Made by a program: the position numbers and the translations under genes
Notes under the pieces: generated by a model
Database searches by the model: none
Told to the model about the DNA's origin: nothing
Seen by the model: only the letters and a program-made list of their open reading frames with translations
Assembly: GCF_008014675.1 (NCBI RefSeq)
Contig: NZ_VOXD01000009.1
Coordinates: forward strand, 62,001-126,000
Source: Neolewinella aurantiaca
Lineage (GTDB): Bacteria; Bacteroidota; Bacteroidia; Chitinophagales; Saprospiraceae
Direction of reading: 5' to 3'
DNA length: 64,000 nucleotides
Shown here: one piece after another, positions 1 through 64,000 of the stretch
How positions within the stretch are numbered: the stretch's first letter is position 1
Layout of the letters: the number at the start of each line of letters is the position of its first letter

Positions 1-221
1 CTACCGCTTCTTTGCGCGACAACGGTGTACTCGTTGCGGTGGATTTCCACGACAGTGCGGTACCCGCCTTCAAGAAACACATGGCTGGCCACCACGTCCG
101 TATGGATGGCCACGTACTGGCTAAGCTCAGGTCGCACCTGCAGGAAGACAAAGCCGAAGAACACCGCGCCTACCAGGGCGTATGGCGTTGGTTCTCTTTT
201 GTTGGCCGCCGGAGAAGTTAA
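1..221 (+). CDS. C-terminal end of a probable class I SAM-dependent methyltransferase (5' end outside window)
   Basis: An open frame runs in from the left edge and stops at 219-221, giving about 72 residues. The segment DNGVLVAVDFH looks like the late strand of a Rossmann methyltransferase (LxxGGxLxxxDxH style). It is followed by GHHVRMDGHVL and a closing WRWFSFVG strand, as in methyltransferases whose last strands end this way. The SAM-binding motif lies outside the window, so the family call is inference. The reading direction is supported by the strong bidirectional terminator just downstream, which separates this gene from the convergent gene that ends at 297. The opposite strand is also open here but has no start and would run into that terminator. 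Confidence 0.45.
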   Translation, partial: TASLRDNGVLVAVDFHDSAVPAFKKHMAGHHVRMDGHVLAKLRSHLQEDKAEEHRAYQGVWRWFSFVGRRRS

Positions 222-249
222 TCCTCAGCTCACTTTACGAACGATACGG

Positions 250-295
250 AAAAAGCGAAGTCCGGCAGATCTAAGCTGTCGGACTTCGCTTTTTT
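250..295. terminator. Bidirectional intrinsic terminator
   Basis: A 19-bp stem (250-268 with 276-294, one G-T pair) with a 7-nt loop is flanked by A and T runs, so it can end transcription on either strand. It lies between two convergent genes that stop at 221 and 297. Confidence 0.85.
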
Positions 296-296
296 A

Positions 297-2333
297 TCAG
301 GCCCGCCAGAAGCGAAGCAAAAGAACCTCCACGAGGAAGAAAGCCAGTGCGCCCCAGATGAAGTACCGCCAAAGCGGGGTTCCTTCGTTTCGTTCCCGGA
401 TGTCGCCGATCAGACTGGCTTGGTTGTCGGCATCGAGAAGCGCAACGTTGGGGATGCTGGCCAGTTCGGCCAGTTCATTCGCATCGAGGTAAGAAAGATC
501 GGATTCTTTGCGGTCATAGTTGAAAGCAAAAGCATCCACTATTTCATCGCCCAGAACGAGGTCGTAAGTGCCCGCTTCGGGCACCTGGTTGTTGAGGCTA
601 AGCAGTACCCGGTTATCCACCACTCTTTGCTCGGGGATGAACTCTCCGTTCTTACCGCGCAATTTGAAAACGATGTCTGCACCTGCGCCCCGCCTGCTGG
701 TTTGGATTACCTCGTCCTGCCCGATGGTGTAAGCGGCCTGACGTCTGCGTCCGCTGCTGATGCCCATTTTGTAGAGCATGGGAATGAAGATTTCGGCGTT
801 GAGGGCGAGGTTGTTGATCTCGTTATCGAGCGGAGCACTGGAAAGGTAAACGTTTCCTTCGCCGAGCGTATACTTGGCCAGTGCCGTAGAGCCGTCGCGG
901 TAGGTCAGTAATGATTCCTGCTGACGGCTTCCTACGCGCCCGATGGGGAAATTGCCCGTCGTTGCGGGCAACCGCAGTGCACTTGAGCGGTTGCGGAACA
1001 CGTCACGGAAAATGAATTCCCGGCGGTTCAGTCCGCTCACTTCGCGGTTCTGCTCCACGAATGCATCCAGCCGGTCGGAGCCAACGCGGGTCAGGAAAGT
1101 ATTGTAACTGTTCACATCAGCGTTTGCGGGCGGGAAGATGAGGATGTTACCACCGTTTTCCACGTAGAGCCTCAGTTGCTCGGCCAGGCCGGAGCCGACC
1201 GAAACCTGATCGGTCAGTACAATCAGGTCGTTTTCTGCCAGCGATCCGTAATCGATGTTACGGCTACCGACGTAGTTGGCCGCGAAGACGGAGAGCCCGC
1301 CCAGCGCTGCGCGCAGGTTGCGCTGCGGTTGCCCGTCGTCGTCGATATTGAGCACTTTCACCTTGTCGGCGGTACGAAAAGTGAGGTGGTAGACGTCGTC
1401 GAACTGAACGGGGAAGTCGGTGATCCGAAGTTCTGCGCGTCCGATGCCAGGCTCGGAGATATTGAGGTAAACCGAATCGGTGACGTAGCTGCGGGCGGGG
1501 ATGCTCAGTGTTCCTTCCGGTTTGCTTTGCCCCAGGTAGTTCTGGCTGAGGCGCACATTGTCGAGGTCTTCGTTTCCGTAGTTACGGATGCGGACCAGCA
1601 GCAGGTTGTTTTGGTTCAGCTGCGGCACCGGAGCCTCGAACCATACCGAATCGATCCCGACGTTGCGTTCCCGGACGCTGGTGAGCGGCACAAGGTTTAC
1701 CTGCACGGAAGTCTCCAGTTTTTCTGCGGAGAGGTCCACCACATTACGCTGAAAATCGGAGACCAGGTAAGTGATTTTATTCTCAATGTTTTCGGTGCGA
1801 AGCGCCGAACGCTGGCGGCCGTTCACCACCGAAAGACGGCGACTGGCGGGGGCCACTTTTATGTCTTCGATGAGTTCCAGCGCTTCTTCCTGACCAACCA
1901 GGCGCTGGTTCCGGCCTCTGAAATCGTTATCGACCACCTGGAAGCGGTCTTCAACTCCGTAGGCATTCACGATATCCCGGGCACGATCCTTGGCAATCTG
2001 CAGCAGTGGAGCGCTGTCGGACTCGGCCCCCATGCTAAAGCTGTTATCTACGTAAAGGCTGACGGCCTTGCGGCCGGTAAGCACCTCGCGCGCGGAAGGG
2101 ATGAACGGCTGAGCGAAAGCAAACACCAGCGCGGCCAGCGCCAAACAGCGGGCGGCCAGCACGAGCAGGTTGCGCAGGCGACTGCGCATGCTTGTTTCTT
2201 CTTTCACTTCCTTCAGGAACTTTACGTTCGAAAAAGCCACTTTCTTAAAGCGGCGGAAGTAAAAGAGGTGAATGATGATCGGGATGGCAAGTGCGGCCAG
2301 GGCCCAGAGGAAAGAAGGATATAAAAATTGCAT
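297..2333 (-). CDS. BatA-type membrane protein with N-terminal aerotolerance-regulator domain
   Basis: This is a 678-residue protein. The start is the ATG at 2333, because the sequence from there (MQFLYPSFLWALAALAIPII) matches the first membrane helix and FRRFKKV loop of the BatA N-terminal family; the open frame upstream has no such character. A second helix lies near residues 58-76. A von Willebrand-like domain follows with a DNSFSMG motif (DxSxS, metal-site type) near residue 92. A long extracytoplasmic middle part has beta-rich, CARDB-like stretches. A last helix, near residues 655-673, ends in FWRA. Family members sit in the inner membrane and probably act as scaffolds; their biochemical role is poorly known. 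The region at 678-686 carries a copy of the GCAGGTGCA motif, coding for GAGAD. Confidence 0.85.
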   Translation of the reverse strand: MQFLYPSFLWALAALAIPIIIHLFYFRRFKKVAFSNVKFLKEVKEETSMRSRLRNLLVLAARCLALAALVFAFAQPFIPSAREVLTGRKAVSLYVDNSFSMGAESDSAPLLQIAKDRARDIVNAYGVEDRFQVVDNDFRGRNQRLVGQEEALELIEDIKVAPASRRLSVVNGRQRSALRTENIENKITYLVSDFQRNVVDLSAEKLETSVQVNLVPLTSVRERNVGIDSVWFEAPVPQLNQNNLLLVRIRNYGNEDLDNVRLSQNYLGQSKPEGTLSIPARSYVTDSVYLNISEPGIGRAELRITDFPVQFDDVYHLTFRTADKVKVLNIDDDGQPQRNLRAALGGLSVFAANYVGSRNIDYGSLAENDLIVLTDQVSVGSGLAEQLRLYVENGGNILIFPPANADVNSYNTFLTRVGSDRLDAFVEQNREVSGLNRREFIFRDVFRNRSSALRLPATTGNFPIGRVGSRQQESLLTYRDGSTALAKYTLGEGNVYLSSAPLDNEINNLALNAEIFIPMLYKMGISSGRRRQAAYTIGQDEVIQTSRRGAGADIVFKLRGKNGEFIPEQRVVDNRVLLSLNNQVPEAGTYDLVLGDEIVDAFAFNYDRKESDLSYLDANELAELASIPNVALLDADNQASLIGDIRERNEGTPLWRYFIWGALAFFLVEVLLLRFWRA

Positions 2334-2506
2334 AGTCAGGGAAGAAGACGAACTTGGGCGGGGGAATGTTTTACGGGGGGCAAGGTAAAGGTACTTTGGT
2401 ATGTTGGTTCGTTGGTCGTTTGAGCGTACCCCTATTGTAAAGAAGCAGCTAACAAGCGGGTTCAGGGAAGATTCTTCGGGTGTTTTTGGGTATGAAGGCT
2501 CCAGAG

Positions 2507-2527
2507 GGCGCGGACGCAGGTGCAAAG
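2507..2527 (+). repeat. Copy of dispersed GCAGGTGCA motif (intergenic)
   Basis: GGCGCGGACGCAGGTGCA followed by AAG. The flank GGAGGTTTTC is shared with the copy at 61147, so the similarity extends beyond the core. It lies in the 227-bp gap between two minus-strand genes. Confidence 0.8.
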
Positions 2528-2560
2528 GAGGTTTTCCCGAAGCAGGTCGAAGCCCGGGCA

Positions 2561-3574
2561 CTACCCTTCCTCCGGTTCAAGGAACCTCGTATTCGTTATG
2601 CCCAGCACCAGATAGGGAAGATCGTTATTTTGCTGTTTGACAACAACCATAAAGGGCGTCTCGAAGCGAATATCCTTCCTGATCCGGGGAGCTGCCGACC
2701 GGCTGAGGGTGATAACTGCCTCGTCTTCCACCCTGGCTCCTTCATGGTTCATGGTGAAGGAGGTGTCGGATTCCATTCTGGCGATAATCGCATCCGGGTA
2801 CAGCGGATTGATCAGTTGCTGACCGACCATAGAAGAGTACTCACGGTGTACGTTGAAACTTATGTTAGGGACGCAAACCGCATCAATCCTATTTAGCCGT
2901 TGGGCGTTGGGCCATTCACTGCGCCTGACCCGCTCTGTCATCTCTGCTTCGCGGCCCGGAGTGTAGCCACCCAGAAGGTAAACCTCGTCTTGCCCGTTAT
3001 CGCTATGCAACCGCAGAACAGTCTTTTCCGGATTGGAGGGGTCGTAATCGAGCAAATCTAATCCCGGTGCCGTGACGTCTTTGGCGCGGAAAGCTCCTAC
3101 GCTTTCGCCCATGAAGCGCCCCGAGTAAGGAGAAAAGGATGATTTCCAACTGAGCTTTTTCCCGAAGCGGGCATAGCTGAAAATATCGAGCGGCTGAAGG
3201 GTTAAATCATTCAGGAGGGACTGGCGGACGTCCCGTTCCCGTAAAAGATCTTCACGGGCTTTAAGCACGTCCTTTTGCCCGATACCGGAGCGAACGAAGT
3301 ACGCGGCGGGATCCAGCAAATCCTGGTTGAATACGGCGGTATTCAGGCGGTCAACGAGTTGGCGGAGAGCGGGGTCCTCCGTTTTGATGGTGGCCGAGCC
3401 ACCAAGTTGGTGCTCTACGAGTTCATTCCAGGCCAGGTTCATGGCTACCGACCACAGGTAGTTACCGTTGAAGACCGCACCAGTAAGCGGCAAAGAAGAT
3501 ATAATCATAGCTAAGGGATACAGGGTTTCTGCAAAAATAGGGTTTGCCGGTACCGGAGGCTGATAAGCCTTCAT
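2561..3574 (-). CDS. Uncharacterised protein, C-terminus faintly serpin-like
   Basis: This is a 337-residue protein if it starts at 3574; ATGs at 3664 and 3508 are alternatives, and the start at 3508 gives an N-terminus (MIISSLPLTGAVFNGNYLW) that looks natural. There is no signal peptide or membrane segment. The C-terminal 70 residues read FTMNHEGARVEDEAV, then ETPFMVVV, then LVLGITNTRFLEPEEG. This order (E-G-x-x-A hinge, PF strand, LxLGxxxxxxxP end) resembles the reactive-centre region and last strands of serpins, but the rest does not match well enough to assign the family. It lies upstream of the BatA-like gene on the same strand, 227 bp apart, so a shared transcript is possible but not clear. 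Confidence 0.6.
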   Translation of the reverse strand: MKAYQPPVPANPIFAETLYPLAMIISSLPLTGAVFNGNYLWSVAMNLAWNELVEHQLGGSATIKTEDPALRQLVDRLNTAVFNQDLLDPAAYFVRSGIGQKDVLKAREDLLRERDVRQSLLNDLTLQPLDIFSYARFGKKLSWKSSFSPYSGRFMGESVGAFRAKDVTAPGLDLLDYDPSNPEKTVLRLHSDNGQDEVYLLGGYTPGREAEMTERVRRSEWPNAQRLNRIDAVCVPNISFNVHREYSSMVGQQLINPLYPDAIIARMESDTSFTMNHEGARVEDEAVITLSRSAAPRIRKDIRFETPFMVVVKQQNNDLPYLVLGITNTRFLEPEEG

Positions 3575-3807
3575 CGGTACGCGTAGAAATGCCCGAAAAA
3601 ACCTGACTCCTGATATTTCCTGTATATTAATTATCGGTGAATTCCTGCGGGCGAAATTTCGCAAAAATTCTGAATTTAACTATATTCACGCCACAAACCA
3701 CCACACTGTCCACCACATTCATAAAATTAATTCTGACTTCTGCAGCAGAAGCTTACAGTAAACCAACGACGCTTCTCTTCTTTGGAGAGGGCAAGGTCAT
3801 CAACTTT

Positions 3808-3828
3808 CTCTGCACCTGCTGCCGAGCC
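3808..3828 (-). repeat. Copy of dispersed GCAGGTGCA motif upstream of the subtilase
   Basis: CTCTGCACCTGCTGCCGAGCC on the plus strand, 36 bp before the subtilase start. The upstream flank TCAACTTTCT is shared with the copy at 57558, which shows a longer common ancestor than the 9-bp core. Confidence 0.75.
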
Positions 3829-3863
3829 CATAACCGTTTCTGATTTTTTAACCACACACTATT

Positions 3864-5384
3864 ATGAAAAGAATATTATTCTGCGGCGCCCTTGCGCTTT
3901 CACTCTTCGCGTGTAACGACGAAGTTCTCCTCACCGAAGGTACTCCCGCCGAAGCGCAGGACCCGCTGACCAGGGCCGAGCTGAACGATCTCGTTGAGGC
4001 TCACCTCTTCGCTACCAACGACGTCTTCGACTGGAACGAAACCACCGATCACGTCATCTGGAGTGCCCTGAAGCTGAGCCAGAACGAAGCTGCGCTTGGC
4101 TACCAGCCCGCCGGTTACGAAAACCTGCCGGAAACCATCCATGAAATCGACGTTAACGCCGGCGAGTGGAAAACCACCCGCGACGAACTGGTCAGTGACC
4201 TGATCGAAGCAACCGCTCGCCTCACCGGGGAAGACATCACCGAAGAAGAACTCTTCGTTGCTCCCGAAGATGGCGTACTGCCCATTCTGGAAGTGAAAGT
4301 ACTCCACCCCGAAGTGCTCGCTGAGTTCCGCAGCCGCCCGGACGTGCGCTACTTCGAGCCCAGCAATTACAGCGGCGGCGAACTTGAACTTCGTTCCGGC
4401 TCCGGTTGCTCTGAAGCTCCGACGAGCAGCCTTTACTCTGCTGATTACACGACGATTAGTCCCGGAGCCAAACTCCCCTGGAACTATGCTTACATGAATA
4501 TCCCTTCCGCCTGGAATACCAGCCAGGGCGCGGGCATCGGCATCACCATCATCGACACCGGTGTTTACCCCGAGCAAAACAAACTGGGCAGCCAGTTCAG
4601 CAGCGACTGGAGTACCGGCCGCAGCATCACTAAGTACGGCACCTACGCACCGAACTGGTGGAGCAGCCGCACCGACGGCCCCAACGATCAGTGTGGCCAC
4701 GGCACGCAGATGTCTGGCCTCGCCGCTGCACCACGGACCAACAACGGCTCTACCGTAGGTGTGGCTTATAAAGCCAACCTTCGTGTCTACCGCGCTACCA
4801 GCGACGTGATTGTGAACAACAGCCGCGAGAAGCGTGGCGTGAAGGATGCACTCGTAAGTTCCGGGAACCACTCCGGCACTAAAGTGATCAGTATGAGCAT
4901 CGGTGATGTATTCAGCAGTGGCACCGTTAAAGACGGTATTCGTTACGCCAACAACCGCGGCAAACTGATCCTTTGTGCCGCAGGTACATCCCTGAGCTGG
5001 ACCAGCTGGTACGGCGTCATCTTCCCCGCCAACATGAGCGAAACCACCGCCGTAACGGGTGTACGTGACGGTAGCTCACTCCAACGCTGTAACACCTGCC
5101 ACGACGGCAGCGCCGTCGACTTCGTTGCCGTAATGCAACGCGCCAGCAACACCGATCGCACCAGCCTTACCTTGAGCCGCTACAACGACAGCCCCGGCTA
5201 CGTGGGCGGATCGAGCGCAGCAACGGCCACCACCGCCGGAATTGCCGCTCTCGTGTGGGCCACAAACCCGAGTCAGAGCCGCAGCCAGGTACTGAACCGG
5301 ATGAAGCAGGCTGCATCTATCTACCCAGGGCGCTCCGGCAACTTCGGGTGGGGGATCATCGATGCTGCACAGGCAGTGCAGTAG
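3864..5384 (+). CDS. Subtilisin-like (S8) serine protease, lipoprotein
   Basis: This is a 506-residue exported protease. The N-terminus is a lipoprotein signal with lipobox LFAC (Cys17). Residues 20-185 form a propeptide-like region ending in DVRYFEP, as in inhibitor-I9-type propeptides. The catalytic domain (about 200-505) carries the three active-site motifs: ITIIDTGV (Asp231), CGHGTQMSG (His279) and GGSSAATATTAG (Ser451). The stretch LILCAAGTS (370-376) is where subtilases normally have AAGN; the oxyanion-hole Asn is replaced by Thr375. There are several Cys residues (for example CNTC near 410), perhaps disulphides. No T9SS sorting domain is seen, so lipidation is the likely anchoring. The family call is secure; full activity is uncertain because of Thr375. 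Confidence 0.92.
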   Translation: MKRILFCGALALSLFACNDEVLLTEGTPAEAQDPLTRAELNDLVEAHLFATNDVFDWNETTDHVIWSALKLSQNEAALGYQPAGYENLPETIHEIDVNAGEWKTTRDELVSDLIEATARLTGEDITEEELFVAPEDGVLPILEVKVLHPEVLAEFRSRPDVRYFEPSNYSGGELELRSGSGCSEAPTSSLYSADYTTISPGAKLPWNYAYMNIPSAWNTSQGAGIGITIIDTGVYPEQNKLGSQFSSDWSTGRSITKYGTYAPNWWSSRTDGPNDQCGHGTQMSGLAAAPRTNNGSTVGVAYKANLRVYRATSDVIVNNSREKRGVKDALVSSGNHSGTKVISMSIGDVFSSGTVKDGIRYANNRGKLILCAAGTSLSWTSWYGVIFPANMSETTAVTGVRDGSSLQRCNTCHDGSAVDFVAVMQRASNTDRTSLTLSRYNDSPGYVGGSSAATATTAGIAALVWATNPSQSRSQVLNRMKQAASIYPGRSGNFGWGIIDAAQAVQ

Positions 5385-5424
5385 TCCGTTGACCAGTTGA
5401 ATCGTTGGTAATTTGATTCGTTAT

Positions 5425-5472
5425 TCGTTGGTAATTTGAGCCGCTGAAGCTAACGGCCCAAATTACCAACGA
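5425..5472. repeat. Intergenic hairpin
   Basis: Arms 5425-5443 and 5454-5472 pair over 14 bp, then one mismatch and 4 bp, with a 10-nt loop. There is no T run, so it may be a repeat or a weak terminator after the subtilase. A partial extra copy of the left arm lies at 5402-5415. Confidence 0.7.
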
Positions 5473-5490
5473 TCCAACGATCCAATTCCC

Positions 5491-5498
5491 TACCTTCG
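5491..5498 (+). promoter_or_regulatory. -7 promoter box (TACCTTCG) next to the start codon
   Basis: It matches the Bacteroidota -7 pattern TAnnTTTG at 7 of 8 positions and ends 5 nt before the acyltransferase ATG, so the transcript would be leaderless or nearly so. No clear -33 TTTG is seen. Confidence 0.4.
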
Positions 5499-5503
5499 CC
5501 CCT

Positions 5504-6778
5504 ATGTCGAAAATAGTATTCTGGATATTTCACTTTATGAGCCGCTGGATGCTCCGCATTTTCTACCCGGGAATGGAGGTTGAAGGACGCGAGCATGCCA
5601 ACCATCCCGGCCCTACCCTTCTTTGCGGCAACCACCCGAATACGCTCATTGACCCCCTCATTGTAGGCATTCACCTCGACTACCAGACCTACTTCCTGGC
5701 CAACGCCGCCATGTGGATCAACCCGGTTATGGCCTTCCTCATCGATCCGTTTTGCATCCCTGTGGCGCGCCCGCAGGACAAAGAAAAAGGAGCGACAAAA
5801 GGCGTTGATACCGATGAAATCTTCAACCGTACTTTCAGCGGTCTCGAGAGCGGAAGCGTGGTGTACATTGCCCCCGAAGGCGCCAGCGAACTGGAGCGCA
5901 AGCTCCGCCGCCTCAAGGGCGGAGCAGCGAGCATGGCCCTGGAAGCCGAAAAGCGCAACGACTGGAACCTTGGCCTGTCCGTTCAGCCGGTTGGGGTAAA
6001 CTATGAGTCGCCAACCACTTGTTTCAGCCGCGCCTTCGTTCGCTACGGAGAGCCGATCGACATTACCCCCTTCCGCGAACAGTACGAAACCAGCCCGATG
6101 CGCGCCATCCGCGCGCTCACCAACGAGCTGACCGACCGGATGCAGGCACTGCTCATCCAAACTAAGAACAAAGCCGAAGAACACCTGCTGCGCCCGATCG
6201 AGCGGGCCATCCAGAACGAGAAGCCCCTTACGGTCAGCAAGCACCACTACCGGACACAAAGCATCCTTGCCTGGCTGCGCGAACTGCCCGAAGAGGAGCG
6301 CGAAGCGCTCCGGGTCACCGCCACCACCTACGACCAGGGCCTCCGCGAAACCGGCCAGCTCGACATCGAATTCAGCAACCACCCCGAGCGCAAACTGCAC
6401 GCCGGAACGGTTCTGGGCCTCCCCCTTTATCTCTACGGCTTACTCAACCACGGCATCTGGCTGCTGGCCATCAACGGCATCTGGAAAGCCCTCGGCATTG
6501 ACCGGGGCTACAAAGCGACGGTGCAAACCCTTGGCAGCTGGATCATTCTGCCGATCATTTACCTGATTCAAATTCTGGTTTTCAACTGGGTTTTCCCGGA
6601 AAGCTGGGGCTGGCTTTACGCTATTTCACTTCCCGTATCCGGCTTGTTCGCGCTCAAGTACTGGATCACTTACCGTGCCTTTTGGAAAGGGCGGTTTTCA
6701 GGGTCTTCGGCTAAGGACGAGGAGTTGAAGGCTTTGCGAAAAAAAATGCTCGAAGCTGTGCCCGGAGAGTGGCTTTAG
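5504..6778 (+). CDS. PlsC-like 1-acyl-glycerol-3-phosphate acyltransferase family protein
   Basis: This is a 424-residue membrane acyltransferase. Block I of the family is GNHPNTLIDPL (residues 42-52), with the catalytic His and Asp spaced HX5D, a spacing common in the Bacteroidota branch instead of HX4D. Block III is APEGAS (near 124-129), the glycerol-phosphate binding motif. A long charged middle part (190-300) follows. Three membrane segments close the protein (about 305-330, 343-365, 369-389), ending in a charged tail. It probably transfers acyl groups to a lysophospholipid or related acceptor at the inner membrane; the exact substrate cannot be read from sequence. It stands alone, with its own promoter box and a hairpin upstream. 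Confidence 0.85.
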   Translation: MSKIVFWIFHFMSRWMLRIFYPGMEVEGREHANHPGPTLLCGNHPNTLIDPLIVGIHLDYQTYFLANAAMWINPVMAFLIDPFCIPVARPQDKEKGATKGVDTDEIFNRTFSGLESGSVVYIAPEGASELERKLRRLKGGAASMALEAEKRNDWNLGLSVQPVGVNYESPTTCFSRAFVRYGEPIDITPFREQYETSPMRAIRALTNELTDRMQALLIQTKNKAEEHLLRPIERAIQNEKPLTVSKHHYRTQSILAWLRELPEEEREALRVTATTYDQGLRETGQLDIEFSNHPERKLHAGTVLGLPLYLYGLLNHGIWLLAINGIWKALGIDRGYKATVQTLGSWIILPIIYLIQILVFNWVFPESWGWLYAISLPVSGLFALKYWITYRAFWKGRFSGSSAKDEELKALRKKMLEAVPGEWL

Positions 6779-6787
6779 AATTATTAC

Positions 6788-6809
6788 AGGCGGGAACGCG
6801 GGTGCAGGG
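6788..6809 (+). repeat. Degenerate copy of dispersed GCAGGTGCA motif
   Basis: AGGCGGGAACGCGGGTGCAG: one mismatch in the 9-bp core and good agreement in the left context. It lies 10 bp after the acyltransferase stop. Confidence 0.5.
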
Positions 6810-6892
6810 TCCGAAACAGGCAAGCCTGGTTTAAGAGTATAAGCGAGAACAGAAACACTACTTTGTTTTTTCTCAAGCATAATTATAGTTGC

Positions 6893-6928
6893 AAAAAACC
6901 AGGGTCCCCATCTCTGAGCACCCTGGTT
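6893..6928 (-). terminator. Intrinsic terminator of the lipoprotein gene
   Basis: A 9-bp stem (6897-6905 with 6920-6928) is followed, reading the minus strand, by six T. It lies 23 bp after the stop of the minus-strand gene 6951-7532. Confidence 0.85.
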
Positions 6929-6950
6929 CTGAAATCGGCCAAGTTCTTAT

Positions 6951-7532
6951 TTACCTTTCCTGGGCCCATCTATCATAACCGAAGTCAAAGAGTGCCTGGT
7001 AAGCCTCCTGATTTCTTTCTTTATGCTTTTTGAAATTATCCTGGCTAAGAAACTTCGTGTTTTTATCCAGTACAAGTCGAGCTATGCGTGCCAATTCGGA
7101 AGTTTCGGTTACATCAGCCTTCATTTCATTCAAAATGGCTACTACGACTTCTGGCTTGTTGATGTAATCACGGTCCAAAATTTCACTAAGATAGTAATGC
7201 TGATTTTCCGTTTCAGAATTTTGGAGGAAATCGGTATTTCGCACAAGGTGGGAAATAGTTGACCATTGCAGGTTGCTAAAGAATACTTCATCATGCTGTG
7301 CCAGCACTTCGTTTTGATAGTATTTGTCGTATACCGTCCAGTCCCTCTCATTGGTCATTATCAAGGTATTGATGTGTGCATCTGCTGGTATACGTTCCGG
7401 GAAATTCAACACGGGAGAAATATCATCTGAAAGACTGGTCCCTTCAGTTATCGGAGTTTCATTTCCACATGAAAGGAAGCCGATGGCGATAATGCTCACA
7501 ATGAGCATATGGAATAAAGTAGATTTAAACAT
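6951..7532 (-). CDS. Small lipoprotein of unknown function
   Basis: This is a 193-residue protein with a lipoprotein signal (lipobox FLSC, Cys22) and a soluble, charged, probably helical body without Cys. I recognise no domain. It is bounded by its own terminator (6893-6928) and an AT-rich upstream region, so it looks like a monocistronic gene. Base composition is more AT-rich than the neighbours (many AAA, TTT and ATT codons), which could mean recent arrival or low expression. Confidence 0.75.
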   Translation of the reverse strand: MFKSTLFHMLIVSIIAIGFLSCGNETPITEGTSLSDDISPVLNFPERIPADAHINTLIMTNERDWTVYDKYYQNEVLAQHDEVFFSNLQWSTISHLVRNTDFLQNSETENQHYYLSEILDRDYINKPEVVVAILNEMKADVTETSELARIARLVLDKNTKFLSQDNFKKHKERNQEAYQALFDFGYDRWAQER

Positions 7533-7631
7533 AAGAATATGAATTTAAATTGGGAAATTTGTGGCCCTACATGCATAACAACCAATGAGTCTGAAGCATA
7601 TAAAGTCACATTTTAGTTGCTTGCACGCTTC

Positions 7632-8076
7632 CTATACCGGACCTACGGGAGGAACTTGGTCGCAACAATTACTTTGAGCAGTTTGTGCATCGACAATGGT
7701 GGAGTCATCAACCTGCCAAACTCCTTCATTCTCCACGTAAGTGTGAACGACTCCGCTTCCTATACCGGAAACGAAGTGGTTTGGGGCAATTAGCGCGCCG
7801 TTAGCGTGGTGGCTGGTAAGGCGCTGAAAGCCGCGCCTGGCCTGAGCCAGGTAAGGTTTTCAGCAACGCCGCCAGACGCCGCGATAACAAGCGATAAAGT
7901 CCCAAACCACTTTGGTTCCGGTATATTACGTCACCAGAACAACAACCAGTTCCTGAAACAGTATAAGCGGTAATACCGCCAGAATGGGTGCCGCACTCGC
8001 AACTAGCTGCTGAATTGAGGTAGGCCGTGAAAAAAACGAGTGGTGCAGCTAATAAAAACTGTTTTACAAATCTCAT
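7632..8076 (-). pseudogene. Small secreted Cys-rich protein gene split by a MITE-like element
   Basis: The start is the ATG at 8076 (MRFVKQFLLAAPLVFFTAYL, a signal peptide). The first 50 codons run to GCCSGDV and are then cut by the inverted-repeat element at 7763-7923. Beyond the element the same frame resumes as GSGVVHTYVENEGVWQ and ends QSNCCDQVPPVGPV at the TAG (7632-7634). Taking out the element plus one TA leaves 282 nt, that is 94 codons with the stop, in perfect frame across GDV-I-GSG. The intact protein would have 93 residues with three Cys pairs or clusters (CEC, CC, CC). As it stands, translation reads into the element and stops at 7801 after 91 residues. The function is unknown; the family was not recognised. 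Confidence 0.8.
7763..7923. mobile_element. Hairpin (MITE-like) element, copy 1, in a coding sequence
   Basis: Terminal inverted repeats of about 25 bp (TACCGGAAnCnAAGTGGTTT and complement) enclose further nested inverted repeats (GCTGAAA/TTTCAGC, CCTGGC/GCCAGG), so nearly the whole element can fold into one long hairpin. TA lies at both outer ends (7761-7762, 7924-7925), as a TA target duplication would leave. It encodes no protein. A copy with one internal mismatch is at 26880-27037. TA targets and terminal repeats are typical of MITEs moved by IS630/Tc1-mariner transposases; that link is inference. Confidence 0.85.
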
Positions 8077-8324
8077 AATGAGGAATGTTTTTGGGTTAAA
8101 AAATTGGTGATACCCGAAATTAAGGGGCAAAATACATTTGTAAAAAAAAACATGACATTTAACACAGTCATCTCTAAAATTCTCCTAAACAACCCTTAAA
8201 GTCATCTAACAACCTCTTTAAGGCTTACCCCCCTCCATTGAAAACCAGGAAAAACACAAACCCGCATAGCAGAAAGTAGATCAAACAACGATCTCAGCAC
8301 GCGATTTCCCGGTTCGTTTATATT

Positions 8325-8413
8325 GGGCGCAAACCAGATTGTCGCGATTGCTCCTCCCCAGCGCAGCGGTGTGGGGAGGCTGGGAGGGGGTTGAGCGACA
8401 ATCTGGTTTGCAC
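8325..8413. repeat. Imperfect palindrome with 20-bp arms
   Basis: Arms 8325-8345 and 8394-8413 (GCAAACCAGATTGTCGC and complement) flank a CTCCTCCCC/GGGGAGG inner pair. It resembles in plan the element at 24202-24312 (unrelated arms, similar C/G-rich centre). The right arm supplies the TTTG of the argE promoter. Confidence 0.75.
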
Positions 8414-8437
8414 CCTTTATGTTTCTCATTACCTTAG
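8407..8437 (+). promoter_or_regulatory. Bacteroidota promoter of argE
   Basis: TTTG (8407-8410), exactly 19 nt, then TACCTTAG (8430-8437): a good match to TTTG-N19-TAnnTTTG. The -7 box ends 4 nt before the ATG at 8442, which predicts a leaderless transcript. Confidence 0.65.
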
Positions 8438-8441
8438 CCCT

Positions 8442-9635
8442 ATGACCACAACCAAGCCCCACCGCCTCAGCCAGCAGCGTAGCTCAAACGTAACCGAAAT
8501 CCTAACCCAACTCGTTGCCTTCCCGGTTCTCGGCGGAGAAGGGAACCACGCCATCGCCAACTGGATCAAGGCCTATCTGGACGAATACGGCGTTGCCTAC
8601 CAAACCGTACCCGACGAAACCGGGACGAAGGAAGCTATCCACTGCCGCATCGGCCCTGCCGTTGACGGTGGAATCATTTTGAGCGGGCATATGGATGTGG
8701 TACCGGTGGTTGGTCAGCCGTGGGATACTGATCCGTTTGAGCTTACGTTGAAGGGAGATAAGCTCTATGGCCGTGGGAGCTGCGACATGAAAGGTTTCCT
8801 TGCTTGTTGCCTGGCAAGCGTTCCACTGCTCCTGCGTTCGCGCCTGAAAAAGCCCGTTTACTTTGCCTTCAGCTTCGATGAGGAAATCGGTTGCATGGCC
8901 GGTGACCTGACCGCGGAAGCCATCCGCGATTTCTACGACGAAAAGCCCGGAGGTGCCATCATCGGTGAGCCCACGATGCTGCAGCCGATGGTGGGCCAGA
9001 AAGGCATCATGGTGTACACCACCACCGTGCACGGTAGCCAGGGGCACAGCAGCCGGGTAAAGCAGGAAGTCGATGCGATCCACGAAGCTGCCCGCCTCAT
9101 CGTTTGGCTCGAAGACAAGATGGACGCCCTCATCGCCGCCGGACGGACGGACGACCGCTTCCACCCCAACCATACAAGCATCCACGTAGGCACGATCAAA
9201 GGCGGCTCCGCCTTCAACATCATCGCCAACGAATGCAGTTTCGACTGGGACTTCCGCAACATCCCCATGGACGATGCCCAGGCCATCATCGACGATTTCC
9301 AGGCTTATTGTGCCGAACGAATCGAGCTGCGCCGCAAAACCTTCCCCGGCTTCAACATCACCCACTCCGCGATGCACCCGCCCGTTCCGCCGCTCGACAC
9401 GGCGGAGGACGAGCCGATCGTAGACCTGATCAAGAAGATCTCCGGCCGGACAGATGTATCCACCGTCGCTTACGCCGCCGAGGCGGGGCAGTTCTCTAAC
9501 GCCGGCTTTCCGGCCGTCATCTGCGGCCCCGGCGACATCGCGCAGGCGCACCGGGCTAATGAATTTTGCGCGGTAGAGCAACTGGAAGGGTGCATGGAAA
9601 TGATTGAGCGACTGGCCACGTTCAGCAGCCTTTAA
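8442..9635 (+). CDS. argE: Acetylornithine deacetylase (M20/ArgE family)
   Basis: This is a 397-residue cytosolic di-zinc hydrolase. The start at 8442 is preferred over 8391 because the extra residues lie in an inverted repeat and the promoter ends just before 8442. M20 motifs are present: SGHMDVVPV (His83, Asp85), GRGSCDMKG (Asp115), FDEEIG (Glu147/148, general base and ligand), an IGEP segment, and a late AQAHRANE with the last metal His. The order and length (about 390) fit ArgE, which makes ornithine from N-acetylornithine in arginine synthesis. Other M20 amidases (for example N-acetylcitrulline or succinyl-amino acid deacylases) cannot be excluded; an acetylcitrulline variant of the pathway is known in some Bacteroidota. 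The stop codon lies inside a 25-bp palindrome. Confidence 0.8.
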   Translation: MTTTKPHRLSQQRSSNVTEILTQLVAFPVLGGEGNHAIANWIKAYLDEYGVAYQTVPDETGTKEAIHCRIGPAVDGGIILSGHMDVVPVVGQPWDTDPFELTLKGDKLYGRGSCDMKGFLACCLASVPLLLRSRLKKPVYFAFSFDEEIGCMAGDLTAEAIRDFYDEKPGGAIIGEPTMLQPMVGQKGIMVYTTTVHGSQGHSSRVKQEVDAIHEAARLIVWLEDKMDALIAAGRTDDRFHPNHTSIHVGTIKGGSAFNIIANECSFDWDFRNIPMDDAQAIIDDFQAYCAERIELRRKTFPGFNITHSAMHPPVPPLDTAEDEPIVDLIKKISGRTDVSTVAYAAEAGQFSNAGFPAVICGPGDIAQAHRANEFCAVEQLEGCMEMIERLATFSSL

Positions 9636-9645
9636 GGCTGCTGAA
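9621..9645. repeat. 25-bp palindrome across the argE stop codon
   Basis: Perfect palindrome centred on TTTAAAG-like AT bases (arms TTCAGCAGCC/GGCTGCTGAA). It resembles one half of the 94-bp tandem unit downstream (TTCAGCCTGAAGGCTGAA) and may be a single related REP-type palindrome or a terminator without T run. Confidence 0.7.
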
Positions 9646-9666
9646 CAGCAAACTACCTCTTTAAAA

Positions 9667-10518
9667 ATGCGATTTCTCTTTTTATTTTCTCTCTCCTTTA
9701 TTTTAGGATGTAATACACTCCCAAAGGACCGCTACAATTTATTTACGTTTAGCCCGAAGGGCAATTACGTAAAAGACTCTACCGTAGAGATTAGCTTGAG
9801 CAACCCTATTTACTGTCCGCTTTTGGTGACAATTAGTTCAGAACAGGACTCAGCGGGCCTGTCCGTACAGTTGTCAGAGATTTCTCCGATTTACCTGCCA
9901 CCAATGCTACAGGATACCATCCTACAGCTGAGGGGCGACAGTACAAACGGAAAGTCCCGGTTGCTTTGGAGTATAAGTTACGCACACACACCTGATACGA
10001 TTCAGGCGGATTCATTTTTCCTCCCTTATCCCTACGGACGAACCCACTCCATCATGCAGAGCTATCATGGCAGTTTCTCTCATAATAACGACGGAGCCCG
10101 GTACGCCATCGATTTTGCGCTTTCGGTAGGTGATACGGTCTGCGCGGCCGCAGATGGCTACGTAGTCGGCGTGATCGAAGGTTACGAAAAAGGTGGTAAC
10201 GACAGCAAATGGATGGACTACGCTAACTTCATCAACCTCTACCATCCCACTAAGAATGTATACACTCAATACGTTCACCTGAAAAAAAACGGAAGTCTTG
10301 TGGAAGTCGGAGACCGGGTGGCAGCGGGCCAGGCAATAGGTATATCAGGGGCAACCGGCTGGACGAGCAAACCGCATTTACACTTCAATGTAGTACGATG
10401 GATAGAAGGGAAACGGGTTTCAGTCCCAGCCACATTCAGACAGAAAACGCTTATCTCCGGATCGGACTTCAAGAGAGGAGGCCGGCATGAGAATCTGATT
10501 CGCACCAAATCCTTTTAG
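9667..10518 (+). CDS. M23 (LytM-type) peptidase lipoprotein
   Basis: This is a 283-residue protein; the start at 9667 gives a lipoprotein signal (MRFLFLFSLSFILGC, Cys15). The N-terminal half is a beta-rich region of unknown role. The C-terminal half is an M23 domain: the FSHNNDGARYAIDF block supplies the first His and Asp ligands, GDTVCAAADGYVVGV the usual GxxVxAxxxGxV strand, and KPHLHFNV the HxH motif. These enzymes cut peptidoglycan cross-links or act as regulatory, inactive LytM proteins; the ligand residues here look complete, so activity is plausible. It follows argE by 31 bp and may be cotranscribed from the leaderless promoter. Immediately downstream the 94-bp repeat array begins. Confidence 0.88.
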   Translation: MRFLFLFSLSFILGCNTLPKDRYNLFTFSPKGNYVKDSTVEISLSNPIYCPLLVTISSEQDSAGLSVQLSEISPIYLPPMLQDTILQLRGDSTNGKSRLLWSISYAHTPDTIQADSFFLPYPYGRTHSIMQSYHGSFSHNNDGARYAIDFALSVGDTVCAAADGYVVGVIEGYEKGGNDSKWMDYANFINLYHPTKNVYTQYVHLKKNGSLVEVGDRVAAGQAIGISGATGWTSKPHLHFNVVRWIEGKRVSVPATFRQKTLISGSDFKRGGRHENLIRTKSF

Positions 10519-11461
10519 CTACCGTTCCACAGGCTTTAGCCTGTATATCCCTGTGTCCGGCTCCATTCAGCCTGAAGGCTGAAGAACAGTGAACCGGCGA
10601 TATTGGGCTACCGTTCCACAGGCTTTAGCCTGGGCATCCCTGCGTCCGGCTCCGTTCAGCCTGAAGGCTGAAGAACAGTGAATCGTTCAGCGATATTGGG
10701 GCTACCGTTCTACAGGCTTTAGCCTGTACATCCCTGCGTCCGGCTCCGTTCAGCCTGAAGGCTGAAGAACAGTGAACCGTTAAGCAATATTTGGGCGACC
10801 GTTCCACAGGCTTTAGCCTGGGCATCCCGGCGTCCGGCTCCGTTCAGCCTGAAGGCTGAAGAACAGTGAATCGTTCAGTAATATTTGGGCGACCGTTCCA
10901 CAGGCTTTAGCCTGGGCATCCCGGCGTCCGTCTCCGTTCAGCCTGAAGGCTGAAGAACAGTGAAACGTTCAGTAATATTTGGGCTACCGTTCCACAGGCT
11001 TTAGCCTGGATATCCCTGCGTCCGGCTCCGTTCAGCCTGAAGGCTGAAGAACAGTGAACCGTTCAGTAATATTTGGGCGACCGTTCCACAGGCTTTAGCC
11101 TGTACATCCCGGCGTCCGGCTCCGTTCAGCCTGAAGGCTGAAGAACAGTGAATCGTTCGGCAATATTTGGGCTATCGTTCCACAGGCTTTAGCCTGTACA
11201 TCCCTTCGTCCCTCTCCATTCAGCCTGAAGGCTGAAGAACAGTAAATCGTTCAGCGATATTGGGGCTACCGTTCCACAGGCTTTAGCCTGTACATCCCGG
11301 CGTCCGTCGTCTCCGTTCAGCCTGAAGGCTGAAGAACAGTGAACCGTTCAGTAATATTTGGGCTACCGTTCCACAGGCTTTAGCCTGGGCATCCCGGCGT
11401 CCGTCGTCTCCATTCAGCCTGAAGGCTGAAGAACAGTGAACCGTTCAGTAATATTTGGGTG
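10518..11461. repeat. Tandem array of ten 94-bp double-palindrome units
   Basis: Units start (at ACCGTTC) near 10521, 10610, 10704, 10798, 10892, 10986, 11080, 11174, 11268 and 11365. Spacing is 94 bp in most, 89 in the first and 97 in the last two (an extra GTC). Each unit holds two perfect short hairpins, CAGGCTTTAGCCTG and TTCAGCCTGAAGGCTGAA, separated by GTCCGGCTCC-type sequence and ending AGTAATATTTGGG. Units are about 90 percent or more identical with no unique spacers. The plan is like a BIME (paired REP palindromes), here amplified in tandem. It contains no convincing gene. Confidence 0.93.
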
Positions 11462-11533
11462 GCCCAGTTGGAGGGGTATATGAGAATGATTGAAGCCTTG
11501 GCGGCGCAGTTTAAGCGCGCTATAATTCTCTAA
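11462..11533 (+). pseudogene. Relic of an argE-like 3' end after the repeat array
   Basis: Twenty-four codons directly after the last repeat read AQLEGYMRMIEALAAQFKRA and stop. They align with the real ArgE C-terminus EQLEGCMEMIERLATFSSL (9571-9635), and the DNA is also similar (GGGTnnATGnnAATGATTGA). This is either a decayed duplicate tail or the original 3' end displaced when the M23 gene and array arrived. Confidence 0.6.
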
Positions 11534-11652
11534 TTAGGGGTACTGATGAATCAAATTGAGCAAACCACGCTCAAGGATAAACCTCTCCTCCCACAAACCT
11601 ACTCTCCCGATCGCCAGACTTACCTTACCTTAACCGTAAGTAAAGTCGAAAC

Positions 11653-14600
11653 ATGAAACCAATCGCTATTTTAAGCCTCGCACTACTGCTATTCCAGTGT
11701 GCTGCGCCTCTCCCCGACCCCGTACTTACCTTAGAAAACAACGACCACATCGTCCTCGTTGGAGGAAACCTGTGCTCAAGAATGATGGACTACAACCATT
11801 TAGAGACAGAGGTACAACTAAGGTTCCCTGAGCACCAGCTCTTCATCCGCAATATGTGCGACGGCGGCAACACGCCGGGCTTTCAGCCCCATTCCGCGCG
11901 CACCGATCCCTGGGCTTTTCCGGGCGCGGAGAAATTCCATCAGCACGATGGCCTTGCACGTGATTCCCGCTCTGAAGGCTTCTTCCCGACACCCGACGAG
12001 TGGCTCACCACCCTGGAGGCCGATATCATCATCGGCTTTTTCGGATACAGCGAGTCCTTCAGCGGCCCCGCGGGCGTTGACAACTTCAAGGCAGAGCTAA
12101 AAATGTGGTTAGACTATACTTCGCTATCCGATTACAACGGCAACGATTCTCCTCAGATCGCACTGGTGTCGCCCGCCGCTTTTCAGGACCGGTCTGCGGT
12201 GATGGACCTCCCCGATGGCAGCCTCGAAAACGAAAACCTGCGGCTCTACGCCGAGGCCATACGCGAGGTCGCCACCGAAGCGGGCGTCCCCTTCATTGAC
12301 CTCTTTGCGCCCACCGAAGCCTGGTTTGCCGGCAATACCGACATGACCACCGACGGCGCACAACTCTCCGAAAAAGCTTACAAGAAACTGGCGCCCTGGC
12401 TGGCAGACCGCCTCTTTGGGGGCGAGGCTGCAGAAGAGGCGCGAACGCAGGTGCATAAACTGGTTGAAGACAAGAACTGGCTTTGGCACAACGATTTCAA
12501 AATCCCCAACGGCGTACACGTCTACGGCCGCCGACACAACCCGTTCGGGCCCGACAATTACCCGATGGAAATCAAAAAGATCAGAGAGATGACCATGATT
12601 CGGGACACCGCAATCTGGTCCGCCCTTCGTGGCCAGGAATATGACATCGCCGCTGCCGACGCTAAAACCTTTACCCTCCCTCCCGTCGAGTCCAATTACT
12701 CCCTGGTCAAGGAAGACGGAACCGTAGACTACCTCTACGGCGAAGACCTGATGTCTACCTTCACCTTAGCCGACGGCTTCAAACTCGAGCTCTTCGCCTC
12801 CGAGGAAGAGTTCCCCGACCTCGCCAACCCCTGCCAGATGAGTTTCGACAATAAGGGACGGCTGTGGGTTGCCGTGATGCCAACCTACCCCCACTACAAA
12901 CCGGGCGACTCACGCCCCAACGATAAACTCCTCATTCTGGAGGATACCGATAACGACGGCAAAGCCGACAAATCAACCGTCTTCGCAGATGGCCTCCACG
13001 TCCCCGTTGGCTTCGAATTGGCTCCCGAAGGCGTTTACGTTTCTCAGGGCACCAACCTCGTCTTGCTGAAAGACACCGACGGAGACGACCACTACGACGA
13101 AAAAGAGATCATCTTGTCGGGTTTCGATGACCACGACACCCACCACACCATCAGCGCTTTCACTTCCGATCCTTCCGGAGCGATCATTATGGGCGAAGGC
13201 CTTTTCCTCCACTCTAACGTGGAGACCGCCTACGGTACCGTCCGGGCCGCCAATGGCGGCTTCTACCGGTTCAGTCCGCAACGCCGTCACCTGGAGCGCA
13301 CCGCCCAAATCCCGATCCCCAACCCGTGGGGCATCGCCCACGACGACTTCGGCCAGCCTTTCTTTGCTCAGACCTCAGGCCCCGCCGTGCACTGGATGCT
13401 GCCCAGCACCGTCAAAAACCAGTATGGTACCCAGGCTCCGCTTGCTTCACAACTGATCGAAGAAGACCATAAAGTGCGGCCGACTTCCGGCCTCGAATTT
13501 GTTTCCAGTCGTCATTTCCCCGAAGAAATGCAGGGAGATATGCTCATAAACAATACCATCGGCTTTCTGGGGATGAAGCAGCACGAGATGATCGACAACG
13601 AAAGCGGGAACTTCAGCACGAGATGGCGGCAAGACCTGATCAGCGGAACCGACACCAACTTCCGGCCCGTGGATATGGAGTTTGCTCCGGACGGGAGCCT
13701 TTACTTCATCGACTGGCACAACGTTCTGGTTGGCCACATGCAGCATAATGCCCGTGATCCCCTGCGCGACCACGTCCACGGTAAGGTTTACCGCATCACC
13801 TACCTCGAGCGCCCGCTCGTGGAGCCCGCCGAGATCGACGGAGCTTCCATCTCAACCCTGCTCAGTAACCTCGAACTACCCGAATACCGGTCCCGCTACC
13901 GGACACACCGTGAACTCCGGGGCCGACCTTCCGACGAAGTAATCCCCGCTGTAAAAAGCTGGATTGCCGACCAGGAAAAAAGCGCGCCCAACTACGAGAA
14001 GCTCCTGATGGAAGCCCTCTGGGTTACCTGGGGCCAAAACGAAGTCGACCAGGATTTACTCGAAACCGCACTGCAGGCCAAAGACTACCGCGTGCGTGCG
14101 GCTGCGGTTCAGGTACTGCGTTACAGCAGGCACCAGGTGAGCAACCATACCGGCCTGCTGAACACCGCCGCCGGCGATGAGCACCCGCGTGTGCGGATCA
14201 TGGCCCAAACCGCCGCCACCTGGCTACCCGAAGATGCCGGCCGGATGATTCTCGCTACTGCAGCCCAACACCCGGAGGAAGACTGGATGAAAAAATTCAA
14301 CGAAGCAGCCCCCAAATTCCTGACCGGCGAAGGACTCGACCGCCCCAAAGACGCAGCAATAGTTGCGAAGCACCTCAAAGGGGCTGACCTGAAGCAGTTC
14401 TCGGCGGGCGGAGAGATTTACCACAAAGACGGATCATGTGTCACCTGCCACCAGGAAACCGGAAAAGGCCTTACCGCCTCCGGCTTCCCTCCGCTGAAGG
14501 GTTCCGAATGGGTAAAGGGCGATCCGGAAGTGCTCGCTAAAATACTGCTCAAAGGCCTCATCGGTCCGATCACCGTAAAGGGTAAAGACTACCCCGGCCA

Positions 14601-14799
14601 GGTGCCCATGACGCCCTACGAAGACCTGCTCAACGACGACGAAATCGCCAAGGTGATGACTTACGTCCGCAACGCCTTCGGCAACCGGGCCTCGGTGATC
14701 ACCCCGGGGTTTGTCGCAGACGTAAGGGCGAAGATCGAAGCCTCCGGCCACGAGGGATACTTCCGGGTGGAGGAACTGAATGAGCCTTCTAAAAAGTAA
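11653..14799 (+). CDS. Lipoprotein fusion: SGNH hydrolase-like + PVC-type propeller + HEAT + cytochrome c
   Basis: This is a 1048-residue protein. The signal MKPIAILSLALLLFQC has a lipobox Cys16. Residues 30-260 resemble an SGNH/GDSL hydrolase: VLVGGNLCSRMM (block I region, with Gly-Asn rather than Gly-Asp-Ser), IIIGFFGYSESF, and a closing TTDGAQLSEKAY where the DxxH pair would be. Residues 370-730 form the beta-propeller of the Planctomycete-type membrane-bound dehydrogenase family (LFASEEEFPDLANPCQMSFD, DNDGKADKSTVFADGL, GLEFVSSRHFPEEMQGD). HEAT-like helices follow (760-900). A c-type haem site CVTCH (929-933) sits in a C-terminal cytochrome domain. Such proteins are exported and often occur with sugar oxidation genes; the substrate is unknown. 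ThuA and a second member (57601-61026) are in the window. A GCAGGTGCA copy (12447) encodes ARTQVH in a linker. Confidence 0.88.
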   Translation: MKPIAILSLALLLFQCAAPLPDPVLTLENNDHIVLVGGNLCSRMMDYNHLETEVQLRFPEHQLFIRNMCDGGNTPGFQPHSARTDPWAFPGAEKFHQHDGLARDSRSEGFFPTPDEWLTTLEADIIIGFFGYSESFSGPAGVDNFKAELKMWLDYTSLSDYNGNDSPQIALVSPAAFQDRSAVMDLPDGSLENENLRLYAEAIREVATEAGVPFIDLFAPTEAWFAGNTDMTTDGAQLSEKAYKKLAPWLADRLFGGEAAEEARTQVHKLVEDKNWLWHNDFKIPNGVHVYGRRHNPFGPDNYPMEIKKIREMTMIRDTAIWSALRGQEYDIAAADAKTFTLPPVESNYSLVKEDGTVDYLYGEDLMSTFTLADGFKLELFASEEEFPDLANPCQMSFDNKGRLWVAVMPTYPHYKPGDSRPNDKLLILEDTDNDGKADKSTVFADGLHVPVGFELAPEGVYVSQGTNLVLLKDTDGDDHYDEKEIILSGFDDHDTHHTISAFTSDPSGAIIMGEGLFLHSNVETAYGTVRAANGGFYRFSPQRRHLERTAQIPIPNPWGIAHDDFGQPFFAQTSGPAVHWMLPSTVKNQYGTQAPLASQLIEEDHKVRPTSGLEFVSSRHFPEEMQGDMLINNTIGFLGMKQHEMIDNESGNFSTRWRQDLISGTDTNFRPVDMEFAPDGSLYFIDWHNVLVGHMQHNARDPLRDHVHGKVYRITYLERPLVEPAEIDGASISTLLSNLELPEYRSRYRTHRELRGRPSDEVIPAVKSWIADQEKSAPNYEKLLMEALWVTWGQNEVDQDLLETALQAKDYRVRAAAVQVLRYSRHQVSNHTGLLNTAAGDEHPRVRIMAQTAATWLPEDAGRMILATAAQHPEEDWMKKFNEAAPKFLTGEGLDRPKDAAIVAKHLKGADLKQFSAGGEIYHKDGSCVTCHQETGKGLTASGFPPLKGSEWVKGDPEVLAKILLKGLIGPITVKGKDYPGQVPMTPYEDLLNDDEIAKVMTYVRNAFGNRASVITPGFVADVRAKIEASGHEGYFRVEELNEPSKK

Positions 14800-14853
14800 C
14801 TTTACGGAGCATTCCCTTCCTGCAACCGGCATGTCCTCCGAAACATACCCCTT

Positions 14854-15297
14854 ATGACACAAGACAAACCTGACAACAAATGCCCTTTCTGTAGAATCCG
14901 TGACGGAAAACTACCGGTCAGCATGATCCACGAAGATGAACTTGTAATGATCATCGTTGACCTCAACCCTATCAACGAGGGTCATTTGCTCATCATACCA
15001 AAAGTTCATTCTCCGGAGATGGCCGGCGTAGCACCGGACACCCTGGCCTACATGATGAGAATGGCCCAACGGATGAACAAGGCATTACGCAAATCCAGCT
15101 ATCGCTGCGAGGGGGTAAATCTCTTTATGGCCGACGGAGAGGCTGCCGGGCAGGAGGTCTTTCCCTGTCATCTCCATGTATACCCACGGTTCAAAGGAGA
15201 TGGTTTTGGTTTCCGACACGTAAAGGGTCAGCATTTTATTAGAACCGATCGGGAGCGAATGGACGCTATTGCCCTCGAGCTCCGGGAATTACTGTGA
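14854..15297 (+). CDS. HIT-family nucleotide-binding protein
   Basis: This is a 147-residue protein. CPFC (10-13) is the N-terminal zinc-site start typical of HIT hydrolases, followed by IVDLNPINEGHLLIIPK (the conserved strand and PxxxGHxLIxPK motif). The HIT triad reads QEVFPCHLHVYPR: the middle (catalytic) His106 and His108 are present, but the first His of HxHxHxx is Pro104. This is a change in a residue that is usually conserved, so activity may be altered; some HIT proteins with an incomplete triad remain hydrolases. It starts 54 bp after the PVC-type lipoprotein and is probably in the same transcript, although no functional link is known. Confidence 0.88.
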   Translation: MTQDKPDNKCPFCRIRDGKLPVSMIHEDELVMIIVDLNPINEGHLLIIPKVHSPEMAGVAPDTLAYMMRMAQRMNKALRKSSYRCEGVNLFMADGEAAGQEVFPCHLHVYPRFKGDGFGFRHVKGQHFIRTDRERMDAIALELRELL

Positions 15298-15426
15298 AAC
15301 CTCGTCAAACGCTCCTCACTTCCGGAAAAAACGAGACCACTCACGCTACGGTCCGGTACAGCCACCTGAAAGCAACCCCTTGGTTCAACCACCAGATGAA
15401 CACCGACCATACCAATAATTGCAGCT

Positions 15427-16383
15427 ATGAAATTTCTCCTTTCGCTAATCCCAACGCTTTTCTTACTCTGCTCCTGTAACCCATCCGCGGCACCTGCGGC
15501 CGCGCCCGAAGAAGAAGATAAGCCGTACATCGTATTCGTAACCGGAGACGACGAATACCGTTCTGAGGAATCCATGCCGATGCTCGCCCGGCTGGTGGAA
15601 CGAGAACTGGGGGCACGAACGAAAGTGCTTTACGCCCTCGACTCGGCCGGCTACATCAACCCCAACATAACCGACAATATTCCCGGCCTCGAAGCACTGG
15701 ACTCGGCCGACATGATGGTCTGTTTCCTGCGCTGGCGCAACCTGCCCGACGACCAGGCGAAGCACATTCTGGACTTTGCCGAAAGCGGCAAACCAATGGC
15801 CGGGTTCCGCACCAGTACCCATTCGTTTATGTACAAAAAAGACACGCTGCGCCAGCACCTCAACAACGAATGGCCCGCCGCCGTCTTTGGCCAGCAGTGG
15901 ATCACACATCACGGTCACTTCGCCGATGGCCACGATCCAATGACCGAAGTTGAGGTATTCCCGGAGGCAGAAAGCCCGATCCTCAACGGCGTCAACGGCT
16001 TCCCGGCCTACTCGTGGCTGTACCACGTCGACGGCGGTAAATGGACAATCAACCCCAACGCAAGCCCCTTACTGAAAGGCACTTCTCTGCGTAGCAAACA
16101 CCAGGAAGCAGGTCGCCTGGACCAGTTCCCCCTTTCCAACCCCGTTGCGTGGACCAATGACTACAAAGGTGCACCCGTTTTCTTCACCACGCTCGGCCAC
16201 CCCTACGACTGGAAGAACCCCAACATGAGAAAACTTGCGCTCAATGGCATCGCCTGGGCGCTGGGCAAAGCAGATAAAATCCCGGCTTCAGGTCTGAATC
16301 CGGAAATCAACGGCGTTTACCAACCAAATAATTCCGGTTTTGGGGAAAAATTCAAAACAGGACGAAAGCCGGAGGCGTTCTAA
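15427..16383 (+). CDS. ThuA-domain lipoprotein
   Basis: This is a 318-residue protein with lipobox LCSC (Cys17) and an Ala/Pro-rich linker (SAAPAAAPEEED). A GCACCTGCGGCCGCGCC variant of the dispersed motif encodes this linker. The body is a ThuA domain (class I glutamine-amidotransferase-like fold): IVFVTGDDEYRSEESMPML, a SADMMVCFLRWR strand, GKPMAGFRTSTHSF, then the GHPYDWKNPNMRKLALNGIAWAL ending that is typical of ThuA proteins in Bacteroidota and Planctomycetes. Such proteins commonly accompany PVC-type haem lipoproteins, as here (gene at 11653-14799), and are thought to act in oxidation of sugars such as trehalose derivatives; the reaction is not established. Confidence 0.88.
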   Translation: MKFLLSLIPTLFLLCSCNPSAAPAAAPEEEDKPYIVFVTGDDEYRSEESMPMLARLVERELGARTKVLYALDSAGYINPNITDNIPGLEALDSADMMVCFLRWRNLPDDQAKHILDFAESGKPMAGFRTSTHSFMYKKDTLRQHLNNEWPAAVFGQQWITHHGHFADGHDPMTEVEVFPEAESPILNGVNGFPAYSWLYHVDGGKWTINPNASPLLKGTSLRSKHQEAGRLDQFPLSNPVAWTNDYKGAPVFFTTLGHPYDWKNPNMRKLALNGIAWALGKADKIPASGLNPEINGVYQPNNSGFGEKFKTGRKPEAF

Positions 16384-16442
16384 AAACCCAAAGCCGGAGC
16401 ACCAGAAGCTCATTTCTTGCTCCCGGTCTAAAGTTCCGGACG

Positions 16443-16841
16443 ATGCCCCCAATCCTTTTCTTCGATGGTGTATGCAACCTCTGCAATCAGGCGGTTCAGG
16501 TGTTTATCCGCCGGGACACGGAGGGCAAGCTGCGTTTCGCAAGCCTTCAGTCAGACCTCGCAAAAGAACTGCTTCCCCAACTCGGAGTAGATCCCGAAGA
16601 TATGACCAGTCTGGTTTTCGTGCAGGGCAATAAAGCGTATTTACGCAGCGAAGGCGCACTCCGGGCCGATGCTTATCTCGGTGGCCTGCAGGGCACCATC
16701 AGCAACGCGCTACGGATTTTTCCGCTCTGGTTGCGCGACGGCGTTTACCGTATAATTTCCCGCAACCGGTACCGATGGTTCGGTAAAAAAGATTCCTGCA
16801 TGCTTCCACGCCCTGAATGGAAGGAGCGGTTTCTGGAGTAG
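16443..16841 (+). CDS. DCC-family thiol-disulphide oxidoreductase-like protein (DUF393)
   Basis: This is a 132-residue cytosolic protein. It begins PPILFFDGVCNLCN: the DGxCxLC motif (residues 8-14) that names the DCC family. The rest fits the family: FIRRDTEGKLRFASLQSD, then a ALRIFPLWLRDGVYRIISRNRYRWFGKKDSC pattern with a final Cys. Members have a thioredoxin-like fold; the reaction is unknown. It starts 59 bp after the ThuA gene on the same strand. Confidence 0.93.
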   Translation: MPPILFFDGVCNLCNQAVQVFIRRDTEGKLRFASLQSDLAKELLPQLGVDPEDMTSLVFVQGNKAYLRSEGALRADAYLGGLQGTISNALRIFPLWLRDGVYRIISRNRYRWFGKKDSCMLPRPEWKERFLE

Positions 16842-17079
16842 ACGAAGAAGAGCAGACAGAGCTCAGCGCACAACAACGTATGCTCCGCTCGTACGTCCCC
16901 TTTTTGTGCTAAAATGACCACGAATGCGAAGCCACTCGCGCAGAGCGGGCATTGCCACGCGGAGCGCGACCCACTACTTTCTACCAACTCCCCCCCCGCC
17001 TGCAATGATTCCCCCGAAGGTTACGTTCCTTATTTCGGGCGCACAAACCCCTACCTTTGCGCCCTCTTAATCCCGGACT

Positions 17080-18336
17080 ATGCGATTTACTTTACTTTTA
17101 TTGATTGTTTTTTTAGGCGCGAACGCAGGTGCAATATTCGGACAGGGAGACCCTCCTGAACTCAACCTTGTTGCGTACTACCCACTTGACGGTAACTTCG
17201 CCGACGCGACCGGAGACAGCTCCAACGGCGGCATCGCCAGCGGTGTCCCCGAGTTTGGTTGTGGTGTACTAGGGCAGAGTATGGCCCTGAATGGCGGCAA
17301 CGACTTCATCCGTATTCCCGGAGGGAACACCAACAACGTAAACCGCTTGTTCAGTTCAGAGGATTTCACCCTCAGCTTTTACTTCAAGCCCATCGGTTTC
17401 AACGGTACCCAGTACCTCGTTTCAAAACGAGACACCAACTGTAACAACCAGCAGTACTTTTCGGTACGCTACCTGCCCAGTAACCGGACAGTTTCCGTTA
17501 CGCTGCGCCAGAACAACCAGGAAGCAAGAATAGACTACCCGATCCGCAACGGTAATTGCTGGCAACACGTTGTCGTGCTGCGCGAGGGCAACCGCGTCCG
17601 CTTGTACATCAACGGTGAAGAGGTGGGCGAAACTTCTACTTCCAGCCGGGTAGACATCACCAACGACGGCGAGCTACTCATCGGCTCCACCCAGTGCCGC
17701 ATCAACGGTGAAGTGCCCTTCGACGGGCTGATCGACGAAGTCAGGATATACGTTAGTGCCCTGAAGCTATCGGATGTCCGCAGGCTTTACCTTGCTCCCG
17801 ACCAGATTCTCAACGAAACCACCAGGCTCTTCCTCGGCGAGTCGGCAGAGATCGAACTGAACAGCAACTGCGGAATAACCTACGAATGGACGCCAACCGA
17901 TGGCGTTGTTTCTTCTACTGATGCGGAGCCGACCATCACACCTGCTTCTGCCGGACGCCAGGTTTACACCGTCCGCATCACCGATGCCGAGAGCAACTGT
18001 GTGGCAACCGACAGCATCGCTTTTCAGGTGATCGACCCCAGCACCCTGGACTGCGCCAAGGTTTACCTTCCGAAGGCGTTCACCCCCAACGGAATTGGCC
18101 CGCAGGTCAACGAAACCTTCGGCATTTCAAACCCTTTCGCGATTTCCGAACTCATCAGTTTCGAGATCTACGACCGGTACGGTTCCCGGATGTTCCAAAC
18201 CACCGACGTCTTCGAAAAGTGGGACGGCACCTTCAAGGGCGACCGGGTTCAGCCCGGCCCGGCAGTCTGGCGGGTTGTTCACCGCTGCGAAGGCGAAGAA
18301 CTCGTGATTTCGGGTAGTGTAATGGTGCTACGATGA
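17080..18336 (+). CDS. LamG-domain protein with T9SS type-B sorting domain
   Basis: This is a 418-residue secreted protein. The signal peptide runs to about residue 23 (ending GAIFGQ); its end is encoded by a copy of the dispersed motif (17125-17133, LGANAGA). Residues 26-240 form a LamG/concanavalin-type jelly roll (VAYYPLDGNFADATGDSSN, FTLSFYFKP, WQHVVVLREGNRVRLYING, FDGLIDEVRIYVSALKLSD). A PKD/Ig-like stretch follows (245-330). The last 85 residues are the gliding-motility-associated (type B) C-terminal domain: VYLPKAFTPNG, FEIYDRYGSRMFQT, WDGTFKG, and final VMVLR. It is probably exported by T9SS and held at the surface as a carbohydrate-binding or adhesive protein. A TACCTTTG box lies 20 nt before the start. 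Confidence 0.9.
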   Translation: MRFTLLLLIVFLGANAGAIFGQGDPPELNLVAYYPLDGNFADATGDSSNGGIASGVPEFGCGVLGQSMALNGGNDFIRIPGGNTNNVNRLFSSEDFTLSFYFKPIGFNGTQYLVSKRDTNCNNQQYFSVRYLPSNRTVSVTLRQNNQEARIDYPIRNGNCWQHVVVLREGNRVRLYINGEEVGETSTSSRVDITNDGELLIGSTQCRINGEVPFDGLIDEVRIYVSALKLSDVRRLYLAPDQILNETTRLFLGESAEIELNSNCGITYEWTPTDGVVSSTDAEPTITPASAGRQVYTVRITDAESNCVATDSIAFQVIDPSTLDCAKVYLPKAFTPNGIGPQVNETFGISNPFAISELISFEIYDRYGSRMFQTTDVFEKWDGTFKGDRVQPGPAVWRVVHRCEGEELVISGSVMVLR

Positions 18337-18355
18337 ACGACGAGCGCTCACAGAA

Positions 18356-21300
18356 TCAGCGCATCAGAACGAAGTCTCCTTTTACCGTAATCACCCGGCC
18401 ATCCCTCAGGTTCACATCTACGCTGTAGATGTAGACCGCTGGTTGGTGAGCTTTGCCGTCGGCGTTGCGGCCGTCCCAGCCCCATTCTTCATTAACACCA
18501 GCGCCTGCCGATGCTTGCGTGTACACCTGCTGTCCCCAGCGGTTGAAAACGCTGAAGCTGCTGAAAGACTCTACCGCAGGAGCGGCGTAAATCCGGAATA
18601 CATCGTTGGTTCCATCCCCGTTCGGGGAGAAGGCATTGGGGGAATAGACCGGGACAAAATCATCGATGAGCACCTGCGCCTGAGCACTGGCGGCACAGCC
18701 GCTGGAATCGGCAATGCTGAAGAAGTAGGTTGTTGTCTCGGTGGGCGCAACGAACAGGCTGTTGCCCGTAACACCTGTTTCGGGGCCTGGCGAGACCACA
18801 AATCCGGCAACATCAAGATCGGTCCACAGGCGGAGTTCAATACTGTCGCCCTGTCGTATTACCGCCCGGGCCGGAGAAATAACCAATTCTGTTTCCGGCG
18901 GACCAGCGAGGTCAAAGGTTTGGTCCAGGCGGCAACCGTTTGCGTCCTCCAGCGCAAAATTATTGCGTCCGATTGCGGCGATTAGCGTATCGGGCAAGTT
19001 GGTCACCGGCACGAACGGCGCACCCTCCTGGGTGCGGTACAGGTAAGGTCCTGCCCCACCCTGTACATCCCGAACGATCAGTCGTGGCAGGGTATCCCGG
19101 CAATCGGCGGGAACCTCAGCGATAGCTGCCACCAGTGCATCGGGCTCTTCCAGCACCATCAGGGCTTCGGCAGTACATCCGCTTCCGCCCGTCACCATCA
19201 CGGTGTAACGGCCGGCTGGCACTCCGGAAAGCCTTGCCCCGTCAACTCCCGTGTTCCACTGATAATCGTAGGGAGCCTGGCCTCCGGAAGCGACTGCGAG
19301 CAGTTCTCCGTCGTCATCGCCGGCACAGTTCACACCGAAGACACCATCGCCACTCAGCACGTCGATGCTCACACTTAAATCTGATTCCGACACCACGAAA
19401 GCGCCACTCACTTCCGGCGGACAAAATGTTCCGTTATCAGCAGAGATAATATCGACCACTGTTCCTGCAACAACTGAAAGTGTATAGGGCGTAATGCTGT
19501 TTGGAGGCAATATTTGTGTTTCCGGGCTGGTGCTCAGCACCACTTCAACCGGCAGGTCTCCGGTGTTTTCGATGGTGAAATTCAGGTTTTCTCCGGCGCA
19601 GATCACGCTATTGCCGGAGATGATCAGTTCCGATGATTCGATAACCGCCACCGAAACGGACACCAGGCTGTCACAGCCTGAACTTGCCAGTCCGGGAAGC
19701 GTAACGAGTTCATCCATTACCGCCGCAACGAAAACCTGACCAGCGTACCGGAACGTATCGCCTGCACAAATTGCGGTATCCAGCACGCCAACTACTTCGG
19801 GATAAAAACTCAGATTCACCCTCACCGTGCTATCGCAGCCGTTCACCGAAGGTGTGGGTACCACCACATCACCCGTCGTCCGGCTGGCGTCGAAGACTTC
19901 GCCGAAGAAGTTGAGTGGTTCTCCGGTACAGATCGTTGTGTCGAGGGCGCTGAACGCAGGTGCAAAGAACGTCAGGTTTACCCTCACCGTACTGTCGCAA
20001 CCGTTCACCGAAGGTGTGGGTACCACCACATCACCCGTCGTCCGGCTGGCGTCGAAGACTTCGCCGAAGAAGTTGAGTGGCTCACCGGTACAGATTGTCG
20101 TGTCGAGGGCGCTGAACGCAGGTGCAAAGAACGTTAGGTTCACCCTCACCGTACTGTCGCAGCCGTTAGCGGAGGGTGTGGGTACCACCACATCGCCCGT
20201 CGTGCGGCTGGCGTCGAAGACTTCGCCGAAGAAGTTGAGTGGCTCACCGGCACAGATTGTCGTGTCGAGGGCGCTGAACGCAGGTGCAAAGAACCTTAGG
20301 TTTACCCTCACCGTACTGTCGCAACCGTTCACCGAAGGTGTGGGTACCACCACATCGCCCGTCGTCCGGCTGGCGTCGAAAATTTCACCGAAGAAGTTGA
20401 GTGGCTCACCGGTACAGATTGTTGTGTCCAGTACGCTCGTAGCCGGAGCGAAGAAGGTCAGGTTTACCCTCACCGTACTGTCGCAACCGTTCACCGAAGG
20501 TGTGGGTACCACCACATCGCCCGTCGTCCGGCTGGCGTCGAAGACTTCGCCGAAGAAGTTGAGTGGCTCACCAGAACAGATCGTTGTGTCGAGAAAAGAA
20601 ATTGCTTGCGGAAAGACGTCAGCATCAAGTTCTGTGCCTACGTTCCGGGAGCAACCGTTAGCGTCGGTAACGTCGATGATTGTTACTGCAAATCCTTCCA
20701 GGTTCGGATAACCGAAATCGGAAGAGCAAAAAACCGATGTACCGGCTCCTTCTGCCGACGAGGTGAAGGTGGTGATCCCAAAAACGTTACCGTTTCGTTC
20801 GACCTGCACCTGAAATTCGAAAGGTGCCGTTCCGGTGATCGAGTAACTCAGGGTAGTACAAGCGTCGTCGCACACACTGGACAGCATCGGGTTTTCGAAC
20901 ACCGGAAAATCGGTAAAAGGCAGGATCGTTACGTCGGCACGGGCATCGCAGCCCAGGGCATCGGTAACTGTGACTGCATACTCTCCCGGGGTGAGGTTGG
21001 TAACCGATTGGGTCATGGCTCCGTTGCTCCAGCGATAGTCTACGGTGCCGTTGGCATCGGTAACGTTCGCGGTGGCGCTGCCGGTGGCATCATCACAATC
21101 TGGCTGGGTTGGCATGATGTTCACTGCAATTTCACAACCGCCCTGGCTGACGATAGCCGAACAGCTGGCGGTACAATCGTTGGCGTCGGTAATGGTGAAT
21201 GTGTAGGTTCCCGGAGCCAGCCCGGTGAAGGTAGTATCAGTACCCGCCGTGAGAAGATGATCTCCGAGGTCGCCGCTAAGCCGCACAACTCCCCCGGCAC

Positions 21301-23935
21301 CTGCGTCCCCGCCCGCATTGCTCAGCATGATGGTACCATCGGTGGCACCAGCTGCAGTTTCTCCGGATGCTGAGCAAGAAAGCCCCAGCAAATCGGGCTG
21401 AACGATTTCGATGGTATCGCGGCCGGTACAGCCGTTCTCATCCGTTACCAGCACGTGGTAGCTGCCAGCTACAAGACCAGTCGCAAGTTGGGCATCCGGC
21501 AGTGAGTCCACCGACCACTCATAACTCAGCACCCCGGTGCTTCCCGTTACCGATACTGAAATTGCCGCAGTACTGTCTCCGTGGCAAAGAATGCTTTCCG
21601 TCATGCTCAGTTCTACGGTTAAAGGAGCAGGATTGGTTAAGGTGAAATTCTGAGGTGCTACGGCGCACCCCGTTTGGTCGGTTACGGTGACCGAATACGA
21701 TCCTGCCCCCAGGCCACTGAGCACGGTCATACCGTCGTAAGCGTCATCGCTCCAGTCTATCATCAGTCCGGGGGCGGCGTTCTCGATGGAGAGTGTGATC
21801 GTTCCGTCCGTGCTACCGTTGCAGGAAGGGTTCCCGACCATTCCGGTAAAACTGAGCGCACACATCGGGCCCATAACCGAAAAGTCGCAACTTCCCACGC
21901 AGCCATCACTATTGAACACGCTTAGGGTATAATCACCCTGGGGCAAATTGCCGAGGGTTGTCATATTTGCTCCCGTTACGAAACTCGTGTCTTTGGCTCC
22001 CGTAATGGTGACGTCCCAGTTCGGGTTACCGTCAAAATCCAGCATTACGCTACCAGTACCACCGGCGGTAACCGGATTGGTAACCGTACACGCGGGCGCA
22101 AGGGAGCAGTTCGGCTCAGATACCACCGCCGTACATTCGTTCGTACAGCCGTTCATATCGGTTACCGTGATGACATAAGTTCCCGCTTCCAGGTCACGAA
22201 GTGTATCCTGGATAGCGATAGGCCGGGGGGCGCCACCGGGCAAGCTGTTACCGGCGGGATCGGTAGCCACGTAACTCAGGCTGAACGGGCCTACTCCTCC
22301 GGTAACCCGGTATCCGATTTTGCCGTTGTTCAGCGTAGCGAGCGTTTCGTCTACGGCTCCGCAGTCGAAGAACAGTTCGGGAGGTGCGGTAAGGGTGAAG
22401 CTGGAATCACGCATACAGCCACGCGAATCGGTAAGGACAAAGGAATAAGTCCCCGGGCCAAGGTCTGGTATTCGCGGGCTGTGGATACCGGTTACGCCCG
22501 GGCCATCCCAAACCAGATCGGGTGAGAAGTCGCCCTCGTAGAATATGTCGATCAGGCCATCATCCGTTCCGCCGCACTCCGGTGACCGGAGGTCGACGAC
22601 GGAGAACTGAAGGTCAGAACAATCTATTGGGTCGATGGTAAAGAATACCGATAGCATACAACCGAAGCGATCTTCTTCGATGAGCACAAACTCATAGTCT
22701 CCCGGCTCGAGGTCTGCGGCAGGCACCACAATTCCTTCATAGCCAAAAGAACCGTACGGAGGGCTGGCGGTAGGCCCCACATAGGCGAGGTTGAAGTTCG
22801 GTATTCCGCCCAGCACCGTGATGACGATGTTGCGATCGGCATCCAGTGTAACCGTAAAATCGATTTCACAGGGTGGCTCTTCTACCACGATGGTACACAT
22901 TTCCGTACAGCCGCTTTCATCGTCGGTGACGGTAAATGTATAGGTTCCGGGGCGCAGCCCCGTGATGTTGTTGATGCCATCGACTGCGTTATTGATGGAC
23001 CCGCCGATCGGGCCGGTCCAGGAAATAGAGTAATCGCCCGTTCCGCTGGTGATGTTGATATCGGCCATCCCGTCTGAACCACCTACGGTGGTAGGTGGTG
23101 TGGTGAGTGCAGAACAGTCGATCGTCAGGGGTGGCAGGCTGTTGACGTCGCCCGTCCAACGGGAGATACAACCATAGAAGTCGGCGACTTCTACGGTATA
23201 GGTTCCGGGTTCCAGGCCAGTGATGACCCGGCTTGAACTGGTGAACCCGTTGGGGCCGGTCCAGGAGAAGGTGGCTCCGCCACCATTGCTTTCTACGCAG
23301 TAGAGGCTGGGGGAGGTAAAGTTTGTCAGCGTGATGGAACCATCACCGTTACAGCCGACTGCTTCGACGTCGACGTTGAAGCGTGTATCGTCATTCGGCG
23401 GGCAGGATGGGTAGAAATCGAAGGAGCACTCCACGAAGCAGCCGATGATATTTCCGTTACCGTCGCGATCGGGGAGTAAATCTCCGTCATCATCCAATAC
23501 ATCCCACACCTGGACGGTCCAGGTACCTGGCTGAAGACACTGGTTGGAGGAGTTCCCACCGATAGCGAGCGTAGCCATGTAAGAGATTCCGTCCGGTTCG
23601 CTGGGCGAATACACCGTGAAACTGGTTCCGGTTCGTACGATCTGAAAGGTATCCAGACCATTGTAGATCCGGCTGTAGTAAAAATTATTTGCATCGGTAG
23701 CCAACCAGGTCATGAATGCACCATTGACCGGGTTGTTGTCTCCGTCACTGCTGTCCTCTCCATTGCAACTAACGATCGAGATGGGGCTTGCAGCGTTATC
23801 GCAGGGCATTTTGGTGGGAGAAGGCCAAAAAGGCTCGTTGTGAATTTGTTGCAACTCGAAAGTTGGTTTCGTGTCGATCTGAGCCATCAGGCCAGCAGTA
23901 CAAATAATAGACAGGACGAAGAAGAGCGCTTTCAT
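18356..23935 (-). CDS. Large SprB-repeat T9SS adhesin-like protein
   Basis: This is an 1859-residue secreted protein with signal MKALFFVLSIICTAGLMAQ. Residues 20-190 are an N-terminal region of unknown type. Many SprB-type repeats (about 45-75 residues: W(T/S)G..TS.I..L.PGTYT..VTD..GC) fill about 190-1080. Five near-identical 54-residue units (LDTTICTGEPLNFFGEVFDA type, 162 bp in DNA) occupy about 1110-1375. More SprB units precede a canonical type-B sorting domain: PVYSPNAFSPNGDGTNDVF, FSVFNRWGQQVY, WGWDGRNADGKAHQPAVYIY, ending GDFVLMR. SprB itself is the mobile adhesin of gliding Flavobacterium, so surface adhesion or gliding is a reasonable guess. It converges on the LamG gene, stops 19 bp apart. 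Confidence 0.9.
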   Translation of the reverse strand: MKALFFVLSIICTAGLMAQIDTKPTFELQQIHNEPFWPSPTKMPCDNAASPISIVSCNGEDSSDGDNNPVNGAFMTWLATDANNFYYSRIYNGLDTFQIVRTGTSFTVYSPSEPDGISYMATLAIGGNSSNQCLQPGTWTVQVWDVLDDDGDLLPDRDGNGNIIGCFVECSFDFYPSCPPNDDTRFNVDVEAVGCNGDGSITLTNFTSPSLYCVESNGGGATFSWTGPNGFTSSSRVITGLEPGTYTVEVADFYGCISRWTGDVNSLPPLTIDCSALTTPPTTVGGSDGMADINITSGTGDYSISWTGPIGGSINNAVDGINNITGLRPGTYTFTVTDDESGCTEMCTIVVEEPPCEIDFTVTLDADRNIVITVLGGIPNFNLAYVGPTASPPYGSFGYEGIVVPAADLEPGDYEFVLIEEDRFGCMLSVFFTIDPIDCSDLQFSVVDLRSPECGGTDDGLIDIFYEGDFSPDLVWDGPGVTGIHSPRIPDLGPGTYSFVLTDSRGCMRDSSFTLTAPPELFFDCGAVDETLATLNNGKIGYRVTGGVGPFSLSYVATDPAGNSLPGGAPRPIAIQDTLRDLEAGTYVITVTDMNGCTNECTAVVSEPNCSLAPACTVTNPVTAGGTGSVMLDFDGNPNWDVTITGAKDTSFVTGANMTTLGNLPQGDYTLSVFNSDGCVGSCDFSVMGPMCALSFTGMVGNPSCNGSTDGTITLSIENAAPGLMIDWSDDAYDGMTVLSGLGAGSYSVTVTDQTGCAVAPQNFTLTNPAPLTVELSMTESILCHGDSTAAISVSVTGSTGVLSYEWSVDSLPDAQLATGLVAGSYHVLVTDENGCTGRDTIEIVQPDLLGLSCSASGETAAGATDGTIMLSNAGGDAGAGGVVRLSGDLGDHLLTAGTDTTFTGLAPGTYTFTITDANDCTASCSAIVSQGGCEIAVNIMPTQPDCDDATGSATANVTDANGTVDYRWSNGAMTQSVTNLTPGEYAVTVTDALGCDARADVTILPFTDFPVFENPMLSSVCDDACTTLSYSITGTAPFEFQVQVERNGNVFGITTFTSSAEGAGTSVFCSSDFGYPNLEGFAVTIIDVTDANGCSRNVGTELDADVFPQAISFLDTTICSGEPLNFFGEVFDASRTTGDVVVPTPSVNGCDSTVRVNLTFFAPATSVLDTTICTGEPLNFFGEIFDASRTTGDVVVPTPSVNGCDSTVRVNLRFFAPAFSALDTTICAGEPLNFFGEVFDASRTTGDVVVPTPSANGCDSTVRVNLTFFAPAFSALDTTICTGEPLNFFGEVFDASRTTGDVVVPTPSVNGCDSTVRVNLTFFAPAFSALDTTICTGEPLNFFGEVFDASRTTGDVVVPTPSVNGCDSTVRVNLSFYPEVVGVLDTAICAGDTFRYAGQVFVAAVMDELVTLPGLASSGCDSLVSVSVAVIESSELIISGNSVICAGENLNFTIENTGDLPVEVVLSTSPETQILPPNSITPYTLSVVAGTVVDIISADNGTFCPPEVSGAFVVSESDLSVSIDVLSGDGVFGVNCAGDDDGELLAVASGGQAPYDYQWNTGVDGARLSGVPAGRYTVMVTGGSGCTAEALMVLEEPDALVAAIAEVPADCRDTLPRLIVRDVQGGAGPYLYRTQEGAPFVPVTNLPDTLIAAIGRNNFALEDANGCRLDQTFDLAGPPETELVISPARAVIRQGDSIELRLWTDLDVAGFVVSPGPETGVTGNSLFVAPTETTTYFFSIADSSGCAASAQAQVLIDDFVPVYSPNAFSPNGDGTNDVFRIYAAPAVESFSSFSVFNRWGQQVYTQASAGAGVNEEWGWDGRNADGKAHQPAVYIYSVDVNLRDGRVITVKGDFVLMR
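19811..20600 (-). repeat. Five tandem 162-bp coding repeats
   Basis: The marker GGTGTGGGTACCACCAC recurs at 19851, 20013, 20175, 20337 and 20499, exactly 162 bp apart. Units differ at few positions. Three of the five junctions carry the GCAGGTGCA core (19956, 20118, 20280); the fourth has a diverged GGAGCGAAG at the same place, and the unit edges also diverge. Confidence 0.95.
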
Positions 23936-24201
23936 TCAGTGAGTTTTCCCTGGCAACCGAACGATCGGGTTTAATCCTTCCTGGATGATTACATCAGGTA
24001 ATCACCCACCAGCGGTGGGCAAAGTCCATGCCGGATGATGACCATCAGAAGACTCACCCGGCATAGCGGGTGATACTGATAAACATCATGGAGAATTTTT
24101 CTCCTTACGTCCGGGTTTGCGGTAGTTTATTGTAATGTTTTCTGGAGGGTCTTGTAAAGATAAGAAATCAGAAGTAACCTTCTCCTGCCCCTGGCTGCAG
24201 G

Positions 24202-24312
24202 GTGTGTATCACGAGATGCACGGATCCCCCTCTCCCCCGGCCCCTCTCCTCGGGAGAGGGGAGACGTGACAAGCGGCAAGTTCGTGATAGTAGTGCATCT
24301 CGTGATACACAC
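24202..24312. mobile_element. 111-bp inverted-repeat element with perfect 20-bp ends
   Basis: GTGTGTATCACGAGATGCAC (24202-24221) and its exact complement (24293-24312) enclose a CTCTCC/GGAGAGG hairpin core. The element is flanked by GGCTGCAGG (24193-24201) and GGCTGCAAGG (24313-24322), which look like a target duplication with one difference. It has no coding capacity. It could be a MITE or a REP-type element. Confidence 0.65.
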
Positions 24313-24489
24313 GGCTGCAAGGAGGTAGCCTCAAAACGCTACGCGTTTTAGCTGCGTCTCGCTTTTCGGGCTGATTTTGTCGCTTATCGCCACCTCCATA
24401 TCACTTTCACCTTATCATAACGCTCTTACATTGACAAGTCAGCGGCTGAAGCCGCAGTTACTGCAATAACCAATCAATTATACGCCTTC

Positions 24490-24497
24490 TATCTTTG
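24490..24497 (+). promoter_or_regulatory. -7 promoter box TATCTTTG
   Basis: Perfect TAnnTTTG match ending 5 nt before the ATG at 24503, again predicting a leaderless message. No clear -33 box was seen. Confidence 0.5.
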
Positions 24498-24502
24498 CCA
24501 GT

Positions 24503-25324
24503 ATGCGCCGTCAATTGTCTACCTCCCGACTAATAATCTTCGAATCCGAGCTGTTCCGGACCACCAGCACCTGCGTGGTGACCGACGATTACATCCTGAT
24601 CGTTGATCCCAACTGGCTGCCTTCCGAGGTCAGTACCATCCGGGAGTTCGCCGAGGAGCACGGAAAGGGAAAAGAGAAATATCTCCTGTTCACCCACTCC
24701 GATTACGACCACATCATCGGTTACGGAGCGTTCCCCGGATTCACGACCATCGCCAGCCAACGCTTCGTTGACAACCCGGAGGCCAGCAAACAGCTGGAAC
24801 AGACTCTTGCCTGGGACGATGAATACTACATCCAAAGGGAGTATCCCCTCTCCTACCCCGGCATCGGTCAACCTATCTCCGACGAAGGGCAGGGTATGCG
24901 GATCGGTGAAGACGAATATGTCTTCCACCAGGCGCCCGGCCACAACTACGACGGGCTGATCACCTTCAACAAAAGCCGGGGCATCCTGATTGTGGGTGAC
25001 TACCTGAGCAATATCGAGTTTCCTTACGTTTACCACTCATTTGCCGACTACCGGGCCACGCTCACCACGCTGGAGACACTCGTAGCATCGGGGGAAGTCA
25101 ACATCCTGATTACCGGCCACGGAGACCACACCACGAAGCAGGCAGAGATGGTGCAGCGCATTGCAGACAGTCGTGCTTATCTGGACGGGCTCACCTCATC
25201 CGTGCAATCAGGAACTGATTTCGATTTCGAGGCCTTCGTCGGGCGTTACTCCTTCCCCGGCATCATGCGGAAGTTTCACGATAAAAACGTATCCCTGGCC
25301 CAAAAGGAGCTGAAAGCGAGCTAA
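24503..25324 (+). CDS. MBL-fold metallo-hydrolase
   Basis: This is a 273-residue cytosolic protein with a metallo-beta-lactamase fold: ILIVDPNW strand, FTHSDYDHIIG (metal motif), QAPGHNYDG (third His), IVGDYLS (bridging Asp), and ITGHGDHTT (last His). The first motif is HxDxDH (His65, Asp67, Asp69, His70), whereas most family members have HxHxDH, so one ligand is Asp. The reaction is unknown; glyoxalase II-like or lactonase-like activity are the common ones. It is a single gene converging on the fucosidase gene at 25347. Confidence 0.85.
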   Translation: MRRQLSTSRLIIFESELFRTTSTCVVTDDYILIVDPNWLPSEVSTIREFAEEHGKGKEKYLLFTHSDYDHIIGYGAFPGFTTIASQRFVDNPEASKQLEQTLAWDDEYYIQREYPLSYPGIGQPISDEGQGMRIGEDEYVFHQAPGHNYDGLITFNKSRGILIVGDYLSNIEFPYVYHSFADYRATLTTLETLVASGEVNILITGHGDHTTKQAEMVQRIADSRAYLDGLTSSVQSGTDFDFEAFVGRYSFPGIMRKFHDKNVSLAQKELKAS

Positions 25325-25346
25325 CGGACAGTGCCACCAACACGAG

Positions 25347-26861
25347 TTATTCCAGCTCAATTCTCCAGACCAGCGCCATGTCTGCGTGCGCGGGTTTCTC
25401 GCGGGGCATATTTACCGTCAGGCCCATCGGTGTTCGCTGGTAAGTGATCCGTTCTTCGGAGCCGAGGACGGAAACCCTGCGCACCTTCATCCCCTTTGCT
25501 TCTTTGCCGAACACCGAGAGCAGGCGTCCGTCCTGCCCTTCTGCCCAACCGAGCTGAATGGCGTACAGGGTTTTTCCGTTTTGGGTGTAGCGTACATCTC
25601 CGGCATTGAGGTCCCAGATTCCTTTCTTCAGGGCACCGAACTCTTTCCAGGCATCGGAATCGTCGTTGGTCAGCAGAGTGGTTCCTTCCCCATAGGAGAC
25701 AAACGGCCGGGTACCGTAGATCGCTTCTCCGTTTACACCGAGCCATTCTCCCATTGCTTTCAGGGTGGCCAATTGCTCTTCGGGGATGGTCCCCTCGGGC
25801 GTGGGGCCTGCACTCAGCAGCATCACACCGTTTTTACTGACGACCTCGGCGAGGATGCGGATGGCTTTGGCGGGATCGATGGCCGTCCGGCGGGTTTTGT
25901 CGTAACTCCAGGCGGAACCGAGGATGAAGTCAGTCACCCATACTTCAGGCTGAATGTCGGCCATAGTAGCCCGTTCAATATTGACGATGGCGAGGTCTTG
26001 CGGGAAAAAATCGCCCTTGGTGTTCACAACAACGTCCTTACCCGCTTCAGCCGCCCGGTTGAAGTAATTGGCGAGGAAACGTTTGCGGTGATTCTCTTCG
26101 ATAAAGCGCTGACCGAAGTCCATCCAGATATAATCCGGTACGTACTCATTGATCACCTCATCCAGTTTGGCGAGCCAGAAATCATTGGCCTCGTCGTTGT
26201 TCATCAGGCCGTAGAGCTTACGGTACTGCGGGTCTTGCGGCACCTTACATTCGTCCTGTACGATGTTGAGGTTACTGCTGCGGCGGGTCCAGCTGTTCTC
26301 CGGTTTGGGGTAAAACATCAGGTTGAAGCCGTGGTGAAAGGTGGTCATAAACTTCAGATCACGGGCCTTTGCTTCGTCCTGAATGGCTTTCACGACGTTC
26401 ACCTTCGGGCCCATCCGGGCCGAATTCCAGGGGTTCACCTTACTGTCCCACAGGCTGAAACCATCGTGGTGCTCGGCGATGGCACCAATGATTTTCGCGC
26501 CGGAGCCTGCGAAGGCATCCACCCATTCTCTGGCGTCGAACTGCGCACCTTTCCACAGCGGGATGAAATCGTGGTAATGAAAGTCATTGCCGTAGGTTTC
26601 CTGGTGGTAGCCGTATATTTTCTCGCCCCACCCAACGCGGTCGGGTACGTACATCCAGCGGGGATACCACTCCCCGCCCCAGGCGGGTACGGAGTAGACG
26701 CCCCAGTGAAAGTAAACGCCAAACTTTGCGTCGGCAAACCAGCCCGGAGCTGCCTGGTGCTTTTTCAGCGCTTCCCATTCCGGAGTATATTCCGTTTGGG
26801 CGCTGACGCGGGATGCAAGGGAAAGGACAAGGAGCAAAGAGAGGCAATAGCGCATAATCAT
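25347..26861 (-). CDS. Alpha-L-fucosidase, GH29 family, exported
   Basis: This is a 504-residue protein with a cleavable signal (ending SRVSAQT; start at 26861 or the ATG two codons on). GH29 motifs: WFADAKFGVYFHWGVYSVPA (36-60), AEHHDGFSLWDSK (129-141), KFMTTFHHGFN, and DYIWMDFG, where Asp248 is the expected nucleophile. A C-terminal beta-sandwich follows (about 380-504). It removes alpha-fucosyl residues from algal or host glycans in the periplasm or outside. The general acid residue cannot be fixed from sequence alone because it varies in this family. A hairpin element (26880-27037) sits 19 bp upstream of the start and may replace or disturb the native promoter. Confidence 0.93.
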   Translation of the reverse strand: MIMRYCLSLLLVLSLASRVSAQTEYTPEWEALKKHQAAPGWFADAKFGVYFHWGVYSVPAWGGEWYPRWMYVPDRVGWGEKIYGYHQETYGNDFHYHDFIPLWKGAQFDAREWVDAFAGSGAKIIGAIAEHHDGFSLWDSKVNPWNSARMGPKVNVVKAIQDEAKARDLKFMTTFHHGFNLMFYPKPENSWTRRSSNLNIVQDECKVPQDPQYRKLYGLMNNDEANDFWLAKLDEVINEYVPDYIWMDFGQRFIEENHRKRFLANYFNRAAEAGKDVVVNTKGDFFPQDLAIVNIERATMADIQPEVWVTDFILGSAWSYDKTRRTAIDPAKAIRILAEVVSKNGVMLLSAGPTPEGTIPEEQLATLKAMGEWLGVNGEAIYGTRPFVSYGEGTTLLTNDDSDAWKEFGALKKGIWDLNAGDVRYTQNGKTLYAIQLGWAEGQDGRLLSVFGKEAKGMKVRRVSVLGSEERITYQRTPMGLTVNMPREKPAHADMALVWRIELE

Positions 26862-26879
26862 GACGGGTTGGGTTCTGAA

Positions 26880-27037
26880 TATACCGGAAACGAAGTGGTT
26901 TGGGGCAATTAGCGCGCCGTTAGCGTGGTGGCTGGTAAGGCGCTGAAAGCCGCGCCTGGCCTGAGCCAGGTAAGGTTTTCAGCAACGCTGCCAGACGCCG
27001 CGATAACAAGCGATAAAGTCCCAAACCACTTTGGTTC
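26880..27037. mobile_element. Hairpin (MITE-like) element, copy 2, between divergent genes
   Basis: It matches the copy at 7761-7925 with one internal substitution (GCT for GCC) up to the right terminal repeat. The last bases of that right end (CGGTATA) are replaced by TGAATCGG. GGTTCTGAAT occurs on both sides (26871-26880 and 27033-27042), which suggests a microhomology event at the right end. It lies directly upstream of the fucosidase start. Confidence 0.85.
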
Positions 27038-27142
27038 TGAATCGGTAACAAAGTAAGGCCTGTCGGCTTACCCGGTCAACTCCGAAATCGTTTGCGGCAC
27101 CTTTATGCACGAACGTGGCACTAAAGCGCACCGCCAACGCAT

Positions 27143-27150
27143 TACCTTAG
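27143..27150 (+). promoter_or_regulatory. -7 promoter box TACCTTAG
   Basis: Identical to the argE box and with the same 4-nt distance to the ATG (27155). The -33 region lacks a clear TTTG. Confidence 0.45.
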
Positions 27151-27154
27151 CCCC

Positions 27155-29278
<2,124 letters not shown>

Positions 29279-29513
29279 CCCTGAAGGCAGCCAAAGCCAC
29301 CAACTATTTTCCCCTGATGCTCTCCCCCCCCCCCTTGTTTTCTGGTTGTTGGCCACCAGCGAAATATTGGGGGGACAAAAACCCTCCAGCTGATGGTGCA
29401 ACGGCTTATTTCAGGGCAAACTACGTTGGAAAAAGTTTAGCAAAAAAGCCAAAAAATTATATTTCAGCGAGCAGACTCTTGGGTTCAGGAGTGTTCGTTT
29501 AGGAAACAAGCCA

Positions 29514-29593
29514 TATCTTTGTACTTCATACACACTACTTTTCGAGTATTTTTGGAGTGGCTCCGTCTTTGGCGGGGACCACTCATTTTCTTT
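29514..29593 (+). ncRNA. Candidate short transcript: promoter box plus terminator hairpin
   Basis: TATCTTTG (29514-29521) is followed 33 nt later by a stem of 6+5 bp with one bulged A (29555-29565 with 29573-29584), a 7-nt loop and ATTTTCTTT. A start near 29526 would give an RNA of about 65 nt. No good -33 TTTG at 19 nt was found, so the hairpin may simply end the yyaL transcript. Confidence 0.25.
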
Positions 29594-29678
29594 GAACCGG
29601 TTTCATTGTTGAAGCCGTGCACGCTCCAACCCGGCACTGCCACTCTTCCCGGGGCATAGCCAAATAAATATCCCCTCA

Positions 29679-29699
29679 CCTTGCACCTGCGGCCGCGCC
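29679..29699 (-). repeat. Copy of dispersed GCAGGTGCA motif (intergenic)
   Basis: CCTTGCACCTGCGGCCGCGCC on the plus strand, 28 bp beyond the stop of the tryptophan dioxygenase gene. The core (29682-29690) is exact. Confidence 0.8.
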
Positions 29700-29727
29700 T
29701 GCGGGTTGGTCTGGTGATTCGAAGGAT

Positions 29728-30828
29728 TTACTTTTTCCCGCTGAAATAGAAACCGAGGTTTCGCTCCACGCCTTCGGGCAGGTCCGGCAATTCGGAACGC
29801 GGGATGAGCAGCGAACTGATGTTGTGCAGGTCTTTGAAAATTTTATGCTTTTCGGCCGTTGCGGCCAGGTAATCGTGCCCCGAGGATCCGCCCGTTCCGA
29901 TCTTATTGCCGATCATTCGCATTACCATTTGGGCGTGGCGGTAACGCCACGTAGTCAGCAACTCATCGATATTCATCAGCTCAGTCAGCAGGTTAAAAGG
30001 GATGTTGAGGATGGGCTTGTCGCGGTAAAGGTTGATGAGAAGGGCGGCGATGGTTGCCTCGTAAGACAGGCGGCATTCGCCTTCTGCCATCATGCGTTCG
30101 TGTTCTTCCTTACTGAGGACGTGCTTGAAGTAACTGTTGCTGTCGCCCAGCATTTTCAGCCGCATGGCCTTCATCCGCTCGTCGAGGTATTCGCTGCCGG
30201 AGATTGAAGCCTGCTCTTTGTGCAGCATACGATCTACGGCTTCTTTGTAAGAACTGAGAAAGTCGAAGCCCTCGAAACGCAGGAAGGGCGTCCGCTCCAG
30301 CCACCGCTCGACGAGTTCGAAGAGGCTACCTCCGGATTCGATGCCCTCTAACCGGGCTTTTTGCTCTTCGTTGAAGACGATTTTGTAAGATTTGCCGTGG
30401 TACGTCATCCGATCCTCCTCGCGCAGACCAAGGGTTGATTCGATCATCCGAAACTGCATGCTCTGGAACCCGGAAGCGGGGAAGAGGTAATCACGGAAGT
30501 CGAGAAAATCTAACGGGGTCAGCGTTTCCATCACGTGAATCTGCTCAACCATCAGGCTCACAATCGTTGAAATGCGCTTGAGGCGCAGCAAGACGGTATT
30601 CATGTTGTCTTCGTTCACCTGCTCCTCACGAAAGAGGATACATACTGAATCCAGCTCCGTCATGATTTGCTTGAACCACAACTCGTACACCTGATGCATG
30701 ATGATGAAGAGCGTTTCATCGTGCGCCGCATCACCGAGGGCAGCGCTGCGGGTATTCTGGATCGAAAGGAGCTTATCGATCTCCAGGTAATTGTGGTAGT
30801 GTATCGTAGAGTATTTCTGGTCGGACAT
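29728..30828 (-). CDS. Tryptophan 2,3-dioxygenase family protein
   Basis: This is a 366-residue cytosolic haem enzyme that opens the indole ring of tryptophan to N-formylkynurenine. Family features: YHNYLEIDKLLSIQ near the N-terminus, HDETLFIIMHQVYELWFKQI (36-55), DFRDYLFPASGFQSMQFRMIE (the loop that holds the substrate), a helical middle, and TTWRYRHAQMVMRMIGNKIGTGGSSGHDYL near the C-terminus, with the haem His in RYRHAQ. It is longer than the short bacterial enzymes (about 280), as is usual in Bacteroidota. No other kynurenine gene is adjacent. It follows the ECF sigma gene only on the far side of a terminator, so it is transcribed separately, probably from a leaderless promoter. Confidence 0.92.
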   Translation of the reverse strand: MSDQKYSTIHYHNYLEIDKLLSIQNTRSAALGDAAHDETLFIIMHQVYELWFKQIMTELDSVCILFREEQVNEDNMNTVLLRLKRISTIVSLMVEQIHVMETLTPLDFLDFRDYLFPASGFQSMQFRMIESTLGLREEDRMTYHGKSYKIVFNEEQKARLEGIESGGSLFELVERWLERTPFLRFEGFDFLSSYKEAVDRMLHKEQASISGSEYLDERMKAMRLKMLGDSNSYFKHVLSKEEHERMMAEGECRLSYEATIAALLINLYRDKPILNIPFNLLTELMNIDELLTTWRYRHAQMVMRMIGNKIGTGGSSGHDYLAATAEKHKIFKDLHNISSLLIPRSELPDLPEGVERNLGFYFSGKK

Positions 30829-30832
30829 GGGG

Positions 30833-30840
30833 CTAAGGTA
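30833..30840 (-). promoter_or_regulatory. -7 promoter box TACCTTAG of the tryptophan dioxygenase gene
   Basis: On the minus strand it ends 4 nt before the ATG at 30828, the same layout as argE and the YyaL-like gene. Confidence 0.45.
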
Positions 30841-30884
30841 CAGCGTTCAGCTTTTCGCGGAGGGGTAATTACCTGAACGTTCCG

Positions 30885-30922
30885 AAAAATAAAACCCCGA
30901 AGAAACAATAGTTTCTCCGGGG
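30885..30922 (-). terminator. Intrinsic terminator of the sigma-factor gene
   Basis: Stem of 11 bp with one mismatch (30895-30906 with 30911-30922) and an AATA loop, followed on the minus strand by TTTTATTTTT. Confidence 0.85.
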
Positions 30923-30954
30923 CGATTTTCACTTAGGTATTTGGAATTCTTGAA

Positions 30955-31464
30955 CTAGGCTCCACGACGCTCTCCGATCATCTGCTTCATTTTAACGCGG
31001 GCCGTAAAGATGCGACTCTTGACGGTTCCGATCGGAATGTTCATTTGCTCGGCGATCTCCTGGTATTCGTAACCCTTATAGAAAAGGAGAAACGGTACAG
31101 AGTAGAGGCTACCGATGCTGTCGAGCATCCGTTGCATTTCCTGCATGCGGAGGGTTTGCTCACCAGAGTTGGCGACAACGTTCTTCGAAACGATGTTCTG
31201 GGTTACTTCGGTAGTTGGCTGGTTGAGGTGGCGGCGGGTCTTCGCTTTACGGTACTGGTTAATAAAGGTGTTCCGCATGATGGTAGAAATCCAGCTTTTG
31301 AAGTTGGTTCCTTCGGCGAAGTTGTTACGGTACTTGTAGGCCTTGATCGCTGTTTCCTGCATGAGGTCTTCTGCGTCCTGGCGGCTGCGGGTGAGGCGGA
31401 GTGCGAAAGCGTAAAGAAGGTTGTTAAGTTCGTTGGTCTTTGCTGTGAATTCGTGGCTAGTCAT
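30955..31464 (-). CDS. ECF-type RNA polymerase sigma factor
   Basis: This is a 169-residue sigma-70 family protein. Region 2 (about 10-80): LLYAFALRLTRSRQDAEDLMQETAIKAYKY, with the DAEDLMQ core-binding motif, and NFKSWISTIMRNTFINQYRK. Region 4 (about 110-160): LYSVPFLLFYKGYEYQEIAEQMNIPIGTVKSRIFTARVKM, the helix-turn-helix that reads the -35 element. There is no extra domain and no anti-sigma gene next to it, which is the pattern of the group-specific ECF factors of Bacteroidota that work without a linked anti-sigma. A terminator follows; a 334-bp AT-rich region precedes it. Confidence 0.95.
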   Translation of the reverse strand: MTSHEFTAKTNELNNLLYAFALRLTRSRQDAEDLMQETAIKAYKYRNNFAEGTNFKSWISTIMRNTFINQYRKAKTRRHLNQPTTEVTQNIVSKNVVANSGEQTLRMQEMQRMLDSIGSLYSVPFLLFYKGYEYQEIAEQMNIPIGTVKSRIFTARVKMKQMIGERRGA

Positions 31465-31798
31465 GATACCTGTTTTTTAATTGTGTTAAAATCAACTGCT
31501 CTCATTAATACAAATAGCGTGCCAAAGTCATAACTAACTGATTATCAGTGTTAACGTTTTAAACTGCTTCAATTTAAAATGTTTATATTTAATCAAATTA
31601 TCGCATTTAAAGTATGTTTTCAGGCACACGACTTTTCCTGCATTCATATTAACGCTATCACAGGTAAAGGCTTCACGATTAAGCATCAACAGCCATAAAA
31701 GATCATCAAACGGCCTTAAAAAGCCGACAAACGCACCGTAGCCACAAGAAATCACTCCGATACATACCAACCCGGACTTCTCAACCATCTACCTGTTT
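31465..31798. other. 334-bp AT-rich upstream region of the sigma gene
   Basis: No supported gene; an 84-codon open frame on the minus strand has no start context or domain. The stretch is clearly more AT-rich than the neighbours. TTTGGCACGCTATTTG on the minus strand (around 31510-31530) resembles a degenerate promoter, but the spacing is too short to trust. Confidence 0.5.
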
Positions 31799-32581
31799 CT
31801 ATAAACCTGAAACCGTAAACCCATCCCGATCCATCAGAAAAGGAAGTTTGGCCCTCACTTCAGCCAGATGCGCGGCAGACAATACTTCGGAGTGAACCGT
31901 TTCTTTCTTCTCGACGTGAAAGAGCGTTTTCCTCCAACCCGGATCGATCACACAACTGTCGCCGTTGTAGCGGTGCCCGTTTGCGTCCTCCCCTACCCTG
32001 TTCACACCGATGGTGTAGCATTGGTTCTCTACTGCCCTTGCCTTCAGCAGGGTGTTCCAATCGTACGCACGTTTTTCCGGCCAGTTGGCGGTGTAGATCA
32101 ACAGATCATATGCACCATCGTTTCGTGACCAGACCGGGAAGCGCAGGTCATAACAGACCAACGGACAAATCCGCCATCCTTTATATTCCACAACCAGGCG
32201 CTCAGCGCCTGCAGCGTAGTGTTCGTGCTCTCCGGCCATCGCGAAGAGATGGCGCTTGTTGTACATAAGGTATGTGCCGTCGGGCTTCATCCAGATCAAC
32301 CGGTTGTAGTATTTCCCCTCGTCCTCAATGACCAGACTTCCCGTGACGACCGCTCCGGTTGCCGTGGCCTGCTCCGCCATCCACTGCATTGCCGGGCCCT
32401 CCATCGCCTCGGCGTTATTAGCGGGATCCATGGTAAATCCTGTGGTGAACATCTCGGGCAGGACGATCAGGTCGGTTGCCTGACCGATACTGGCGATCTG
32501 CTCAGCGTAGTGGCTGAGGTTGGCTTCCGGATTCTGCCAGACGATGTTGGTTTGGAGGAGGGTTACGGTTAAGTCAGTCAT
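31799..32581 (-). CDS. Omega-amidase (YafV/Nit2-like nitrilase-family amidohydrolase)
   Basis: This is a 260-residue cytosolic enzyme. The nitrilase triad is complete: Glu43 in VLPEMFTTGF, Lys109 in YNKRHLF and Cys143 in PLVCYDLRFP. The EMFTTGF and CYDLRFPVW signatures are those of omega-amidases, which hydrolyse 2-oxoglutaramate or 2-oxosuccinamate. The start at 32581 is chosen because the protein begins TDLTVTLLQTNIVW there and a TAACTTTA box ends 6 nt upstream. The aminotransferase gene lies 50 bp upstream on the same strand. Glutamine-dependent aminotransferase plus omega-amidase is a known salvage pair: the amidase removes the oxoglutaramate made by transamination with glutamine. Confidence 0.9.
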   Translation of the reverse strand: MTDLTVTLLQTNIVWQNPEANLSHYAEQIASIGQATDLIVLPEMFTTGFTMDPANNAEAMEGPAMQWMAEQATATGAVVTGSLVIEDEGKYYNRLIWMKPDGTYLMYNKRHLFAMAGEHEHYAAGAERLVVEYKGWRICPLVCYDLRFPVWSRNDGAYDLLIYTANWPEKRAYDWNTLLKARAVENQCYTIGVNRVGEDANGHRYNGDSCVIDPGWRKTLFHVEKKETVHSEVLSAAHLAEVRAKLPFLMDRDGFTVSGL

Positions 32582-32631
32582 GGGGAGTAAAGTTAGCGGT
32601 CGAATAGGTTTCTGGCGTAAACCGTTGGGAG

Positions 32632-33771
32632 CTACCACCGCAACTTCTCCGCAGCGGCTAACAACGCTTCATCCGTTTTTGCGAAGCAAAAGCGGACAAT
32701 CCGCTCGTCCGTGCCATCGGTATAGAACGATGAAATGGGGATGACCGCCACCCCTTTTTCGCGGGTCAGCCAGCGGGCGAATTCCTGGTCTCCCTTTTCG
32801 GAGATTCGCTGGTAAGACGCAAGAGCGAAGTAAGTTCCCGCACAATCGAGGAATTCGAAGGGAGTACCCGCCATGGCGCTCAGGAACAAGTCACGTTTAC
32901 GTTGGAAGAAGCCGGGCAGAGAGAGGTAATGCGCTGGCTCGGCAAGGTAATCGGCCAGCGCATGCTGCAGCGGCCGGTTGATGCTGAAGGTGTTGAACTG
33001 GTGTACTTTCCTGATTTCAGCGGTGATTTCCGGAGGAGCAATCGCGTAGCCGGCCCGCCAGCCCGTTGCGTGGAAGGTCTTCCCGAACGACATCGTGACG
33101 ATGGCGCGGCGGTACAGCTCCGGGTAGCGCAAAATACTCTCATGCTGCCTGCCGTCGTACACAAGGTGTTGGTAGACCTCGTCGGACAGAATCAGAATAT
33201 TGGAATCAGCTACGATTTCCTGCAGCGCCGCCATGTCTTCCGGCCGTAACGATGTACCCGAAGGGTTATGCGGCGTATTTATCATGATCATCCTCGTGCT
33301 GGGGCTGAGGCTCGACCTGACCTCGTCCCAGTCAATCCGGTAGTCGGGGCTTTTAAGGCGTAGCGGGATCACTACTCCGCCGTTCAGCCTGATGGTAGGA
33401 ACGTAATTGTCGTAGGCAGGCTCAAAGACGATCACTTCGTCGCCCGGGTGAACGAGCGAAGAAATGGCACTGAAGATGGCTTCGGTCGCGCCGTTGGTAA
33501 CGGTGATCTCAGTATCGGGGTCCAGATGGCAACCGTATAGCCGCTGCTTTTTAGCAGCGATGGCTTCCCGCAAGGCCTTCACACCGGTCATGGGTGCGTA
33601 CTGGTTATAGCCTGCCTGAACGTAGTGGTTCACGAGGTCTTTCAATTCCTGATCTACCTCGAAGTCCGGAGAACCCTGCGAGAGGTTGATGGCTCCGCAT
33701 TCTGCCGCCAGCCGGGACATTACGGTGAAAATGGTGGTCGGGATGTGGGGGAGCTTTGATCGGAGTTGCAT
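32632..33771 (-). CDS. Class I/II aminotransferase, methionine/glutamine (YbdL/KAT) type
   Basis: This is a 379-residue PLP enzyme. Seen motifs: INLSQGSPDFEVD (substrate-side N-terminal loop), GYNQYAPMTGVKALREAIA, TNGATEAIFSAI, INTPHNPSGT (Asn of the PLP site), ILSDEVYQHLVYD (Asp/Tyr that hold PLP) and SFGKTFHATGWRAGY with the Schiff-base Lys231; RFCFAKTDE carries the carboxylate-binding Arg. The pattern is that of methionine aminotransferase YbdL and kynurenine aminotransferase/glutamine transaminase K. With the omega-amidase gene next to it, the likely job is transamination of methionine keto acid (or similar) with glutamine. A role in kynurenine use with the nearby tryptophan dioxygenase is possible but unproven. 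Confidence 0.9.
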   Translation of the reverse strand: MQLRSKLPHIPTTIFTVMSRLAAECGAINLSQGSPDFEVDQELKDLVNHYVQAGYNQYAPMTGVKALREAIAAKKQRLYGCHLDPDTEITVTNGATEAIFSAISSLVHPGDEVIVFEPAYDNYVPTIRLNGGVVIPLRLKSPDYRIDWDEVRSSLSPSTRMIMINTPHNPSGTSLRPEDMAALQEIVADSNILILSDEVYQHLVYDGRQHESILRYPELYRRAIVTMSFGKTFHATGWRAGYAIAPPEITAEIRKVHQFNTFSINRPLQHALADYLAEPAHYLSLPGFFQRKRDLFLSAMAGTPFEFLDCAGTYFALASYQRISEKGDQEFARWLTREKGVAVIPISSFYTDGTDERIVRFCFAKTDEALLAAAEKLRW

Positions 33772-33840
33772 GGAGAGGGGAAGATACTACTAAACCCAGG
33801 GTGTGTAGTTTAATGGTAAACAGACCGGCAGTTTTAACAT

Positions 33841-34012
33841 AAAACGCGTAGCGTTTTCCATACTACCGGGCATTTCGCTTCGCGGCTTCTTCGAGGTTTG
33901 GTTCCCTCTCCGCTGAGCCTTAGGCGAGCACGAAGTACTGCGAAGCAAACCTTGCTGGAGAGGGCGGAGGGTGAGGTGGAAAATCAAAAATGTCCAGTAG
34001 TATGAGCGTTTT
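33841..34012. repeat. 172-bp inverted-repeat element, MITE/REP-like
   Basis: CATACTACCGGGCATTT (33859-33875) pairs with AAATGTCCAGTAGTATG (33988-34004) with two mismatches; outside them AAAACG and CGTTTT pair. Inside lie CCCTCTCC and GGAGAGGG arms. No gene is visible. It fills most of the gap between the aminotransferase and the amidohydrolase. Confidence 0.6.
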
Positions 34013-34076
34013 GAAGAACCGGACGCTCGAAGACTGGCGGCAATTCTGCCTACGGCTACTTTGCCACAAGCGCTTC

Positions 34077-34097
34077 CATTGCACCTGCGTCAGCGCC
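34077..34097 (-). repeat. Copy of dispersed GCAGGTGCA motif (intergenic)
   Basis: CATTGCACCTGCGTCAGCGCC on the plus strand with an exact core (34080-34088). Confidence 0.75.
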
Positions 34098-34122
34098 GTA
34101 TTGATCGCCTGATGATTATGAA

Positions 34123-34143
34123 GGCGCGGACGCGGGTACGGGG
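34123..34143 (+). repeat. Degenerate copy of the dispersed motif, inverted to its neighbour
   Basis: GGCGCGGACGCGGGTACGGG keeps the left context but has changes in the core, followed by GAAGGTTTT as in the copies at 2507 and 61147. It forms an inverted pair with the copy 25 bp to the left. Confidence 0.6.
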
Positions 34144-34250
34144 AAGGTTTTGGGGTCCGCTTGCCCCCGGATTGAGAATCAGAGACTGGAGTCCTTTTAA
34201 GACTCTCAATCATCCTTCTTACCTTGAGCCTAAGCCAAAATTTCTTGTCT

Positions 34251-35675
34251 ATGCGCTACCTTACTTTCCTGCTGTTCTTCCCGGCTTTTTGTTTCGCTCA
34301 ATCCGGTTCAGAAACCATTCTCCAACAGCTCGACGACCGAACGCCGCACTACGCCAAAGTCGCGCAACAGATTTGGGAGTTGGCGGAGTTGGGTTACCAG
34401 GAGACCAAGTCGACGGCGCTCCTTCAGGAGGAGTTGCGGTCTGAAGGTTTCACCATTGAAGCCGGTGTTGCGGAGATTCCAACGGCATTCGTTGCCAGCT
34501 ACGGCAGCGGAAAACCGATCATCGGCGTACTGGCCGAATTCGACGCGCTCCCCGGTGTATCCCAGGCGGCTGTGCCCGAAAAACAAGCCAGGGACGGCAG
34601 CAACAACGGCCACGCCTGCGGGCACCACCTGTTCGGCACTGCTTCGGTGGCCTCCGCCATCGCGCTGAAAGACTGGCTGAAAGCCAACAAAGGATCGGGC
34701 ACCATTCGGCTGTACGGCACACCCGCCGAAGAAGGCGGTGCGGGCAAGGTGTACATGGTCCGTGCAGGTCTCTTCGATGATGTCGACGCAGTCCTCAACT
34801 GGCACCCATCCGACCACAACGGAGCAACCGCCGGCTCCACCCTCTCCAACAAATCGGCCAAATTCCGTTTCTACGGCGTAGCCTCTCACGCGGCGGCGGC
34901 GCCTGAAGTCGGCCGCTCCGCCCTCGACGGGGTTGAAGCCATGAACCACATGGTCAACATGATGCGCGAGCACGTACCGGAGACCTCCCGCATCCACTAT
35001 GTCATCACCAGCGGTGGCGAGGCTCCGAACGTTGTACCGGCCTACGCCGAGGTGTTTTACTACGTCCGCCACCCGCAAATGCAGGATGTCCGCGACATCT
35101 TCAACCGCATCGTAAAAGCCGCCGAAGGAGCGGCCCTTGGCACCGGTACCACGATGGAATACGAAGTGATTCACGGTTCCTTTAACCTGATGCCCAACGA
35201 GACGCTCACCCGGATGGTCCATGAGAAATTGGAACTGGTCGGCGGCGTAACCTATACTGCCGAAGAAAAAGCCTTCGCTGAAACCCTATCCGAAACACTG
35301 CCCGACAGCAAGCGCAAGCCCATAACGACGGCCGAGTTGGTCGCCCCCTTCTCCGCTCCCGAGAAGCCCTACCCCGCCTCGACCGATGTGGGCGATGTCA
35401 GTTGGACTGTCCCGACAACCGCCCTGCGCACCGCCACCTGGGTTCCGGGCACGTCTCCGCACTCCTGGCAGGCCGTTGCCTGCGGCGGCACCTCCATCGC
35501 CACGAAAGGAATGATGTTGGCGGCCAAAACCATGACCCTCGCCGGGGTGGAAATGTTCTCATCGCCGAAGTTATTGGCAGACGCCAAAGCAGAGCTCGAG
35601 CGCCGACGAGGCCCCGGGTTCAAATACGAAGCCTTACTGGGGGGGCGGAAGCCAGCGTTGGATTATCGGGAGTGA
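34251..35675 (+). CDS. Exported M20-family amidohydrolase (AbgB-like)
   Basis: This is a 474-residue protein; the start at 34251 gives a signal peptide (MRYLTFLLFFPAFCFAQ). Metal and catalytic motifs of the aminobenzoyl-glutamate hydrolase/aminoacylase group are present: GVLAEFDALPG, NNGHACGHHLFG, GTPAEEGGAGKVYM (Glu pair), a WHPSDHN segment, and SGGEAPNVVP in the lid domain. The DVGDVSWTVPT motif with the late GTSPHSWQ is characteristic of AbgB-like proteins. It probably cleaves an amide bond of an N-acylated amino acid or folate fragment in the periplasm; the cytosolic E. coli enzyme differs in lacking the signal. Its stop is only 6 bp from the convergent helicase gene. Confidence 0.9.
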   Translation: MRYLTFLLFFPAFCFAQSGSETILQQLDDRTPHYAKVAQQIWELAELGYQETKSTALLQEELRSEGFTIEAGVAEIPTAFVASYGSGKPIIGVLAEFDALPGVSQAAVPEKQARDGSNNGHACGHHLFGTASVASAIALKDWLKANKGSGTIRLYGTPAEEGGAGKVYMVRAGLFDDVDAVLNWHPSDHNGATAGSTLSNKSAKFRFYGVASHAAAAPEVGRSALDGVEAMNHMVNMMREHVPETSRIHYVITSGGEAPNVVPAYAEVFYYVRHPQMQDVRDIFNRIVKAAEGAALGTGTTMEYEVIHGSFNLMPNETLTRMVHEKLELVGGVTYTAEEKAFAETLSETLPDSKRKPITTAELVAPFSAPEKPYPASTDVGDVSWTVPTTALRTATWVPGTSPHSWQAVACGGTSIATKGMMLAAKTMTLAGVEMFSSPKLLADAKAELERRRGPGFKYEALLGGRKPALDYRE

Positions 35676-35681
35676 GGGGGG

Positions 35682-38570
35682 CTATAATCCATCCGTGATG
35701 TACGCGTACATTTCCTCTCCGACTGGCTCATCCATGCTGAAGCGGACTTTCACTACAGAGGCTCCGTTCAGTGTTGACTGTTCAAAAGATTCATCGATCG
35801 GAGTCATATCGCCCATGAAGTAGAAATCGTCTCCTTCGTCGTTGTGCTTTTTCACGAATAACGGAAGGCGCATTTTATCGTAGCGGATTGACTTAACATC
35901 CGGACTACTAAGTTTTCGTTTGGACTTAGACATCCACTTGAACTCAATTGGAGAGATGAAGCCGTCATCGTACTTGGTTGTGCCGGAAATATCATCTGCC
36001 TTGTGGTAATTCACGAAGATGGCGCAGTTGGTTTTGTCCTTGCTTACCATATAGCCTCCTACGTTTTGTGCCATAGGATTTTGCTGCCAGTTGAGGATAC
36101 GAAAAACGTCTTTCCTGGTGTATTTTTGGTGCCGGATAAAACCGTTCACATATAAATCTTCTCTGAAGATGCCCTTGTACTTCTTTATCGCATAATTTGT
36201 GTTGTCCACTAAAAACCGCCTGAACGTATCATTCTCAAGGCAGCCAACCAGCTGAGCGGTCATGGAGAGTTGGTCGCCCATCATCCTTATAAGATTGAGA
36301 CTGTACATATCTCCAATAGACTTCCGTTTCCCTTTGGTTTCTGTTGCGAACTGAAAATTCAAATTATTGACTAAAGAGTCAAGTAAAGTGGACGTAGCTC
36401 TAACCCCGTATTCATCATCAAGAACTTGGTCGAAAGCATCGACACTTACAGCGTGTCTCTCTAATAGGAGCTTGAGCAGCACACTTTCTTCAACTCTCCT
36501 TGCATTATTGATCTCATTTGCAAAAAACTTGAGCAACTTGATGCTCATAGCATCCATAACTCCGTCGCCCCATTTTTCAGCCTTTGCAACGTATTCAAAG
36601 TATGACTTCTCTTTCTTGACGAACAGGAATGGATCTCTGGATTGATTCTCTAAGAAATCTACCATCATCGGTATGCGCCCTAGCTTAAACTTTAAGAGAT
36701 CATAGTCTCTTTTCAAATCTTTAGCCAGCTGCATGTTCTTCGCATCGATCGATTGAAGAATAGCCTCTTTAGCAATCCGTTCGAAGTTAACGGTTGAGCA
36801 TCCCGGAATGAAGCGGCTTCCGGAAGTGATTAGTTTTCGAAGAACGTCCTTGTTGTATGAATAGTCACCATAGAGCGCAACGGGGACCAAGTAATTGTTT
36901 TGGTAATTACCAATAAAATCGATTACAGTGAGATAGTCTTTTTCATTGTGTTTCCGAAGCCCGCGTCCCATTTGCTGGACAAACACGATTGCCGATTGTG
37001 TAGGACGCAACATTACGATTTGGTTGACCTTAGGGATGTCTACTCCTTCGTTAAAGATATCCACCGTAAAGATGTAATCAAGTCGCTCTTGCTCGTTTTC
37101 GCTTTCCAATTTCTCAATCGCATCCAATCGGTTCTCCTCTGGGCTTTCTCCTGTCAAGGAGATCGTTCTCAATCCCTTTCGATTAAATTCTAAGGATAAG
37201 AAGTTGGCCTCTTCCTTACGGGAGCAGAAAACCAGTCCGCGGACATCCCCTGAATCACAACCATACAGGCGAGTTTTCTCAATAATCCTATTGACTCGTT
37301 CTTCAACCGTGAGGTAGTTAAACTCGGCGAAATCACCGATTGCTTCACCATCCACTGATATGTCAGCAACTCCGTAATAGTGAAATGGGCTAACCATTTC
37401 TTCCTCAAGCGCTTTATTGAGCCTTATTTCATAAGCTATGTTATGATCGAAGAGGCTAAAAATGTCGAGTCCATCTGTCCTTTCTGGCGTAGCCGTCATT
37501 CCCAGCATAAATTTTGGCTGAAAATGATTCAAGATTCGGCCATAAGACGCTGCTCCTGCCCGATGAGATTCGTCAATTACGATGTAATCGAAGTAGGTGG
37601 GGTCGAACAAATCGAGATGCTCCCTTTTCGAAATAGTCTGGACGGTCGCAAACAAGAAATCGCAATCAAGCTCTTTCAGGTTTCCGGAATACAGCCCCAT
37701 TTTAATATCATCGCCCAGTAGCTTTTCAAAAGTCTTCATGGCTGCTAAGGCAATATTTTTCCGATGAACGACAAATAGGAATTTCTTAGGCTTGAACTCT
37801 AAAACATCGAAAGCGGACAAGTAGGTTTTCCCTGTTCCTGTGGCAGAAATCAATAGTGCTTTTTTACATCCTTTTGCTCTTAGTTCTCGGAGATTCGACA
37901 AAGCTTCTTCCTGCATTTGGTTTGGCCGAATCTCCTTGAGAGCATTTTGTTCCTCCTGAGCTTCCTGGCTAGACCTCCTTAAGGAATCGATAACTCGCTG
38001 ATACCCTTCCAGAAATGCATCGGTAACAGAAGTCGCAGCACCAAAATCCTTATGATACTCCGCTAAAACAGATTTAACTATTTCACCTTCACTCGTCGCG
38101 GAAACTTTTAGGTTCCATTCTTTATTGACGCTAAGGGCAGCTTGCGTAAGGTTGCTGCTACCCACCAACAGCGTAAAAGCTTCACCTCTCCGAAACAAAT
38201 ACCCCTTGGAATGACTACGGTTGAGGACATCAATTTTTAGCTCTATATTACTAAACTGCCTGATTCGCCTGAGCGCTTCGGGATGAGTGAAATTCAAATA
38301 CTGAGAAGCTAGTATTTTCCCCTTCACTCCTCTACGCTCTAACTCTACGAATGTATTGATCAAAGCGGCAACCCCGCTGGTAGTTACAAAAGCGATTGAA
38401 AACCAAAACTCATCACATAACTCGAGCTCTCTCAGTATCGTAGTAAGTACTTTCTTCCCAGCCTTTTTGTCGTTTGTGACCAGTTCTGGCCTAAATTCTC
38501 GGGTAGAGGTTATTCTGTGGTCAATAAACCCAGTTCTGAAGCTTTCTGATAGTCTATCGAGAAAATCCAT
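35682..38570 (-). CDS. PLD nuclease-SF2 helicase-DUF3427 protein (defence-type)
   Basis: This is a 962-residue protein. Residues 40-190 are a phospholipase-D-type nuclease domain: HSKGYLF (His120, Lys122) and LLVGSSN (Asn140). Residues 215-570 are an SF2 DEAD/DEAH helicase: SATGTGKT (243-249, Walker A), IDESHRAG (DESH 333-336), GMTATPERTDG (motif III) and QMGRGLRKH (motif VI). The last 350 residues match the DUF3427 type of C-terminus (FIRHQKYTRKDVFRILNW, VGGYMVSKDKTNCAIFVNYHK, FEWMSKSKR-like). Such proteins resemble restriction-enzyme motor subunits and are common in defence islands. The ATG overlaps the Nudix stop by one base (TAATG), so the two are translationally coupled. The region is visibly more AT-rich than the flanking genes. 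Confidence 0.9.
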   Translation of the reverse strand: MDFLDRLSESFRTGFIDHRITSTREFRPELVTNDKKAGKKVLTTILRELELCDEFWFSIAFVTTSGVAALINTFVELERRGVKGKILASQYLNFTHPEALRRIRQFSNIELKIDVLNRSHSKGYLFRRGEAFTLLVGSSNLTQAALSVNKEWNLKVSATSEGEIVKSVLAEYHKDFGAATSVTDAFLEGYQRVIDSLRRSSQEAQEEQNALKEIRPNQMQEEALSNLRELRAKGCKKALLISATGTGKTYLSAFDVLEFKPKKFLFVVHRKNIALAAMKTFEKLLGDDIKMGLYSGNLKELDCDFLFATVQTISKREHLDLFDPTYFDYIVIDESHRAGAASYGRILNHFQPKFMLGMTATPERTDGLDIFSLFDHNIAYEIRLNKALEEEMVSPFHYYGVADISVDGEAIGDFAEFNYLTVEERVNRIIEKTRLYGCDSGDVRGLVFCSRKEEANFLSLEFNRKGLRTISLTGESPEENRLDAIEKLESENEQERLDYIFTVDIFNEGVDIPKVNQIVMLRPTQSAIVFVQQMGRGLRKHNEKDYLTVIDFIGNYQNNYLVPVALYGDYSYNKDVLRKLITSGSRFIPGCSTVNFERIAKEAILQSIDAKNMQLAKDLKRDYDLLKFKLGRIPMMVDFLENQSRDPFLFVKKEKSYFEYVAKAEKWGDGVMDAMSIKLLKFFANEINNARRVEESVLLKLLLERHAVSVDAFDQVLDDEYGVRATSTLLDSLVNNLNFQFATETKGKRKSIGDMYSLNLIRMMGDQLSMTAQLVGCLENDTFRRFLVDNTNYAIKKYKGIFREDLYVNGFIRHQKYTRKDVFRILNWQQNPMAQNVGGYMVSKDKTNCAIFVNYHKADDISGTTKYDDGFISPIEFKWMSKSKRKLSSPDVKSIRYDKMRLPLFVKKHNDEGDDFYFMGDMTPIDESFEQSTLNGASVVKVRFSMDEPVGEEMYAYITDGL

Positions 38571-38977
38571 TATGCCTTTTCTTCCATCAGTTTATCGACA
38601 ATAGGTACGTCTGCCGCAGCCCAGTCAAGTTGTTTGAACTCTTCGATTTCTAGCCACTTTGCATCCACGTGCTCGTGTAAAACGAGGCTCCTATCCGTTG
38701 CAATACATAAATAGCTGTGCATCAAAATTGTAAAATCAGGATAAGAATGCCTGACGGTAAGGTACTCACTTCCGACGATTATACTCATCGACAGTTCCTC
38801 CTTAATCTCACGTTCTAGTGCTTCTTTTTGGGTCTCGTTCGCCTCAACCTTACCACCCGGAAATTCATATTTCAGGGAGGTATACGCGTATTTACTGGGC
38901 GCTCTCTGCACACATAAAACATGTTCACCATCAAAAATTATAGCAGCGACAACTTCTATCTCTTTCATCGCTGACAT
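38570..38977 (-). CDS. Nudix hydrolase ((deoxy)nucleoside triphosphate pyrophosphohydrolase type)
   Basis: This is a 135-residue protein. The Nudix box reads GGKVEANETQKEALEREI followed by KEEL (GX5EX7REUXEE); the Gly that usually follows two residues on is Ser. The start is 38977 (MSAMKEIEVVAAII) or the ATG three codons later. The N-terminal VVAAIIFDGEHVLCVQRA and YEFPGGKV pattern is that of MutT-like CTP/8-oxo-dGTP pyrophosphohydrolases. It precedes the DUF3427 helicase with a one-base stop/start overlap; Nudix domains are also found fused to helicases of this type, so the two likely act together, perhaps by changing or sensing a nucleotide pool during infection. That role is inference. Confidence 0.9.
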   Translation of the reverse strand: MSAMKEIEVVAAIIFDGEHVLCVQRAPSKYAYTSLKYEFPGGKVEANETQKEALEREIKEELSMSIIVGSEYLTVRHSYPDFTILMHSYLCIATDRSLVLHEHVDAKWLEIEEFKQLDWAAADVPIVDKLMEEKA

Positions 38978-39060
38978 TATACAACAATCTAACCGAAACC
39001 ATCAACACTGAGCTACACAATCCAAAGCAATCAGTTTTTCTAATAAGAAAAGACAACTAA

Positions 39061-39831
39061 TCACCCCAAAAACACCTCTTTCAAGTGAAACTCCAAAAAC
39101 TCCTTTTTGGATCGATACTTAGTGGGAAGTTCGATTGTCTTATTTTCTAGATGCGAGAAATACTGCTGGTAGTACGGCTTACTCGCTCTCTGCCTTAGAG
39201 CATCCGATACGATTACGGAGTAATCCGTCTTTAAACCGATCAAGCCACGATCAAACGCTCGATCGTACAGCGCGGAGAGGCAGATTCCGTTCTCTGGATT
39301 CAACCGTTCAGCTTCGCTTTTAGACCACGGGAGAATATGACTTGCGACCAGCAGTTCGGCAACATCAATTCCTGAGATGGCACATTTGCCCGAATAATTG
39401 GCCATCACTATATCCCTGAAGACATACTGATTCACCCGCGTTTTCACTAACTTTTCCTTCGTTGCTCCCACAAGGCCTTCCGTCTCGTAGCGCAAGGAAG
39501 GGAACCTATCCTCTATCGATTTATGATCTTTCTCTGCTAGCAATTTTTCACTCTCAAAAAGGAAGGTATCTCTGTCTTTGGCGAACTCCTCCCAGATGGG
39601 TTCAACTTGTTTTCTGCCACCGGATAATCCGTGCACGCCCCGTTCTTGATGGTAAGGATCAACATTAGCGAAGTTCCCAAGGCGCATTGCAATTGCCCCA
39701 GGTGTTCTCCCTAAAAGCGTTGCCAATCGAATCACCTCCGGTGTCCTCTGGTCCATTTTGCCGAATGGCAACTTTAGGTAGAGGTTCAGCGCAAGTACCA
39801 ACTCGTCTTTCGTCCATTTCCTCCCGGCCAT
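39061..39831 (-). CDS. HNH endonuclease with N-terminal DNA-binding-like domain
   Basis: This is a 256-residue protein. Residues 1-55 (GRKWTKDELVLALNLYLKLPFG and LLGRTPGAIAMRLGNFANVDP) look like the SANT/Myb-like N-terminal module seen in many stand-alone HNH proteins. Residues 130-200 form the nuclease: GKCAISGIDVAELLVASHILPWS (Cys150, His165) and NPENGICLSALYDRAFDRGLI (Asn181 and the Asp/His-like last position), the HNH_2-type arrangement. It is a likely restriction-type endonuclease. It lies 83 bp upstream of the Nudix gene on the same strand in the AT-richer block, which supports a shared defence cassette; no methyltransferase is present in the block. Confidence 0.9.
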   Translation of the reverse strand: MAGRKWTKDELVLALNLYLKLPFGKMDQRTPEVIRLATLLGRTPGAIAMRLGNFANVDPYHQERGVHGLSGGRKQVEPIWEEFAKDRDTFLFESEKLLAEKDHKSIEDRFPSLRYETEGLVGATKEKLVKTRVNQYVFRDIVMANYSGKCAISGIDVAELLVASHILPWSKSEAERLNPENGICLSALYDRAFDRGLIGLKTDYSVIVSDALRQRASKPYYQQYFSHLENKTIELPTKYRSKKEFLEFHLKEVFLG

Positions 39832-39896
39832 TTCCTTGTGGTTTAGGTAGAATCAAAGGTAATTATTCAGAGAGCAATCTCATTTTCTAGCATACC

Positions 39897-40259
39897 CTAG
39901 AAAAATTCCTGTACGACACTTCGCCTCTCATAGCATTCAGGGAAAGTCCTTAGAGGACTGACGTCCCTTCCCCAAAGAGACTTCTCGAAGAAAAAGTAAC
40001 CTGCATACTCGGAGGGCCAAATAACGAACGGAGCACTACCCTCATTCAAAACTGAAACAACATCAAAGTTTGTTTCCAGCCATGAGGTAAAAGTAGTGTA
40101 ATCTACTTGACTTAAGTAGTGCGTACAAACCCAGCGTTGGCCTCCAGCAAAATCAATCAAGCCGTAAACATCTACATCCTCGTCTCCAAACATGGTTCCG
40201 TGAAAAACGATAAATTTCACCTTCTCACGCTCAAAAACAATGGTTTGGGGAGGGTCCAC
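39897..40259 (-). CDS. Hypothetical protein in the putative defence block
   Basis: This is a 120-residue protein with a GTG start at 40259; I recognise no domain. The open frame continues upstream for about 14 more codons (WELGGRITIQYRSSW) to a stop inside the 3' end of the giant HYR gene, without an ATG, so the real start is uncertain and the gene could be a truncated 3' fragment. The body (VKFIVFHGTMFGDEDVDVYGLIDFAGG, then WLETNFDVVSVLNEGSAPFVIWPSEYAGYFFFE) looks like a folded alpha/beta protein without signal peptide. Composition is AT-richer, like the three genes that follow it on the same strand. Confidence 0.5.
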   Translation of the reverse strand: MDPPQTIVFEREKVKFIVFHGTMFGDEDVDVYGLIDFAGGQRWVCTHYLSQVDYTTFTSWLETNFDVVSVLNEGSAPFVIWPSEYAGYFFFEKSLWGRDVSPLRTFPECYERRSVVQEFF

Positions 40260-40294
40260 CCAACTGCTCCGGTACTGTATGGTAATTCTCCCCC

Positions 40295-43200
40295 CTAATT
40301 CCCATCCCAGAAGAATTCCCCACTACCAACGTTCTGCAGTTCCAATTCGACCAGTTTGGGAACGGAAGGAACCAGAGCACCGTCTCCGTAGTCTTCGAAG
40401 AACTGGTACTCGAAGATGATCGTGCCGGAGCGCAAACCGGAGGTATTAACCATCAGGACTTGCTCGTCGGCCTGCATGAGGTTAGCGTCCGTGATACGGG
40501 TGGTACCCGGCGATACAATGCGCCACTGGTGAATGGCAATGATTGTACCCATACCGCCGGGGACCGGCAAACCGTCAATCTTCACCGAGGTGCCTGGCCT
40601 GTTACACTGTACGGCATCGGCCGCATTGCTGGTACCAGGCGTACGAGGCTCCAGGAGAATCTGACTGAGGGTGAAACAACCCGTAGCCGGATCTTCGATC
40701 CGGACGATCACCACTTCTCCGCGGATGGAAGGGTCATAGTCTTCGGCGGGGATGGCCCCGGTTTCCGCAGCAGCATCTTCCATACTAAGGTAGAAGCTCA
40801 CGATGAAAGGATCGGAATCAGGGTCCAGCATACCGTCAAGGTCGATGTTACTGAGGTTGGAGACGGCCATATTGTCGAAGGCGTCGAAGAGGTTAACCGT
40901 TCCGGTACCGGTGGGCCGCTCGTTGACGGCCAGCATCACCGTGTTTTGTGCCGGAGGAGGTGTTGGACTTACCGTCGTACTCGTAAACCGGCAGTTCGCA
41001 CTGTTACCACTTGCGTCGGTAACGGTCAGGATTACTTCAGTGACGGTATTGAGGTCACTAATGATGGAATCCGGGCTTGGTGATTGCACGACGGTCAGCA
41101 GGTTCATCGCACAGTTGTCGTCCAGCAGGGCCAGAGAACGGTAATCGGGGAGTACAAACTGACAGTCTGTTCCCAAGTCTATTTCCTGGCTGGGCGGACA
41201 TACGATTTCAGGATCGTCATCATCGTCCAGGGTAACGACGAAGCTACAGCTGGTCGTCTGTCCGTTACCATCGTCAACCGTCAGGGTAACGGTCTCGGTA
41301 TCGTTGAAGCCACTCAGTAGTGTTCCCGGGGGATTCACCTGAGTGGTGATGAGTGCGGCCTGTCCGGTACAGTTGTCGCTCACTGCAGCGTTGGTATAAT
41401 CCGGTAAGGCAGCTTCACAGCTGCCGTCGGTGAAGATAACCTGATCGGTCGGACAGGTAATCATCGGGCTGATGGTGTCCTGCAACGTTACCGTTGCGGT
41501 ACAACTAACGCTGTTTCCGTTGGTATCGTCCAACGTGTAGGTGACAACGATCTCCGTATCATCATTACTGAATACCGTACCTGGCACCGGCGTTTGCGCC
41601 ACCTCCATGTCCACAAAGGCTTCACAATTATCGGTTCCCATCAGGTTCGGGCGGAAGTCGGGCAATGCGATGTTACAATCTTCGTCGACGAATATGGTTT
41701 CGTCCGGCGGGCAAACCGTTATTACAGGCGGGGTATCGTCCACCAGAATCACTTCAAACGAGCAACTGATCACGTTGGGCGGCATCGCATCGTCGGTAGC
41801 CGTGATGGTCACCACGCGGATGGTACTGTCGCCAGTGATCGTCTCCGTGTTTTCCAGCGGATCCTGCGTCAGGGTAATCACTCCCATATCACACTGCGTC
41901 GCTGCGTCAGTGAGGCTGCGGTAATCAGGGATCACCGCGCTACAGGCCGCATCGGTCATCAGTACCTGACGGCCCGGACAGATGATCGTAGGGATGATCG
42001 TATCCTGCAACTCTACGGTAAACATACAGCTGGTGGTATTGCCGTTGCCGTCATCGGCGGTGAGCGTAACCAGGATTTCGGTTTCGTCGCCCATCACCAT
42101 TGTGTCGACGGGTGGTGATTGGGTTACCACAATGCTGCTACTGGCCGTACAGTTATCGGTTACGGTTGCCTGATCGGTATAATCTCCAAGCGGGACGGCA
42201 CACGAACCATCCACACTGATAGTATCGCGTAGCGGGCAAATGATCATTGGCGAAACAGTGTCCTGTACCGTGACCACGAAGTCGCAACTCACGCTGTTTC
42301 CGCTGCGGTCGGTTGCTTCAATCGTTACGGTTTGCATTGTCTCGTCGCCGTTCAGCGGCAGGCCGGCGGCTGGCGTTTGTACGTAGGTCAGATCGGAGGT
42401 GCCGTCGTCGCAATTGTCCATCCCGACGGCAAGGCCACGGAAGTCATCCAGAACCACGTCACATCCTTCATCGGCAAACTGCGTCTGGGCGGGCGGACAA
42501 AGGATCGTCGGATCGATCTCATCAATCAACTCCACCTGAAAATCACAGCTGCTGAAATTGCCGCTGGAGTCGGTTGCGGTAATAGTGATGGTCACTTCCT
42601 GGTCGTAGCCAGTCACCATCGTCGGGCCTGCCTGCGCCAGGTCGATGCCGTTGCCGTTCGGGTCACCAAGAACTGAACAGTTATCGGTGGCGGCAACCAG
42701 CGCACGGTAATCGGGAACGGGCGCAGAACAGTTTACGTCGGCCGTAACCTGCTGTGTCGGCGGGCACACTACCTGCGGTATCGTGTTGTCGCGCACGAAG
42801 AAGGTAAACTGGCAATCGGTCGTATTGCCGTTGCCGTCATCGGCCGTCAGGGTTACCACTACGTTTTGAACACCCGTGAAGTCCGTTCCGGCTGCCGGCA
42901 GCTGAGTTACGGTGATATTAGCCGCACCGGAAGTCAGTAGGTTGGAGTTACAGTTGTCGTCCGTTACAGCCAGACCGGTGTAGTCAGCGATGGAGGTCAT
43001 ACAGTCAGCATCTGTAAACTGGGTCTGGGTTGGCGGACAGACGATGGTGGGCGGAACGTTGTCGTCTACGGTAATTTCCAGCGTACAGTTGGAGGTATTG
43101 CCGTTGCCATCATCGGCCGTCAGGGTAATGACTTGTGTAGTTCCTTCGCCGCTGAAAACGGTTCCGGGAGCGATGTCCTGGGTCATTACGATGTTACCAC

Positions 43201-46200
43201 TCGTTGTACAATTATCCGACTTCACCGCCTGGGGGCGGTAGTCCGGTAGGGTTACCTCGCAGTTTCCATCGGTCAGCAGCACTTCGTTCGCCGGGCAGGT
43301 GAGCATCGGGCTGATGGTATCCTGCAGGGTGACCATCACGCTACAATCGCTGGTGTTGCCGTTACCATCGTCGGCGGTTAGCGTAACCGTTATCTGCGTA
43401 TCGTCGCTGCTGTATACGGTAGTAGCCAGCGGAGCCTGGGTTATCGTGATTCTGCTTCCTCCGTTCACGTCGGCACAGTTGTCGGTCGCCGTGGTTACGG
43501 CAACGAGATCCGGTAAGGAGGCTTCACAGTTTGCATCTACATAAATGGTCGAGTCGGCCGGGCAGGTGATGACCGGTGGGATTACGTCGTCGAGTAGAAC
43601 GACAAAGTCACAGCTTGTGGTGTTTCCGTTGCCATCGTCGGCCGTCAGGGTTACCGTGAAGCTACCACCTTCGTTCTGTGCGGCAAAGACGGTTCCGGCT
43701 ACGGGGTCCTGGGTTACTGTAATGGCCGCCGGATCGGTACAATTGTCGTCGGTAACGGCCTCAGGGGTGTAGTCGGGCACGGTAAATTCACAATCGGCGG
43801 TCAGATTTTCCACCTTATCGGCCGGACAAACGATGCTCGGCGAAATCGTGTCTTGCAGCGTAAGGTTAAATATGCAGGTGGTTGTGTTGCCACTCAGGTC
43901 TTCCACCGTCAGGGTGATATCCTGGCTGAAAGCCTGGCCGCTGATCACGGTTCCCGCGGGCGGAGACTGCGTCACCTCCAGGTCTGCCGGATCGGTGCAG
44001 TTATCAGCGATAATTGCACGGCTGGTGTAATCTTCGAGGGCGAAGTCACAGCCGGCATCCGGGTTAGCTACTGTGTCAGCCGGGCAGGTAATCGTCGGGC
44101 TGATGGTATCGGTCAGCGTCAGCTCAAAGTCGCAGCTTACGGTGTTGCCGTTGCCGTCGTCGGCTGTCAGCGTGATGGTGAGCCCCCCGCCCCCCAGAGG
44201 GGGAGTAAGAACGGAGCCGGGCGGTGGCGTTTGGGTATACACGATCTGATTTCCTGTTGCCGACGTTGAGGTCGTTCCGGTGGGACGGCAATTATCCTGC
44301 GCGGTCGCAGGTCCAATGTCCCAGTAATCGGGCACGGTATAATCACAAGCTGCGGTAAGTACGCCGAGGGTATCGTTCTGGCAAACCGGAATGGTTGGTG
44401 GCGTGCGGTCAAAGAGGGTTACTTCAAAGGAACAGGACACCGAATTTCCGCTACCGTCGGTAGCGGTCAGGGTAATGGTTTCGGTGGCGAGGTGTCCGCT
44501 GATGGTGGTTCCCGGCAGCGGCATTTGGGTTATCGTGATGTTGCTTTGCTCACAAGCGCTACTCGCGGTCGCCTCTCCGGTATAATCAGGTATGCTTTGC
44601 TGGCAGTTACCGTCGGCGGTCAGTTCCTGATCGGCCGGGCAGGTGATCATCGGGTCGGTGCTGTCTTCCAGCGTAACCATCATTGTGCAACTGTCCTGAT
44701 TGCCGGATTCATCGGTAGCGATGAGCGTGACTTCCAGGGTCAGCCCATCCCCGCTGAGCGGGGTTCCGGCAAGGGGCCGCTGGGTCATAACGACGATATC
44801 TCCGGGTTCCGAGCAATTATCTGCCAGACCTGCATTGGGGCGGTAATCGGGTAGTAATATCTGGCAGTTGCCGTCTACGCTGATTACGTCATCAGCCGGA
44901 CAGGTAATCATCGGCGGGATGGTATCGATCAGCTGAACGTCGAAGTCACAGTTGGCAGCATTGCCGCTGGCGTCGGTTGCAGTGAGGGTGATGGTAATCA
45001 GGCTTGCCTCATCGCTCACCATCGTTCCGGGAGCCGGGCTTTGGGTCACAGTTACGGCCCCGGAGCCTTCGCAGTTATCGGCTACTTCCGGTAAGGAGGT
45101 GTAGTCCGGGATAAGGGCGGCGCAGGCAGCATCGACCACCAATGTTGTATCAGCAGGGCATGCAATTGTTGGCGCCGTAACGTCCTCCAGTTCAACGGTA
45201 ATCATGCACTGGGTCGAGTTTCCGGAAGGGTCCGTGGCGATGATGGTGACGACCTGTTCTGCGCCAAGACCGGAGATCGTTGCTCCCGGAACCGGGCTTT
45301 GCACCAGCGTCAGCGCCCCTGCCTGAACGCTCAGCGGACCACAGTTATCAGTCACGGTAATACTATCGCGGTAATCGGCAATAGTGACCATACAGGCCGG
45401 GTCGGCGGCGATCACACTTAACGGCGGACAAGTCAACGCCGGCGGCGTATTGTCGCTCACGGTAACCATAAACGTACAGTCAGTGGTGTTGCCGTTTCCG
45501 TCGTCGGCCGTCAGAGTGACGGTTTCGGTGCTCAGTCCGTTTAGGGGACTGCCTGGCGCATTACTTTGCGAGAGCGCAGGTGCAGGGGAACAGTTATCGG
45601 CAGTGGACGCAAGCCCCGTGTAATCCGGGAGGGTGGTTGTACAGTTCCCGTCTACAAATATTTCCTGTGCCGGGGGACAGGTGATCGTGGGCGCGGTATT
45701 GTCCTGCAGCACGAGTAAGAACGAGCAGTCGGTCGTATTCCCGTTTCCGTCATCAGCCGTCAGGGTGATCGTCGTGGAAGTATTGTCTCCACTTAAGGTT
45801 GTTCCCGCAGCAAGAACCTGAGTAACCACAATAGCTTCCGGCACAGTACAGTTGTCGCTTACCGTTGCCGAACGGTAATCCGGCACCATTGCATTACAGG
45901 CATCATCAACAAATATTTCCTGGTTTGCCGGGCAGGTAATGGTCGGGGCTGTGTTGTCCTCCAGTATGATCGTTGTCAGGCACTGAGCGGTATTCCCGTT
46001 GCGGTCATCAGCCGTCAGGGTAACGACGATCTCCGTCCCGTCGCCGGTGAAGGTTTGTCCTATCCCGATGTTCTGGGTCACGATAATCATGTCGGTAGTA
46101 GTGCAATTGTCAGCGACCGCGGCCTGCGCTGCCAGGTCCTCTAAGTCGTAGCTACAGTCTGCGTCCAGGTCGATGGTTTTATCGGCGGGGCAACTGATCG

Positions 46201-49200
46201 ACGGCGGCACGTTGTCTTCCAACGTAACGATGAAGGTACAGCTATCGATATTGCCGTTGCCATCATCGGCAATCATCGTCACGTCCAGGGCGTCGCCCTG
46301 GCCACTAAGCACGGTTCCCGGCGCCGGGCGCTGGGTCAGGGTAATGGCCCCGGTTGCCGTACAGTTGTCGCTCCGTTTCACGCTTGCCCGATAGTCCGGA
46401 ATCAGCGCATCACAATTAGCGTCTGGGTTAACAACCTGATCGCCCGGACATAAAATTGTGGGCGGGATTTCATCTTTTGCCGTAACGGAGAAGGTACAGG
46501 TCTCGGTATTTCCACTTCCGTCGGTTACCGAAATGGTCACCATTTCCGTTGTATTGTGCCCACTGATGACCGTTCCCGGAGCAGGGAGTTGGGTAATAAC
46601 GAGGTTTTGTTGCTCCGTACAGTTGTCCTGTGCCACGGCCATACCAATATAGTCACCAATGGTTACTTCACAGTCTGCATTGGTCAGGAGTGTATCTGGC
46701 GCAGGACAGGTCACTACCGGTGGTGTGCTGTCGCGTACTGCAAGTATAAAGGAGCACTGAGAAAGATTCCCACTCGGGTCTACTGCGGTAATGGTCACGT
46801 TCTGATCTACCGCCGGACCGTTGAAGCCGCTCCCCGGCATTGGGTCCTGGGTGATCGTCAGCTCGCTCAGGGGAGCACAGTTATCATCGATCGTGGCTAA
46901 CGCCCGGTAATCCTCGACGACGAAGCCACACGCTTCGTCGAAGAAGTCTTCCTGCAGCGGAGGACAGGTGATCACCGGTGCCAGTGTATCCACCAACGTT
47001 ACGTCGAACGTACACGTCGATACGTTGCCGTTCAGGTCAATAGCAGAGATGGTAACCGGCTGCGGAACATCCAGCAACGTCGGGAGTAAGACTGTTCCTG
47101 CCGCCGGGTTTTGAACGAACCTTACACCAGCAGCAGGCTGCATACACTGGTTCGAGGCGACTACCAACGCTGTATAGTCATCGTACACGCCGTCGCAATT
47201 GTCGCTGCTGGCAATCACGATCTGGCCACCAGGACAAGTGAGGTCAAGTGCACTTTCATCCACCAGGGTTACATCAAAAGTACAGGTCGCTGTATTGCCG
47301 TTTCCGTCGTCGGCGGTCAGGGTAACGGTTATCACGGTTCCATTGCCCGTCACCAACGAGTCGATCGAAGGCGACTGAGTAATGATGATACCGTCTTCTG
47401 CACGGCAGTTATCGAGCACGGTTATGCCGTCCGTATAATCCGGAAAAGGAACGGCACACATATCGTCTACGTTTAAGTCCTGATCCACCGGACAAACGAC
47501 AGTATTGGGCGGGGTTTGATCTTCAAAGGTCACCGTTGCGATACAGGTTACGGTGTTCCCGCTCGCATCGGTTACCGTAAAGGTCACGTCAACAGCTGTA
47601 CCGTCACCACCGTACTGTGCTCCCGCCGCGGGGCTCTGAATTATGGTAAGGGCCTGAGCGGAACAATTGTCATCGGTTACCAGAACCGGAATCAAGTCTG
47701 GGATTTCTCCGTTACAGTTTCCATCTAACGCAATCGTCTGGTTCGCCGCCGAGCAATCTACCGTCGGGTCTATTTCGTCCCGGATCAGAACGGTCATAGT
47801 ACAGCTGTCGGCGTTACCGCTTTCGTCTTCGGCGCGGAGTACGACATCAATTTGGGGTGGCACAAGACCATTATATACGGTTCCCGACATAATATCCTGA
47901 GTAACGACGATGTCGATCGGAGCGGAACAATTGTCCATCACCGTAGCCGCGCTGGTGTAGTCACCAAGTACGGCGTCACAATTTGCGGCATCGAGGAGAA
48001 TAGTCTGGGTGGCCGGGCAAACGATGGTCGGCAGGGTATTATCGATCGGGGTTATTACGAAGGAGCAGGTTTGTACGTTGCCCGCTGCGTCGGTAGCCGT
48101 AAGGGTGATGGTTTGCGGAAGGTTGAGCTGTGCCTGAGGTATAATCGTTCCTTCGGCCGGGCTTTGAGTTACGGTTATGGCTGCCGCTTCCGAACAATTA
48201 TCCATTACCGTTGCTTCGCCGGTATAATCCGGGATTTCGAAATCGCAGTTGTCGCTTACGGGTTCATCACGGTCTGCCGGGCAGACGATGGCTGGCATCT
48301 CTGTGTCCTCGGCCACTACGGTGAATGTACAACTGGTCGTGTTTCCGTTTCCGTCGTCGGCGGTGATGGTGACCATGCGCTGGTCTCCGTCGAAGGTGAG
48401 GTTAGTCCCCGGCCCCGGGCTCTGGGTAAGGGTAATATCTCCCGTCATGACGCAATCATCGGAGGCCGTTGCCAGCCCGGTATAATCGGGTAGGCTGATC
48501 GAGCAATCTCCGTCTAACGTTAAGGACGATGAGGGCGGACAACTGACCGTGGGGTCGGTAATGTCTTTAAGGGTTACGCTGAACTGACAACTGGCAGAAT
48601 TCCCGTTGCCGTCGTTCACGTCAAAAGTAACGGGGATTACCGTATTCGCCCCCATAACGATGGTTCCGGCAGCGGGCATCTGTTGCACGGTTAATGCCGC
48701 AGGGGCTTCGCAGTTATCCGACAGGCTTAGCTGAGGGGTGAAATCCGAAAGTGCGACTTCGCAACCGGTGATTTCCAAGTTTAAATCCTGAGCCGGCGGA
48801 CACGTTACCGAAGGTGGCGTCACGTCATCGAGGGTAATTACTACGGTACACGTGGCGGTAAGTCCGTTGGCATCGGTAGCGGTGAGCACTACGTTTTGGG
48901 TGGTTCCGTCTCCGGTCAGGGTGGTTCCCGCGGCGATGTCCTGGCTTACCGTCGGCAAACCGTTTGCCGTACAATTATCCGTTACTCCTGCGGCGGCGGT
49001 CAGGTCCGGCACGGTGGCCATACAGCTTGCATCTACATTCAGAGTGACCGGCTGAGGGCAGGTAATAACGGGCGGAGTTACGTCAGAGACCGTCAGGACA
49101 AATGCACAATTTGCGGTATTCCCCGCTTCGTCGGTTGCCGTCAGGGTGATAGTTTGGGTCCCGGGTGCAGAAAAAGTGAGACTGCCGGCGGTTGGGCTTT

Positions 49201-52200
49201 GCGTCACCGCAATGGCTGCCCCCATGCTACAATTGTCCGTTTGGGTAGACAGCGAACTGAAATCCTCGAGGCCGTAAGAGCAGGATGCGTTCAGGTCGCG
49301 TGCCTGATCTGCCGGGCAGGTAATTACGGGATCGGTATCGTCCTCCAGCGTCAGGGTAAAATCGCAACTGGCGCTGTTGCCCGCAGCATCCGTGGCAGAA
49401 ATTGTAATGGTGGTAACCGTTCCGTCTCCCGTCACTACGGTTCCGGCGGCGGGGCTTTGCGTTACGGTAAGATTAGGCGCGGGCGCAGGTGCAAGGGAAG
49501 AACAGTTGTCTTCGATGACCGCCATGCCTGTGTAATCTGGAATTGTAAAGCTACAAGCTCCGTCTACTGCTTCGGTCTGGTCAGCAGGGCAGGTCAGGGT
49601 TGGTGGCGTTACGTCCTCGGTTTGGTAATCGAACATACAGCTGATCGAATTGCCATTCACATCCGAGGCTGTGATGGTAATCTGAATCACCTGTTCTCCG
49701 CTCACTACAGTATTGGGAGCCGGGCTCTGTACCAGCGTAAAGCCATCCATTGTGCAGGTAGAGCTCACCATCGTTGCCCCCCGGAAATCAGGAATCAGAG
49801 CCTGGCAATTAGCGTCTAACTGATCCAGTTGCGGGCTCACCGGACAGGTAATCATCGGCGGCTGGTTATCCATCAGTTCTACCTGAAACGAACAGTTGGC
49901 CGTGTTTCCCGAAGCGTCGGTGGCCGTAAGCGTTACCGTTACGGGGCTATCGTTGATGTCGTACATCGTGCCCGCGGCGGGGGATTGAACAACAGCAACC
50001 GGCCCCTTGCGGGGGTCACAATTGTCGGATACACTAGCCTGACTTGCGTAGTCAGGCAGCGGCACCTCACAGGTGCCGTCCACGGCGATGGTCTGAGGGG
50101 CGGGGCAGGATATGACGGGAGGGGTCTGATCCACGACGGTAACGTCAATGGTACAACTCGTCTGCAGTCCGGCATTATCCGTCGCCGTGATCGTTACCGT
50201 CAGGTCGTTGGAGATATTGGTTCCCGGCCCGGGCGTCTGGACGACGGAGACGCCGCCACAGGCGTCAGATGCCACCCCGTTCATATAATTAGGCAAGATG
50301 GCCAGGCAGTTGTTCGCGTCTACGACCAGAGTTTGGGGCCCGACGCAGTTGAGAACTGGTGGTGTTACGTCTTCTTTGATGAAGGTAACGCTACACTGAC
50401 TGCTGTTACCAGCTGCATCAGTAGCCGTTACGGTTACATTTTGGGTTGCTGCGGTAAAGGTCGTTCCGGCGGCGGGCGATTGCGTAATGGTGATGCCCGC
50501 AGCACCGCAGTTGTCCGTAGCGGAAGCGAGGCCCGTTACATCGGTGACCGTTCCTGCACAGCTGATGGCATCGGCATCTACCGTGATGGGAGCCGGACAG
50601 GTGATCATTGGCTGCGTCCGATCTACCGTTATCAGGTCGAAAGTACAATTACTGCTATTGCCGTCTTGGTCGGTAGCAGTCAGAGTAATTTGAGTTGTGG
50701 TGGCGGAGGTGATCATGCTGCCTGCGGCGGGGCTTTGCGTCACCGTAATCTGGTTGCCGGGGGAGCAGTTATCCTGCACACCGGCCTGGCCGGTAAAGTC
50801 AGGCACTACCACTGAGCAGTCGTTGGAAGATACATTGCGGGTCTGGGTACCGGGGCAATTGATGGTTGGTGGGGTTTCGTCGTCTAGCGTGAGGGTGTAG
50901 GTACAGTTGCTCACGTTACCGGCTTCGTCGGTAGCGGTGATGGTGACCAACACGTTCGTCCCGTCATTGCTTCTAACCTGACCCTGCACCGGCGTTTGCG
51001 CCAAAGTAATGCCCGCGCCCATCGAGCAATTATCCGTTACGGTAGCGTCTCCCGTCAGGTCCGGAATCTGGTACTGACAGTTTTGATCCACCGTTACATC
51101 GGTGTCTGCCGGGCAGGTAAGTGTTGGCGCAATACGATCTTCGCCCGTTACCGTAAACGTACAGCTGCTGGCGTTGCCGCTCTGGTCCGTAGCCGTAATA
51201 GTGACGGTGTTCGCGCCAATGTTGAGGGTACTTCCCGCCACCGGAGACTGGGTAATGACGATGTCGTTGGTCGCCGTACAGTTATCACTGCTCTGTGCAT
51301 TGGCAGTATAGTCTGCCAGGGTAATTTCACAGTCCGCATCAACGGCTACAACAGCATCTCCCGGGCACTGCACCGCTGGCGGCACATCATCCAGGGTAGT
51401 CACCATTACGTCGCCAACACAGATACCGTCATCGTAGCGGATCGTTTCCGTTACGGGAGCACCCGTAAAGTTATTTCCCAAAGTAACCACACCATTCTGA
51501 TCGACCGTAGTTCCGATGGCACTGCCACCAACAACGCTCCAAACGCCGTTGGGCACATCAGCCGTGATGGCCTGCAGTACGTCTCCCGGGCAGCCGGTGT
51601 CTTCAAACTGGGTCAGGTTCGGTTCATCAATGAAGCCGTCTCCGTCGTTGTCAATTCCATCGTTACAGATTTCGCCACAGCGGGCATTGCCCAGGAAGTT
51701 GACGTTGTTCGAGTAGTCACATTCCGGCGTTCCGGTCAGCGGGAAATCGCTGTCCTGAAAAGGGAGGTCAGCTGCAGCAAAGCCCGGGTCATTTACGCTC
51801 AGGTAAATGAAAGCACCCGCGGGAACCGCACTAATGGGAATAGTGACCTGTACCGTCGTCTGATCGCCTGCTTCTACCTGCACGGGCAGCGAGGTCGTCT
51901 GGATCAGGGTCGCCATTGTAACCCGTGGATCATCGATATAGTAAGAGATAGGCGTCGAAGCCGGCAATGGTGCCGAACCTGCGTTCTCAATCACAAGAGT
52001 CGCCAGAATTTCGTCGGGGCATCCGGAAAAGTCGATGACGGGTAAGCCGTCACCACCAATTTCCACCATGATGATGGCATCCGGTGCAGGGTATGTGATG
52101 ACCGCCTCGGGCCCTCCTCCCACAGAGGTTTGTACCAAAAAGTTATTGTATCGCTGCCCGAGCGCCGGGTTCAGGTTATTCTGCTGAAACTGAGGCACCG

Positions 52201-53764
52201 TCAGGTCATCATTGATGTTGGTGACGTTGTAGCCGTGCTGGTTCCAGACCTGGCGGGCGGGCACCCAGGGTTGGTTGGCACTTTCGTAGACACTGATCCA
52301 GTCCGTTCCGGAGGCACCCGGGCCGTTACCTGTCTGAGCCGTAACGATTATTTCTGCCGTTCCGTCACCGTTGACGTCGGCAACGATGGGGTATTCTGTC
52401 CGGGTACCGGCCCGGCTCTGAATACGGAAGAGCTCCATCCCCGTTGCACCGTCATAGATGAATAGGTTCTCCTCTTCAGAGTAGACCACTTCCACCGTTC
52501 CGTTGCCGTCAAAATCAAAAAGGGTCGAACCGGTTCGTTGCGAGCCGTCATCGAGACCTGTATGCTGCCACAGTGTAACCCATGTTCCGTTGTTCGGGTC
52601 GGCATCTCCGTCGTTGTCGATATAGTTACGGACGATATAGATGTTCCGGCCAGCGAAGCCCAGCTCCACGTCGCCGTCGCCGTCGAAATCACCGATGTTG
52701 ATGCGGCCTCCTGCGGCCGTACTGGGGACCTGGTAACTTGGTCCGATAAGTTCATTGGTGTAAGGGTCCCAGGCGTACACATCTCCTGCGTCCATGACGG
52801 CAATGTCCATCCGTCCGTCGCCATTGATGTCGGCGATGGAGGTAAAACCGTCGCGCAAATTAGTGGGCCCACTGTACTCCGCTGCCAACTGGTAGCTTCC
52901 GTTGTCCATTCCTCCGGAGGGGTCAAAGTCGACGGTCCATACCTGGTTGCCGGCAATGTATTCCATGCCGGCAGCTTCGGGGCCGAAAGTTCCCATTCCA
53001 TCTGGCCGGGGGTCCCCCGGCTGGTAGAGGTCGAAGTAGATGGGGTAACGATCGGAGTTACCACCGGTACCATAGCCACCAACGTTGACGCTGGCGTCTC
53101 CATCTACATAGCGTTCGCCGGTAATGGCATTGAAGATTCGGTCACCGACGTATATTTCAGGTACTCCGTCCTGATTAATGTCAGCAATTTGTGGGGTAGA
53201 GACCAGGTTGTCGTCTCCGATGTTAGTCGCCGTTGTCCAGACCGGGTTCGGGTTACCGAATTCGTAGCGGGCCAGTACGCCGGTATATTCAATCTGGAAG
53301 GCATCTCCCAGGCCATCTTCATCCACATCAGCAATGGCGACCTGGCCGAAGGGGTGGGTTCTTGGGGTGACGATACTTTGCAGGATGCTTCCATCGTCTC
53401 CGCTGAAAATGTGGAGTCGGGAGGGGTTATTGTCCCGGCTTACCAGATCCGGTATGCCGTCTCCGTTCATATCTCCAATTACCACGCCTGATCGCTGATC
53501 AATTGGGTACAACATCTCATCCGTTTGATACAAGAGGTTGAGCTCGATCTCTTCCAACTCCGGCGGGGTGAAACCACAATCGGGGACAGGCTGCCCGAAG
53601 AAAAAATCTTCACAGCCAGCTACCCCCGAGCAATCTCCATCATAGCAATCTATCAGTCCGTCACCATCATTATCAATGCCATCCCCACAGGCAGTTTCCT
53701 GGGCAGCAAGTTGCGGTAGCCACAATAGAAATACGATAACAATGTAGAGACGAGAGAGTAACAA
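40295..53764 (-). CDS. Giant secreted protein: FG-GAP head, about 40 HYR repeats (4489 aa)
   Basis: Signal peptide LLSRLYIVIVFLLWLPQLAAQ follows a TTG start at 53764; no ATG is available nearby. A MopE-type motif (CGDGIDNDGDGLIDC) sits near residue 25 and again near 700 (CNDGIDNDGDGFIDEPN). Between them are FG-GAP/VCBS-like blades (IGDMNGDGIPDLVS, IADVDEDGLGDAF, DFDGDGDVELGFAG) that form an integrin-like propeller. From about 780 to 4250 I count 40 HYR units of about 85 residues (DxTPPxITCPAD..C..LPDY..DNC..ITVTQSPAAGT..ITLTATDGNGNT..CTFxVTL). The C-terminus (last 240 residues, ending FFWDGN) is not a recognisable T9SS sorting domain. The likely role is a long surface adhesin. Two units carry in-frame dispersed-motif copies (45576; 49485, adding APAPAP). 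Confidence 0.9.
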   Translation of the reverse strand: MLLSRLYIVIVFLLWLPQLAAQETACGDGIDNDGDGLIDCYDGDCSGVAGCEDFFFGQPVPDCGFTPPELEEIELNLLYQTDEMLYPIDQRSGVVIGDMNGDGIPDLVSRDNNPSRLHIFSGDDGSILQSIVTPRTHPFGQVAIADVDEDGLGDAFQIEYTGVLARYEFGNPNPVWTTATNIGDDNLVSTPQIADINQDGVPEIYVGDRIFNAITGERYVDGDASVNVGGYGTGGNSDRYPIYFDLYQPGDPRPDGMGTFGPEAAGMEYIAGNQVWTVDFDPSGGMDNGSYQLAAEYSGPTNLRDGFTSIADINGDGRMDIAVMDAGDVYAWDPYTNELIGPSYQVPSTAAGGRINIGDFDGDGDVELGFAGRNIYIVRNYIDNDGDADPNNGTWVTLWQHTGLDDGSQRTGSTLFDFDGNGTVEVVYSEEENLFIYDGATGMELFRIQSRAGTRTEYPIVADVNGDGTAEIIVTAQTGNGPGASGTDWISVYESANQPWVPARQVWNQHGYNVTNINDDLTVPQFQQNNLNPALGQRYNNFLVQTSVGGGPEAVITYPAPDAIIMVEIGGDGLPVIDFSGCPDEILATLVIENAGSAPLPASTPISYYIDDPRVTMATLIQTTSLPVQVEAGDQTTVQVTIPISAVPAGAFIYLSVNDPGFAAADLPFQDSDFPLTGTPECDYSNNVNFLGNARCGEICNDGIDNDGDGFIDEPNLTQFEDTGCPGDVLQAITADVPNGVWSVVGGSAIGTTVDQNGVVTLGNNFTGAPVTETIRYDDGICVGDVMVTTLDDVPPAVQCPGDAVVAVDADCEITLADYTANAQSSDNCTATNDIVITQSPVAGSTLNIGANTVTITATDQSGNASSCTFTVTGEDRIAPTLTCPADTDVTVDQNCQYQIPDLTGDATVTDNCSMGAGITLAQTPVQGQVRSNDGTNVLVTITATDEAGNVSNCTYTLTLDDETPPTINCPGTQTRNVSSNDCSVVVPDFTGQAGVQDNCSPGNQITVTQSPAAGSMITSATTTQITLTATDQDGNSSNCTFDLITVDRTQPMITCPAPITVDADAISCAGTVTDVTGLASATDNCGAAGITITQSPAAGTTFTAATQNVTVTATDAAGNSSQCSVTFIKEDVTPPVLNCVGPQTLVVDANNCLAILPNYMNGVASDACGGVSVVQTPGPGTNISNDLTVTITATDNAGLQTSCTIDVTVVDQTPPVISCPAPQTIAVDGTCEVPLPDYASQASVSDNCDPRKGPVAVVQSPAAGTMYDINDSPVTVTLTATDASGNTANCSFQVELMDNQPPMITCPVSPQLDQLDANCQALIPDFRGATMVSSTCTMDGFTLVQSPAPNTVVSGEQVIQITITASDVNGNSISCMFDYQTEDVTPPTLTCPADQTEAVDGACSFTIPDYTGMAVIEDNCSSLAPAPAPNLTVTQSPAAGTVVTGDGTVTTITISATDAAGNSASCDFTLTLEDDTDPVITCPADQARDLNASCSYGLEDFSSLSTQTDNCSMGAAIAVTQSPTAGSLTFSAPGTQTITLTATDEAGNTANCAFVLTVSDVTPPVITCPQPVTLNVDASCMATVPDLTAAAGVTDNCTANGLPTVSQDIAAGTTLTGDGTTQNVVLTATDANGLTATCTVVITLDDVTPPSVTCPPAQDLNLEITGCEVALSDFTPQLSLSDNCEAPAALTVQQMPAAGTIVMGANTVIPVTFDVNDGNGNSASCQFSVTLKDITDPTVSCPPSSSLTLDGDCSISLPDYTGLATASDDCVMTGDITLTQSPGPGTNLTFDGDQRMVTITADDGNGNTTSCTFTVVAEDTEMPAIVCPADRDEPVSDNCDFEIPDYTGEATVMDNCSEAAAITVTQSPAEGTIIPQAQLNLPQTITLTATDAAGNVQTCSFVITPIDNTLPTIVCPATQTILLDAANCDAVLGDYTSAATVMDNCSAPIDIVVTQDIMSGTVYNGLVPPQIDVVLRAEDESGNADSCTMTVLIRDEIDPTVDCSAANQTIALDGNCNGEIPDLIPVLVTDDNCSAQALTIIQSPAAGAQYGGDGTAVDVTFTVTDASGNTVTCIATVTFEDQTPPNTVVCPVDQDLNVDDMCAVPFPDYTDGITVLDNCRAEDGIIITQSPSIDSLVTGNGTVITVTLTADDGNGNTATCTFDVTLVDESALDLTCPGGQIVIASSDNCDGVYDDYTALVVASNQCMQPAAGVRFVQNPAAGTVLLPTLLDVPQPVTISAIDLNGNVSTCTFDVTLVDTLAPVITCPPLQEDFFDEACGFVVEDYRALATIDDNCAPLSELTITQDPMPGSGFNGPAVDQNVTITAVDPSGNLSQCSFILAVRDSTPPVVTCPAPDTLLTNADCEVTIGDYIGMAVAQDNCTEQQNLVITQLPAPGTVISGHNTTEMVTISVTDGSGNTETCTFSVTAKDEIPPTILCPGDQVVNPDANCDALIPDYRASVKRSDNCTATGAITLTQRPAPGTVLSGQGDALDVTMIADDGNGNIDSCTFIVTLEDNVPPSISCPADKTIDLDADCSYDLEDLAAQAAVADNCTTTDMIIVTQNIGIGQTFTGDGTEIVVTLTADDRNGNTAQCLTTIILEDNTAPTITCPANQEIFVDDACNAMVPDYRSATVSDNCTVPEAIVVTQVLAAGTTLSGDNTSTTITLTADDGNGNTTDCSFLLVLQDNTAPTITCPPAQEIFVDGNCTTTLPDYTGLASTADNCSPAPALSQSNAPGSPLNGLSTETVTLTADDGNGNTTDCTFMVTVSDNTPPALTCPPLSVIAADPACMVTIADYRDSITVTDNCGPLSVQAGALTLVQSPVPGATISGLGAEQVVTIIATDPSGNSTQCMITVELEDVTAPTIACPADTTLVVDAACAALIPDYTSLPEVADNCEGSGAVTVTQSPAPGTMVSDEASLITITLTATDASGNAANCDFDVQLIDTIPPMITCPADDVISVDGNCQILLPDYRPNAGLADNCSEPGDIVVMTQRPLAGTPLSGDGLTLEVTLIATDESGNQDSCTMMVTLEDSTDPMITCPADQELTADGNCQQSIPDYTGEATASSACEQSNITITQMPLPGTTISGHLATETITLTATDGSGNSVSCSFEVTLFDRTPPTIPVCQNDTLGVLTAACDYTVPDYWDIGPATAQDNCRPTGTTSTSATGNQIVYTQTPPPGSVLTPPLGGGGLTITLTADDGNGNTVSCDFELTLTDTISPTITCPADTVANPDAGCDFALEDYTSRAIIADNCTDPADLEVTQSPPAGTVISGQAFSQDITLTVEDLSGNTTTCIFNLTLQDTISPSIVCPADKVENLTADCEFTVPDYTPEAVTDDNCTDPAAITVTQDPVAGTVFAAQNEGGSFTVTLTADDGNGNTTSCDFVVLLDDVIPPVITCPADSTIYVDANCEASLPDLVAVTTATDNCADVNGGSRITITQAPLATTVYSSDDTQITVTLTADDGNGNTSDCSVMVTLQDTISPMLTCPANEVLLTDGNCEVTLPDYRPQAVKSDNCTTSGNIVMTQDIAPGTVFSGEGTTQVITLTADDGNGNTSNCTLEITVDDNVPPTIVCPPTQTQFTDADCMTSIADYTGLAVTDDNCNSNLLTSGAANITVTQLPAAGTDFTGVQNVVVTLTADDGNGNTTDCQFTFFVRDNTIPQVVCPPTQQVTADVNCSAPVPDYRALVAATDNCSVLGDPNGNGIDLAQAGPTMVTGYDQEVTITITATDSSGNFSSCDFQVELIDEIDPTILCPPAQTQFADEGCDVVLDDFRGLAVGMDNCDDGTSDLTYVQTPAAGLPLNGDETMQTVTIEATDRSGNSVSCDFVVTVQDTVSPMIICPLRDTISVDGSCAVPLGDYTDQATVTDNCTASSSIVVTQSPPVDTMVMGDETEILVTLTADDGNGNTTSCMFTVELQDTIIPTIICPGRQVLMTDAACSAVIPDYRSLTDAATQCDMGVITLTQDPLENTETITGDSTIRVVTITATDDAMPPNVISCSFEVILVDDTPPVITVCPPDETIFVDEDCNIALPDFRPNLMGTDNCEAFVDMEVAQTPVPGTVFSNDDTEIVVTYTLDDTNGNSVSCTATVTLQDTISPMITCPTDQVIFTDGSCEAALPDYTNAAVSDNCTGQAALITTQVNPPGTLLSGFNDTETVTLTVDDGNGQTTSCSFVVTLDDDDDPEIVCPPSQEIDLGTDCQFVLPDYRSLALLDDNCAMNLLTVVQSPSPDSIISDLNTVTEVILTVTDASGNSANCRFTSTTVSPTPPPAQNTVMLAVNERPTGTGTVNLFDAFDNMAVSNLSNIDLDGMLDPDSDPFIVSFYLSMEDAAAETGAIPAEDYDPSIRGEVVIVRIEDPATGCFTLSQILLEPRTPGTSNAADAVQCNRPGTSVKIDGLPVPGGMGTIIAIHQWRIVSPGTTRITDANLMQADEQVLMVNTSGLRSGTIIFEYQFFEDYGDGALVPSVPKLVELELQNVGSGEFFWDGN

Positions 53765-53951
53765 GGATGAAGGTCTTTTATTCGTGAGATCGCAAAACGG
53801 AAAACTATGTAAAGGTACGCAATCAATGGGTTTCCTAAGCGAAAGCAGTAATCATGCGCTCAATGTTTTAAGACTTGAAATCCAGGCAATTAACTGCAAC
53901 TGGCACCAAACCGCCGAAGAACAATTGCTACAAACAGGCTACGTAGTCGTG

Positions 53952-54413
53952 TTAGTCGCCCAATCTGTCCATCACCCGCATCGCGGCCTTCTCCACGAGT
54001 TGGTACACGCCGGCATACGCCCGATCATCATAATAAGGGTCGAAAACGTCGGGGCCGTCGCTCTCTGCCAGGCCTGCATAATCGAGGAACAGATGGATTT
54101 TATCCCTTTGATCCTGCGTCTGCGCGCGGGCCTTTAGGTCCGCCACGTTCTGCCGGTCCATGCCCAGTACCAGGTCGTAGTATTCCAGGTCTTCCTCCGA
54201 TACGTGATGGCTTCGTTGCGTAGTGATGTCTATGCCGTGCTCGCGCGCTACGGCTACACTACGGGGGTCAGGCGGGTTTCCTGTGTGATAGTTGGCAGTA
54301 CCTCCGCTGGCAATTTCCCAGTCAAGTCCTCTGGATTCGGCCTCGCGGCGCAAGAGGCCTTCGGCGAGGGGGGAGCGACAAATATTACCCAGACAGACGG
54401 CGATAATTTTCAT
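53952..54413 (-). CDS. Low-molecular-weight protein-tyrosine phosphatase
   Basis: This is a 153-residue cytosolic enzyme. The P-loop CLGNICRSP (Cys7 nucleophile, Arg13) opens the protein and DVFDPYYDD near residue 125 holds the general acid Asp125. GMDRQN and the central SGGTANYHTGNPPDPR pattern match the family. It removes phosphate from tyrosine residues; a known role in other bacteria is control of exopolysaccharide kinases, but no such kinase is in the window. It is followed by the GNAT gene upstream on the same strand. Confidence 0.95.
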   Translation of the reverse strand: MKIIAVCLGNICRSPLAEGLLRREAESRGLDWEIASGGTANYHTGNPPDPRSVAVAREHGIDITTQRSHHVSEEDLEYYDLVLGMDRQNVADLKARAQTQDQRDKIHLFLDYAGLAESDGPDVFDPYYDDRAYAGVYQLVEKAAMRVMDRLGD

Positions 54414-54500
54414 ATTAATGGTTACTTTCAGGGGAAAAACTTAAGTGAAGATACCAGTATCCGGTTAGAACAAAGCCCCGATCTTTTGCTGCCCATATAT

Positions 54501-55019
54501 TCAAATGGCCTGGTTACCCGTTACCTCCAACTCGAAGCACCAAAAGGGAAGTTCCCGTTCAGGAAAGCGAACCTGTCCGCGGCAAATGTACCCCCGGCTT
54601 TTGTAGAACTGGCCAACACGTTCGTGCCCGGTATATGCATCCAGACGAACAGACGCATAGCCATTTCTCTCTGCGAGGTCTTCCGAAAAGTCCATCATTT
54701 TCCGGGCGATTCCTTTTCGCTGAAACTTGGGGGCAACGACCAAACGGTGAATTACCAGCGGACACAGATCCGGCACCTTCCAATCAATGCTCGCGTAGGC
54801 TTCATCCTGCTGCTCATTCAGGCAGACGGCTCCGGCAATCAGGCCGTCGGTTTCAAAAACGTAGAGTTCTTCGTTGTTTGCGTCGCGGGACACCACGTTC
54901 AGCGATGGGTAACTGTCTGGCCACTGAAAGATTCCCTGGCTGCGAAGGTGAGAACGAGCTTCATCGTACAAACGGTAAACGTCGTCGACATCGGCAGGAA
55001 GGGCAAGACGGATATTCAT
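54501..55019 (-). CDS. GNAT-family N-acetyltransferase
   Basis: This is a 172-residue protein. IRLALPADVDDVYRLYDEAR is the typical first strand-helix, and LVVAPKFQRKGIARKMMDFSEDLAE holds the acetyl-CoA binding motif Q-x-x-G-I-A (QRKGIA). A late VRLDAYTGHERVGQFYKSRGY motif with a conserved Tyr closes the fold. The acceptor is unknown. It lies 87 bp upstream of the phosphatase gene and 39 bp downstream of the nucleoside hydrolase gene, all on the minus strand, so the three may be cotranscribed. Confidence 0.92.
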   Translation of the reverse strand: MNIRLALPADVDDVYRLYDEARSHLRSQGIFQWPDSYPSLNVVSRDANNEELYVFETDGLIAGAVCLNEQQDEAYASIDWKVPDLCPLVIHRLVVAPKFQRKGIARKMMDFSEDLAERNGYASVRLDAYTGHERVGQFYKSRGYICRGQVRFPERELPFWCFELEVTGNQAI

Positions 55020-55058
55020 AGAGAGTAGAAGTTTAGTGCCTCCGGCGATGACTGCTGG

Positions 55059-56024
55059 TTACTTCTTATTGAGCCGGAGCCAAAAATCTTCCGCCATCGC
55101 TTCCGGATCAATATCTTCGTACATCCATACGGATCGCGGGGTGTTTTCGGGTGGCGTGGGCACGCTGATTTCGGAAGCTTGCTCAGGCTTCAGGAAGGCT
55201 TGCAGCAGGGCTACGTCCCACATCGTCCATTTAGTGGCGTCAGGACCGGCGCTGGTTTCCCAGCGCTTGCGCAGGTAAGCGCCGATTTCACCTGCTTTGC
55301 CGAGTTGCCCGAAGGTTTCGTTTCTGTCCCAGGTGTACTCGATGGCCACCGAGATGGGCATTACGTGCAGCTCGAGCCCTTCGGCGTTGAGGAGGTAATT
55401 GGCAGCGTTGAGATCCCGGCGGATGTTGAACTCGTCTTTATTCCAGAACCCGCCGTCGAAGTCGTAGCGAAAGCCGAGGGTGTAGGCAACGATCCGGTCT
55501 TTGATCTCTGGTTGCAGAGCGATGGCGGAGGCCAGGTTGGTTGCCGCGCCGATACACATCACCACGAGTTTTTCGTCATCGTTCAGCGCCATGGTTTCAT
55601 CGATGATAAACTGGGCTGCGGGGCTGTCGCGCGGGTCATAATCGCCCCACGGTTTCCCCATGATGAGGTCGGCCCCGAGGGGATGGGGCAGATCGGAGCG
55701 CCCGGCGAGGTCGAGTAGTTCTTCGTTCAGTTGCTGGCTTTGGTAGACCGTACTGTCTCCGCTCCAGACGTGAAACCACTGAGCGGAACTGATGCCCAGT
55801 AGTTCAAAGCCGGGGTAATCCTCCGTTACCAGGTACGCGATGGCAAACAGGTCGTCGATTTCATTGGCAGTATCGGAATCGAGAATCATTTTTACGGGAG
55901 CCTCGCGTGGCCATTCGTGGCGCGGAGCTTCGGGGAGGTCTGCTTTTTCAGCGTCTGATGTTGCGGGCGACGGAGCGCAGGTGCAGAGAATGGTTAGGAG
56001 GAGCAGAAGGATGACGGTTCGCAT
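55059..56024 (-). CDS. Nucleoside hydrolase (IUNH family), lipoprotein
   Basis: This is a 321-residue protein; the start at 56024 gives a lipoprotein signal (LLLLLTILCTC). A copy of the dispersed motif (55977-55985) encodes the CTCAPS part. The Asp-rich calcium motif near the N-terminus of the mature protein is KMILDSDTANEIDDLFA (family: DxDxxxDDxxA, with two changes). IGAATNLASAIALQPEIKDRI and a NIRRDLNAANYLLN segment (family: EFN..xDPEAA) follow. It hydrolyses nucleosides to base and ribose, here outside the cytosol, as a scavenging enzyme; specificity is open. A TATATTTG box ends 4 nt before the ATG, suggesting leaderless transcription. Confidence 0.88.
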   Translation of the reverse strand: MRTVILLLLLTILCTCAPSPATSDAEKADLPEAPRHEWPREAPVKMILDSDTANEIDDLFAIAYLVTEDYPGFELLGISSAQWFHVWSGDSTVYQSQQLNEELLDLAGRSDLPHPLGADLIMGKPWGDYDPRDSPAAQFIIDETMALNDDEKLVVMCIGAATNLASAIALQPEIKDRIVAYTLGFRYDFDGGFWNKDEFNIRRDLNAANYLLNAEGLELHVMPISVAIEYTWDRNETFGQLGKAGEIGAYLRKRWETSAGPDATKWTMWDVALLQAFLKPEQASEISVPTPPENTPRSVWMYEDIDPEAMAEDFWLRLNKK

Positions 56025-56028
56025 TGGG

Positions 56029-56036
56029 CAAATATA
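56029..56036 (-). promoter_or_regulatory. -7 promoter box TATATTTG of the nucleoside hydrolase gene
   Basis: A perfect TAnnTTTG on the minus strand, 4 nt before the ATG at 56024. It lies in the 17-bp gap to the upstream CIA30 gene, so the hydrolase probably has its own promoter. Confidence 0.5.
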
Positions 56037-56041
56037 CCGGA

Positions 56042-56569
56042 TCATTCCAACCGAATCCAATCAAGCTCTAACCTAAAGTCTTCCTCTTGTTTATTGCCGA
56101 TCAGAATGGCGACTTCGGAGAGTACCTCCGCCGGATAATCCTCCCGGTCAAGACGGCGCCCCCGCCACTGGGGCTTCATTGCCCGAAGCTCTATTTCCAC
56201 TTCTTCCCATTCTCCGGAGGTTTGAAAGTTGTACACATAGCTGTGCCGGTGGTCTTCGTTCGTTTTTGTCCGGAACTGATATGCTCTGCCATCGCCCTTC
56301 AGGCGTATTACTGCTTTGGTAAAACCGTCAATCCGGGTACCCGGCATCCGGTAGCGCAGGGAACTAAAGCCTCCGTTATTGTCCAGAGAGACATGGCCGG
56401 TGTACAGTCCGTGACCATCTTCGCTGAGCCCGAAGCTTCCTTCCGAAACTCCTCCCATAACGGTATCATCTACAGTACGCCAATTTGTGAGATCAGCATC
56501 AGGAGTAAAATCGAAAATAATCATCGGTGGCAATTGAAAGAGTAAAAGTAGTGGCAAAAGGATGTACAT
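56042..56569 (-). CDS. CIA30-family protein
   Basis: This is a 175-residue protein. The segment DLTNWRTVDDTVMGGVSEGSF, then GHVSLDNNGGFSSLRYR, is the signature of the complex-I intermediate-associated protein 30 family (a galactose-binding-like beta sandwich), with the late LDWIRLE strand. The hydrophobic first 15 residues (MYILLPLLLLFQLPP) may be a short signal peptide or may be extra; a second start is the Met at position 15. In bacteria the family is widespread and its job is unknown; it is not linked to complex I here. Confidence 0.9.
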   Translation of the reverse strand: MYILLPLLLLFQLPPMIIFDFTPDADLTNWRTVDDTVMGGVSEGSFGLSEDGHGLYTGHVSLDNNGGFSSLRYRMPGTRIDGFTKAVIRLKGDGRAYQFRTKTNEDHRHSYVYNFQTSGEWEEVEIELRAMKPQWRGRRLDREDYPAEVLSEVAILIGNKQEEDFRLELDWIRLE

Positions 56570-56725
56570 AGAGGCCTAACGGCAGAGGGGCTTTTTGGTT
56601 GTTACCGCATTTAAGCCATAGAAAAGCCGGGGCCCTACTTAGTTTAACGACTAAACGAAGAAAGCCATCGACGAACAGCATTTCCGGGCGTCAACCCTGA
56701 TAACCAGGTGATGTTTTGTAGATGT

Positions 56726-57025
56726 ATGTTCGTTAGAATACTCAACCACCGCCCCGAAATCCTCTTCTGGTCAGCCGCTCTGCTGGCCCTGGCGCTTAAC
56801 TCGCCGGAAGTAAAGGGTCAGTCGCTTTGTTTCTTTCGGTTTGCGGGGCTGAGCCACTGCCCGGGTTGCGGACTTGGCACCTCGATCTCGCACCTGTTTC
56901 GTGGTCACCTAGCGGCATCGTTCGCTGCCCACCCATTCGGTGTGCCTGTATCAGGCGTACTTCTTTTTCACCTCATCACCTCTATTAAACAAGAATACCA
57001 TGCTTTCGCCCAATCTACTCTCTAG
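56726..57025 (+). CDS. DUF2752 membrane protein
   Basis: This is a 99-residue protein if it starts at 56726 (ATG at 56711 gives five more). HCPGCGLGTSISHLFRGHLAASFAAHPFG contains the family motif CPxCGxTRxxxxxxxGxxxxAxxxNP in slightly changed form. Two membrane segments flank it (about 10-27 and 65-85). The 3' end overlaps the TM2 gene by 26 bp, so they form an operon. The function is unknown; the pair DUF2752-TM2 recurs in Bacteroidota. Confidence 0.8.
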   Translation: MFVRILNHRPEILFWSAALLALALNSPEVKGQSLCFFRFAGLSHCPGCGLGTSISHLFRGHLAASFAAHPFGVPVSGVLLFHLITSIKQEYHAFAQSTL

Positions 57026-57353
57026 CCTTCCCCGTCTTGACCTCGAAGAGCAGACGCGTTTGGAAACCACCCTGGCCAATGTTCCGGCAGACCGGCACGC
57101 CCAGTTCATCAGTATTTACGCCAACCGGCGCAAGGATCCGCAGACGGTACTCTTGTTATCACTCTTAGGCTTTCTTGGTTTTGCCGGTGTCCACCGCTTC
57201 GTCACAGGAGATGTAGTCCTTGGAATTGTTTACTTCCTCACGGGTGGCTTCTGTGGTATCGCCACCATTGTTGACGCCATCCTCCACAAGAAGATCGCCA
57301 ACAACCACAACCAGCGCATGATGAATGAAACCCTGGTAATCATGAACCGGTAG
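57000..57353 (+). CDS. TM2-domain protein
   Basis: This is a 117-residue protein starting at 57000 inside the DUF2752 gene. After a soluble helical part (1-45) comes KDPQTVLLLSLLGFLGFAGVHRFVTGDVVLGIVYFLTGGFCGIATIVDAI: two helices joined by GVHRFVTGD, the hallmark DRF-like turn of TM2 domains, and the IDxI-type end. Function in bacteria is unknown. The upstream frame to 56940 is only an overlap with DUF2752 and was not used. Confidence 0.92.
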   Translation: MLSPNLLSSLPRLDLEEQTRLETTLANVPADRHAQFISIYANRRKDPQTVLLLSLLGFLGFAGVHRFVTGDVVLGIVYFLTGGFCGIATIVDAILHKKIANNHNQRMMNETLVIMNR

Positions 57354-57557
57354 AGAAGGTAGCATCCTTTAGGCGGTGTTTGAGTCCCACTCTGGGGTTC
57401 ACCTCTGCCCTTCTGTCTCACCGTAATGAGAGGATATGCCAAGAGGTATAAAAGCAAAATAGCATCACGACAGCCAGTATTTGGTTTGCCAGAAAAAGCC
57501 ACCAAATCGCAGGCCCGCCTGCTCATACCTTTGTATCGGAATGGTTCCCTCAACTTT

Positions 57558-57578
57558 CTTTGCACCTGCGGCCGCGCC
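57558..57578 (-). repeat. Copy of dispersed GCAGGTGCA motif (intergenic)
   Basis: CTTTGCACCTGCGGCCGCGCC on the plus strand with TCAACTTT upstream, shared with the copy at 3808. It sits in the 247-bp gap 57354-57600, which also has a TACCTTTG box (57525 area) with no gene after it. Confidence 0.8.
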
Positions 57579-57600
57579 TGAAAAAACGGAGATGGTAGAT

Positions 57601-60600
57601 CTAACCTTCCTCCCCCTTCAGACTCGTCAGGAACGCCACAAGGTTGCGAATTTCCCGACGGGAAATCTTCCCGTCCACAGAAGGCATGCTTGACGGCAGG
57701 GTTTCCTCTTCCGCAATATCAGCCCGGGGAATCTTCTTTGTCTCCGTCTTTCCTGTCTTCACCTCCAGGTATTCGGGAGTACGACTCACCACTATGCCCG
57801 AAAGCATTTCTTCGTTATTGAGGGTCACCAACACGGTCTCGTGGCCAGGCGCAAGTGCTTCGCTTGGGCGGATGATTGAGGTCAGCAGTTCCCGGGGTGA
57901 GAGGCGGTGCCCGACCCCGGCCAGGTTCGGCCCAACGTTGCCACCGTACTCAAAGATGGCGTGACAGCGGGTACACTGAGCGGTAGTATTCCGGTAGAAC
58001 ACCCGGTAACCAGCCCGCTTGTTTCCGCCAGCCAGTGCGGTGGCCATCAGCCCCAGATCATCTGTTTTCATGAGCTCTTCCTCGTAGGCAGACAGTTGTT
58101 TCTGGAGTTCTGTGTTGCCATCATGAGCTTCAACAGCCTCCACCAGGTCGAGGTGAATAACGGCCGGGAGTTTGCCCGCTGCCATCTGGCCGATCAACTC
58201 GCCAAGGAGCGCTTCCCCTTCGGCGCCCGGGAGTTTCGCCAATCCAGCAAGTGCTGACTGGGCCTCGCCAACGGTCCCTTCCACAATGATGTCGCGGTAA
58301 AGCTTAGTGGCAGAAGCAGGCTCGATAGTAGATGCAGGCAACAGTTCCAGCGCGCGTCGACGTACCTGATCGTTGCGATCATTGAGGGCCGTACGTAGTA
58401 ATTGCTCCAGGTTGGGCGCGTGAAGTTTGTCGAGTGCAACCAGAGACTCCGCCCGGATATCAGGATTGCCGTCCTGGGTCATCATGGTGGCAAGCTGGTC
58501 CGTAGTTCCTTTGAGCTCTAGCGAAGAAGACGCCCTGATCGCAGCTTTACGGACACCAGCCTCGCCTTTCGCGATCAGTTCAGGAATGATGCTTCCGAGC
58601 TTTTCCGTTACGTAAACAGCGCTCTTTTTCCGTACTCCCCGGTAGCGACCGTCTACGCGGTCAAATACCGACGGGTCGGCCCAAGTGCCGAGTGCAGCCA
58701 GGGCCTCGGCCCGCATTGGGGCCGGATTAGATGTGTTATCGACGTACTTCACCAACTCGTCAATTGCGCGATCATTACCGACGTTGACTGCGGCATTGAT
58801 GGCGCGCCGGATGAGTGGTTCGCTCGTCCACGCGCGGGCATTGAGTGTACTCGCCAGGGGCCACATTGCTCCGGGGATGGTGAAGTCATCGTTGATGGCA
58901 CGCGCGGCTTCAGCCACAACGTATTCGTCCTCATCCTGAAGGAAAGCTTTCACTTCCGGAGATTCCATACGGCGGAGTGCTACCACCGCCAGCAGGCGAA
59001 CGTTGCGGGAAGGATCGGCCGCCAGGTTGCGCATGGCAACGGCATCGCCGATGCGGCCGAGGGCAACCATGCCGCCGTGGCGAAGCCACGGGTCCTGGCC
59101 ATCGTCTTCGCGCAGCATAGCTACAATTGGCTCTACCGCAGCAGTCTCTTCGGTTCGGCCAAGGGCCTCCATGGCGAAGAAGCGAACGCGCGCAGAAGGA
59201 TGACCAAGCAGGCCGATGAGCGCTTCTGCATGGCCACTCTGTTTGAGGTCTCCGATCATTTTAGCGGCCTGGGCGATGATTTCCGCGTCGGCATCGAGAA
59301 GGAGTTCAGCGAAAGCGCCCTCTCCTTCTTCGTAGCCCCGGCGATTCATCATGCTCATGCCCCAAATGGCGTGGATGCGGGCTAGCTGCTCTTTTGATCC
59401 GGCAGAAACTTCGCGGAAGGCCTCAAATCCGTTTTCGGCTCGTTTTGCCAGTTCGAACTGAGCTTTGAAACGGATACGTTGGTCTTGATGGCCGAGGAGT
59501 TCGGCGAGAGATGGTTCGTCATTCCGTGAGAAATCGCTTGTCAGCAGTTCGCCGACTTCTTTTCTCAACTCCGTTTCTGCACCTGCGTCCGCGCCTACAT
59601 CCAATTTCCAGATGCGGCCCTCGTTTTTCGTCCCCCAGCCGTTGATCCAGTCGCCGAAATAGAGGGAGCCTTCGGGACCAAAGTCGAGACCGGTTGGTAA
59701 CAGGCCTTTCACGATCGTGTCGTGATCAGCAAGGGCAAAGCCCGCGCCGTCGGGCTTCATGCTGAAGGAATGGATGGGTGAATTATTCGGTGAACCCCGG
59801 AATTCGGCGACGAAGAAGCGGTCGTAGTAGTCAGGAGACAAGGCGGTTCCCGGGTTGTACACCAGCCCGGTGGGGCCGTTTACGAAATTCTGGATAGCGG
59901 GCAAGAAGTAGGCGGCTTGTTCGTCGTTGCGGGCCAGGCTCATCTTTTCGTCCATCCATACTTTGTAGTCATTGTTTTTGTCGTCGGTGTACTTGCCGAA
60001 CTGCCAGTTTATCCGCCAGCCGGTATCTGAACCATCGATGAGGTAAACCAGGCGTTCACGCTCTCCGGCGTGGTCGCCATCATTGTCGACAGTAATGAGG
60101 TTACCGAACTGATCGAAAGCAAATTCATGGGTATTGCGCACGCCGTGCGCAAATACTTCGTAATTGGAACCATCGGGGTCACACCGGACAACAACGCCCC
60201 GGTTGGGGTACTTCCAGTTCTTGCCGTCTTTATCGGTTACGTTGGAGCCGATGTCTCCGATTCCCCACCAAATGCGGCCCTGGGGCCCTACCGTAACGCC
60301 ACTCATACCGTGGCCGCTAAAGCCAATATGGACTGCAAAGCCATGCGCAAGAGCTTCCGTACCATCGGCGATGCCATCGTTGTTTTCGTCGGATGCTTTC
60401 CACAGATCAGGGCCTACGGCTACATAAACATTGCCGTCGTGGTACTCGATACCGTTGGCCACATCAGTAATCTCTTCACCGAAGTCTTCCAGATAGCGCT
60501 GTGTGTAGTCGGCCACGCCGTCCCCGGTTTTGTCCGTTACGTACCATACGTTTTCCTTTTCGACCGTGAGGTCCCGCCAGTCGCGAACGCCATCGTTGTT

Positions 60601-61026
60601 CAGGTCTTTCAGGTGAGCCATTGACTGATCGTTGTCGGCCTCAAAGGTTTTGCGGAGAAATTCCCGCCGGTCTTCTACTGTCTCGAACGACATGGAAGCC
60701 ACCGTCCAGTCCATGTGGCCCCTGATGTCGAACTCGGAACTCGTTTGGCGGGAAGCACGGGTGTAGAAAATCCTTCCGTCCGGAGCTACACTGATGGCGA
60801 TCGGATCCTGTACGATAGAATCGGCCGCCCAGAGATCAAGCTTCAGATCGTCCAGAATTTCAACGTTCATCTCCTTGCGGATTTTAGCGGCTTCGCTTGC
60901 CGCCGTTTCCGGGTCTAGTGAGATGGACTTCGCTTCGTATTTATTATTGACCTCCGGAGCACAGGCATAAACGATTCCGGCAATAGCCAGAAGGGCAAGA
61001 AGAATTCTTACTGGGAACTTTCGCAT
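57601..61026 (-). CDS. PVC-type haem-binding lipoprotein (propeller, HEAT repeats, cytochrome c)
   Basis: This is an 1141-residue protein. Lipobox VYAC (Cys22). Residues 50-480 form a beta-propeller of glucose/sorbosone-dehydrogenase type with calcium-like DxNxD loops (LNNDGVRDWRDL, DKTGDGVADYTQ, DENNDGIADGTE) and GPEGSLYFGDWINGWG near the end. Residues 500-960 are HEAT-type helical repeats (IRFKAQFELAKRA, ARVRFFAMEALGR, VRLLAVVALRRM). A c-type cytochrome domain carries CTRCH near 1016 and GPNLAGVG plus SIIRPSEALAPGHE, the TIGR02603-like signature. It is likely an exported electron-transfer or sugar-oxidising protein of unknown substrate. A full GGCGCGGACGCAGGTGCA copy (core 59578) encodes GADAGA in the linker between propeller and HEAT part. 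Confidence 0.92.
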   Translation of the reverse strand: MRKFPVRILLALLAIAGIVYACAPEVNNKYEAKSISLDPETAASEAAKIRKEMNVEILDDLKLDLWAADSIVQDPIAISVAPDGRIFYTRASRQTSSEFDIRGHMDWTVASMSFETVEDRREFLRKTFEADNDQSMAHLKDLNNDGVRDWRDLTVEKENVWYVTDKTGDGVADYTQRYLEDFGEEITDVANGIEYHDGNVYVAVGPDLWKASDENNDGIADGTEALAHGFAVHIGFSGHGMSGVTVGPQGRIWWGIGDIGSNVTDKDGKNWKYPNRGVVVRCDPDGSNYEVFAHGVRNTHEFAFDQFGNLITVDNDGDHAGERERLVYLIDGSDTGWRINWQFGKYTDDKNNDYKVWMDEKMSLARNDEQAAYFLPAIQNFVNGPTGLVYNPGTALSPDYYDRFFVAEFRGSPNNSPIHSFSMKPDGAGFALADHDTIVKGLLPTGLDFGPEGSLYFGDWINGWGTKNEGRIWKLDVGADAGAETELRKEVGELLTSDFSRNDEPSLAELLGHQDQRIRFKAQFELAKRAENGFEAFREVSAGSKEQLARIHAIWGMSMMNRRGYEEGEGAFAELLLDADAEIIAQAAKMIGDLKQSGHAEALIGLLGHPSARVRFFAMEALGRTEETAAVEPIVAMLREDDGQDPWLRHGGMVALGRIGDAVAMRNLAADPSRNVRLLAVVALRRMESPEVKAFLQDEDEYVVAEAARAINDDFTIPGAMWPLASTLNARAWTSEPLIRRAINAAVNVGNDRAIDELVKYVDNTSNPAPMRAEALAALGTWADPSVFDRVDGRYRGVRKKSAVYVTEKLGSIIPELIAKGEAGVRKAAIRASSSLELKGTTDQLATMMTQDGNPDIRAESLVALDKLHAPNLEQLLRTALNDRNDQVRRRALELLPASTIEPASATKLYRDIIVEGTVGEAQSALAGLAKLPGAEGEALLGELIGQMAAGKLPAVIHLDLVEAVEAHDGNTELQKQLSAYEEELMKTDDLGLMATALAGGNKRAGYRVFYRNTTAQCTRCHAIFEYGGNVGPNLAGVGHRLSPRELLTSIIRPSEALAPGHETVLVTLNNEEMLSGIVVSRTPEYLEVKTGKTETKKIPRADIAEEETLPSSMPSVDGKISRREIRNLVAFLTSLKGEEG

Positions 61027-61146
61027 TATAATTTCGACTTTATTTGAGTTGGCGAAAGATACTGTTCACCTACCTAAAAATCTCCCTTGAATATCGGACA
61101 ATTACGATCCGACACCAGAAATGGATTCAGGCTTACAGGTTCTGAG

Positions 61147-61167
61147 GGCGCACACGCAGGTGCAGAG
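61147..61167 (+). repeat. Copy of dispersed GCAGGTGCA motif (intergenic)
   Basis: GGCGCACACGCAGGTGCAGA with TTCTGAG before and GAAGGTTTTC after, a longer match to the copy at 2507. It lies in the gap between two minus-strand genes. Confidence 0.8.
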
Positions 61168-61204
61168 AAGGTTTTCTTGCCGCCCCCTCAGGCCAGGAAC
61201 TTTG

Positions 61205-61504
61205 TTAGTTCTTCTTAACCCGCTGGGTATGGATCACCTTATCATCAGCGTCTTTAAGTTGTACGAGGTACATCCCCTGTGGCAAATCGGCGATGTCGTA
61301 TTTCTTCTTCGCGCCGAAGTCGAAAGCTTTAACCTCACGGCCTACCATGTTGATGACCAGAACGTCTTTCACGCGATCACTGTACCCAATCTCGAAGGTC
61401 GTGGTTACGGGGTTGGGGAAGATGCGAAGATCCTCCGCAGGTGCCTGAGCAGAAAGGCCGAAGTTAAGAGTGAAGAAAAGACAAAAGAGTAGAGCGTTTT
61501 TCAT
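61205..61504 (-). CDS. Tiny secreted protein that is almost only a T9SS type-A sorting domain
   Basis: This is a 99-residue protein; the start at 61504 (MKNALLFCLFFTLNFGLSAQ) gives a clean signal peptide. The remaining 80 residues are a type-A C-terminal domain: LRIFPNPVTTTFEIGYSD, VLVINMVGREVKAFDF, YDIADLPQGMYLVQLKD, KVIHTQRVKKN. There is no cargo domain between signal and sorting domain. Such mini-proteins exist in Bacteroidota genomes, but their role is unknown; they could be a decoy, a structural surface subunit, or a relic. It is monocistronic with about 400 bp upstream before katG ends. Confidence 0.85.
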   Translation of the reverse strand: MKNALLFCLFFTLNFGLSAQAPAEDLRIFPNPVTTTFEIGYSDRVKDVLVINMVGREVKAFDFGAKKKYDIADLPQGMYLVQLKDADDKVIHTQRVKKN

Positions 61505-61640
61505 GATAGAGTGATTCAATTCCGATTAAGAGAGTAATGATTCAGGTCTGTTTTGCGACCTTATTTACCCCTTCAACTCACCCTGTTCACGGTGGTGCAC
61601 AAGAAAAATGCCTTTTTCTGAAAAAAACTGATTTTTATTC

Positions 61641-61656
61641 GAATTTCGCGAAATTC
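61641..61656. promoter_or_regulatory. Perfect 16-bp palindrome GAATTTCGCGAAATTC, possible operator
   Basis: It lies about 140 bp upstream of the CTD-only gene in an AT-rich stretch. Palindromes of this type often bind dimeric regulators; no regulator is assigned. Confidence 0.3.
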
Positions 61657-61846
61657 AGTCAAAACACAAGTTATCCGACAACTTAAAGGCCCTTAACACT
61701 CTTTTTAGAGTGACTAAATATCATCAACAAGATTGCCTGAATATAAAGATCAGTACTTCTGTAGTTTGTAAGCCATTGTTTCTTTGTCCATCCGTAAGCG
61801 ATTCATGAACCCTCCCACTGCCCCATTCCGGAAGGGTTCTCCCCTA

Positions 61847-61882
61847 AAAGAAAACCCCGTTGCCTTTACAGACAACGGGGTT
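61847..61882 (-). terminator. Intrinsic terminator of katG
   Basis: Ten-bp perfect stem (61853-61862 with 61873-61882) and 10-nt loop, followed on the minus strand by TTTTCTTTT. It lies 27 bp after the katG stop. Confidence 0.9.
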
Positions 61883-61908
61883 CTTACAGGAAACCTGATT
61901 ATGAGACC

Positions 61909-64000
<2,092 letters not shown>

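Follow-up and report, generated by a model that had tools for sequence, protein, structure and literature searches.

The window, a 64,000-nucleotide stretch of the Neolewinella aurantiaca contig NZ_VOXD01000009.1, carries the 9-mer GCAGGTGCA at 18 places, within genes and between them. All 18 coordinates given in the earlier note prove to be exact copies, compared with a mean of 0.39 and a maximum of 2 among 100 shuffles. A weight-matrix scan at scores over 12 yields 27 sites in the window and none in the reversed window, the matrix having been trained on 107 sites, 17 of which come from the window itself. The exact copies and the variants recovered by the scan are as follows.

678..686, minus strand: motif copy in gene 297-2561 (minus), sense, frame 0
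2516..2524, plus strand: antisense motif copy close to the 5' end of ORF 297-2561 (minus), whose true start may lie downstream; possibly intergenic
3811..3819, minus strand: motif copy between genes
12447..12455, plus strand: motif copy in gene 11653-14799 (plus), ARTQVH
17125..17133, plus strand: motif copy in the N-terminal signal-like stretch of gene 17080-18336 (plus), kept in G005
19956..19964, plus strand: motif copy, antisense in repeat gene 18356-23935 (minus), 162-bp repeat unit
20118..20126, plus strand: motif copy, 162-bp repeat unit of gene 18356-23935 (minus)
20280..20288, plus strand: motif copy, 162-bp repeat unit of gene 18356-23935 (minus)
27206..27214, minus strand: motif copy, antisense in the N-terminal signal-like stretch (LFCTCGPAQ) of gene 27155-29278 (plus)
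29084..29092, plus strand: motif copy, sense in gene 27155-29278 (plus)
29682..29690, minus strand: motif copy between genes
34080..34088, minus strand: motif copy between genes, paired in inverted orientation with the weak copy at 34131
45576..45584, plus strand: motif copy, antisense in giant gene 40295-53764 (minus)
49485..49493, plus strand: motif copy, antisense in giant gene 40295-53764 (minus)
55977..55985, plus strand: motif copy, antisense at the N-terminus of gene 55059-56060 (minus)
57561..57569, minus strand: motif copy between genes
59578..59586, minus strand: motif copy, sense in gene 57601-61026 (minus)
61156..61164, plus strand: motif copy between genes
6797..6806, plus strand: variant copy, 1 mismatch (CGCGGGTGCA), weight-matrix scan
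8827..8836, minus strand: variant copy, 1 mismatch, weight-matrix scan
15489..15498, minus strand: variant copy, 1 mismatch (CGCAGGTGCC), weight-matrix scan
21296..21305, minus strand: variant copy, 1 mismatch, weight-matrix scan
34131..34140, plus strand: variant copy, 3 mismatches with well-matched flanks, weight-matrix scan
41583..41592, minus strand: variant copy, 2 mismatches, weight-matrix scan
44306..44315, plus strand: variant copy, 1 mismatch, weight-matrix scan
45300..45309, minus strand: variant copy, 1 mismatch, weight-matrix scan
50985..50994, minus strand: variant copy, 1 mismatch, weight-matrix scan

Of the four near copies first noticed, those at 6798, 15488, and 21298 each have 1 mismatch to CGCAGGTGCA, and the one at 34131 has 3. 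By our own gene calls, 13 of the 18 exact copies lie inside genes and 5 in gaps; their placement on both strands, in genes and gaps, had been reported from the letters alone. The use of several reading frames is likewise borne out, the number in the window being five rather than four. Copies occur in unrelated genes as well as in gaps, so no single protein family explains them. Those at 19956, 20118, and 20280 share one 162-bp protein repeat and are therefore not independent; repeat-encoded copies were kept in all counts. Protein repeats were rejected as an explanation of the motif, as they account for just 3 of the 18 window copies. In a set of 120 copies, 46 lie between genes (13.9% expected) according to our own ORF and codon-usage calls, and five of the six reading frames are used.

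Across the 5,995,659 bases of the genome, GCAGGTGCA occurs 1,232 times and the reversed word 25 times, a frequency some 50-fold that of the reversed control rather than one near expectation. The copies show no orientation bias, with 629 on the forward and 603 on the reverse strand of the 6.0-Mb genome. The proposed conservation of the flanks is real: in 120 sites from 464 kb, information exceeds background between positions −9 and +19, approximately, relative to the 9-mer, and the logo has weaker flank positions that are A/T-rich at −13 and purine-rich at +21 to +26. The extended consensus, about GGCGCGgmCGCAGGTGCAraG..a.GkTT, describes a ~28-bp motif whose 10-bp core is strongly conserved.

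Spacing is more even than chance (CV 0.75 versus 0.98 simulated, with 5 of 5,000 simulations as even), and the orientations of neighboring copies alternate slightly above chance. Gaps between convergent genes show no excess, holding 5 of 45 gap copies and representing 17% of gap bases. A recombination hotspot (Chi) or a replication-oriented polar sequence (KOPS) would share with our motif a short, over-represented word found in genes and gaps alike, and a Chi-like role had been suggested initially. We consider this highly improbable, as 40 plus and 37 minus copies interleave along 300 kb and the B-dialect form described below splits 44/56 among the first 100 sites listed over 1.27 Mb of G019, both orientation analyses having been done on contigs; the 28-bp extent of the logo argues in the same direction.

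The genus carries further versions of the motif, which we term dialects. CGCGGGTGCC (dialect B) is present in 514, 406, and 404 copies in G016, G019, and G013, respectively; CGGAGCGCAGG (dialect C) in 510 and 210 copies in G001 and G007; and CAAAGTAGCA (dialect D) in 1,344 copies in G011, compared with at most 12 in the other 20 genomes and 16 for the control. The dialect logos have a common architecture in which core and flank vary together. The B and C types are each common to species that are sisters in the ComEC tree. Different dialect versions are present at a few orthologous sites. In G004 the A word is not enriched (102 versus 102 for the control) despite the presence of ComEC, DprA, and HHH proteins, and 100 kb of this genome contains no clear over-represented word. 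HIP1 of cyanobacteria is a palindromic octamer without extended flanks, dispersed in many copies through genes and gaps. The Neolewinella motif resembles HIP1 in this dispersal and differs from it in palindromy and flanks. Over-represented words of this kind are thus known, and the motif could in principle be a protected or methylated restriction-modification site or a HIP1-like highly iterated word. Its non-palindromic form, its graded ~28-bp logo, and the joint change of core and flank between dialects make this scarcely credible.

In G000, the perfect 10-mer (107 copies; 1.8 expected) is commoner than its 30 one-off variants combined (91; 43.7 expected); with the bare 9-mer the order is reversed, at 120 perfect and 168 one-off copies (149 expected for the latter). 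Perfect and one-off counts of the A 10-mer are 23 and 22 in G002, 25 and 27 in G005, and 15 and 24 in G012, those of CAAAGTAGCA in the D genome are 25 and 13, and 100-kb samples of the B and C dialects hold fewer perfect than one-off copies (12 versus 19, 8 versus 30, and 9 versus 18). With expectation subtracted, perfect copies exceed one-off copies in every sample but G013. An excess of perfect copies is stated for USS, and one-off counts are higher in Neisseriaceae according to the excerpted text of PMC3630211. These counts bear on the alternative that the motif is a genome-wide site bound by an internal protein, such as a nucleoid, segregation, repair, or recombination factor, and kept by selection, with dialects reflecting drift in that protein's specificity. 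A chromosome-organizing site would also fit the even spacing, the intergenic excess, and the positional conservation described below. We nevertheless regard this alternative as unlikely: perfect 10-mers in G000 outnumber one-off copies, whereas the sites of regulators are usually relaxed (PMC1626085, in excerpt), and the strand polarity of KOPS or Chi is absent. Keeping over 1,000 sites, many of them in genes and in several frames, would moreover be costly without a copying bias, and receptor-linked drive would be a simpler account of dialect turnover.

Of 94 ortholog pairs between motif-rich species (38 query sites, hence not independent; mean flank identity 73%), 63 have an identical core, compared to 326 of 4,720 in the control (6.9%), and 5 have a gapped core, compared to 230 of 4,720 control positions, which represents no gap excess. 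Without the gene at 12447, the source of 57 of the 94 pairs, 37 pairs remain, 21 with an identical core and 3 with a gapped one. For the ortholog count, duplicate genome labels were merged, alignments with at least 90% identity were dropped, and the motif-rich set was narrowed; the motif-rich and other species sets were chosen by us, and some MAG labels (R3, L2, Co246, and others) may equal G003, G008, G010, or G018. The 12447 copy has an exact 10-mer counterpart at the corresponding position of G002, G003, G005, G006, G010, and G018, carries one mismatch in G008, and is absent in G014, G015, and other aligned relatives, and a motif-less ortholog without a fitting gap exists at this locus. With partners of other dialects, 16 of 53 pairs show a gapped core, compared to 292 of 4,410 in the control. 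Motif sites thus differ from motif-less ones by indels above background, and insertion or indel-prone placement may have played some part at motif sites with respect to other-dialect species.

A tiny mobile or copied repeat (REP/MITE/RPE-like) inserted genome-wide would fit this last excess, as well as the strong consensus, the ~28-40 bp size, and the indel-prone surroundings of the motif (the 34-nt window is gapped in 144 of 398 pairs versus 908 of 6,988 in the control). Several observations oppose it. Core gaps between motif-rich species do not rise above control, motif-less orthologs without a fitting gap exist, and dialect versions at one orthologous place are not expected from insertions. 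Six wide alignments inspected contain no exact empty site with a duplication, with one locus, encountered twice (L181, L201), being ambiguous. The micro-mobile repeat suggested in the earlier note therefore mostly falls away, retaining the other-dialect gap excess in its favor, and we judge it very unlikely.

ComEC was found in all 21 genomes, and DprA and HHH_3 proteins each in 20, the miss in both cases being G010, which is 55% complete. The one HHH protein examined contains three HHH repeats and passes the ComEA model TIGR00426, making it ComEA-like. The type IV pilus secretin PF00263 was found in 0 of 21 genomes. PF00437 nominally exceeds its cut-off in 11 of 21 (best 25.5 bits), and these matches were rejected as pilus ATPases, since all 11, together with one more, are ClpB. 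As neither the pilus ATPase nor the secretin was found, the proposed DNA receptor probably lies outside the standard type IV pilus. The ORFs ~6-7 kb on either side of ComEC in G000 (L025), judged by eye, suggest no com cluster. According to excerpts of PMC8459023 and PMC7965970, transformation in Riemerella, also a member of Bacteroidota, needs ComEC, DprA, and a three-HHH protein, all of which Neolewinella shares, and R. columbina favors its own DNA. Riemerella has no established uptake motif in these excerpts, where the top k-mers listed are A-rich words. The proposed Neolewinella receptor may be an outer-membrane system like that proposed for Riemerella (PMC8459023, in excerpt).

Among the options raised earlier, an uptake-sequence-like reading appears to fit the sequence evidence best, given the copy number, strand symmetry, placement in genes and gaps, and dialects. 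We think it quite probable that the motif functions in Neolewinella as a DNA uptake sequence, from which we infer competence, binding, uptake, and drive. A surface receptor of the competence machinery would bind fragments bearing the motif (~28 bp, with its 10-bp core), and these would be taken up preferentially; the helix-hairpin-helix (ComEA-like) protein would then hand the DNA to ComEC, and DprA/RecA would mediate its recombination. Incoming alleles with a better motif would be over-represented among recombinants, so that the motif would spread and persist, mainly by substitution, and would come to occupy permissive places genome-wide, including gaps between genes, N-termini, and linkers. 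Drift in the specificity of a lineage's receptor would be followed by the sites throughout its genome, giving rise to dialects.

The best-established uptake sequences are those of Pasteurellaceae and Neisseriaceae, two proteobacterial families whose systems are pilus-based. As described in excerpts of PMC1626085, the Pasteurellaceae USS (Hin- and Apl-type, AAGTGCGGT / ACAAGCGGT) resemble the Neolewinella motif in combining a 9-bp core and flanking modules, in lacking orientation bias, and in having a strong consensus, many copies in genes, and subclade-specific types; they arose by substitution. The Neolewinella motif differs in being unrelated in sequence, in belonging to another phylum, in being ~5-fold sparser, in lacking a detected type IV pilus ATPase or secretin, and in giving a less clean gap test against motif-less relatives. 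Its density of ~0.2 per kb is about one-fifth of that in H. influenzae and Neisseria, for which a value of one per kb is given (PMC1626085, in excerpt), and we count this against the uptake reading. The motif is present on phage contigs too, an observation likewise counted against it. Also weighing on that side are the one-off excess for the bare 9-mer and in the B and C samples, the lack of enrichment in G004, the core gaps with other-dialect partners, the share of one gene in the ortholog pairs, and the missing convergent-gene excess. The DUS of Neisseriaceae similarly comprise several dialects per clade that track phylogeny and partly share a core (PMC3630211, in excerpt). They are compact motifs of ~10-13 bases, bound by the pilin ComP and often paired as terminators (excerpts of PMC3630211 and PMC12616744), whereas the Neolewinella motif is longer, shows no convergent-gene excess, and occurs where the pilus ATPase and secretin were not found.

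With somewhat less assurance, we favor the view that sequence-specific DNA uptake has evolved independently in a third lineage, this one in Bacteroidota, with one genus holding at least four dialects and with a receptor that belongs to no type IV pilus. If true, competence would generally give rise to uptake-sequence drive, which would then not be peculiar to pilus-based machines. Most genomic hallmarks of uptake sequences occur here, in a phylum far from the two families and with the customary pilus components not found, which would make it testable whether molecular drive yields such motifs wherever a receptor is biased. Proteins that co-vary with the dialects would offer a route to a Bacteroidota DNA receptor, and the motif a practical means of transforming Neolewinella. 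In the open-licence literature, we found no uptake or transformation data for Neolewinella and, among the matches listed and judged partly by title, no relevant report of an uptake sequence in Bacteroidota; the matches listed for the word GCAGGTGCA are unrelated by title.

Enrichment on this scale is confined to Neolewinella/Lewinella among the genomes tested. In a collection of 84,980 species, the extended consensus is found in 81 stretches, all from Neolewinella, Lewinella, or Saprospiraceae/Bacteroidia MAG records. The 10-mer reaches 213-1,193 copies in four genus members of a family sample and at most 51 in each of the 195 sampled members outside the genus. Three family genomes from outside the genus and one from the order, sampled at 100 kb each, contain no dispersed word above z 6.7. 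A low-level excess over the reversed control is seen outside the genus, with 145 versus 9 copies of the 9-mer in G038 and 43 versus 0 of the 10-mer in G088.

The window holds 18 copies of the 9-mer GCAGGTGCA, hereafter the A word, at every position read by the earlier note, against a shuffled mean of 0.39. The A word ranks second among all 9-mers there, behind CGCAGGTGC, its own one-base shift. The excess on which the note's reading depended extends to the whole 6.0-Mb genome, where the two strands carry 629 and 603 copies and the reversed word only 15 and 10. Alignment of 120 copies from 464 kb confirmed that similarity continues beyond the core and gave the consensus GGCGCGgmCGCAGGTGCAraG..a.GkTT, with weaker A/T-rich bases farther 5′ and purine-rich bases farther 3′. 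A 5-mer-based Markov model predicts 1.8 copies of the extended 10-mer CGCAGGTGCA, which is present 107 times, and 43.7 copies of its 30 one-off variants (one mismatch), which total 91; the bare 9-mer has 120 perfect and 168 one-off copies, with 149 of the latter expected.

By our own gene calls, 46 of the 120 copies lie between genes, although intergenic sequence makes up 13.9%. The 74 in-gene copies (34 sense, 40 antisense) use five of the six frames, read as AGA, PQVQ/TQVQ, LHLR, CTC and APA, so that both the scatter over genes and gaps and the “at least four” frames of the note hold over the larger sample. The first tenth of the gene holds 21 of the 74, some of them in stretches that look signal-like by eye. 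The two orientations are evenly represented and interleaved (40/37 over 300 kb), without the strand bias of a Chi- or KOPS-like element. Copies are spaced more evenly than in random simulations (CV 0.75 versus 0.98, sd 0.085; 5 of the 5,000 simulations gave a CV as low). Neighboring copies alternate slightly more than by chance on contig G000:C1 of the window's genome (49 runs versus 39.4, sd 4.4); the corresponding runs are 14 versus 9.9 on G000:C2, 59 versus 50.3 on G019:C1 (N. antarctica) and 14 versus 13.3, with no excess, on G000:C94. Among 45 gap copies with both neighbors called, 25 lie in tandem, 15 in divergent and 5 in convergent gaps. Since convergent gaps make up 17% of gap bases, nothing points to a terminator function.

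In the window, a 1,859-aa protein (18356-23935, minus strand) contains 162-bp repeat units, three bearing a motif copy, and the corresponding repeat in genome G005 bears the motif as well. Self-matches mark a tandem repeat with a period of about 94 bp at 10518-11459. Two large DUF7133/HEAT/cytochrome c proteins are encoded at 11653-14799 and 57601-61026, the former near a ThuA-domain gene (15427-16383).

Across the 21 Neolewinella/Lewinella genomes (G000-G020), 9-mer counts range from 31 to 1,281, and A-poor genomes carry other words. The D word CAAAGTAGCA occurs 1,344 times in G011 and at most 12 times in each of the other 20. The B word CGCGGGTGCC reaches 514 in G016 (N. marina), 406 in G019 and 404 in G013 (N. 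litorea), followed by G014 (177) and G020 (154); the C word CGGAGCGCAGG reaches 510 in G001 and 210 in G007, the next highest count being 120. The dialect logos share a T-rich stretch, a G/C block and a core, with G at about +12 in A, B and D; the C and B logos draw on 42 sites from G014 and 10-12 from G001, G007 and G016. In the ComEC tree, G001+G007, G013+G016 and G014+G019 are sister pairs (support 100/99 or better), and the eight A-richest genomes group with support of 92/98, below the 95/80 star. B occurs in two separate clades, and the position of G011 is unsure because of its long branch. The eight DUS dialects of Neisseriaceae follow phylogeny, according to PMC3630211. At a few orthologous loci the aligned partners hold different versions (A, B or C), with flank identities of 0.54-0.80 (L, DNA stretch examined):

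L067:3849, aligned with G013 and G016
L149:4541, aligned with G013 and G016
L082:12664 of G001, aligned with A-type cores in G009, G012, G013 and G016

In G004 the A word is not enriched (102 versus 102 control), and sampled stretches of 100 kb each from G004 and G017 gave no clear motif word; genome-wide, G017 has 213 A 10-mers versus 9 control. Both encode ComEC, DprA and HHH proteins, and they have possibly lost specificity or use an undetected dialect; 21 genomes are few for co-variation testing. In G002 (N. agarilytica, L059-L065), a second word, AACCTGCAAC, occurs 24 times in 140 kb versus 0.5 expected; it is probably a local repeat, as it leaves the top list once separate 1-kb bins are counted.

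The comparison of orthologous loci envisaged by the note bears on its alternative of a micro-mobile repeat. At window position 12447, the exact 10-mer occupies the same codons in orthologs from G002, G003, G005, G006, G010 and G018; the G008 ortholog has one mismatch, and the motif is absent from the other aligned relatives. Between motif-rich genomes (alignments below 90% identity, duplicate labels for a genome combined), the 10-mer is identical in 63 of 94 pairs at a mean flank identity of 73%, versus 326 of 4,720 control positions (6.9%). These non-independent pairs trace back to 38 query sites, and 57 of them involve the gene at 12447. Leaving that gene out, 37 pairs from 30 query sites remain; 21 of the pairs are identical, and 17 of the sites have an identical partner. 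Core gaps occur in 5 of 94 pairs versus 230 of 4,720 controls. From these two comparisons, copies among motif-rich species appear to be kept well beyond background and not to be recent insertions. Against other-dialect species, however, the core is gapped in 16 of 53 pairs versus 292 of 4,410 controls (flank identity 67%), which suggests that the motif occupies indel-prone places or that indels accompanied the origin of some copies.

As the note proposed, the A word resembles the uptake sequences of Pasteurellaceae (USS) and Neisseriaceae (DUS) in orientation, placement, flanks and dialects. In perfect versus one-off copies the likeness holds for the A and D 10-mers in G000, G002 and G011, not in all samples, and in core gaps it holds among motif-rich species, not against other dialects. 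Unlike USS/DUS, its density is lower, at 0.2 per kb, and standard parts of their pilus, sought as secretin and ATPase, were not found in the 21 genus genomes: no secretin of type IV pili or type II secretion was found in any of the 21 (controls, 6/14 positive), and PF00437 gave short, weak matches, nominally above cut-off in 11 of 21 and at most 25.5 bits. The matches examined, these 11 and one more, are ClpB. ComEC is encoded in 21/21 (G000:C2:32572-33399), and DprA and HHH_3 proteins in 20/21 each, both missing from the same 55%-complete genome; the HHH protein examined, a 379-aa one from G017, contains three HHH_3 repeats and exceeds the ComEA TIGR00426 cut-off. In the bacteroidete Riemerella, according to PMC8459023, transformation requires ComEC, DprA, ComF, RecA and an HHH protein, together with surface proteins that its authors judged unlike known uptake machinery. 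R. columbina favors its own DNA, but the k-mers given in PMC7965970 are A-rich words, with no motif established there. No uptake experiment was found in the literature searched. On sequence grounds, the A word is uptake-sequence-like and probably an uptake sequence; because neither a secretin nor, among the matches examined, a pilus ATPase was found, we place it outside the pilus-receptor families.

Among the genomes tested, the taxonomic range is narrow. A search of 84,980 species, which may omit records near the window's genome, with an extended consensus fixed at 23 positions gave 81 matching stretches, all from Neolewinella, Lewinella or unnamed Saprospiraceae/Bacteroidia MAG records. Among 199 genomes sampled from the family, the 10-mer occurs 213-1,193 times in four of the window's genus and at most 51 times in the other 195. 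The A word is not confined to chromosomes, since phage contigs carry it; their motif density is uninformative because they were picked for having the motif. An 18-base consensus is present in 31 viral stretches, and in each of three IMG/VR phage contigs (L288, L290 and L291) the extended motif is present as two copies separated by 3,586 bp. L291 alone was read for ORFs; between its two copies lies a 997-aa gene with a tape-measure-like look by eye.

What the first reader, a model, noticed from the sequence alone, without database searches (positions are those of the whole stretch)
678..61167. Dispersed 9-bp core sequence GCAGGTGCA in an extended GGCGCGGACGCAGGTGCA context, on both strands and in genes
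I count 18 exact copies (678, 2516, 3811, 12447, 17125, 19956, 20118, 20280, 27206, 29084, 29682, 34080, 45576, 49485, 55977, 57561, 59578, 61156), against about 0.5 expected for a 9-mer on two strands of 64 kb. Several near copies add to this (6798, 15488, 21298, 34131). The similarity extends to about 20-30 bp. In-gene copies lie in signal peptides (17125, 27206, 55977), linkers (59578, 12447) and repeat junctions, and use at least four reading frames (GADAGA, ARTQVH, CTC, APA). So protein function does not explain them. A short core with conserved flanks scattered in genes and gaps is like the uptake sequences of Pasteurellaceae and Neisseriaceae, or a Chi-like or micro-mobile repeat. I know of none described for Saprospirales.
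Basis: partly seen in the sequence, partly recalled or inferred. Interest (0 to 1): 0.85.

Follow-up and report, generated by a model that had tools for sequence, protein, structure and literature searches.

The report
Uptake-like DNA words in Lewinella genomes
The chromosome of this relative of Lewinella is sprinkled with over a thousand copies of a short DNA word that comes in different versions in related species and looks like the 'self' tags by which some bacteria choose which free DNA to take up, although the pilus machinery used for that elsewhere was not found here.

Summary
All 18 GCAGGTGCA sites are present, and the genome holds 1232 copies against 25 of the reversed control word. 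The unit is about 27 bp in three blocks, GGCGCG-nnC-GCAGGTGCA-RnGnnnGnTT. It lies on both strands about equally, in genes and gaps, more evenly spaced than chance. It is confined to one GTDB genus that includes Lewinella/Neolewinella, where species carry it in dialects: GGCG[C/G]GGnCGC[A/G]GGTGC, a longer-spaced GCGnCGGAGCGC[A/G]GG, CGCGGGAGC, and in one outlier CAAAGTAGCAAYG. Dialects cluster on a ComEC tree. Chi, promoter, terminator and mobile-repeat readings fit less well. The best explanation is a DNA uptake sequence, in a third lineage after Pasteurellaceae and Neisseriaceae. ComEC and DprA are there, but no secretin and no credible PilB/PilT-type ATPase was found, so the receptor should be new. 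A Saprospiraceae protein joining a ComEA-like domain to a large predicted outer-membrane barrel is a candidate conduit. Uptake itself is inferred, not shown. Tailed-phage contigs also carry the word, which keeps a 'self-mark' rival alive.

The parts
668..695 (-). uptake-like site, core at 678, in ORF 297-2561(-)
   Evidence: exact core; location
2507..2534 (+). uptake-like site, core at 2516; GGCGCGGACGCAGGTGCAAAGGAGGTT
   Evidence: highest matrix score 45.7
3801..3828 (-). uptake-like site, core at 3811, intergenic
12438..12465 (+). uptake-like site, core at 12447, in ORF 11653-14799
17116..17143 (+). uptake-like site, core at 17125, near the N-terminus of ORF 17080-18336
19947..19974 (+). 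uptake-like site in 162-bp tandem protein repeat, copy 1
20109..20136 (+). uptake-like site in 162-bp tandem protein repeat, copy 2
20271..20298 (+). uptake-like site in 162-bp tandem protein repeat, copy 3
27196..27223 (-). uptake-like site, core at 27206, near the N-terminus of ORF 27155-29278
29075..29102 (+). uptake-like site, core at 29084, same ORF as 27206
29672..29699 (-). uptake-like site, core at 29682, intergenic
34070..34097 (-). uptake-like site, core at 34080, in a 97-aa ORF
45567..45594 (+). uptake-like site, core at 45576, in 4489-aa ORF
49476..49503 (+). uptake-like site, core at 49485, in 4489-aa ORF
55968..55995 (+). uptake-like site, core at 55977; longer-spaced variant GCGACGGAGCGCAGG, the main dialect of G001 and G007
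   Evidence: listed there as G000:C94:117967-117981
57551..57578 (-). uptake-like site, core at 57561, intergenic
59568..59595 (-). uptake-like site, core at 59578, in 1141-aa ORF; the G005 orthologue also has the word there, with one base changed to the G005 consensus
61147..61174 (+). uptake-like site, core at 61156
6789..6816 (+). near copy (score 16.8)
8817..8844 (-). near copy (score 26.8)
15479..15506 (-). near copy (score 29.2)
21286..21313 (-). near copy (score 22.1)
34123..34150 (+). near copy (score 23.6)
45290..45317 (-). near copy (score 20.2)
50975..51002 (-). near copy (score 25.1)

Best explanation
These sites are a DNA uptake sequence of Lewinella/Neolewinella. A surface receptor binds the ~27-bp double-stranded word, so related DNA that carries it is preferentially taken up and recombined. 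Because an incoming allele with a better site is favoured each time, sites accumulate wherever the sequence tolerates them: gaps, gene starts, linkers. The receptor's specificity drifts and each lineage's sites follow, which gives dialects. The DNA would cross the outer membrane without a type IV pilus, possibly through the conserved helix-hairpin-helix/beta-barrel protein, then be handled by the ComEA-like HHH protein, ComEC, DprA and RecA. Shown here: the motif, its abundance, strand balance, even spacing, genus confinement, dialects, the ComEC, DprA and HHH genes, and no detectable secretin or credible PilB/PilT ATPase. Inferred: competence, sequence-specific uptake, the receptor and the conduit.
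For: Abundance: 1232 core copies against 25 control. The 17-mer GGCGNGGNCGCRGGTGC has 781 copies in G000, 1229 in G005 and 982 in G006, with at most 5 control matches in any of 21 genus genomes, and 0-3 copies in each of 283 genomes of the order outside the genus, 7 of 283 having any. Strands are 40+/37- in 300 kb of C1, 6/8 to 8/4 per 50-kb bin; orientation to genes 38 same, 41 opposite; 79 of 120 sites are in ORFs of >=100 aa that cover 88.5%. Density per kb is 0.74 in gaps, 0.50 in the first 150 bp of ORFs (some of this may be mis-called starts), 0.16 inside. Gaps between sites have CV 0.69 (P=0.00045 by simulation); 50-kb bins hold 12,13,12,14,14,12 (P=0.003). Dialects: a family-like word (in G011 another dispersed word) tops an unseeded spaced-word scan in 15 of 16 genus genomes sampled, no family-like word in 3 others; 509 and 390 copies of the longer-spaced word in G001 and G007, 399 of CAAAGTAGCAAYG in G011. 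Dialect labels need 7 changes on the ComEC tree, the minimum, against a shuffled mean of 11.5. Window 59578 has the word at the same place in G005 at 70% DNA identity. ComEC in 21 of 21, DprA in 20 of 21, multi-HHH protein in 20 of 21; the DprA and HHH miss is the 55%-complete G010. Precedent in the phylum: Riemerella anatipestifer is competent with an apparatus unlike the known ones (PMC8459023, abstract and sections 19-20), and R. columbina prefers its own DNA (PMC7965970, section 16).
Against: No transformation of any Lewinella is known to me; the one search for it found nothing. ComEC and DprA are widespread (control genomes ring in 10 and 11 of 14) and do not prove competence. The known uptake sequences depend on type IV pili (recalled), and none were detected. 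The Riemerella surface protein family DUF5689 was not found in 20 of 21 genus genomes, so that apparatus is not simply shared. Tailed-phage contigs carry the word, which uptake explains only indirectly. One dialect group of four genomes is not clustered on the tree by itself (3 changes, 113 of 500 shuffles as low).
Confidence: 0.7

Rival explanations
1. The word is an intracellular self mark: a nuclease/helicase complex (Chi-like) or a defence system spares or processes DNA that carries it, and phages copy it to pass as self.
For: Phage contigs carry the host word: 27 of 59 matched stretches are linked into one related group; in two of these stretches, 6 of 10 ORFs scanned match phage families, among them terminase, head protease, tape measure and endolysin. 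One 38.7-kb contig has 5 matches to GGCG....CGC[AG]GGTGC in the 22.2 kb held, against 106 in 464 kb of the host sample, both about one per 4.4 kb. The 18-mer is intact in L264 at 72% overall identity.
Against: Chi sites known to me (recalled) are 5-8 bases and strand-biased along replication. Here the motif is ~27 bp with ~28 bits, and strands show no consistent bias. Turnover of dialects is not expected for a core repair enzyme (recalled). The phage contigs were picked for having the word, so their density is biased upward.
Confidence: 0.14
2. The word is the binding site of an abundant nucleoid-organising, segregation or transcription protein.
For: Even spacing, the long information-rich site and enrichment in gaps.
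Against: No orientation or promoter/terminator preference: divergent gaps 11 sites (expected 9.8), codirectional 20 (18.8), convergent 4 (6.5), orientation in codirectional gaps 10/10. Known nucleoid-binding systems have tens, not >1000, long sites (recalled). Phage contigs carry it too.
Confidence: 0.08
3. A short mobile repeat (REP-like or other micro-element) spreads by insertion.
For: Many copies; occasional close inverted pairs. In four of the eight site-less orthologue rows there is a gap in the protein alignment at or beside the site.
Against: Sites lie in genes in five frames, flanks beyond about 20 bp share little, the other four site-less orthologue rows align as protein without a gap (two of them, C1:145777 with G013 and C2:57904 with G012, show small gaps in the DNA alignment), and genome-wide replacement of one dialect by another needs substitution.
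Confidence: 0.04
4. Codon or composition artefact, or one repeated protein family.
For: The core can encode GADAGA or ARTQVQ; three window sites are in a tandem repeat.
Against: Reversed control 25 vs 1232; Markov 6 vs 120; intergenic sites share the same consensus.
Confidence: 0.01

Closest known systems
DNA uptake sequence (DUS) of Neisseriaceae
   Same: Short over-represented word with species dialects that follow phylogeny and share a core (PMC3630211, 12 passages seen).
   Different: Unrelated sequence (DUS12 ATGCCGTCTGAA is recalled), longer site, other phylum, and no secretin or credible pilus ATPase, so no ComP-type minor pilin receptor is expected.
Uptake signal sequence (USS) of Pasteurellaceae
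   Same: 9-bp core with conserved flanking blocks spaced roughly a helical turn apart (architecture of USS recalled); divergent dialects in Pasteurellaceae (abstract of PMC12616744).
   Different: Flanks here are GGCGCG upstream and purine/GTT-rich downstream, not AT tracts (recalled); no T4P found; different phylum.
Natural transformation of Riemerella (Bacteroidota)
   Same: Same phylum; ComEC, DprA and an HHH protein needed there and present here; machinery otherwise unlike the known ones; self-preference in R. columbina.
   Different: Only A/T-rich k-mers were listed as candidate words there, and the DUF5689 surface protein was not found in 20 of 21 genomes here.
Chi sites (recalled)
   Same: Over-represented, dispersed oligomer.
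   Different: Here long, without strand bias, and dialect-variable.
HIP1 of cyanobacteria (recalled)
   Same: Very frequent dispersed word in one lineage, of unproven function.
   Different: HIP1 is a short palindrome; this is long and not palindromic.

Membership tests
DNA uptake sequence (DUS/USS class) | Strong over-representation of a specific word across the genome | tested here: met
   1232 vs 25 control
DNA uptake sequence (DUS/USS class) | Both strands, dispersed through genes and intergenic DNA | tested here: met
   629/603; 79 of 120 in ORFs
DNA uptake sequence (DUS/USS class) | Restricted to a lineage, with dialects that follow phylogeny | tested here: met
   clustering on a one-gene (ComEC) tree, with one of the groups not clustered by itself
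DNA uptake sequence (DUS/USS class) | DNA translocation genes (ComEC, DprA, ComEA-type HHH) | tested here: met
   21, 20 and 20 of 21 genomes; none of these is specific to competent bacteria
DNA uptake sequence (DUS/USS class) | Type IV pilus secretin and ATPase for uptake (both known classes) | tested here: not met
   Secretin 0 of 21. PF00437: 11 genus genomes reach the 24.9-bit cut-off only marginally (24.9-25.5 bits), over profile positions ~139-222 of 370 in ORFs of 943-1074 aa, against E<1e-120 in G035, G053, G058
DNA uptake sequence (DUS/USS class) | The word increases uptake and transformation | not testable with these tools
   needs experiments
DNA uptake sequence (DUS/USS class) | A cognate receptor protein | not tested
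   no receptor identified; the HHH-barrel protein is a candidate conduit only
Riemerella-type apparatus | DUF5689 surface protein (RA0C_RS04920 class) | tested here: not met
   no match at E<=0.001 in 20 of 21; present in G011. A diverged form below the cut-off is not excluded
Chi site | Strand bias along replication | tested here: not met
   6/8 to 8/4 in 50-kb bins of 300 kb, 629/603 genome-wide; the replication origin was not located
REP / mobile repeat | Intergenic, palindromic unit with insertion alleles | tested here: not met
   79 of 120 in ORFs; consensus not palindromic; insertion alleles inconclusive on few orthologues

The most novel reading that the evidence does not exclude
A third, independent origin of sequence-specific DNA uptake, in Bacteroidota, that works without type IV pili: a new receptor reads a 27-bp three-block word, an HHH-tethered ~24-stranded outer-membrane barrel carries the DNA, receptor and word co-drift into several dialects within one genus, and tailed phages carry the host's word.
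Probability: 0.5. Interest if true: 0.95.

Novelty: new variant of a known kind. Interest (0 to 1): 0.88.

Why it matters
Genome-wide uptake words are known to me only from two proteobacterial families (recalled), where they are tied to type IV pili. A third lineage in a distant phylum, with dialects and no detectable pilus machinery, would show that self-selective DNA uptake evolved more than once and by other means. It would give a ready assay and a concrete gene list for how Bacteroidota import DNA, which is open even in Riemerella. Phages that carry the word would open a new question on how viruses exploit or survive it.

Tried and rejected
Chi/KOPS, promoter, terminator, REP/mobile repeat and composition artefact: see rivals. 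A shared Riemerella DUF5689 receptor: no match in 20 of 21. De novo EM motif search worked in G000, G002, G005, G011, G012, G014 and G001 but fell on codon-like periodicity in the other genus genomes; it was replaced by an unseeded spaced 12-mer scan. In that scan the family-like word reaches only 5-6 places in G013, G015, G019 and G020, about as many as unrelated words reach in the outside genomes G021 and G034 (5 places), so there the likeness to the family and the whole-genome counts carry the claim; in G016 other repeats filled the list. The consensus lines are seeded with patterns that I chose, so their seed positions are fixed by construction. Dialect labels for the tree were assigned by me; G003, G006, G008, G010 and G018 were not in the scan and were placed by their counts and, for G006, its sites listed. 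One search merged convergent with codirectional gaps through a script error; one search is the corrected count and uses ORFs of >=80 aa, those of >=100 aa. One search used a loose regular expression for 'SITE' and counted G008 and G003 rows twice (20 rows, 17 distinct pairs), so its site tally is not used. Output was cut in the middle. For the barrel, Foldseek TM-scores are low (0.21-0.39 by query length in the 50 rows shown) and VIA-align lists usher, AlgE, porin, VDAC and TonB-receptor barrels within a few Z units, so no closest family is claimed. The ORF maps are longest-ORF heuristics, not gene calls. The literature searches are exact-phrase searches of an open-licence library; the last one, for phages and uptake sequences together, found nothing.
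Full report
What was checked. The weaker copies are also real: a matrix trained on 16 of these sites finds seven further copies scoring 16.8-29.2, against a best of 14.4 in one shuffled sequence. In 464 kb of this genome the word occurs 120 times, against 6.0 expected from an order-3 Markov model, and is the top 9-mer. In the whole 6.0-Mb assembly it occurs 629 times forward and 603 times reverse; the reversed control word occurs 15 and 10 times.

Anatomy. Aligning the 120 sampled sites gives three blocks: GGCGCG at -9 to -4, C at -1 with the core at 0 to 8, and a weaker R-n-G-nnn-G-n-T-T at 9 to 18, where G at +15 has 0.78 bit. The strongest flanking positions (-8, core centre, +15) lie about 11-12 bases apart, as expected if one face of the helix is read (inference). 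In C1 (300 kb) strands are 40+/37-, and 6/8 to 8/4 per 50-kb bin. In genes, 38 sites run with the gene and 41 against it; 79 of 120 lie in ORFs (>=100 aa) that cover 88.5% of the DNA. Five of six strand/frame classes hold 11-22 sites and the sixth, which would encode Arg-Arg-Cys, holds one. Site density is 0.74 per kb in gaps, 0.50 in the first 150 bp of ORFs and 0.16 in the rest, with no clear preference for convergent or divergent gaps or for orientation (ORFs >=80 aa). Sites in C1 are more regular than random: gap CV 0.69, P=0.00045; 50-kb bins 12,13,12,14,14,12, P=0.003.

Who has it. The nearest named genomes to the window's, by ComEC, are Lewinella sp. ANT-68, an uncultured Lewinella and Neolewinella lacunae. 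Matching contig lengths identify G008, G003 and G006 with these, and G007, G014, G019 with N. xylanilytica, Lewinella sp. 4G2 and N. antarctica (with 55); these are inferences from equal lengths. The 17-mer GGCGNGGNCGCRGGTGC is found in 21 of 21 genus genomes, from 2 to 1229 copies, controls 0-5. In a draw of 298 genomes of the order it is abundant only in the genus: 15 genus genomes hold 2-1229 copies; of the other 283, 7 hold 1-3 and 276 none. The bare 9-mer occurs 16-177 times in each of 59 genomes outside the genus, so the longer word is the better marker.

Dialects. Genus genomes poor in GCAGGTGCA have their own words. An unseeded scan for spaced 12-mers in samples of 60-464 kb puts a family-like word (or, in G011, a different dispersed word) on top in 15 of 16 genus genomes sampled, and no family-like word in three genomes of other genera. 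The signal is weak (5-6 places) in G013, G015, G019 and G020, about as many places as unrelated words reach in two of the outside genomes; their whole-genome 17-mer counts are 236, 197, 623 and 308. G016 was missed by the scan but has 241 17-mers. G001 and G007 use GCGNCGGAGCGCRGG, with longer spacing between the blocks: 509 and 390 copies, 1-88 in 18 other genus genomes, none in G011, and none in 38 of 39 genomes outside; the other, G022, has 4. G004 uses GGCGGGGnCGCGGGAGC, G014 GGCGCTGnCGCAGG. G011 uses CAAAGTAGCAAYG, 399 copies, at most 3 in each of 79 other genomes; its ComEC branch is long, so it may be a distant member. Grouping genomes into eight dialects (labels assigned by me, five genomes mainly from counts) needs 7 changes on the ComEC tree, the minimum, against 11.5 for shuffled labels; the four-genome GGCGGGG group by itself is not clustered (3 changes, 113 of 500 shuffles as low). 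The window's own site at 55977 has the longer spacing of G001/G007.

Orthologous sites. Few orthologous stretches were in hand. At window 59578 the G005 orthologue, 70% identical as DNA, has the word at the same place without a gap, with C where the G005 consensus has C (own sites have A or C there). C2:24620 is shared with G008 and C2:37677 with G008 and G003. Of eight rows without the site, four align as protein without a gap and four with one; two of the ungapped ones show small gaps in the DNA alignment. This suggests gain and loss by substitution in some cases but does not settle it.

Phages. GGCGCGGNCGCAGGTGCA occurs in 59 stretches of the IMG/VR collection. Twenty-seven are linked by blastn into one related group; in two of them, 6 of 10 ORFs scanned match phage families, among them terminase, head protease, tape measure, helicase and endolysin. 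One 38.7-kb contig has 5 matches to GGCG....CGC[AG]GGTGC in the 22.2 kb held, the same density as the host sample with that pattern (106 in 464 kb). The contigs were picked for having the word, so this density is biased upward. In L264 the 18-mer is intact at 72% overall identity. The host is inferred from the word only. Phages may gain from a self mark, or prophage DNA may share in uptake; this is a main reason that the confidence is not higher.

Literature. Searches that paired uptake sequences with Bacteroidetes, Bacteroidota, Saprospira or with dialect/new-lineage terms found no such report, the one with Flavobacterium found the R. columbina paper, and Lewinella with natural competence found nothing. 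Only exact phrases in the open-licence library were searched. In R. columbina self-preference was measured and the k-mers listed are A/T-rich (PMC7965970 section 16).

Verdict. A real, lineage-specific, dialect-forming word system that meets the sequence-level features of a DNA uptake sequence that I could test and lacks the pilus parts of the known ones. Function remains to be shown.

Noticed in passing
L267, L268, L253, L264 and 23 further viral loci: A group of tailed-phage contigs carries the host word, in gaps and in genes, intact in a relative at 72% identity.
   Followed up: partly
window 10520-11440: Ten copies of a ~94-bp tandem unit holding the inverted repeats CAGGCTTTAGCCTG and TTCAGCCTGAAGGCTGAA.
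   Followed up: no
window 19947-20298: Three uptake-like sites at 162-bp intervals in a tandem repeat of an 1859-aa ORF on the opposite strand: copies by repeat expansion, not independent gains.
   Followed up: partly
L238:551-2695 (own genome C94:24051-26195): Helix-hairpin-helix motif joined to a predicted ~24-stranded outer-membrane barrel, with relatives in Saprospiraceae.
   Followed up: yes
G011 (loci L065-L070, L089-L093, L227): The only one of 21 genus genomes with DUF5689 is also the only one with the unrelated word CAAAGTAGCAAYG.
   Followed up: partly
G002 C19:96266-96323 and C26:256307-256357; G000 C1:172593-172662: Close inverted pairs of the word that could form hairpins, like the inverted DUS pairs of Neisseria (recalled).
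   Followed up: no
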